Below are positions 1 through 28,694 of a stretch of 28,694 bases of DNA, one piece after another. The position numbers were made by a program, and so were the translations under genes. Under the pieces are notes generated by a model. It saw only the letters and a program-made list of their open reading frames with translations, made no database searches and was not told the DNA's origin. Source of the stretch: a virus; the IMG/VR virus record IMGVR_UViG_3300010885_076384, positions 1-28,694 of that record; one strand, 5' to 3'. The first letter of the stretch is position 1; every line of letters starts with the position of its first letter.

Positions 1-411
1 ACTGAAAAGTTAAATTTAGTTAAAGTAATTAAAGAAAACTTTCCTGACATACGTAAAACTATTAATGTTATACAAAAATATTGCATAACTGGTGTATTAG
101 CTATAAAAGAAAATGCAGACCGGAATGGCATCACTAATAAAATTCATAAGTTTATAAAAGAGAACAAACTTATAGAAATGAGAAAATATTTAATTGAAAA
201 CGAATTAGAGTTTCAAGGCGACTACAATAGCTTGCTTAAAAGCTATCTTAACTTTTTATATGAAGCAGATATCGTGTCAGATATAAAAGAAAATAAAAAA
301 AGAGAAGCTATATTAACTATAGCTGAATATCTTTATAGAGATGCAATGGTTCTTGATAAAGAAATTAATGCATTCGCTTGTTTTCTTACCGTATCAAAAA
401 TTATTTCTTAA
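1..411 (+). CDS. 44: Sliding-clamp loader large subunit, C-terminal part (gp44-like)
   Basis: The reading frame is open from the first base, so this is the 3' end (136 residues) of a gene that begins outside the window. The segment starts with a PDIRKTINVIQKYC stretch and continues as an almost entirely helical domain. From memory this matches the C-terminal collar region of T4 gp44, the AAA+ ATPase that with gp62 loads the gp45 clamp on DNA; T4 gp44 has a similar DMRKVV... motif followed by helices. The ATPase motifs would lie upstream, so the call rests on the C-terminal domain only. The internal ATG at 178 is not the true start because the frame is open and family-like before it. The 3' end overlaps the convergent gene by 11 nt. 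In T4 logic the clamp also activates late transcription, which fits the late-promoter-like motifs in this window. Confidence 0.68.
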   Translation, partial: TEKLNLVKVIKENFPDIRKTINVIQKYCITGVLAIKENADRNGITNKIHKFIKENKLIEMRKYLIENELEFQGDYNSLLKSYLNFLYEADIVSDIKENKKREAILTIAEYLYRDAMVLDKEINAFACFLTVSKIIS

Positions 412-1060
412 TAGTTGTCGGTAAATACATATGAGTGCTCTTAGGCACCATAGGTGACTTCATATCTTTAGCAGGGCTTGATGGTATGGTTATATTTTTG
501 TTTAACAAAGCTCTGTCTCCCCTTGTTAATTTATCACCATCTTGAGATAACATTGTCTGTAAATATGGATTGTTTGGCACTTCTTCGTTTTCTTCTGGTG
601 CAACAGGTTTTAAGTTACGTCTTTCTTTCTTGTACATACTATCTGGAATTGATACTAGATTAGCTCCGTCTTGTTTAACGACTGTTAAGATGTCTGAAGG
701 TACTGAAATTTTGTTTTCTTTATCATAACGACCTGGCGCTGTTTCAGCTGCAACTTCCACGGTAAAACATGAGCCTCTGTTATCGTCATTATTAGGTGAT
801 GATGAAGGGTAGCCAGTTTTAATATTAATTACCCGTTTATTAAGATCATTTGCACCGAAAAAGTCAGTTATGGCAGTCTGCATATCGCCACTAAGAGTTT
901 TAAAATATTCAAGACTCTTATAACCATCTCTGAGCTTGACTACATAGCCGACAAGTAGCCCACCGTTAGTATACTTAGTAATATTATTTTCAACCAATGT
1001 TAGGAACTTGTTACGCATATTATTATTTATTCTATCTCTGTAATTTTCTATTCTATCCAT
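401..1060 (-). CDS. Phage protein of unknown function, 219 aa
   Basis: I do not recognise this protein. The N-terminus (residues 1-30) is charged and helical. The middle (about 35-155) looks like a mixed alpha/beta domain with a tyrosine/glycine-rich segment. The C-terminal 65 residues are rich in Pro, Asn and Lys and probably disordered. There is no signal peptide or membrane segment. It starts 8 nt from the divergently transcribed gp25-like gene and its stop overlaps the end of the convergent clamp-loader gene, so it fills the strand gap between replication and baseplate genes. No late-promoter-like motif lies before its start on this strand. It could be a structural or an early protein; the sequence does not decide. 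Confidence 0.7.
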   Translation of the reverse strand: MDRIENYRDRINNNMRNKFLTLVENNITKYTNGGLLVGYVVKLRDGYKSLEYFKTLSGDMQTAITDFFGANDLNKRVINIKTGYPSSSPNNDDNRGSCFTVEVAAETAPGRYDKENKISVPSDILTVVKQDGANLVSIPDSMYKKERRNLKPVAPEENEEVPNNPYLQTMLSQDGDKLTRGDRALLNKNITIPSSPAKDMKSPMVPKSTHMYLPTTIKK

Positions 1061-1065
1061 AAATA
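1058..1065 (+). promoter_or_regulatory. Late-promoter-like motif CATAAATA before the gp25-like gene
   Basis: CATAAATA differs from the T4 late promoter TATAAATA at one base and lies 3 nt before the ATG at 1069. A second in-frame ATG at 1072 would give a spacing of 6, like most other copies in this window. It overlaps the divergent start codon of the 219-aa gene. Confidence 0.5.
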
Positions 1066-1068
1066 TTC

Positions 1069-1554
1069 ATGATGGCAACGTTAAATCTAGATATACTAAC
1101 AAATGTTAATGCGAATAGAACTAATTCTACTGTATATAAAGATGCAAACATAGATTTTACACTAGATAATACGTATAATAATCAGTTAGCTAAGACGTTA
1201 CAGATTACAGATCTCAATTCAGATGATAATCTCGGTGCAATATTTAACAGCATATCTAATATAATAACAACAACCCCTGGCCAAAAACCATTAAACCCTC
1301 TTTTTGGTATAAGTTTTAGAGATTTATTGTTTTTACCAGTATCAAAAGACCGTGCAAGGTTAATCGGCAATGCTATTAATTTTGGCATAGAAACGTTCGA
1401 ACCAAGAGTAAATATAATCAACATATCTATAACTCCAAAAGAAGAAGACCAACAGTATGTCATTGAATTGAGTATATCAGTTCCAAGATTTAATGTTCAA
1501 CAGGTAAAAGTATCTGGGGTTTTAGATAAAACAGGTTTTTATAAAAATAATTAA
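1069..1554 (+). CDS. 25: Baseplate wedge protein, gp25/GPW family
   Basis: The 161-residue protein fits the gp25 (lysozyme-like GPW/gp25) family of contractile-tail baseplate wedges, which joins the inner baseplate to the sheath-initiating complex. The family signature is seen in the C-terminal half: a helix followed by a segment containing FEPRVNIINISI (about 109-120) and a final strand pair, matching the EPR-containing core of gp25. T4 gp25 is about 132 residues; the extra length is N-terminal. It is followed after 5 nt by the gp6/J-like gene, the classical gp25-gp6 pair of myovirus baseplates. Either of the tandem ATG codons at 1069 and 1072 could be used. There is no Shine-Dalgarno sequence. 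Confidence 0.85.
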   Translation: MMATLNLDILTNVNANRTNSTVYKDANIDFTLDNTYNNQLAKTLQITDLNSDDNLGAIFNSISNIITTTPGQKPLNPLFGISFRDLLFLPVSKDRARLIGNAINFGIETFEPRVNIINISITPKEEDQQYVIELSISVPRFNVQQVKVSGVLDKTGFYKNN

Positions 1555-1559
1555 TTAAA

Positions 1560-3377
1560 ATGTCACAAAATTTAACAGACTTCACATTACCTAGAAACAG
1601 TTACGCAACATTTGATGCGTTAACTTTAAAACAACTCATTAAAGACCGGCTTAATGCTGGTGGGGTGTTTACTGATCAAAACTTTGAAGGCAGCAATCTT
1701 AATGCCATTATGGATGTAGTTGCTCTTTCATACCATTACCTATTATTTTATCTTAATACTACAAGTAATGAGTCGTTATTCAATCAAACCAGTTTGTATG
1801 AAAATATGAACCGGCTTGTTAAATTAATTAACTATAACCCTACTGGGTATAAAACCTCTTTATTATCATTCGAAGCTACAGCTAATACTAATTTACCTTT
1901 AAACATATATACAATCCCACGTTATAGTTATTTTACAATTAATGGTATATACTATTCATTTCCAAACGACGTAACTTTTAGTAAATCATTAACAGGTGTT
2001 GAAGACCTTACTTCCTTATATGATGAAAATTTATTATATCAAGGAAAAACTATAGAGTTTCCACCCATAGGAGCAACTGGAGAGCCTTTCGAAACGTTTA
2101 CGATTGTATCTAAAGACACTGCAACAAATACCCCTTTAAATATAGATCAATCAAGTGTTGATGTATATGTTAATAACGCTGCAACTAATGTCTTCACCCA
2201 ATACAAAGTAACTAATTCACTTTTCTTAGAGAGTAGTGATTCTAATAGTTTCGAATTACGTATAAATGAAAACGAATTCTATGAACTTAAATTTGGTAAT
2301 GGTGTATTTGGTAAAAAATTAAACCCAGGTGACGGGGTATACATTTATTATCTGCAAAGTGACGGTGCTTCTGGCATAATTTCACCAAACCAGTTAAACG
2401 GCAATACAATAAACTTTTATTCAACACCGCAATTTAATCGTATTAAACAAGATGTATTAAACACTTCGTTAAACTATTTAAACACCACAAATGCAAGTTA
2501 TATATCTTTTACTAACCCTATTGCTTCGTCACCCCCAAGTGAAAAAGAATCGGTTGATGAAATAAGATTAAATGCTCCTAAGACATTCTTTAGTCAAAAC
2601 AGGTTAATTACAGAAGTAGACTTTACAACATTTATAGACAAGAATTATAAAAATATTATAACTAGTTCTTCAACCGTTAATAATAGAAACTATATTGAAA
2701 ATTATATAAAATATTTTTATAGTTTAGGAATTACCAGACCTAATCAAGATGCAAGAGTGTTGTTTAATGAAGTTAATTTTGCTCATGCAGGCCAGGATAA
2801 CAACATTTATATCTTCATGGTGCCTAAAATAAAGACCGTAGATAGTAATAATACGCAATATTTTTTACAAAACTCGCAAAAGAACACTATATTAACATCA
2901 ATGGCTGAAGCAAAAGCTCTTAATATGGAGTTAATACCGCAAGACCCAGTATACACTGCAGTGACAATTGGTCTATTAGCACCCGGTGAAGAAGTTAATT
3001 TAGATGTTTATAAATCTACATATCTGGTTATTAAAAAGGATACAAATTTGAGAGTGGATGTAAATCAAATTAAAAATAATGTAGATGGAATATTTCAAGA
3101 TTATTTTGCACCTGAAAATTGTAAGTTAAACCAGTTAATATCTTTAAATGACATAGTATCCAAGATTTTAAGTATAAACGGCGTAAGTAATTTTAGTATG
3201 AGAAGAATTTTAGACAACGGCAGCACAGTAACAAACAATGGCTTAAATTTACTTGTGTTTAATCCAAAATATTCAGATATCGATATTCAAATACAATCAA
3301 CAGATTTACAATTGCCGTATTTTAAATTTCCGTTTTTATGGAACAAGACAATTTTAGATAATATTGTAGTTGAATAA
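1560..3377 (+). CDS. 6: Baseplate wedge protein, gp6/J-like
   Basis: At 605 residues this is close in size to T4 gp6 (about 660). It carries the baseplate-J hallmark FGNGVFGKKLNPGDGV... around residues 245-262, followed by a VYIYY strand. It also has the motif RLNAPKTFFSQNRLITEVDF around residues 335-355, where the J family reads AP..F...R.VT..DY. gp6 dimers form the continuous inner ring of the baseplate wedges and bind gp25, gp53 and gp7. It sits directly behind the gp25-like gene, with a 5-nt gap, in the same transcription unit. The ATG at 1560 has the A/T-only leader AATTAATTAAA and no Shine-Dalgarno sequence. The assignment is solid on motif plus neighbour. Confidence 0.88.
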   Translation: MSQNLTDFTLPRNSYATFDALTLKQLIKDRLNAGGVFTDQNFEGSNLNAIMDVVALSYHYLLFYLNTTSNESLFNQTSLYENMNRLVKLINYNPTGYKTSLLSFEATANTNLPLNIYTIPRYSYFTINGIYYSFPNDVTFSKSLTGVEDLTSLYDENLLYQGKTIEFPPIGATGEPFETFTIVSKDTATNTPLNIDQSSVDVYVNNAATNVFTQYKVTNSLFLESSDSNSFELRINENEFYELKFGNGVFGKKLNPGDGVYIYYLQSDGASGIISPNQLNGNTINFYSTPQFNRIKQDVLNTSLNYLNTTNASYISFTNPIASSPPSEKESVDEIRLNAPKTFFSQNRLITEVDFTTFIDKNYKNIITSSSTVNNRNYIENYIKYFYSLGITRPNQDARVLFNEVNFAHAGQDNNIYIFMVPKIKTVDSNNTQYFLQNSQKNTILTSMAEAKALNMELIPQDPVYTAVTIGLLAPGEEVNLDVYKSTYLVIKKDTNLRVDVNQIKNNVDGIFQDYFAPENCKLNQLISLNDIVSKILSINGVSNFSMRRILDNGSTVTNNGLNLLVFNPKYSDIDIQIQSTDLQLPYFKFPFLWNKTILDNIVVE

Positions 3378-3380
3378 CAA

Positions 3381-3620
3381 ATGAATAAAACTGAAATACC
3401 TAAAAAATCACTTGATGTAATTAGCTGCTTACAGTCTAATTATTGTACATTATCGTCTCCTACTTTATCTGCATATATAGTTTATGAAAATATAGACGGC
3501 GAACAATTTAAAATAACAGGGGGCAAATATGTATATAATTTACCAGATACTATATGTATAAACGGGGAAGATATTTTGATACCAATTACTGGCAAGATAT
3601 TTAATATAACTAATATATAA
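3381..3620 (+). CDS. Small phage protein of unknown function, 79 aa
   Basis: I do not recognise this protein. It has 79 residues with three cysteines and beta-strand-like alternation in the second half ([18 protein letters not shown]). It lies 3 nt after the gp6-like gene and 1 nt before the 973-aa protein, so it is translationally packed inside the baseplate operon. A small structural adaptor or chaperone is possible from position alone. Confidence 0.6.
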
Positions 3621-3621
3621 T

Positions 3622-6543
3622 ATGCCAAATTTAGTTATAGTATATTCTAATAGTAACTCTGCACCGGGACCGGGGTACGTAAACACTTCTCAGACTTATA
3701 ACTTAAACTCATTAGGGGTTACAAATATAACCCAATTAAGTGCATATACTTATTGTGCAGCGGACACCGGCTCGCCAGAAGGCTTTACTATCAACACAAC
3801 TGCCTCTGTAGGGTCAACGACCGCGTCGGCCGGCACAACCTTAACTACCGACAGTGTATCATACACTTCTTATGTTAGATGTACTGATATAAATTTAAGC
3901 GGAGGAGTTTGGACTGCAACCACCGTTGAAAGGTATGAAAACGGCACCACGACTACTACTAATAATGTAAGTTTAGGCAATGGAAATGCTTTACTTTTTT
4001 ATTCCGATTCTGGCGCTGGCCCGATATATTTAACAGTTACAAATACTCAACGTGCGCAAATCTTATATAATGACCCAACACCGACACCGACGCCTACATC
4101 AACCCCTACTGACACACCAACACCGACACCCTCTCCGACTCCAACATTAACTACAACTGCTGGGCCAACTTCTACACCAACACCAACACGAACTTTAACA
4201 CCGACCCCGACACCTACTCCATCTCCTACTAACACACCAACCCAAACAGGTACATTTATACCGGTAGTTACCCCAGCAGCCACATCAACAGGTACTCCAC
4301 CAGCAGCTACAGCAACAGGCACTCCAGCAGCCACATCAACAGGTACCCCAGCAGCTACACAAACAGGCAGTCCAATAGCTACTAACCCCCCCGCAACTCC
4401 AGCAGCCACATCAACAGGTACTCCACCAGCAGCTACACCGACACCAACATCGACACCGCCGCCTACACCAACTACTACTTACATACCTACGCCGACACCT
4501 ACCCTGACTTTAACTAATACTTCGATTGCAACAAGCACCCCACCACCAACAGCTACTCCGACACCAACCCCGACATTAACTGCAACCCCTGGGACAACAT
4601 CTACATCAACACCAACCCCGACCCTAACCAATACTTCAGTTGCAACATCCACCCCGACCCCGACAATATCACTGTCCCCGACATTAACCCCTACCCAGAC
4701 ATTAACTAATACACCAGTACCTTTACCGCCTCAACCAACATCTACATCTACACCGACATTAACACTTACATTAACTAATACTTCAGTTGCGACATCAACA
4801 CCGACGCCGACATTAACTAATACTTCAGCTGCAACATCTACACCGACGCCGACGCCGACATTAACTAATACTTCAGCTGCAACATCTACACCGACCCCGA
4901 CATTAACTGCAACCCCCGGGACAACATCTACACCGACACCGACCCTTACATTAACCAATACTTCAGCTGTAACCTCTACCCCAACTCCAACACCGACATT
5001 AACTAATACTTCAGCTGCAACATCTACACCGACACCTACCCCTACCCCGACATTAACCCCAACTTTAACACCTACATTAACATCATCAACTACTCAAACC
5101 CCGACATCCACTCCAACCCCGACTCCCTCTCCTACGTTTGTTGTATGTTATCTTTCAACAGAAGATGGTAATGGCATATTAGCAGAAAATCTAGATTATA
5201 TTATAGTAGATTGCCCAACACCTACACCAACACCGACCCCGACTCTTACAGCTACCCCGACTCTTACACCAACAGTTACTTCACCAGTAACAGCGACTCC
5301 TACACCGACCCATACAGCAACTCGTACACCTACACTCACCCGGACCCCGACCACTACACCATTTTTAACACCTACACCGACAACAACAGTAACGGCTACT
5401 CCAACTGCAGTACCGTTACCAATAGATAATTATAAGACAGTCAATTTTGACATATATAGTTTGTTAGAAATGCTATTAGCAGACCCGTCAAAATCTAATA
5501 CAGATGATAGTAGACGGAGTGCTAAATATGGTAATGAATTTGTTAATAATATAACTTTAAATAAGACACTTATAAAACAATTTATAAACTATAATACATT
5601 AGTTGCTTATTTAAATTACAGATTAACTGGTAAATTAGATCCGGTGACAAATATCATAACATCTGGCGATATTAAACCATTAACTAAACAAGAAAAAGAT
5701 TTAATTAATGCAATGTTTAGCGGGCAGTGTTATGTTAATGTTAATGAAAAGGTTTCTCCTCAAGTGTTAAATAGGGTATATGATTGTTTATACACTGCAA
5801 GTAAAAATATAAGCAGTATAATAAATGTAAAAATTACTAACGAAGATGAAATAATTAAAACTGTGTTGAACATACCACCAATCGGCCCAACACGTACAGC
5901 AACTCGTACGCCTACACCGACACCGTCACCTACATTAACATCAACACCGACTCGTACAGTAACGCCAACACCGACTCGTACAGTTACACCAACAGTAACA
6001 TATTCAGATGTTAAGATGGTTACATTAGCTGTAGCCCCTGCATATGGTACGGTCGGGTTCCAAGTCGGATATGCTCCGACCCATACCGGTCCGTCAGGCG
6101 TTGGGTACTATGCAACTGAGCCGGTTGTAATAATATATACAGCTAATGCAGGGTATGTTGTTGACGCAACAACACCATTTACAATAACTGGTAGCCCTAC
6201 AGTAGATTACTCATTAAGTGCATCGGAAATAAGCTTCTATATGCCTTCTAATAATGTATCAGTTACAGTTAATTATAGTGCCACGCCTTCACTAACACCT
6301 ACACCTACCATAGGCACACCTACTCCTACACCAACCACTCCTCTATGCAAGTTATACTATTTTATGACAACCTCTCCTTCAGGTGACGGTGTAGTAACAT
6401 ACAGACCTTGCGGGGCCGTAAGCGACACAACCATATTAATATCTAATGGTGAGACTTTCTGCGTTCAAAATGGAACCACACCGTCAGTACTAGATCCAGC
6501 CAGCTATGTCATAGCATTACTGCCTGCAGTACCGTGCACTTAA
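3622..6543 (+). CDS. Large baseplate/tail protein carrying four Thr-Pro arrays
   Basis: This 973-residue protein is a string of folded islands separated by Thr-Pro arrays. Residues 1-150 are a beta-rich, Thr/Ser-rich N-terminal domain. About 153-505 is the main array, built from T-x-T-P steps with a recurring LTNTSAATS block. A short island ([19 protein letters not shown], about 512-530) and a second array follow to 597. Residues 600-755 form a helical domain ([14 protein letters not shown]...). A third array runs to about 793. Residues 794-890 resemble a bacterial Ig/repeat domain ending in a [12 protein letters not shown] strand, and the cysteine-containing C-terminal domain starts near 910. 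The helical domain is probably the ancestral phage structural part, with the arrays as spacers. No enzymatic motif is seen. The operon position implies a virion role. Confidence 0.7.
4077..5138 (+). repeat. Main Thr-Pro coding array in the 973-aa protein
   Basis: This is a degenerate coding repeat of ACA/ACC/ACT-CCx dinucleotide codon pairs. The recurring 14-16-residue block ([14 protein letters not shown] and variants) appears at least five times between about 4600 and 5040. Synonymous third bases vary between copies, so it is older than the exact 42-nt repeats at 8271. It encodes an alternating T-x-T-x low-complexity linker. Confidence 0.9.
5212..5415 (+). repeat. Second Thr-Pro coding array in the 973-aa protein
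   Basis: This is a Thr-Pro/Thr-Ala/Thr-Arg coding array of about 65 codons between the short TEDGNGIL island and the helical domain. Smaller arrays recur at about 5887-6000 and 6293-6340 in the same gene. Confidence 0.85.
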
Positions 6544-6551
6544 TTTAAATA
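6544..6551 (+). promoter_or_regulatory. Late-promoter-like motif TTTAAATA
   Basis: TTTAAATA lies 6 nt before the ATG at 6558 and overlaps the stop codon region of the preceding gene. It shares the TAAATA core of the set described at 1058. Confidence 0.5.
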
Positions 6552-6557
6552 TTATAA

Positions 6558-7376
6558 ATGAGTTCTTACAACATTAACATATTCGCAGCTTTTTCGAAAG
6601 ACTCATTAGTTGATACGCAACAGAGACTGTCGAATTATAAAGACCCGAGCTTATTTCTTAATTCCACGCCAGTAAATCAAACATGTTCTATATCTGCGCA
6701 TAATTATGGTGATATTACTAATTTAGTTATAACCAGTAATAGTATAATGAATGGTAATTTTAATATATTTCCTATTAAATTTGCTGGTGAACGTGTAAAC
6801 TTTGTAGTGAATCTTGTCGATTATCTTGGGTATCAAGTCAAAGATTACAGTTTACTTAATTATAATAATTTTACATTTACTTTAAGCGCTCTTAATGGTA
6901 ATAACATAACTGGTGTTAGTTTTCAAACTGATTTTGGAACCTTAAGCTCGTTAACGCAAGGCGGTTTCTTTAAAGGTTATCTATATTGTCCGTTTGTTGT
7001 AAATGACGTTTCGATTAAAGCAATATATACCGATGCTAACATATCTTTAACAGGGTATTCGACTATATTTGATATTAATAGTTCATGTGGCGGCGAATAT
7101 CAAATCCGCAAAATAAATGAAGATTTTGACCAAACTAAAGCTTTTAAAAGTATAGGCACGCAGCCAGTATTGTTTGATAAGTCGCAATTTTTTGATAACT
7201 TTCTAGGACAAATAGTAGGCGATGCTAATTCTGATCCAAATACTTTAGGTATTGAGGTTTTTGAAAAAATAGCAAATTATGTTGCTAATATAAATGACCC
7301 AGATTTTTGTAATTTAGAGTCGTTAAAATCTTTATTAGATTTACTTAATGTTGACTATCAAAATTATAATTATTAA
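6558..7376 (+). CDS. N-terminal part of a large baseplate/tail protein, ended by an in-frame TAA
   Basis: These 272 residues form the N-terminal part of a protein whose frame continues unbroken after a single TAA (7374-7376). Residues 20-190 look like a beta-sandwich-rich domain (FAGERVNFVVNLVDYLGYQV; FTFTLSALNGNNITG). Residues 195-272 are helical and end in LLDLLNVDYQNYNY. The next in-frame codons read [21 protein letters not shown], which continues the same structural pattern and has no start codon for 477 nt. I therefore read 6558-9674 as one gene of 1038 residues with an ochre codon at position 273. The domain type is not recognised beyond a virion protein. It begins a transcription unit with a late-promoter-like motif. 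Confidence 0.72.
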   Translation: MSSYNINIFAAFSKDSLVDTQQRLSNYKDPSLFLNSTPVNQTCSISAHNYGDITNLVITSNSIMNGNFNIFPIKFAGERVNFVVNLVDYLGYQVKDYSLLNYNNFTFTLSALNGNNITGVSFQTDFGTLSSLTQGGFFKGYLYCPFVVNDVSIKAIYTDANISLTGYSTIFDINSSCGGEYQIRKINEDFDQTKAFKSIGTQPVLFDKSQFFDNFLGQIVGDANSDPNTLGIEVFEKIANYVANINDPDFCNLESLKSLLDLLNVDYQNYNY

Positions 7377-9674
7377 TACCCGCCTTCATTTAAACGATTA
7401 GTAGATATATTATCTGTTAAACATAAAAATTTATTCGGGCAAACTAACCAATACCAGACAAATTTTAATCCTAAAGGGTATGTAAACAGTGACAAGTATG
7501 GTATAAATAAAGGACCAGCATATAATTTTTCAACAACAACGTTTTTATCAAGTGTTGCTCCTTTTAGTCTCATAACTTATGAAAAATTTAGCAAAACGTA
7601 TAATTTAGTTAGTACTGTAATTCCAGGAATTAGTTCATATGCTTTATCAGCTGTTAATAGTAATTTTGGCTGGAATTTAGTTTTACCTCCAGGCATATCA
7701 GGAGCTGATATACCTAAATATTATGAATTTTTTAGTTATGTCCCCGATACTGAAAATTCTTTACTACAAAAATTCATAGATTTTGATAATAAAAATACCA
7801 CATTATCAATTACTAATAGTGGATATAATGAATATATAAAAACTGGCGGTATAATGGATAATATTTTATTGAATAACTTATTAACCAATTTACAAATCAT
7901 TTCTTGTTTACCAAATGAAGTTAATCTCAATATACCAACTTCAACCCCTACCCCGTCTCCGACGTTAACTTCTACTCCTACGGTGACTCCTACAGTAACA
8001 TCATCAAGTACACCTGCTCCTACAATAACATTAACTACAACCTCTACACCAACCTCTACACCAACTCCTACATTAACTCAAACTCCTACATTAACTCTAA
8101 CACCAACATTAACCCCGACATTAACACTGACACCGTCTTCTATAGCGATAGGTGCAGGTATATTATATGTAAGTTATGATCAAGATATACTTACACCAAC
8201 ACCTACTTTAACTCAAACAGGTACTCCTACTCCTACACCTACTAGTTCATTAACGTCTACCCCTACACCTACGACTTCAACAGCTCTATCAGGTACTCCT
8301 ACACCTACACCTACGACTTCAACAGCTCTATCAGGTACTCCTACACCTACACCTACGACTTCAACAGCTCTATCAGGTACTCCTACACCTACACCTACTT
8401 TAACTCAAACAGGTACCCCTACACCTACTCCTACGACTTCAACAGCTCTATCAGGTACTCCTACACCTACACCTACTTTAACTCAAACAGGTACCCCTAC
8501 ACCTACTCTATCAGGTAGCACTCCTACACCTACTCCTAGCAGTTCATTAACCTCTACTCCAACCCCCACTCTATCAGGCAGTACCCCTACACCAACTCCT
8601 ACTGTAACATTAACCTCCACACCAACACCTACTCTATCAGGTAGTACTCCTACTCCTACTCAAACAGTAACACCTACTCCTACTTCCACAGCAGCAACAG
8701 CCCCGACAGTTACCACTGATGGGTATGGAACTAGAACTCCTACTAGTGCTGAAATAACAGGGACGATAGTTAGTAATGGGGGGTCGACAATAACCGAAAG
8801 AGGAATTGTTTATGCTACTTCTCCAAATCCTACTATATCTAATACTAAAGTATCTGACGGCGCAGGTAGTCCTGACACATTAGGACCATTTACACACACC
8901 TATGCCATAACAAACTTCCATACTACCACATATGTAAGAATATATGCTACTAATGCTGTTGGTACATCGTATGGTACTGATATTAGTTTCACCTTGCCTT
9001 GTTTCATTAAAGGAACTAAAATAACTTTATCAAGTGGACTTAAAAAGAACATAGAAGATATATCTTATGAAGATTCTCTTTTAGTGTGGAACTTTGATGA
9101 AGGAAAATTTGACTCCGCAAAACCTATTTGGATAATGACTCCAGTACGTACTCAATATGTAAATATACTATTTAGTGATGGTTCAAAGCTTGGAATATCA
9201 GGGTACTTAAACCATGATGGAGGCCATCGTATATTTAATTTAGATAAGGGAGAATTTACTTATGCAATACCTAATGAACATAGCCCTATAGGAACCCATA
9301 CATTTAATGATAAAGGTGACATAGTAACAATAGTAGGTAAAGAAGAATCTACTGAGGTTGAAGAAATTTATAATGTAGTAACAAATCATCATCTTAATAT
9401 ATTTGCGGAAGGTATTCTCACTTCACGAAGATTAAACAATCTTTATCCTATAGTTGATATGAAGTTTATTAAAGACGAAAGGTCTATTACTTCAATAGAA
9501 AAATTTAAAGGTGTCCCTGCCGAATACTATGAAGGTTTAAGATTAGGTGAACAACCACTAGCAACTAATTCAGAAGGCTTCTTAGTAAAAACACCAGGAG
9601 AATTAGCTTATACACTGCCTACTATCAGTGAATTATCACAATGGACAGTAGAATTTATAAACAAAAAGTTATAA
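7377..9674 (+). CDS. C-terminal part: Thr-Pro array, FN3-like and Hint (hedgehog/intein) domains
   Basis: This is the same frame as the preceding gene, separated by TAA at 7374. Independent translation could start only at the ATG at 7854, giving 606 residues; the numbers below use that ATG. The 159 codons before it are clearly protein-like. Residues 27-283 are a Thr-Pro array with a short hydrophobic island (about 98-113). Residues 284-380 match a Bacteroidota-style FN3-like domain ([37 protein letters not shown]). Residues 383 to about 525 are a Hint domain: Cys383 in [11 protein letters not shown] is the expected nucleophile, then [14 protein letters not shown], then a C-terminal block [15 protein letters not shown]. 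The usual terminal His-Asn plus nucleophile is not evident (SRRLNN instead), so cleavage rather than splicing is more plausible. The last 80 residues are a unique tail. Confidence 0.75.
7936..8700 (+). repeat. Thr-Pro coding array of the Hint-domain protein
   Basis: This low-complexity coding array consists of T-P-T-P runs punctuated by TSTALSG, LTQTG and TLSGS blocks, interrupted once at about 8135-8195 by a non-repeat island ([16 protein letters not shown]). Codon pairs here favour CCT-ACA/ACT, unlike the ACA-CCG bias of the 4077 array. Confidence 0.9.
8271..8474 (+). repeat. Exact 42-nt tandem repeat ([14 protein letters not shown] unit)
   Basis: Three perfect 42-nt copies lie head to tail at 8271-8312, 8313-8354 and 8355-8396, with a fourth perfect copy at 8433-8474 after a 36-nt variant block. 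Each unit is 14 codons, so copy-number change preserves the reading frame. The sequence identity suggests recent duplication. Confidence 0.92.
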
Positions 9675-9681
9675 CCTGCTT

Positions 9682-10176
9682 ATGAAGATTCTCTTTCTCG
9701 ATCACCAAGGAGTAATATACTTGGAGAAAGCAATTTGGCCAGTTGGTAAACCAATACTATTAGATTTTGATCAAGGAGCGGTTAGTATTCTTAATGAAAT
9801 AATACGAGAGGTAGATTGTGAAATAGTTGTTTCTTCTGATTGGAAAACTTGGGTAGATTTACCTACAATGAAGTCATTTTATATAAACCAAGGTATAATA
9901 AAACCTCCAATCGGATATACAACAACAACTAATATTAAGGATTTAGATGATATTGCTTACTTAAGAGCTAAGGAAATAAGTGAGTGGTTAGATTCTGCAG
10001 ATAACATCACATCTTGGGTTGCAATAGATGACCTTGATATGCGAAAACACCTACCAAACTTTGTTTGGATTGAGGACGCAGAAAAAGGGATATTGGCAGA
10101 AGGAATAAAGAAAAGCGTAGTAGATCATTTAAATGTTAGATTAAATACAACTGGATACCCACACCTCAAACTATGA
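9682..10176 (+). CDS. HAD-superfamily protein (HAD_SAK-like)
   Basis: This 164-residue protein has HAD-fold order. Motif I is ILFLDHQGVIY at residues 3-13, with the first Asp at 7. Motif II is EIVVSSDWK at about 48-56. The late acidic motif is WVAIDDLDM near 112-120, followed by VWIEDAEKGI. The layout resembles the HAD domain first described in Swiss-army-knife RNA-repair proteins, common as a stand-alone gene in phages. Motif I is DHQGV rather than the DxDG(V/T) of active phosphatases, so the second Asp is replaced by Gln and catalysis may be altered or lost. It lies 7 nt after the Hint-domain gene and overlaps the protease start by 4 nt (ATGA), so the three genes are translationally coupled. 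Likely substrate: unknown 5' or 3' phosphate. Confidence 0.72.
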   Translation: MKILFLDHQGVIYLEKAIWPVGKPILLDFDQGAVSILNEIIREVDCEIVVSSDWKTWVDLPTMKSFYINQGIIKPPIGYTTTTNIKDLDDIAYLRAKEISEWLDSADNITSWVAIDDLDMRKHLPNFVWIEDAEKGILAEGIKKSVVDHLNVRLNTTGYPHLKL

Positions 10177-11450
10177 ATGATTTACATGTAACTAATTTAA
10201 AACAGGAAATAGAACGACTATTTTTAGAAAATAAATACGATATTCTTCAAGTAACATTTGGTCAAAAACAAATAAATGGCGAGTATATTAATGATAAATG
10301 TGTAAAATTTGGTGTAAAGCAAAAATTACCAGTTGAAACTATACCAGCAGACAAACTTATACCTAAAAATTTAACTATTGACGGTGTTATGTATAAAACT
10401 GATATAGTAGTGGTGCCGGAGAAAATATTTGCCCAACCTAATTACTGTTGGAATACCGGAACACAATCAGTACCACCAGTAGTTTCTGCACCGGTAAGTT
10501 ATAATAGAGCAAAAACTGCTATTTTAAGTGGTGGAATTTCATTTAGCGCACCACCAAGCACAGGGTACGTAAATGCAGGCACATTAGGTGGGATTGTTAT
10601 CGATAATTTTGATGGTAAAGTGGTTGGTATAACAAACAGCCATGTCGGTGCTGCTCCTGGAGGATCTATATACGAAGCTCCTACTCCTCAATTAATAGCT
10701 AGCTCCACAACTTACGGGTCAACAGCTTCAGCTTACAAAAATATAAAATCTTATCAACCAAGTTCGTGGGATAGAGGATCTGCTAACTACGCTCCTGATA
10801 TTATCGGAAACTTAAAAAGAGCTTACCCGATGACAACTACCGGTACAAATAAAATAGATGCTGCTTTAATAAATTTAACTGATAGTATTGTCAATACAAC
10901 TAGTTGGTACCCATTATGTGCAAATTTTTATTCAGCTACTCCATTTGCAAGTACAGCAGATATAGATAGTTTAACACTTTCAAACCCAATTTTTAAATCA
11001 AGTAGAACAACCGGGCCGGTTGGGCTTGCAGGGTGCGAATTAAGAGTTACTGGTACAAGCACCTCATTATCTGTAGATTACGGTACGCCTGGAGCTGGTA
11101 TATTATCATTCATTAATTGTTTAACTATAGAAAGCCCTGTAACTAATACAGTGGTAGGATCTGGCGGAGATTCTGGGTCATTAGTATATGGGTATATTTC
11201 AACTTCGCCTTCAACCAGTGCATGGAAAGTAGTCGGGTTGTTTTTTGCCGGTGATAGCACAGGTGGTTACGGTTTTGCATGCAGAATAGATGAAGTGACA
11301 AGCTTATTAGCAGTGTCTGCATATGATGGCATTAACGTTTCAGCAACTCCGAGTTTATGCTCTTATATTACATTACCTTACAGCACATATAGTAATACTG
11401 TGTCGACCGTTGTTAATGGTAAGAAATATTGGCAGGTTGGTAAGATTTAA
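10173..11450 (+). CDS. Trypsin-like serine protease
   Basis: The 425-residue protein shows a complete chymotrypsin-type triad in order and spacing: His157 in GITNSHVGAA, Asp229 in NKIDAALINL and Ser334 in GSGGDSGSLVYG. A final strand after the serine (WKVVGLFFAGDS) matches the fold. About 100 residues precede the protease domain, and no signal peptide is visible. Substitution of TAAH by TNSH is seen in divergent viral and bacterial S1-like peptidases. It is the last gene of the unit with the Hint-domain protein and the HAD protein, so a role in processing tail proteins, or virion-borne proteolysis at the host surface, is possible; neither is shown. The ATG at 10173 overlaps the upstream stop. 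This is not the usual T4-like prohead protease (gp21, a different fold). Confidence 0.8.
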   Translation: MNDLHVTNLKQEIERLFLENKYDILQVTFGQKQINGEYINDKCVKFGVKQKLPVETIPADKLIPKNLTIDGVMYKTDIVVVPEKIFAQPNYCWNTGTQSVPPVVSAPVSYNRAKTAILSGGISFSAPPSTGYVNAGTLGGIVIDNFDGKVVGITNSHVGAAPGGSIYEAPTPQLIASSTTYGSTASAYKNIKSYQPSSWDRGSANYAPDIIGNLKRAYPMTTTGTNKIDAALINLTDSIVNTTSWYPLCANFYSATPFASTADIDSLTLSNPIFKSSRTTGPVGLAGCELRVTGTSTSLSVDYGTPGAGILSFINCLTIESPVTNTVVGSGGDSGSLVYGYISTSPSTSAWKVVGLFFAGDSTGGYGFACRIDEVTSLLAVSAYDGINVSATPSLCSYITLPYSTYSNTVSTVVNGKKYWQVGKI

Positions 11451-11454
11451 TTTT

Positions 11455-11462
11455 AATAAATA
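11455..11462 (+). promoter_or_regulatory. Late-promoter-like motif AATAAATA
   Basis: AATAAATA ends 6 nt before the ATG at 11469, in the only gap between the protease gene and the next tail gene. One base differs from TATAAATA. Confidence 0.55.
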
Positions 11463-11468
11463 TATTAA

Positions 11469-13844
11469 ATGCTTTTTACCTCGACAGTATATTCTAATGT
11501 AGTTGTTTATAATAGCATTACAAATGATAAAAAAGATGAAAAATTTGATTTAGTCCGGCCTTTTACTTTTTTAGAATACTTAAATTACAGTAAATCATTA
11601 ACTCGAGATATAGTTCAATTTACTGACTATCAAAAATACCTTGAGAAATGGAATATATTAACAGAAGTTTCATATGTTGATTCGGCAACTCAAATTAAAA
11701 ACCAGTTTGTTGTGTTTTTAAAGACTATAACTTTAAATTATACAACAAATGAAGAAAAACGGTTTTTATCAAATATAGATTTTAATAGCTCAAGTGATTT
11801 AGAAATTGCTGCACCTTTTTATACCAATAAAATAAAAGAGATATTATTATATTTTGCAGAAAAAAGAGACACATATAAGTTAGATCTATTATTGGTTGAA
11901 AATAAAGGCACAATAGATAGTATACAAAGTTATTTAAAAACATTTGTAATCGAAACTATATTTGGCGATGATAACCCTACCTTTAATAATTTAACAGTGC
12001 CTCTAAGCACCATAAGCACCCAAATACAAATTGAGGTTGAAAATGGTTATGATAATTTTAATGATTATTTTGACTTAGACCCATCAAAAACTCCAGCATT
12101 CTATAATGCAATGGATACCCGTAAGAAATACTTTACAGCTAATACTAATATAAATGATAGTACGGTGTTTTTAGATTATAACCAAGCTATTATTAATCTT
12201 ATAAATTCAGAACAAGTTGTATTAAATGATCTTCAGAATTTAGTTGTTAATATCAACACACCTGATTTAGAGCTATTGCAAGATTACGACTTTATAGATT
12301 ACACATCCAGGACTATAGATAATGTAAAGCTTATATTAAATGCTGAACTTATAAAGAAATTTACCGGCACAGATTTTTACTATTTAAGTACTAATAATAA
12401 TAATGAAGTATTGAGTGGTGGGTTGTTTACTGCAACTTCTCCATATTCCAATCTATTAAACATAAATAATCCTGCAACATTAACTATACCTTCAACTGCA
12501 ACCGTTTTTGAAAGAGATGTTGGGTTATTTTTTAAGCCTACAAAGAGAGGTATCATACAGTTACAAACACCTTTTAAATATTATATTGACCCTTGTACAT
12601 TAAAACCGAATCATGTATATATATTTCCAGACCCAGATAGTTATGGGAATGTTTCTGGGGTAAGTAAGGTTGATCACGAGACACCTCTAACCTTTAAAAT
12701 GCAAGGTGAGGATATACAAAAAAACATATCATCTAATAATGCTCTAGGCAATACATTTGTTACTGATAATGATTTTACTTTTGATAGTTACCATTCAAAT
12801 GAGCAACGCACTAAAGCAAAAAGTTTTGCTACAACTTTATACAATAAAGGCGTTGTTAATCAATATTTTTCTGATGTATATGGCAATACATTTATTGGAT
12901 TTAAACAACAAAATTCAAATTATTTAAATAATTTAGCAGATAAAATTAACGTTAACGTGTCGCAAGTAGGGTTATCAAGCACAAGCAATATATTATACCT
13001 TAGTAGCATAGAAAATTTATTGACCGGGACGTTATCAGGTACGCAAACTCTTTCAAGTAATATAATTCTACCAAGTTCAAATCCGTCTATATACAATACC
13101 CGTAATAGTGTAGGAGCGTTTTACATTTATAAAATAGGAACTGATATTTTATCACCTTTATCTTCAGAATTTGGTGATATATTTTCAAAATATACTAACC
13201 AGATAACAGATTTAAAAAATAATTTAATTTCGATCGAATCCTATAACGATACGTTTGTATTTACAACAACTGCCCATACTATTATAGATAAAATTAATTA
13301 TAAAGATAATAATTTTTATAAATCCTCTAGCGTACCTTTAATACTTGATAATAAACGTAACAATATAACGAGTAATCCGTTTTTAATTAATAACATGTTA
13401 TATCTTATAACATATAATTTAGATACTTTAACTGTATTGTCTGCTTATAATACAAGGATATTTAATTTTAATATGTATTCATATAACATTAATACTAATG
13501 CAACTACTCGTTTATATAATAGATATAATACCAACGAACAGTTTAGCTATACAGTGGATACAAAGCTAGATGTATATAATGCTACTTTAGTGCATAACAA
13601 AAAATTAGACATATTTAATATAGCTTTAAATATAAAAGATACCAATAAAAACTTTTTCTTACACAATATACAAGCTGAAATAAAATCAGGCGCTTATATT
13701 ATATTGAAAGATACCGTATATCACCCCAATAATGTTAATGTGACTGTTAATTTTTATGATGGTAGTTTTACATATGATATAATAACTAATACTATTGTTA
13801 CAACACCAACAACTTCAAATACAAATGGAACCATCACTTTTTAA
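11469..13844 (+). CDS. Large tail/baseplate-associated protein, 791 aa
   Basis: I do not recognise a named family. The protein is rich in Asn, Thr, Ser, Tyr and Ile. The first 300 residues are mostly helical with repeated LxxLxxLxx stretches. The remainder is beta-rich with regularly spaced aromatic strands (FVFTTTAHTIIDKINYK; NMLYLITYNLDTLTVLSAYN) that recall beta-propeller blades, also seen in the minus-strand proteins at 15115-16371 and 19311-21941. No membrane segment or protease motif is present. It has its own late-promoter-like motif and overlaps the next gene by 20 nt, so the two are probably co-translated partners. A peripheral baseplate or fibre-attachment role is the best guess from composition and location. 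Confidence 0.65.
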   Translation: MLFTSTVYSNVVVYNSITNDKKDEKFDLVRPFTFLEYLNYSKSLTRDIVQFTDYQKYLEKWNILTEVSYVDSATQIKNQFVVFLKTITLNYTTNEEKRFLSNIDFNSSSDLEIAAPFYTNKIKEILLYFAEKRDTYKLDLLLVENKGTIDSIQSYLKTFVIETIFGDDNPTFNNLTVPLSTISTQIQIEVENGYDNFNDYFDLDPSKTPAFYNAMDTRKKYFTANTNINDSTVFLDYNQAIINLINSEQVVLNDLQNLVVNINTPDLELLQDYDFIDYTSRTIDNVKLILNAELIKKFTGTDFYYLSTNNNNEVLSGGLFTATSPYSNLLNINNPATLTIPSTATVFERDVGLFFKPTKRGIIQLQTPFKYYIDPCTLKPNHVYIFPDPDSYGNVSGVSKVDHETPLTFKMQGEDIQKNISSNNALGNTFVTDNDFTFDSYHSNEQRTKAKSFATTLYNKGVVNQYFSDVYGNTFIGFKQQNSNYLNNLADKINVNVSQVGLSSTSNILYLSSIENLLTGTLSGTQTLSSNIILPSSNPSIYNTRNSVGAFYIYKIGTDILSPLSSEFGDIFSKYTNQITDLKNNLISIESYNDTFVFTTTAHTIIDKINYKDNNFYKSSSVPLILDNKRNNITSNPFLINNMLYLITYNLDTLTVLSAYNTRIFNFNMYSYNINTNATTRLYNRYNTNEQFSYTVDTKLDVYNATLVHNKKLDIFNIALNIKDTNKNFFLHNIQAEIKSGAYIILKDTVYHPNNVNVTVNFYDGSFTYDIITNTIVTTPTTSNTNGTITF

Positions 13845-14373
13845 TTTTAATACATTATCGTTAGTATTATCGGCACCACCGCCGTTATCTACTAGAACCA
13901 TGTATTTATCATCATATATACAGGGGGTAACAAAAGCTCAGTTAAATTATAAACAGTTATTTTTTGTGAATTCGACAACGTTGTCTGGTATTAAACCTTT
14001 TAAGATAAAATTAGAATGGGATCAATCTTTAGGAGGTGAATCAACTGTAATTATAAATGATGTATATAAATTTGATATTAATACAGACCCCTTATCAACA
14101 TTTTCACCTCTTAATTCAGCCCTGTCATATTACGTCTACACACCTACTCAAATACAACCACAACAATTAAATTCTAAATACACAGTTTATTATGAAAATG
14201 GTATTATACATACATATCAAAATAAGGTATTCTTAATAAGTGACAATGTTATTGATATGAACTTAAACGTTACTGAGTTACAAAATGCTTACCAACCAGA
14301 ACTTAATGTATTTAACATTTCATCAGAAAAAGGTAATATGATGTTTAATGTAACTAATTACGGCGACGTATAA
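13825..14373 (+). CDS. Tail-associated protein of unknown function
   Basis: This protein has 182 residues from the ATG at 13825; an ATG 30 nt upstream would add a Gln-rich decapeptide that does not look like folded protein, so I prefer 13825. The protein is beta-rich: PFKIKLEWDQSLGG..., YVYTPTQIQP, KYTVYYENGIIHTYQNKVFLISDN. This pattern suggests a beta-sandwich or carbohydrate-binding-type module, but no family is recognised. It overlaps the 791-aa gene by 20 nt and its end overlaps the convergent lectin-like gene by 16 nt, marking the main strand switch of the structural region. Confidence 0.6.
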   Translation: MEPSLFNFNTLSLVLSAPPPLSTRTMYLSSYIQGVTKAQLNYKQLFFVNSTTLSGIKPFKIKLEWDQSLGGESTVIINDVYKFDINTDPLSTFSPLNSALSYYVYTPTQIQPQQLNSKYTVYYENGIIHTYQNKVFLISDNVIDMNLNVTELQNAYQPELNVFNISSEKGNMMFNVTNYGDV

Positions 14374-14975
14374 TTTAAATTTATATCTTTAACAGTAAAG
14401 ATAGTATCACCAGAATAAGATATACCAAACTTGCCTAAAGCAGGTAAGACCCCATTATCAATTAAATAGCTGCTATTAAAAGTAGCCAATTGATAGTAAT
14501 TGTTGTTTAATAGCTTATTAACAGTTATGGTTCTAAATTTATTCCTTACATCTAAACGAATAGTATGCTCGGTATCGTAGTCAAATGCTGTAACGTCTGG
14601 CAAAGGCAATGCAGATATAAACGTATAATTAGTTGATACTCTAGCGCCTATACTTAAAGGATTTTGCGATGGATTGCCGGTAGTAAAAGCGGATATACTA
14701 TTAATTTGTGTAAATGTCCCTTGAACGTCAAACCCTACTATAGCAAACATACCAGATACGCTAGTACCATTTGTTTTAATAGCACCTAATCCCACACCGC
14801 TACCACCTCCAGTTAATGTACTATTATTACCATCTATAAAAAATAACCCAAACCCGTTATTATTAACAGGACTCATAGATTGAGTATCCATCTTATAAAC
14901 AAAACTTACAGAAAAATCATAATCTGTATTAAATTGATTATTGTATAATATATTACTGCATGCAAGAGTTAACAT
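14358..14975 (-). CDS. Legume-type lectin-like (concanavalin A-like) protein
   Basis: The 205-residue protein resembles an L-type lectin or LamG-like jelly roll. It contains FSVSFVYKM, then GFGLFFIDGNNSTLTGGGSGVGLG (about 41-64), the strand-loop of L-type lectins, then SVSGMFAIVGFDVQGTF and a late EHTIRLDVRNKFRTITVNK strand pair. Such domains bind carbohydrate, which fits a receptor-binding accessory of the tail. The ATG at 14975 lies 8 nt after the frameshifted end of the propeller-like gene and has its own TAAATA motif 5 nt upstream. The 3' end overlaps the convergent gene by 16 nt. Calcium/sugar-binding residues cannot be assigned with confidence. Confidence 0.65.
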   Translation of the reverse strand: MLTLACSNILYNNQFNTDYDFSVSFVYKMDTQSMSPVNNNGFGLFFIDGNNSTLTGGGSGVGLGAIKTNGTSVSGMFAIVGFDVQGTFTQINSISAFTTGNPSQNPLSIGARVSTNYTFISALPLPDVTAFDYDTEHTIRLDVRNKFRTITVNKLLNNNYYQLATFNSSYLIDNGVLPALGKFGISYSGDTIFTVKDINLNYTSP

Positions 14976-14980
14976 ATAGT

Positions 14981-14988
14981 TATTTACT
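14981..14988 (-). promoter_or_regulatory. Late-promoter-like motif AGTAAATA before the lectin-like gene
   Basis: AGTAAATA ends 5 nt before the ATG at 14975 on the minus strand. It overlaps the TAA that ends the alternative-frame extension of the upstream gene. Confidence 0.45.
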
Positions 14989-15169
14989 TTAAAATGGTAT
15001 CAAACAAGGTTTTTTCATTATAACTTAATAACTGGTCATATCCATATACTAAGATATTATCATAATTCTGCAAACTATCGTATGATACTATATCATATAA
15101 GTATGAAAATGGGTCTAACCCTTTTGGACCAACAATCGAACCTGTAATATTATAACAAATGAAAAATTT
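14984..15169 (-). pseudogene. C-terminal extension of the propeller-like protein in the -1 frame
   Basis: The frame that overlaps the end of the 418-aa gene, displaced by -1, encodes a good protein-like tail of about 61 residues (KFFICYNITGSIVGPKGLDP..., ending KTLFDTILK). In contrast, the annotated frame ends in an unlikely FVIILQVRLLVQKG. This tail has no start codon of its own and fills the otherwise empty space up to the lectin-like gene. The frames join cleanly at A-AAT-TTT (15169-15163). It is either the product of a -1 frameshift or the remnant of an indel. Confidence 0.7.
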
Positions 15170-16371
15170 CCTATATTCCCGTATATATTAGATATAAATT
15201 TTTTATACAATGTTTTATTAGTTAATAAATAAAATACATCTGAATCAGTATTACTAAAAATAAGCTTTATAGGCACTTCATCAGATATAAACCCTGTTGT
15301 ATTTAGACTGTAAATTGTAGAATTAGCTAATGAATCTAAAACTATAATTTTAAAATCAGAAGTCAATACAAATAATTGATCTTGCAGTTTATAATATGTT
15401 AATGATACTGGCGGTGTTGCGCTAAATACTACATTATTTTTATATGAGTTAACCCTATTAAAGTTTTTATCATAAAAATAAATTATACCGCTCGTATCAT
15501 ATACATATATTGTATTATCAGAAGCAGCTATCAACGCAGGAGTTGCAAAGCCACCTTGTTTCTGATAAACAGTATTTACAAGATCAAATTTTTTACCTAA
15601 TGCACGATCTTCTGTCAATACACCTGTTATATCATATGCATATACAGCGTTATTACCTGAATCGCATATATAAAAATAGTTAGATGAATTAGCGACAGAT
15701 ACTATATTTTTAAATTTTAATTCACTATAACCGGCTATGTTATTAGTTTCGACTCTATAAGATGAAAATACAGGATTAAATGTTGATAATGGTCTATTAA
15801 CATTAAACACCATTACTGAACTTAAGTTTGCAATAACTAAAGTATGGTTATGTTCATTAGTTGCATATTGATTAGGTATAAAAGAAATTTTACTATTTCG
15901 AGTTATTTCTGAGTTATAAGCAGAAAATGCAGATGTATATGTATTTGAACTACTATACTGCCATATTGGCCTAGCTAAACTAGTATTTGTAGCCGATACA
16001 CGAGCTAGGCCAGTGTAATTATAAGGTAACTTAGATGATGCTGAAAAACAACTTTTATATATATCTATAAAATTATTAAATGATTTTTCAATCTTTAAAT
16101 TAATAGAATTGGTGTTTACGTACTCATTTGGTTGGAATAAAAAATCTGATAATGTATAACTTAAGGTTATATTTTCTGTAGGTATTCTATTATAAAATTT
16201 ATCTGATAAAGCAACTGCAGTCTGAATAGATTTATTGGTTTCTAATATATTAACCTGTTCATATTTACTTGCGTACGCAACGTTATCTACAACGTTATAG
16301 TATCCAATATAGTCTCCGCTTAGAGTAAACAATCCCCCGGTTGTATATGCAAATTTTTTAATATTGGTCAT
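15115..16371 (-). CDS. Beta-propeller-like tail protein (0-frame part)
   Basis: These 418 residues contain blade-like repeats, each with paired aromatic strands: HTLVIANLSSVMVFNVN (about 178-194), YFYICDSGNNAVYAYDITG (about 232-250), NTIYVYDTSGIIYFYDKNFN (about 288-307), QLFVLTSDFKIIVLDS (about 334-349) and VFYLLTNKTLYKKF. This resembles NHL/WD-type propellers used in ligand binding. The start at 16371 lies 3 nt after the stop of the 125-aa gene, so the two are coupled. The last 14 residues seem out of frame, and the natural continuation lies in the -1 frame to 14984. Its partner downstream is a lectin-like protein, a pairing mirrored by the propeller-like plus LamG composite at 21941-16781. 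Confidence 0.68.
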   Translation of the reverse strand: MTNIKKFAYTTGGLFTLSGDYIGYYNVVDNVAYASKYEQVNILETNKSIQTAVALSDKFYNRIPTENITLSYTLSDFLFQPNEYVNTNSINLKIEKSFNNFIDIYKSCFSASSKLPYNYTGLARVSATNTSLARPIWQYSSSNTYTSAFSAYNSEITRNSKISFIPNQYATNEHNHTLVIANLSSVMVFNVNRPLSTFNPVFSSYRVETNNIAGYSELKFKNIVSVANSSNYFYICDSGNNAVYAYDITGVLTEDRALGKKFDLVNTVYQKQGGFATPALIAASDNTIYVYDTSGIIYFYDKNFNRVNSYKNNVVFSATPPVSLTYYKLQDQLFVLTSDFKIIVLDSLANSTIYSLNTTGFISDEVPIKLIFSNTDSDVFYLLTNKTLYKKFISNIYGNIGNFSFVIILQVRLLVQKG

Positions 16372-16374
16372 TGT

Positions 16375-16752
16375 TTAAGGTGTTATTGTATATTCTACCC
16401 AAGATAAACTATCCTCAACCCAATTATATAGTTTACTGTCAGATGGACGTGTAGTAGGTGCATCCCAACAACATGTAAGTTCATTTAATATCCAAGACGG
16501 GTATGGTTTAGGTGGTATAAAAGCATCTCTACCCGCATCATAAGTATAACCTATACCTGCATAATTTTTACGAAAAGGGATACCTCCTAGACGGTGCACG
16601 TTAGCAGAGGTATTATAGCTTGTCTGTAACCAGGTGCCTCCAAAATTTAAATCCTTAGCTAAAAAATCCTGACCGCGGTCTTGATCATTATCGCTGACCA
16701 CTACACCTCTTATTACTACGTTATTTGAATCTATTTCTACGAAATGGGCCAT
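16375..16752 (-). CDS. Conserved T4-like marine phage protein, 125 aa
   Basis: The protein begins MAHFVEIDSNNVVIRGVVV and continues with GGTWLQTSYN, RKNYAGIGYTYD and a Trp-rich C-terminal part (KPYPSWILNE..., CCWDAPT). From memory this N-terminus and the KYAGIG.TYD motif are typical of a family widespread in T4-like cyanophages and other marine myoviruses, usually near tail-fibre genes. Its function is not established; the tail-fibre context suggests a fibre or baseplate accessory. The ATG at 16752 has a late-promoter-like motif 6 nt upstream. Confidence 0.75.
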   Translation of the reverse strand: MAHFVEIDSNNVVIRGVVVSDNDQDRGQDFLAKDLNFGGTWLQTSYNTSANVHRLGGIPFRKNYAGIGYTYDAGRDAFIPPKPYPSWILNELTCCWDAPTTRPSDSKLYNWVEDSLSWVEYTITP

Positions 16753-16758
16753 ATATTT

Positions 16759-16766
16759 TATTTAAT
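16759..16766 (-). promoter_or_regulatory. Late-promoter-like motif ATTAAATA
   Basis: ATTAAATA on the minus strand ends 6 nt before the ATG at 16752. Confidence 0.45.
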
Positions 16767-16780
16767 TACCATGTTAGGTC

Positions 16781-19329
16781 TTAGAATGTTATGCTTCCGG
16801 TGCTCGTAAATTTATATGTATAAGGACCAGTCCCTGTGTAGCTGTTAGACCCAGTGGTCGATGCTGCTAATAAAGGAGTCACGATCAGCACCGCACCTGA
16901 ACCACCATTACCACCAGGGCCATAACTACTACCACCACCGCCGCCGCCGCCGCCGTAGCTAGCTGTGCCTGTGCCACCAGGATCAGCGCTGCCAGTGTTA
17001 TAACCGCCGGTACCTGCGTTAGTAGCACCTATACCACGGCCGTTAATATTTCCAGCACCGCCTCCACCTCCAGAATACCCACCAGTATATGCAGTACCAC
17101 CATCCCCCGATCCAGAACCGCCTGCTTGCCCAACACCGCTGTACCCACCACCACCACCAGCACCCACCCCGCCGCCGCCTGCACCGCCAGCATTGCCTTG
17201 CGAGCCAGCACCGCCAGCGTTACCACCACCACCACCACCACCTGAGCCACCCGCAGCACCTATTTGAGCAAGCCACGCAGAACCACCACCACCTCCCGTT
17301 GCAGTAGATCCATTAAATGCCGAGTCTTGTCCGTTTGCACCGAGAGCGTTGACAGCGCCTGCCGTTCCAGCCCCACCGTTGCCGACGGTAATGGCGAGCG
17401 CTACCCCTTTTGACACCGAGCCAGACCCTGTTACAAGACCACCACCACCACCGCCGGAGCCGTAGTTACTACCACCACCACCACCACCAGCAATTACTGT
17501 CCAACTGATGCTAACCGGTACTGATGAACTTGTTGGTGTAACTGTTTGAGTTACTGTTTGAGTAGGTGTCGGTGTTACTGTTTGAGTAGGTGTCGGTGTT
17601 ACTGTTCGAGTTACTGTTTGAGTAACTGTCTGTGTTAAAGTAGGTGTTAAAGTAGGTGTTGAAGTTACTGTCTGTGTTACTGTCTGTGTTAAAGTAGGTG
17701 TCGGTGTAGGCGTTGAAGTTACTGTCTGAGTTAAAGTAGGTGTCGGTGTAGGCGTTGAAGTTACTGTCTGAGTTAAAGTAGGTGTTGGTGTAGGTGTTGA
17801 AGTTACTGTCTGTGTTAAAGTAGGAGTTAAAGTAGGTGTTGATGTTACTGTTTGAGTTACTGTCTGTGTTAAAGTAGGAGTTAAAGTAGGTGTTGATGTT
17901 ACTGTTTGAGTTACTGTCTGTGTTAAAGTAGGTGTCGGTGTAGGCGTTGAAGTTACTGTCTGAGTTAAAGTAGGTGTTGGTGTAGGTGTTGATGTTACTG
18001 TTTGAGTTACTGTCTGTGTTAAAGTAGGTGTCGGGGTAGGTGTTGAAGTTACCGTTTGAGTTAAAGTAGGGGTAGGTGTGGAGGTTGCAACCGAAGTATT
18101 AGTTAAAGTTGGTGTTAAAGTAGGCGTCGAAGTTACTGTTTGAGTTAAAGTAGGGGTTGGTGTCACTGTTTTAGTGGGGGTTGGTGTCACTGTTTTAGTA
18201 GGGGTTGGTGTCACCGTTTGAGTTACTGTTTGAGTCACTGTCTGTGTTAAAGTTGGTGTGGGTGTTACTGTTTGAGTAACTGTCTGAGTTAAAGTGGGTG
18301 TTGGTGTAGATGTTACCGTTTGAGTTAAAGTAGGAGTTGATGTAGATGTAACCGTTTGAGTTAAAGTAGGAGTAGGTGTGGAGGTTGCAGCTGAAGTATT
18401 AGTTAAAGTTGGTGTTAAAGTGGGTGTTGGTGTAGGTGTTGATGTAACCGTCTGAGTTAATGTAGGAGTAGGTGTAGAGGTTGAAGCTGAAGTATTAGTT
18501 AATGTCGGGGTCGGTGTGGGTGTTAATGAACTACTAGGAGTTGGAGTGGGTGTAGAGGTCGGAGTTTGGGTTAAAGTGGGGGTTGGTGTTAAAGTAGGAG
18601 TTGGTGTGAGTGTTGCTGATGAAGTTAGAGTAGGCGTTAAAGCAGGCGCTTCTATTTTTGATAAATACGTAAGCACAACGTTATTATTATTAAGCGGAGT
18701 TATGCTACTTAACTTTGATTTAATCTTTTCATCTATAATTTGTTTATGATCCTCAGATAATTCTAGATTTTTAATATATATCTTTATATTATTATTTTTT
18801 CTACCAGGTATACCATATCTATTATGCGAAGCTGCTGTATCTGTATTATTCCTAGTGCCTTGTGGTATATCAAAATTTACAGCATTTATTTTTTGGTTAG
18901 CCAAAAAGTTAAACTTAATTTCATCTTCAGTTAAACTCTTACTATACACCTTAAAGTTATTAATTGTTAAATTAGAAGGGTAATCATATCCAACCAATTT
19001 AGGCGCTGGCTTATTATCAATATAAGGTACCCCAACGCCAAAATTATTATTCATAAAACTACTAGTCGTAAATTGCGTTATGCCAACCCCAGACAATACT
19101 TGGTTATTCAATAGTATGCCGTTATTATATAGCTGTAATAACCCCGCCACACTATCAAAAGCTAATGATATATTTTGAGTTGAGTATGGTAATAAATCTG
19201 CTTTAAATATAGCTACCATTTTATTCAACGTGTCGTTGCCAGAAAATAAATCTGCTCTTACTACAACATCACCTTGACTAAACTTATTAATTGTATTTAT
19301 TTCAGAAAAATTAACTAGATAATAATAAT
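16781..19329 (-). CDS. Fibre/adhesin C-terminal part: LamG-like, Thr-Pro array, glycine-rich tip
   Basis: This is the reading frame following a frame change inside the giant gene 21941-16781. The first plausible in-frame start (19396) gives 871 residues, but the first 25 look out of frame; the real protein sense begins near NFSEINTINKF (19315). Numbering from 19396, residues 30-160 form a LamG/concanavalin-like domain (VVVRADLFSGN..., ISLAFDSVAGLLQLYNNGILL, LTINNFKVYSKSLTEDEIKFN). Residues 165-250 are a linker region. About 250-625 is a long Thr-Pro/Thr-Val array. About 628-840 is a glycine-rich domain (TVIAGGGGGGSNYG...), and a short beta C-terminus closes it. Glycine-rich tips with poly-Gly runs occur in phage adhesins that bind receptors. 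The likely role is a host-recognition fibre, translated as one product with the upstream frame if the shift is real or corrected. Confidence 0.72.
16900..17515 (-). repeat. Glycine-rich coding segment
   Basis: This GC-rich stretch (runs of CCACCACCACC as read on the plus strand) encodes poly-Gly loops on the minus strand, strikingly different in base composition from the AT-rich surroundings. It corresponds to the glycine-rich adhesin tip and resembles the Gly-rich domain of many environmental phage fibres. Confidence 0.8.
17520..18640 (-). repeat. Thr-Pro/Thr-Val coding array, minus strand
   Basis: On the minus strand this encodes alternating T-x residues with a recurrent 14-codon block [14 protein letters not shown] and an insertable TQTV unit. 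Several adjacent copies are nearly identical at DNA level (about 17640-18020), indicating recent duplication, while the 5' end (18360-18640) is more diverged and carries the LTNTSAATS block also found in the plus-strand array at 4077-5138. Confidence 0.9.
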
Positions 19330-21941
19330 GAATTATAGTTTGTCGGTGATATAATTTCTTGGTAATATTGATCATACGCAGATAATGAAGTTGCACTAGT
19401 ACTTTCTATATCTTTCGTTGATAAGTTATATTTAGCAATTGCAATATTGCCTTGTGGATTTTTAAAGAAACTTAATAATTTAGGTTGATAATTTTCATTT
19501 ATTATATCAATTTTAAATCCAGATACTGCACTTACGTTTGTTGCATATGTTCCAAGTGTACGTTTAAACTGATCGTAAATACTTACAGTATTTTTTGTTT
19601 GTATATATAAATTGTTTTTATACTCCAATAAATCATATATCTTGTCTTTATTTGCGCTTAAAGTTAAAAATTCCTCACCAGTAATTAAGTTTTTATAATA
19701 AATTTTATCATTTATTTTTGAAACACCGTAATTACCTATCACCACTCCTTTAAACCCTGAAAGGTATGAAAGAGAGGTGCCGTTATTAACAACACTGCCG
19801 TATACAGTTGCGCCAGATGTTATAGTGTCACTGATAAAGGTATTATTAATATAATCAAACTTAACTAAATGGTTATTAGCATCGAGATATCTATAATACA
19901 CGTATGTATCACCTGAAAATGTCTTACTAATAACACCATTACTAAAAATGCCTGTTAAATTAGTAAATTCTACTTTCGAATACACTTGATTGTTTAAACT
20001 AAAATCTAAGAACCCGGGGCAGTCGTTTGTTATATTATAATAAAATACTTTTATAATATGATCAAATCCGTAATTTATAATATCTAAAATCTTATATGGA
20101 GCACCTATCGATGCACTTAAGTTTAATACAAACGATGCGTTGTAATTCTTATCATAGAATTTAAGTTCTGTGCTGTTATTAATGAAGAACCCAGGAGTGT
20201 AAATATTATTAGCACCACCTTTATATAAGGTTATACCTTCATCAAAATTATTACCTACAATCACATTACAATTTACAGAACTTAAGTTAGCAGTAAGCAA
20301 ATCTAAAGAGACTGTAAATGAATTATTATTGTTTATTGGCGATAATACAAACGACCCGTAATTATCTTTTAATGTAATACTATTAACATCTGTTGTATAA
20401 TATGAACCAGATAAGTATAAAGTAAATAAATTGGTATATGTTTCAAAAGTATTAATTACATTATTAATATATTTGTTACCAATACGAGTATACAAATAAG
20501 TTGAAGACGGTTCAAAAGTTAAGCTACTACGTAAATCGTAATATGTAAAATCGTTGGCTGGGTATACTTTATTAATGTAATCTTGCACCGAACTTGTAAA
20601 TGAAAAGACTTGATTTGTAGTGCCAGAAAATGCTACATTAGCTGAGGTTAATTTCGGGTTATAATACCTGTCGACCCAATATGATGTTAACTGAGCTGTA
20701 TCGGTATATAACCAGGTACACAGATATGATCCGTTAGCTTCATTATAATTTACAACGTTTGTATTAAAATTTAAATTTTTATATAATTTATCTGAAAATA
20801 CTGGCGTTTGACCCCCATATGAACCGTTATTAACTAAACTACTATCGTCAACGTTTAATACTTTATATGGATAAAGTGTATCAGGTAAAGTTAACCTAGT
20901 TGTTATATCTGGAATAAAAAGATACTCTTTAGTAAAATAATTATAATTTAACTGCAAATCTCCATTATATAATTCGCTATTTTGTTTAGATAAAATTGTT
21001 GTATAGTTTCTTTGATTTACATTCTTAGTAAAAGGTATTTTATCATTGATATAATAATCGTCTGAAATTACATTTTTAGCTTTATAGAAATCGACATATA
21101 CATCGGCACCTGATGCAAAATTTAAATCACTTTCATAATTATAAAATAATATATGGTTTTGCGGCACATCTTGAATACTTCTTGTTTCTTCAACTGCAAA
21201 ATTAGACACATCTGGTTTAGTATAATATATAAAATTATTTAAAAATAAAATATCTTGTTGTTTTGTATATGTTGTTGCAAAGATATCGCAGTCAAGTGAT
21301 GTTGTATTAAGAACATTAACAGCACTTAAAGTGTTACCAATTTGTCTAATAATATAAAAACTGTTTGCAACTCTATAAAACAGTTTAAGATACCCTTTAT
21401 TATCTAAACTATACTCAAATAAATCTGCGGCAGAAGTAGTTATTGTCGGCGTTATAACTGCAAAATAACAACTTAACGATGCGTTATCAACAGTTAAGCT
21501 TTTTGTAAAATTATTGTCAGTTGTGCTAATTCTACATCTCACCCCATCTATATCAATAAATGAAAAATAGGTATGTAAGTCATCGCTTAAAGAATACGAA
21601 AACGTTATTCTAGAAGAAAGAGCAGGGTTAGAACTAATAGTAGTGTATAAAGTATTAGCAGTTATTTCCGGGTAAGCACTTAAAGCTAAGTATGTAGGAA
21701 ACGATAATGATGTTTGCTGAACAACTGGTATGTATGCAAAATCATTAGCCTTTATAGTATCCGTTAAAAATATGTTTGAATAATTTTGGATACTTGTATC
21801 CTTACATGAGCTTAAAGCATTAACAAGGTTAAGAGATAATCCTTGCTGGGTAGCGAATACATTCTGATTGATAACTAAGTTCTTATCATGAAGATAAGTA
21901 AAATTAATCGGTTGTAAGGTATCTAGACCAGATAAAGACAT
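19311..21941 (-). CDS. Giant tail fibre/adhesin, N-terminal part
   Basis: The 876 residues are Asn/Thr/Ser/Tyr-rich and largely beta, with no recognised enzyme motif. The N-terminal 25 residues (LDTLQPINFTYLHDKNLVINQN) may attach it to the baseplate. Residues about 690-860 include propeller-like strands (KIYYKNLITGEEFLTL, YKNNLYIQTKNTVSIYDQ). The frame ends abruptly at a TAA (19311-19313) just after NYNSLLLSS, while the +1 frame continues with a LamG-like domain, so I interpret 21941-16781 as one gene of about 1,700 residues that is frame-disrupted around TTATTATTATCTA (19317-19329). It starts 9 nt after the 90-aa gene with a late-promoter-like motif 6 nt before the ATG. Confidence 0.7.
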   Translation of the reverse strand: MSLSGLDTLQPINFTYLHDKNLVINQNVFATQQGLSLNLVNALSSCKDTSIQNYSNIFLTDTIKANDFAYIPVVQQTSLSFPTYLALSAYPEITANTLYTTISSNPALSSRITFSYSLSDDLHTYFSFIDIDGVRCRISTTDNNFTKSLTVDNASLSCYFAVITPTITTSAADLFEYSLDNKGYLKLFYRVANSFYIIRQIGNTLSAVNVLNTTSLDCDIFATTYTKQQDILFLNNFIYYTKPDVSNFAVEETRSIQDVPQNHILFYNYESDLNFASGADVYVDFYKAKNVISDDYYINDKIPFTKNVNQRNYTTILSKQNSELYNGDLQLNYNYFTKEYLFIPDITTRLTLPDTLYPYKVLNVDDSSLVNNGSYGGQTPVFSDKLYKNLNFNTNVVNYNEANGSYLCTWLYTDTAQLTSYWVDRYYNPKLTSANVAFSGTTNQVFSFTSSVQDYINKVYPANDFTYYDLRSSLTFEPSSTYLYTRIGNKYINNVINTFETYTNLFTLYLSGSYYTTDVNSITLKDNYGSFVLSPINNNNSFTVSLDLLTANLSSVNCNVIVGNNFDEGITLYKGGANNIYTPGFFINNSTELKFYDKNYNASFVLNLSASIGAPYKILDIINYGFDHIIKVFYYNITNDCPGFLDFSLNNQVYSKVEFTNLTGIFSNGVISKTFSGDTYVYYRYLDANNHLVKFDYINNTFISDTITSGATVYGSVVNNGTSLSYLSGFKGVVIGNYGVSKINDKIYYKNLITGEEFLTLSANKDKIYDLLEYKNNLYIQTKNTVSIYDQFKRTLGTYATNVSAVSGFKIDIINENYQPKLLSFFKNPQGNIAIAKYNLSTKDIESTSATSLSAYDQYYQEIISPTNYNSLLLSS

Positions 21942-21947
21942 CTAAAA

Positions 21948-21955
21948 TATTTAAT
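21948..21955 (-). promoter_or_regulatory. Late-promoter-like motif ATTAAATA before the giant fibre gene
   Basis: ATTAAATA on the minus strand ends 6 nt before the ATG at 21941 and overlaps the last codons of the 90-aa gene. Confidence 0.5.
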
Positions 21956-22223
21956 GCCATTCACGGTAATCATCAAATAACATACTTTCTATGGGGTTAG
22001 TAATATTAGATAGATAGTCGTTATATTGTGGTAATACCTGTGATATGTTTATCTTACACGTTTCTTTAATAAAATTAGGCTCTATAGTTGAGAAGTATTC
22101 ATATATTACATCAGATTCATCAGGTTTTAAAAAAACCATTAACTTTCTTTTAACTTCGTCAGAGTTACTCGAATCACACTGCGACAGTATTGCTTTTACT
22201 TGCGGTAATAAGTGTTTGTCCAT
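21951..22223 (-). CDS. Small phage protein of unknown function, 90 aa
   Basis: I do not recognise this protein. It has 90 mostly helical residues with a high share of charged residues (HLLPQVKAILSQCDSSNSDEV; MLFDDYREWH at the end). Its start lies inside the 3' end of the split nuclease gene (50-nt overlap), which suggests translational coupling to it. The order nuclease, 90-aa protein, giant fibre is in one direction, but the fibre gene has its own candidate promoter. The composition is that of a soluble cytoplasmic protein. Confidence 0.62.
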   Translation of the reverse strand: MDKHLLPQVKAILSQCDSSNSDEVKRKLMVFLKPDESDVIYEYFSTIEPNFIKETCKINISQVLPQYNDYLSNITNPIESMLFDDYREWH

Positions 22224-22392
22224 AATGTTTCAATAAAATAGTAACTTCCCAGAAAAGATATGGTGTGGGGTATCTATAAAATTTATTACCATCATGATAT
22301 AATATACTTATTTGCCTAACTTTCTTACCTGACATTTTACTATATAGATATGCATATAAAGACAATTGTAAGCTATAATCATTGTATTGGCA
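22174..22392 (-). pseudogene. C-terminal part of the PD-(D/E)XK nuclease, after an in-frame TAA
   Basis: This is the direct in-frame continuation of the nuclease after a TAA at 22393-22395. The 72 residues begin CQYNDYSLQLSLYAYLYS and contain the QxxxY helix motif (Q175-Y179 counting the TAA as codon 166) that belongs to the RecB/Cas4 nuclease core. They end at TGA. The first in-frame ATG (22365) already lies within that helix, so independent translation would lose it. Conservation of the motif right after the stop argues that the interruption is recent, artefactual or read through. Confidence 0.75.
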
Positions 22393-22890
22393 TTATTGTA
22401 GGTGGTCTAAAGGCGACTTAAGATACTTATTATATTTATTGTTAAATAAGAACTTTTTATTCGTCTTAAAATCTAAAACATCAAACGAATCTTTATTTAC
22501 ATCCGCAATAATATCTGAGGTACCTGCTAGCTTATGATCATGATTATATAAAACCAGTTCACTATTTACTTTCTTATAATCCTTAAAATTAAACACACTT
22601 TCAAATTCATAGACTAACTCTTGATCTTGTTCCTCTATCTTGCCAGTTTTAATATAGTTTTCAAATATATTATGAATTTTTATACCTTTATCGCATGCGT
22701 CTTTTGATATTTTTTGCCAACCATCTATAACTTCTTGCTTTGTCTTACCTTCTCTTAATGCAACTCTATTAGCATGGAAATTAGTGTCAAAGACTTCTTT
22801 ATATCTTTTTAATAACTGCGAAACTGAAATATAAATATCATTTGTTTCCGGGTTTGTGTACGTATGTTTAGCTTCGTTAAAAATTACCAT
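22393..22890 (-). CDS. PD-(D/E)XK (RecB/Cas4-type) nuclease, part before an in-frame TAA
   Basis: The 165 residues show the RecB/Cas4-like nuclease arrangement: a GIKIH motif (Gly69, His73), Glu111 in the strand SELVLY, Asp126 in AGTSDIIADV and Asp140-x-Lys142 in VLDFKTNKK. These are the metal-binding and catalytic residues of the PD-(D/E)XK superfamily. The frame then meets TAA (22393-22395), and the missing QxxxY motif follows immediately in the same frame. The full protein would be about 238 residues, normal for stand-alone phage nucleases of this type that act in DNA recombination or processing. It starts 14 nt after the PKD gene. It is unusual to find it between tail genes. Confidence 0.82.
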   Translation of the reverse strand: MVIFNEAKHTYTNPETNDIYISVSQLLKRYKEVFDTNFHANRVALREGKTKQEVIDGWQKISKDACDKGIKIHNIFENYIKTGKIEEQDQELVYEFESVFNFKDYKKVNSELVLYNHDHKLAGTSDIIADVNKDSFDVLDFKTNKKFLFNNKYNKYLKSPLDHLQ

Positions 22891-22904
22891 TCAATCAGTA
22901 TATA

Positions 22905-23609
22905 TTATATTTTTGAATCTTCAACATAATAAAATACTGCATATCCGCTTGAACCTGCTAAATATGTTGAACTGTACCCTGATGTAGTTAATGAAATAGA
23001 AGTATTGGATGTTGAAGGTAAAGCGTACAAAGGATCATTCGTTGTAGTTATAGTGTCAACAACTGTTAACCCTAAATCAGTTTGAATAATAAATTTTGCA
23101 GAACTTTCTAAATGCGCATACTTGTTTGTTTCATATTCATTTTTATCAAAAAATGGCGACCTATTTCCTGAAACAGCTAACGATATTATTTTATTATCAC
23201 CAGATATAGTAGTCTGCGCAGAATTATACCGCGTTAAATAAATTGGCGAATTCGCTTGACCACTCCTTAATATTACATTTGCATTTGATGTCATAACCAA
23301 CGCATCATTTACCGCATTAAGAATTTTAACAGATGATAGGTATGTACTAACTGTACCATTACCCCCTGAATTAAAAACTGTTAACGTTACCGGATATATA
23401 CCTGGATAACTAAAACTGTGTTGTGCTGTTAAATCTATTGATGTAGTACCATCACCAAAATTCCATATTACTTTTTTATCTGATATACTATTATTGGTTG
23501 AAGAAAAATCAGCTATAAATCTAAACTTATCGAAAGGCAAGCAATAACCTGATGCCGGGGCTACTTCTTGAAACAGCCGGTTATATATCTTATAATTTAC
23601 ATTACTCAC
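22905..23609 (-). CDS. PKD-domain tail protein
   Basis: The 234-residue protein starts with GTG at 23609. Residues about 35-95 form a PKD domain: KVIWNFGDGTTS followed by HSFSYPGIYPVTLTVFN, the WxFGDG and YxxPGxYxVxLxV signatures. The remaining C-terminal part is Ser/Thr/Asn-rich and beta-like. PKD domains are Ig-like modules on surface and adhesion proteins and occur in phage tail proteins, so an extracellular binding or spacer role on the virion fits. It begins a minus-strand unit with a late-promoter-like motif 5 nt upstream, head to head with the plus-strand GMP-reductase unit. Confidence 0.78.
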   Translation of the reverse strand: MSNVNYKIYNRLFQEVAPASGYCLPFDKFRFIADFSSTNNSISDKKVIWNFGDGTTSIDLTAQHSFSYPGIYPVTLTVFNSGGNGTVSTYLSSVKILNAVNDALVMTSNANVILRSGQANSPIYLTRYNSAQTTISGDNKIISLAVSGNRSPFFDKNEYETNKYAHLESSAKFIIQTDLGLTVVDTITTTNDPLYALPSTSNTSISLTTSGYSSTYLAGSSGYAVFYYVEDSKI

Positions 23610-23614
23610 TAAAA

Positions 23615-23622
23615 TATTTATG
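23615..23622 (-). promoter_or_regulatory. Late-promoter-like motif CATAAATA before the PKD gene
   Basis: CATAAATA on the minus strand ends 5 nt before the GTG start at 23609. It lies in the 48-nt divergent gap and abuts the plus-strand candidate promoter. Confidence 0.55.
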
Positions 23623-23649
23623 TTGATTCTATAGGAAGTGAACTATAAT
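23623..23649 (+). promoter_or_regulatory. Possible host-type promoter for the GMP-reductase unit
   Basis: TTGATT (23623-23628) and TATAAT (23644-23649) are separated by 15 nt, shorter than the ideal 17. They lie just before the ATG at 23658. It is a weak call, because A/T-rich DNA yields such matches by chance and a Bacteroidota host would use a different consensus. Confidence 0.3.
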
Positions 23650-23657
23650 ATTCTATA

Positions 23658-23876
23658 ATGATCAAATGGATTGAAATTGTAGGTTTAATGAATTCTGAGT
23701 ATAGAGACGATCATTACTCAAAGGTAACAGTAGATACACTGTTACTTATGGTAGAGGAGAGAAACATTACGGATTTAATAGCGAATAAAGTAGAACATTA
23801 CTTACAAAACAATATACCACTAGATGCTCTAATTAAAGCATGCAGCGATTTTAACATTACAACAAACCATGAATAA
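23658..23876 (+). CDS. Small phage protein of unknown function, 72 aa
   Basis: I do not recognise this protein. It has 72 mainly helical, acidic residues (VDTLLLMVEERNITDLIANKVEHYLQ). It overlaps the GMP reductase gene by 8 nt, so the two are translationally coupled and form a short plus-strand unit with the glycosylase-like gene. No late-promoter-like motif precedes it, which hints at early or middle expression. Confidence 0.6.
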   Translation: MIKWIEIVGLMNSEYRDDHYSKVTVDTLLLMVEERNITDLIANKVEHYLQNNIPLDALIKACSDFNITTNHE

Positions 23877-24831
23877 TATATTATACTCATATAAAGACAT
23901 CGTACTTATGCCAGAGTACTCCAATCTCGTTTCCCGTAAGCTTGCTAATTGTAAGCCAACGTTTTTAGGTAAAGTCTTTAATAGTGTAGCAGTACCATCG
24001 AACATGAAATGCACTATAGATTTTGCAAAAGCTGTCGATTTGAGCGAGAAAGGATATTTTTATATCTTACATAGGTTTTATAATTATCTAGAAATTATTG
24101 ATTGGTTAGTTTATAACCAAGATTTGCCTACAATTTCAATTTCAATTGGTACGCAAAAGACTGATTACGAATTGATACAAAATATTGCTATTAACAATTT
24201 AAGAGTAGATTATATTACGATTGATGTTGCACATGGTCACCATTTATCAGTTAAGTTAATGATAGAGTTTATTAAAAAAACATACCCAACAGCGTTTGTT
24301 ATTGCTGGTAATATCGGAACATATAAAGCTGCGGTAGATATGAAATCTTGGGGAGCAGATGCTGCGAAGGTAGGGTTGTCAATGGGTAAGAGTTGCACGA
24401 CATATAATTGTACAGGAGTAGGTACCCCGATGTTTAGTGCAATTAGAGATATTTGTTATAATGATGAAAACCAAGTATATTACCCACCTTTACCAATCAT
24501 TGCAGATGGGCAGGTTAGAGAGGTTGGAGATGTTTGTAAAGCTTTAGTTGCCGGCGCAGATATGGTTATGATAGGTAGTGAGTTTGCAAAGTGTTGCGAT
24601 AGTCCAGCAGATATACTTATGAATCAAAAAGTATTTTACGGTAGTGCGTCTTCATATAATAAAAATTCAGAACATTATGTTGAAGGTCAAAAAGTATTAC
24701 TTGATCAACGCACGGAAAATTATTACGGATTTTTTAAACGAATTAATGAAGGTGTACAAAGCTGTATGTCTTATGCGGGGACAGACCGCTTAGAAGGGTT
24801 AAGGGAAATGCAATACAATATTCATTATTAA
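23869..24831 (+). CDS. guaC: GMP reductase (IMPDH/GMPR family)
   Basis: The 320-residue protein is a complete IMPDH/GMPR TIM barrel without CBS domains. Seen in order: YKDIVLMPEYSNLVSR at the N-terminus, ITIDVAHGHH (about 123-132), FVIAGNIGTYKAA (about 143-155), GADAAKVGLSMGKSCTTYN with the catalytic Cys176, then GVGTP, PIIADGQVREVGDVCKAL (about 208-225) and GADMVMIGSEFA. Lack of CBS domains, small size and the C-terminal EGLREMQYN segment fit GMP reductase better than IMP dehydrogenase; the usual CTTR is CTTY. The enzyme converts GMP to IMP with NADPH, allowing adenine nucleotide synthesis, which would suit an A/T-rich phage genome. IMP dehydrogenase activity cannot be fully excluded. Confidence 0.82.
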   Translation: MNNILYSYKDIVLMPEYSNLVSRKLANCKPTFLGKVFNSVAVPSNMKCTIDFAKAVDLSEKGYFYILHRFYNYLEIIDWLVYNQDLPTISISIGTQKTDYELIQNIAINNLRVDYITIDVAHGHHLSVKLMIEFIKKTYPTAFVIAGNIGTYKAAVDMKSWGADAAKVGLSMGKSCTTYNCTGVGTPMFSAIRDICYNDENQVYYPPLPIIADGQVREVGDVCKALVAGADMVMIGSEFAKCCDSPADILMNQKVFYGSASSYNKNSEHYVEGQKVLLDQRTENYYGFFKRINEGVQSCMSYAGTDRLEGLREMQYNIHY

Positions 24832-25002
24832 ATGCAAACTTTTTTACCAACATCTAACTTTGCTGAATCTGCTAAATATCTAGACTATAGACGTCTTGGA
24901 AAACAAAGAGTTGAGGTTCTTCAACTTCTTAATTCATTTCATAAACCTAACTATAAAGGATGGAAAAACCACCCTGCTCGTGAGATGTGGCGTGGGTATT
25001 AA
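24832..25002 (+). CDS. Pyrimidine-dimer glycosylase family protein, part before an in-frame TAA
   Basis: The ATG at 24832 directly follows the GMP reductase stop. The 56 residues run MQTFLPTSNFAESAKYLDYR, then RLGKQRVEVLQLL, NHPAREMWRGY, then TAA (25000-25002). This start and the RLGKQR / NHP..MW.GY motifs are diagnostic, from memory, of the small family annotated as pyrimidine dimer DNA glycosylase (Pyr_excise, MSMEG_6728-type), related to T4 endonuclease V. In that family the MW.GY motif is normally followed by Glu and then AL, exactly where TAA sits here before NALVMYG, so the codon was most likely GAA. The product would act in repair of UV damage if made full length. Confidence 0.75.
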   Translation: MQTFLPTSNFAESAKYLDYRRLGKQRVEVLQLLNSFHKPNYKGWKNHPAREMWRGY

Positions 25003-25254
25003 AATGCATTAGTAATGTACGGACAAGCTATTTGTAATGAATGGTTATCACGAGGATATAAAGATACTTGTTTTGGAAAAATTACAGCGCACTATAATAG
25101 TAATTTAAACTCAGAATTACCATCTTGGGTGGGTCGTGAAGATATTCACTTATCTCATAAATCTAATTTAATACGTAAGTACCCAGAATATTATAAGCCT
25201 TTCTGGCCAGATGTACCTGATAACTTAGAATACATTTGGGTAAAAAATACATAA
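25003..25254 (+). pseudogene. C-terminal part of the glycosylase family protein, after an in-frame TAA
   Basis: This is the same frame as the preceding piece: NALVMYGQAICNEWLSRGYK, then WVGREDIHLSHKSNLIRK, YPEYYKPFWPDVPDNLEYIW. These motifs (EW..RGY.D, H.SH.SNL.RK.PE.Y, LPY.W-like end) complete the family pattern without further damage. An ATG at 25015 could restart translation but would lack the N-terminal half. The total length with the stop bridged is 140 codons, normal for the family. The gene ends inside the stem of the bidirectional terminator. Confidence 0.75.
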
Positions 25255-25287
25255 AAAAACGCACTATACATCAATAGTGCGTTTTTT
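25254..25287. terminator. Bidirectional intrinsic terminator between convergent genes
   Basis: A perfect stem pairs AAAAAACGCACTAT with ATAGTGCGTTTTTT around a 6-nt ACATCA loop. On the plus strand the hairpin ends in a six-T run, and on the minus strand the A-run gives a T-run as well, so it can stop transcription from both the glycosylase-side (+) and the 54-aa-gene side (-). Confidence 0.9.
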
Positions 25288-25304
25288 GTTAATATATAAT
25301 ATTA

Positions 25305-25469
25305 TTACTTAAGTGGTAATTCAGATGCTGAGGTGGTACCATCTACGGTAGCCTGTACCAATTTAGCCAATGATTGCATAGCTTGATCTAAAACTAAACG
25401 ATCTTGCTTATTGCAAAGATGTGCATTTACTACTTGAGCGATAACATTGAATGCTTGTTCATTATTCAT
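25305..25469 (-). CDS. Small phage protein, 54 aa
   Basis: This short reading frame encodes MNNEQAFNVIAQVVNAHLCN... and ends in SELPLK followed by TAA. The protein is helical with a heptad-like pattern of Ala, Leu and Val (NVIAQVVNAHL; LVLDQAMQSLAKLV), suggesting a small helical bundle or oligomer. It fills the space between the terminator and the next gene and has a late-promoter-like motif 9 nt upstream. I do not recognise a family; many phages carry a similar short helical protein beside tail-fibre genes, but that is only context. Confidence 0.68.
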   Translation of the reverse strand: MNNEQAFNVIAQVVNAHLCNKQDRLVLDQAMQSLAKLVQATVDGTTSASELPLK

Positions 25470-25478
25470 ATAAAAAAA

Positions 25479-25486
25479 TATTTATT
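25479..25486 (-). promoter_or_regulatory. Late-promoter-like motif AATAAATA before the 54-aa gene
   Basis: AATAAATA on the minus strand ends 9 nt before the ATG at 25469, the longest spacing of the set. Confidence 0.4.
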
Positions 25487-25506
25487 AAAAAAAATACTAA
25501 ATCAAC

Positions 25507-25884
25507 TTATAAAACTCCAGATAAAGGAGGGGTTACACTACCGCCTGACATCCATGGTAATTGAGTTTCAGAAATTTCATCTACTGGATTCTTCTTAGCA
25601 TCAATCTGATCTTTAATCTTTCCATTAACGTGTGTTTCGTAGTCACCAACAACAATAGCTTTAATCCAAGTCAAAACTTGCTCTTGGGTTAATTCTTCGT
25701 ATGGGGTAAATGAACCAACATTTAATTTAGCAGGGTCAAAAGGAGTAGCGCCTGAAAACTCTCCTTCATTACCGAGTTCATCGGTACCTATCTTTTTCCA
25801 ATGTGTTTGGATAACAACATTATCAATGTCATTATGAGTTTTTTTCTTAAGTGTTGATAATTTCCATGTATATGTAATAGCCAT
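25507..25884 (-). CDS. Conserved phage protein of the MAITYTW type, 125 aa
   Basis: The protein opens MAITYTWKLSTLKKKTHNDI and contains VVIQTHWKKIGTDE, GSFTPYEELTQEQVLTWIKA and a Pro/Gly C-terminus. From memory, MAxTYTWxI starts with a later F.PY..LTE..V..WVK motif define a small conserved family widespread in T4-like marine phages, located beside structural genes, with no established function. The motif order and length agree with that family. It precedes no coupled gene; the tail-fibre gene lies upstream on the same strand. Its late-promoter-like motif sits 5 nt before the ATG. Confidence 0.75.
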   Translation of the reverse strand: MAITYTWKLSTLKKKTHNDIDNVVIQTHWKKIGTDELGNEGEFSGATPFDPAKLNVGSFTPYEELTQEQVLTWIKAIVVGDYETHVNGKIKDQIDAKKNPVDEISETQLPWMSGGSVTPPLSGVL

Positions 25885-25889
25885 ATGTA

Positions 25890-25897
25890 TATTTATT
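25890..25897 (-). promoter_or_regulatory. Late-promoter-like motif AATAAATA
   Basis: AATAAATA on the minus strand ends 5 nt before the ATG at 25884, in the short gap after the tail-fibre gene. Confidence 0.5.
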
Positions 25898-25920
25898 TAA
25901 TCGTTATTTAATATATTCCA

Positions 25921-28694
25921 TTAATTATTAATTAACGTTCTTAATTCATCTATTTGAACCTGTTGTTCTTTTATTGCAGCAATAAGCAAAGGTACAAGTC
26001 TGCTATAATCAACAGTTTTATAATTTTCGCCTGATTTAGAACCTTCCGGGTCTTCATTTATTTCACCTGGTTTTAAATTAGGATTACCACCTTTCATATC
26101 AAAAGGCGCTAATGACACAACTTGTGGCATAATTGCTTCGATTTCCTGCGCCGAACAACCAACTTGCTGGTGCTCTTTAGTAAACCCAAAAGATTTAGCT
26201 AAATCATTATTAACGAAATAAAATGTACTTAAAGTTTTAATTTTGTCTATGGCATTTGTAATATACCCTTGTCTAGTTTTAAGTCTATCGTCAGAATAAT
26301 ACGATACGAAAGCGCCTGTAGATTTAACCTCTGTGCCAAATAATACGCCAAAAGTTCCATTTAAAAATGTTTGCATTGGCCAGTTACCTGCTGAACCACT
26401 TATACACCAATTGCCGTAAGCAGCATCAGCTGAGCAACCGCGAAGTATATATAGTACATCTGAATTGCAATGATGAAAAGCTGATTGACCATCAGTATCT
26501 CGATAAGTTACAGTCGGATTACTATTTCTTATTTCAAGCTGTCCATTTTCAATTGCTATCCCACCCAAATGGGATGCATTATTCATATCTACATAAAATG
26601 CTGTATTATTATGATCATACATTATTGTAGTTGTTATTGCATTTACGTCATATATATTTCTAGCTTGAAAATTCATATCTAGGGTAACATAACTAATCTG
26701 CACAGTATCAAACCTACTCGTTCCGGCCGGATCAGCATAGTACCCGGTATTATTAGTATCATAAAATATAGGCGCTCTCAGTGAAGCGTTTGAATACGCA
26801 TAATCATCTGTACAGTAAAATGGTTGCCAAAAAGTACCCGCAGTATTACCAGTATAAAACAATATAGAATTACCTTCATCAAATCGAATCATCTGTGATG
26901 ATAACGAAGCATTTACCCTTGGCCAACCAGTAGTATTGTAACGATTTCGAGCAATTCCTCCACCCGTCCACGTCATCCCGGGTTCGGACACCCAGGAATA
27001 CATCGTCACATCCCCGCTACCAGCACCATTATTACCAGCAGGTAATATTAATCTTGAATTATTACCATGCGCAAAATAATATTGGTAACTTGCATTACCT
27101 GTAGCATTTATAGAACCAGCAAGATTTAATTGATTAATATTGGATGTACTTGCCGGGTCGGTATAGTAACCAGTATTATTAGCATCATAGAAAATAGTCC
27201 CATCAACTCGCCCCCCGGAATACACCCCAGTCGGGCAGTAAATATTATACGCACTACTTGTAGAAGAAGTTCCAAACCCCGTGCAATTATTACCGTAGCT
27301 ATAATAGTTTGCCCAACGCCCACCACTTTCAAAATACAAACCACCATTACCACTTTCGAGCATGTAATGGGCAGTATTTCCACCAGAAGAGAAATAAATT
27401 CCTGCCCATCCGTTTCTAGTACCCTGCAAGTTCCATGAACCGTAACTACTTGCACCGTTTGGATAAAAATGAGCGCCATTAGTCGGCGAATACAAACCAG
27501 AAAGATTAGGGAATTCAATCCATTCACGAGAATAGTTGCGACCACTGGAATCAAATCCGACTAAGTTCAAACGGTTATAGTTTGACGTACTCGCTTGGTC
27601 CGTGTAATACGCTGTATTATTACTATCATAAAATATTGGAGCTCTAAAATCTCCCGTGGCATAACCGGTGCCACTAATACCTAATTTTTGACCTAAATCA
27701 GAATATGTACCAATACTTGTATTGCCTCCCACCGGCTGCAATACTATTGGCCACGATGTAGCGGCATCACTGACACGGAAAAGTTGAATAGCGCAAGGAT
27801 AATTACCTCCATCTATACTCTTAAAATATAAGTAAAGATCGCTTGAACCAATTCTTGCATCATAATTAGCTAAAGACACAGTCGTGGTACGCCCAGGTCC
27901 TGATTGAGTTATTTTACCTGCAATGTTTATTGCATTAATATTACCAGTGCCCGCGGGATCATCGTAATACGCTGTATTGTCAAGGTCATAAAAAATAGGC
28001 GACCGTATACTTCCGGCAGCATTAGTGAATCCACCATTATAATACTGCAGATACAATGGATAGCCGCTGCCTGCTGTATCGATATGAATATTACCATTCG
28101 ACGCGGCAACTGTTGCAGTACCCGAGACGTTACCGTCTGTTCCTACATAAAGAGAAGCACCCCATGATGTATTTGGTCCAAAAATTGCGCCTCCTCGTAC
28201 TTTTAACGCGGTGTTTGCAGTACTGGCAGGGTCAATATAATATGTTGTATCATTATAGTCATAAAATATTGGTGACCGTGAGCTAGTCAGCGCATATATA
28301 ATAGCTGAACTCGTTATATCACCAGTACTACCATTAAGACTAATTACATTACTGCCGTTGTAAGTACCACCAAGAATATAAACTCGTGAAGTAGTGGTAC
28401 CACCATTGCTACCCCAACCACCGTAACCTGTTGAAGAAAGTTGATTACTAGTACCAAACCAAACCCCAGCACTAAATGCCGAGCTTTGGTTAATTCGAAG
28501 ATAGGTATCAGCGGTTTCAAGAGCAGTTTTTCCGTTACCAGCCAATATGTTTATATTAGATGTACTTGCAAAATCTCCATAAAATGCCGTATTATCACTA
28601 TCATAATATATAGGTGCAGAAACCCCACCAGAATATGTAGGAGTTGTAATACTTCCTGCAAGCATAGCACCGATCGTTGGTTCATTTCCATTTA
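25921..28694 (-). CDS. Tail fibre with repeated YDxNNTxYYxDPAST motif and C-terminal S74 chaperone domain
   Basis: The frame is open to the right window edge, so the N-terminus is outside; the first internal ATG is at 28665 and numbering here uses it (914 residues). Seven copies of an (S/A)PIFYDxNNTxYYxDPAST motif occur, near 28583-28612, 28236-28270, 27963-27997, 27602-27640, 27161-27196, 26736-26770 and 26589-26622, separated by beta-rich segments: a trimeric fibre shaft. Residues about 785-914 are the S74 intramolecular chaperone (endosialidase type). It has YYSDDRLKTRQGYI with the Ser/Lys expected for self-cleavage before the Ser, then FGFTKEHQQVGCSAQEIEAIMPQVV, VDYSRLVPLLIAAI and a C-terminal coiled coil EQQVQIDELRTLI. 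The chaperone trimerises the fibre and then releases itself. The role is host recognition at the tail. Confidence 0.88.
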   Translation of the reverse strand, partial: NGNEPTIGAMLAGSITTPTYSGGVSAPIYYDSDNTAFYGDFASTSNINILAGNGKTALETADTYLRINQSSAFSAGVWFGTSNQLSSTGYGGWGSNGGTTTSRVYILGGTYNGSNVISLNGSTGDITSSAIIYALTSSRSPIFYDYNDTTYYIDPASTANTALKVRGGAIFGPNTSWGASLYVGTDGNVSGTATVAASNGNIHIDTAGSGYPLYLQYYNGGFTNAAGSIRSPIFYDLDNTAYYDDPAGTGNINAINIAGKITQSGPGRTTTVSLANYDARIGSSDLYLYFKSIDGGNYPCAIQLFRVSDAATSWPIVLQPVGGNTSIGTYSDLGQKLGISGTGYATGDFRAPIFYDSNNTAYYTDQASTSNYNRLNLVGFDSSGRNYSREWIEFPNLSGLYSPTNGAHFYPNGASSYGSWNLQGTRNGWAGIYFSSGGNTAHYMLESGNGGLYFESGGRWANYYSYGNNCTGFGTSSTSSAYNIYCPTGVYSGGRVDGTIFYDANNTGYYTDPASTSNINQLNLAGSINATGNASYQYYFAHGNNSRLILPAGNNGAGSGDVTMYSWVSEPGMTWTGGGIARNRYNTTGWPRVNASLSSQMIRFDEGNSILFYTGNTAGTFWQPFYCTDDYAYSNASLRAPIFYDTNNTGYYADPAGTSRFDTVQISYVTLDMNFQARNIYDVNAITTTIMYDHNNTAFYVDMNNASHLGGIAIENGQLEIRNSNPTVTYRDTDGQSAFHHCNSDVLYILRGCSADAAYGNWCISGSAGNWPMQTFLNGTFGVLFGTEVKSTGAFVSYYSDDRLKTRQGYITNAIDKIKTLSTFYFVNNDLAKSFGFTKEHQQVGCSAQEIEAIMPQVVSLAPFDMKGGNPNLKPGEINEDPEGSKSGENYKTVDYSRLVPLLIAAIKEQQVQIDELRTLINN

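Follow-up and report, generated by a model that had tools for sequence, protein, structure and literature searches.

An in-frame ochre codon in a baseplate-region gene of an uncultured phage is very probably a private nonsense change

Stop codons that are followed by an open, conserved frame are known from the leaky coat genes of phages. The A1 protein of Qbeta is made by readthrough of a stop that is a UGA and is kept in the family. The locus studied here is alike in that an in-frame stop precedes an open frame coding for conserved protein; unlike that of Qbeta A1, its stop is a UAA and is not kept even in a nearly identical sibling contig. A second described situation is the nonsense variant or consensus error that occurs once, in a single metagenome-assembled viral contig, while a near-identical record and the homologues covering the position are open. 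Our locus matches this situation, and we found no point on which the two differ. Viral contigs may contain assembly errors (PMC11727651).

The window, by which we mean the whole stretch of DNA analyzed (28,694 nucleotides of IMG/VR record IMGVR_UViG_3300010885_076384), carries a TAA at 7374–7376, in frame with the ATG at 6558 and with the stop codon ending at 9674. This TAA separates an upstream ORF of 272 aa from a downstream ORF of 606 aa that begins at ATG 7854. The features of the region are as follows.

1069–1554, GPW_gp25 protein, upstream neighbor of the interrupted gene (family match)
1560–3377, plus strand, gp6-like baseplate wedge protein, the neighbor that gives the tail context (phrog_219, E 8.5e-40)
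6558–9674, plus strand, the whole interrupted gene (a single open 1038-aa ORF in the sibling contig)
6705–7088, plus strand, Ig-like domain by predicted fold, about aa 50–177
7104–7904, plus strand, conserved domain cut by the stop, about aa 183–449, of an unnamed phage protein family (homologue alignments and predicted model)
7374–7376, plus strand, in-frame TAA, codon 273, private to the window's record (a Glu codon in the sibling contig)
7377–7853, plus strand, run of 159 codons after the TAA free of stops and of ATG, GTG and TTG (codon scan)
7938–8698, plus strand, Thr/Pro-rich repeat region with approximate limits (translation; similar extension in homologous locus L013)
8985–9671, plus strand, C-terminal part, possibly Hint-like (Hom_end_hint, E 0.052, below the cut-off)

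The original prediction described one 1038-codon gene interrupted by an ochre codon and followed by 159 codons with neither stop nor start. The ORFs and translations of the window confirm the in-frame TAA, and a codon scan confirms the run for stops and for ATG, GTG and TTG; the rarer start codons in 7377–7853 are limited to ATA and ATT. Given the base composition of this segment, 159 codons would stay open by chance with a probability of about 1e-6; its five remaining frames contain 10, 30, 18, 3, and 16 stops. Because the open run is so improbable and the other five frames are closed, the frame beyond the TAA is coding now or was until very recently.

To place the TAA among related sequences, we compared the window with its closest record. 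A protein search of IMG/VR identified a sibling contig of 30,296 bases (IMGVR_UViG_3300027754_000314) whose DNA overlaps positions 1–17032 of the window at 99.96% identity, with six substitutions and a single one-base indel. The substitutions comprise three silent changes, two amino acid replacements, and the stop itself: the sibling has a Glu codon there, one substitution away, and encodes the same frame as a single 1038-aa ORF, so the length first proposed was correct. Two pattern scans of IMG/VR with the variable base left open, which may leave out the window's own record, returned no further near-identical contigs.

More distant relatives agree with the sibling. With five aligned sequences of the domain that surrounds the stop, we collected 71 homologous loci from IMG/VR, the sibling included; several are duplicates, and all enter the counts. 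The position of the TAA holds a sense codon in each of the 70 loci that cover it; the single exception to coverage, L078, is cut by its contig end. No stop occurs in any aligned piece of the 71 loci. The residue at this position is variable, with 12 different residues among the homologues and Asn in the closest relative, L013 (69% identical in the domain). Beyond this position, Pro 275, Ser 286, and Trp 372 do not vary across 50 sequences. The deep alignments omit L079 (the sibling again), L068 (domain in two separated pieces), identical copies, and six loci that are cut short (L061, L064, L067, L075, L076, and L078); alignment A2 comprises 51 loci plus L002, and alignment A3 comprises 49 of these 51 plus L002, without L029 and L031.

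These comparisons also bear on whether 6558–7376 and 7854–9674 could be two separate genes, the second with its own start. ATG 7854 does open a 606-aa ORF, yet the 159 codons ahead of it encode conserved protein, and no ORF among the homologous loci ends at the stop position, as would be expected if relatives carried a separate downstream gene. The peptide patterns of the homologue scan lie upstream of the stop, so genes ending there would not have escaped it on that account. The homologues rule out a separate downstream gene, and we regard this arrangement as highly improbable.

We conclude, with high confidence, that the TAA is a private single-base nonsense change in a gene that is normally uninterrupted, either a consensus error or a recent and probably inactivating mutation. 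The intact allele is present both in the near-identical record and in the related ones, in line with the original view of one gene cut by an ochre codon.

Three origins had been proposed for the stop, namely a sequence error, a recent nonsense mutation, and readthrough yielding short and long forms of one tail protein. The first two stand, and the third finds no support. In a readthrough scheme, the UAA would be bypassed at some rate to give proteins of 272 aa and 1038 aa, and the frame past the stop is indeed open and conserved. Against this, the stop is kept neither in the 99.96% identical contig nor in any of the 70 covering loci, and it falls within a conserved domain. Its context is also that of an ordinary terminator. 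UAA-U counts as an efficient terminator in bacteria, and the tetranucleotide TAAT found here is the commonest terminator in the window (10/19 ORF ends). The 120 nt after the stop fold no better than shuffled sequences (z 0.20), revealing no unusual RNA structure. Neither the window nor the sibling contig yielded a tRNA gene, and hence no suppressor tRNA gene, but both are genome fragments and may lack it. Functional readthrough is therefore very unlikely. Slightly less likely still is a real on/off polymorphism at this codon in the phage population, in which some genomes make the 272-aa truncated tail protein, possibly offset by low-level UAA readthrough; if it were true, the truncated form would lack the Thr/Pro-rich and C-terminal parts as well as the remainder of the conserved domain.

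The open frame after the stop is likewise the one observation in favor of this phage reading TAA as an amino acid. TAA terminates 17 of the 19 ORFs counted in the window, a count that leaves aside the interrupted ORF's own end at 7376, the ORF already open where the window begins, and the ORF with a TTG start at 13795–14373; the latter two also end in TAA. We rejected a recoded TAA because it is the usual terminator, with TAAT the commonest form, and consider reassignment the least probable of all the readings.

The gene normally encodes one uninterrupted protein of the tail or baseplate region. A predicted structure for the first 453 residues of the intact protein (mean pLDDT 73.6) has an Ig-like domain followed by the conserved domain, which is helical and beta (mean pLDDT 80.9 when modeled alone), and codon 273 lies in a loop of the latter, between helices 253–262 and 276–285. 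If the TAA is real, translation would stop in this loop after 272 aa, about 177 residues of the conserved domain would be removed, and the following 159 codons would offer no standard start codon. Such a truncation would probably mean loss of function.

A real, recent nonsense mutation would imply a defective or minority phage genome, or a dispensable C-terminal part, and it is a tenable explanation to which we give a little less than even weight. A single substitution separates the stop from the sibling's codon, and the Thr/Pro-rich and C-terminal extension past the domain is missing in most relatives: of the 64 loci that contain the 3' end of the ORF, 53 have it at most 12 residues from the domain match. 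Among eight loci inspected at their ends, L013 and L047 carry a Thr/Pro extension resembling that of the window. The stop, however, also deletes the conserved-domain residues and not just this extension. As a single near-identical contig was found, the stop allele could conceivably be common in this very population.

Selection on the gene was estimated by comparing the sibling with L013. Omega was 0.129 for the 271 codons that precede codon 273 and 0.119 for the 176 codons that follow it; with synonymous distances close to saturation (1.4 and 2.0, respectively), both values are rough. As judged from these aligned sequences, the estimates show purifying selection on both sides of the TAA codon. 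The same relative, which is 72% identical in the gp6-like protein, served as outgroup to polarize the differences between window and sibling. All four differences that it can polarize, a small number of sites, are changes on the window's side. L013 has the sibling's codon and not the window's at 2711, shares the sibling's residue and not the window's at 3088 and 6741, and has a sense codon at 7374, for a residue differing from the sibling's. Polarity at 3088 is that given by L013, because more distant gp6-like proteins vary there, three rows showing either the same type of residue as the window or a different small residue. The changes at 458 and 13139, both silent, lie beyond L013's reach and hence outside the polarized set.

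At 15154, within minus-strand ORF 15115–16371, the window has a one-base deletion relative to the sibling that leaves the end of the ORF shortened and altered; the sibling's version extends to overlap the next open frame. A search for relatives of this ORF returned the sibling contig only. Also on the minus strand, the large ORFs 19311–21941 and 16781–19396 overlap by 86 nt (19311–19396), and the second starts with ~28 residues that represent the end of the first read in the wrong frame. A frameshift has probably divided a single gene of about 1,700 codons at 16781–21941. A search with ORF 19311–21941 gave no relatives, so both of these cases have less behind them than the stop.

Taken with the polarized substitutions, these frames bear on the possibility that the phage has a sense codon at 7374 and that the contig is wrong. 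Because it is the window that departs at every polarizable difference and at the truncating one-base indel, and a further pair of genes looks frameshift-split, we lean towards a consensus error as somewhat likelier than a real nonsense allele, a judgment made on small numbers. That three of the six substitutions are silent, as expected of real divergence, speaks against an error. We put the probability of an error at slightly better than even. For comparable cases, a near-identical contig and homologues can settle the status of an in-frame stop in a lone contig before readthrough is proposed.

The nature of the encoded protein was approached through its neighbors and its predicted fold. The label of baseplate or tail protein given in the original prediction draws its support from the neighboring genes, and from these only. 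Because the gene follows gp25-like and gp6-like genes, with a gp6-like match in 69 of the 71 homologous loci (evidence of position), we infer a structural function for its product, in the baseplate or close to it. A 973-aa Thr/Pro-rich ORF separates the window's gp6-like gene from the interrupted gene. A useful by-product of this work is a protein family that commonly accompanies gp6-like baseplate genes of uncultured phages and for which these searches gave no convincing Pfam, PHROG, or PDB match.

Compared with PDB by Foldseek and VIA-align, aa 50–177 matched Ig-like structures (best Z 9.1, rmsd 3.0, 102 aligned residues), Ig-like being a common fold. The same tools gave no convincing solved relative of the conserved domain alone, and two baseplate chains (Z 2.3 and 2.2) were discarded as too weak. 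The best viral structure match of the N-terminal 453 residues was A0A6J7XER1 in BFVD, a “PKD domain containing protein” of an uncultured Caudovirales phage (E 6.2e-27, 23% identity over 579 alignment columns); it differs in its length of 1177 aa and reaches a query-normalized TM-score of only 0.48. No match to a protein in the annotated phage collection was obtained.

Sequence profiles were similarly sparing. Among five members of the domain scanned, none matched Pfam and one matched PHROGs (phrog_34051, E 0.0044, at a limit of 0.01), and none of 50 members had a PHROG match at 0.001. At its full 1038 aa, the protein gave a match to phrog_15511 (E 1.4e-5) within the Thr/Pro region, probably through composition. 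Against PDB sequences, the profile of alignment A3 had no match, and two myoglobin chains found with that of alignment A1 (E 0.077) were taken as chance. No family match was found for the FN3 domain that had been suggested. The tentative Hint assignment of the C-terminal part falls below threshold in Pfam (Hom_end_hint, as listed above), with one intein chain at E 0.19.

Several minor observations were made in the course of these comparisons. In L068 (5001–8615), the domain match consists of two segments separated by almost 3 kb within one open frame of 2211 aa. This pattern suggests either that a large insertion has kept the frame or that the domain is present in a second, partial copy. Elsewhere in the window, 9682–10176, 10173–11450, and 23869–24831 encode HAD_SAK_2, protease-like (phrog_20754), and IMP dehydrogenase / GMP reductase-like proteins, respectively. 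Thr/Pro-rich repeats occur in three separate ORFs of the window (3622–6543, about 7938–8698, and within 16781–19396) and are alike at the DNA level, on both strands.

Follow-up and report, generated by a model that had tools for sequence, protein, structure and literature searches.

Five gene interruptions in a T4-like environmental phage record are probably private to that record and of technical origin

The stop codon reassignments that two papers describe in phages, those of genetic codes 15 and 4, concern TAG or TGA; they extend across entire genomes or lineages, in many cases accompanied by suppressor tRNAs (PMC9523058, PMC12386605). Draft long-read assemblies, for their part, carry gene-fragmenting errors at under 0.05% (PMC12007338). 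Here we analysed IMGVR_UViG_3300010885_076384, a virus record that stands alone and is 28,694 bases long (its whole length is called the window below), in which five genes are interrupted. It resembles phage stop reassignment in that its genes look fragmented under the standard code. However, the codon affected is TAA, the stops are confined to a single record and absent from a near-identical sister contig, and there are frame changes besides. Like the errors of draft long-read assemblies (PMC12007338), the window has genes that are intact but for single premature stops or shifts of frame, and these are absent from close references; in contrast to that case, substitutions account for three of the five lesions. 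Recoding of TAA alongside TAA termination would, if true, be new, but the comparisons presented here speak against it.

The window encodes gp25-like and gp6-like baseplate wedge proteins with distant cyanophage matches, and the genes around the interruptions are those of a contractile-tailed, T4-like environmental phage. All five interruptions listed in an earlier note on this sequence exist. The first (site 1) is a TAA at 7374-7376, the only break in the open frame of a plus-strand gene of the tail/baseplate region (6558-7856); read through, this gene gave no match among isolated phages. The second is a one-base frame change in a minus-strand tail-region gene (14978-16371), and the third, a frame change at about 19315-19344, splits a large minus-strand gene of the tail region (16781-21941), the second part of which runs on into TP repeats and a Gly-rich domain. 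Site 4 is an in-frame TAA at 22393-22395 in a minus-strand gene (22221-22890) whose product matches PD-(D/E)XK exonuclease families (phrog_298, E 5.3e-36). Site 5 is an in-frame TAA at 25000-25002 in a plus-strand gene for a pyrimidine dimer DNA glycosylase (24832-25254); the read-through product matches Pfam Pyr_excise with E 1.8e-21. At neither of the two indels does the change lie simply in the length of a homopolymer, which would have been diagnostic of a platform. The second interruption had been placed at about 15163, and while the frame change itself is present in the record, the sister contig puts it at 15154. A slippery site, AAATTTT, near 15163 was dropped as a candidate since the sister locates the difference a few bases further on. 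An apparent additional gene break at about 13844 was also dropped, as it reflects nothing more than an ordinary overlap, the next gene starting at 13825.

The comparison with sister genomes proposed in the earlier note could be made directly for the first two sites. Contig IMGVR_UViG_3300027754_000314 (G001, or L089) aligns with positions 1-17032 of the window at 99.96% identity, with six substitutions and one indel (7 differences in 17,032, or 0.041%), and is intact at both 7374 and 15154. At 7374 the sister has GAA, and other relatives have a sense codon there and no stop; the TAA is private to the window. At 15154 the sister's frame is unbroken and the one-base difference lies on the window side; the frame is also continuous in a less similar contig, IMGVR_UViG_3300046009_012335 (G003, or L110). 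The remaining five differences from the sister are synonymous (458, 2711 and 13139) or missense (3088 and 6741). At every difference that could be polarised by more distant relatives (2711, 3088, 6741 and 7374), it is the window that has the odd allele: most relatives, among them the closest, have AAG at 2711, while 3088 is alanine in the sister and in L088, and 6741 is glycine in all eight relatives listed. Since the odd alleles are on the window side, these changes belong to the window record and not to the lineage. A single near-identical sister contig thus settles the question for the sites within its span, and recoding at sites 1 and 2 is effectively refuted.

The sister ends at 17032, and a near-identical contig covering sites 3-5 was searched for and not found, so that the comparison at these three sites draws on relatives with identities of 54-79% or lower. 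In the relatives read there, one syntenic and the others more distant, the frames are open. The uninterrupted genes that the earlier note expected of sister genomes, were the lesions errors, were therefore seen in a near-identical sister at two sites and in more distant relatives only at the other three.

For the large gene at site 3, a pattern scan found no relatives, and it was reached by synteny in G003. There it encodes one continuous protein of 1359 aa, homologous to the window on both sides of the break, with 262 codons at the site compared with about 9 in the window. This extra stretch of G003 (L110 11753-12538) is absent from the window and also from the distant relatives L043 and L050, which have a short linker within a single open frame. 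Judged from these sequences, the short form is probably ancestral, such that the window would need only a one-base change. The simpler reading of this site is a single-base event in a form that is short by nature, although a larger sequence loss may have taken place.

In 82 loci the residue at 22393 is N, Q, Y, A, H, T or another, and in none is it a stop; the position is variable, with E in only 4 of the 82 and Q (CAA) in the closest relative, G003. Of six relatives compared at 25000, five carry E and the sixth P, and the gene is uninterrupted in L082-L087. The earlier note had remarked on the single base that separates each TAA from GAA. An intact GAA is shown at 7374 and likely at 25000, but unsupported at 22393, and the remark carries little weight, since it holds for every TAA codon.

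The earlier note had raised the possibility of programmed recoding, that is, TAA read as an amino acid together with programmed frameshifting in late tail genes, and in keeping with this the genes stay intact past each break. However, TAA is not avoided, being the terminator of 17 of the 18 intact genes in the window. The suppressor tRNA with a UUA anticodon that the note had suggested looking for was found neither in the window nor in any of 35 related loci scanned; the matches with anticodon taa in this set are leucine tRNAs that read TTA, and the twelve tRNA genes of G003 include no UUA anticodon. Ochre suppression could not, in any case, mend the two frame changes. Compared with shuffled sequences, 80-nt stretches at the five sites showed no stable RNA structure (z between -1.43 and 1.77), nor was a stimulatory structure found 3' of the two frame-change sites (z 0.56 and 0.87). 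Finally, at the window's sites none of the relatives examined has the stop or the frame change, and no conserved frame change was found, the frame being continuous at site 2 in the sister and G003 and at site 3 in G003, L043 and L050.

We also compared the window with its background. A homology scan of 105 sequences, in which one non-overlapping set of frames was used per contig to keep out antisense shadow frames, gave 1.31 Mb of homology-covered sequence, 18.8 kb of it in the window. Across these related phage contigs, in-frame stops with at least three supporting queries occurred in the window only, with 23 queries supporting the stop at 7374, 81 that at 22395 and 4 that at 25000. Frame changes with at least three supporters were present in other contigs at about four places (L022, L094, L073 and, weakly, L102). 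The 18.8 kb of the window hold three such stops and one or more frame changes, far more than the background, and its position as a clear outlier fits a cause specific to the record. The excess of nonsense changes as such is mild. Under uniform single-base change in these genes, 5.0% of substitutions are nonsense, 48% of the nonsense changes give TAA, and GAA to TAA makes up 5%. The three nonsense changes among some 10-12 expected private substitutions compare with 0.5-0.6 expected at random (P about 0.01-0.02, for a window that had been chosen for showing interruptions).

The most likely explanation, to which we assign a probability of roughly three in four, is that the five lesions are private to one record and arose through error in amplification, sequencing or low-depth assembly. 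The T4-like phage population would then carry intact genes, with the lesions introduced into the record by technical error. For sites 1 and 2 the intact state was observed; what we infer is a technical cause, shared by sites 3-5, and an intact population at these sites as well. The rate of difference from the sister is near the published figure for gene-fragmenting errors (PMC12007338), a likeness that would carry weight if the record comes from such an assembly. Counting against technical error are the mild excess of nonsense changes, the two indels that point to no platform and the lower identity of the relatives available at sites 3-5. The record illustrates how a few lesions, private to a single metagenomic contig, can imitate recoding.

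It is possible, but unlikely, that the window derives from a genuine defective variant, either a dead-end genome that persists only through co-infection or a copy inactivated not long ago, while the rest of the population is intact. The sister shows that an intact population exists, and the synonymous differences at 458, 2711 and 13139 represent strain variation, real or apparent; both points speak for such a variant. However, a contractile-tailed phage would then have lost one gene of the baseplate region, two of the tail region and those for a nuclease and for repair. Broad decay is absent, and with only seven events in 17 kb relative to an intact sister, the hypermutated or decaying copy that the earlier note had considered is disfavoured. 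Additionally, a scan of bacterial genome assemblies with the gp6-like baseplate protein turned up no related contig.

We consider it doubtful that the lesions are of mixed origin, with errors at sites 1, 2, 4 and 5 and, at site 3, a tail domain truly lost or gained, with or without a small join error. This reading overlaps with that of technical error and is not exclusive of it. The difference in length between G003 and the window at site 3 speaks for it, but the short linker in one open frame in L043 and L050 argues against it. A natural variant surviving with all five lesions, through complementation during co-infection or host ochre suppression at the three TAA codons, is highly improbable. 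Programmed recoding is the least credible reading of all, given a sister that needs none at 7374 or 15154 and a window in which TAA serves as the usual terminator.

Several other features of the window are worth recording. Encoded amid its tail genes are a HAD_SAK_2-like protein of RNA repair type (9682-10176) and, at 23869-25254, an IMPDH/GMP reductase-like enzyme together with the pyrimidine dimer glycosylase. The product of the gene at 7854-9674 has a C-terminal part, starting CFIKGTKI, that is Hint (intein/hedgehog)-like, with a sub-threshold match only to Pfam Hom_end_hint (E 0.007). Long Thr/Pro repeat tracts are present in three genes (3622-6543, 7854-9674 and 16781-19396). Being oppositely oriented and about 9-10 kb apart, they give rise to many imperfect inverted repeats, which could promote misassembly or inversion. 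Relative to the window, G003 has the whole block from the gene at 11469 to the IMPDH/GMP reductase-like gene (11469-24831; L110 6195-18044) inverted. The ends of this block in G003 showed no strong inverted repeat. Where L102 and L103 could be read, the block has the same orientation as in the window.
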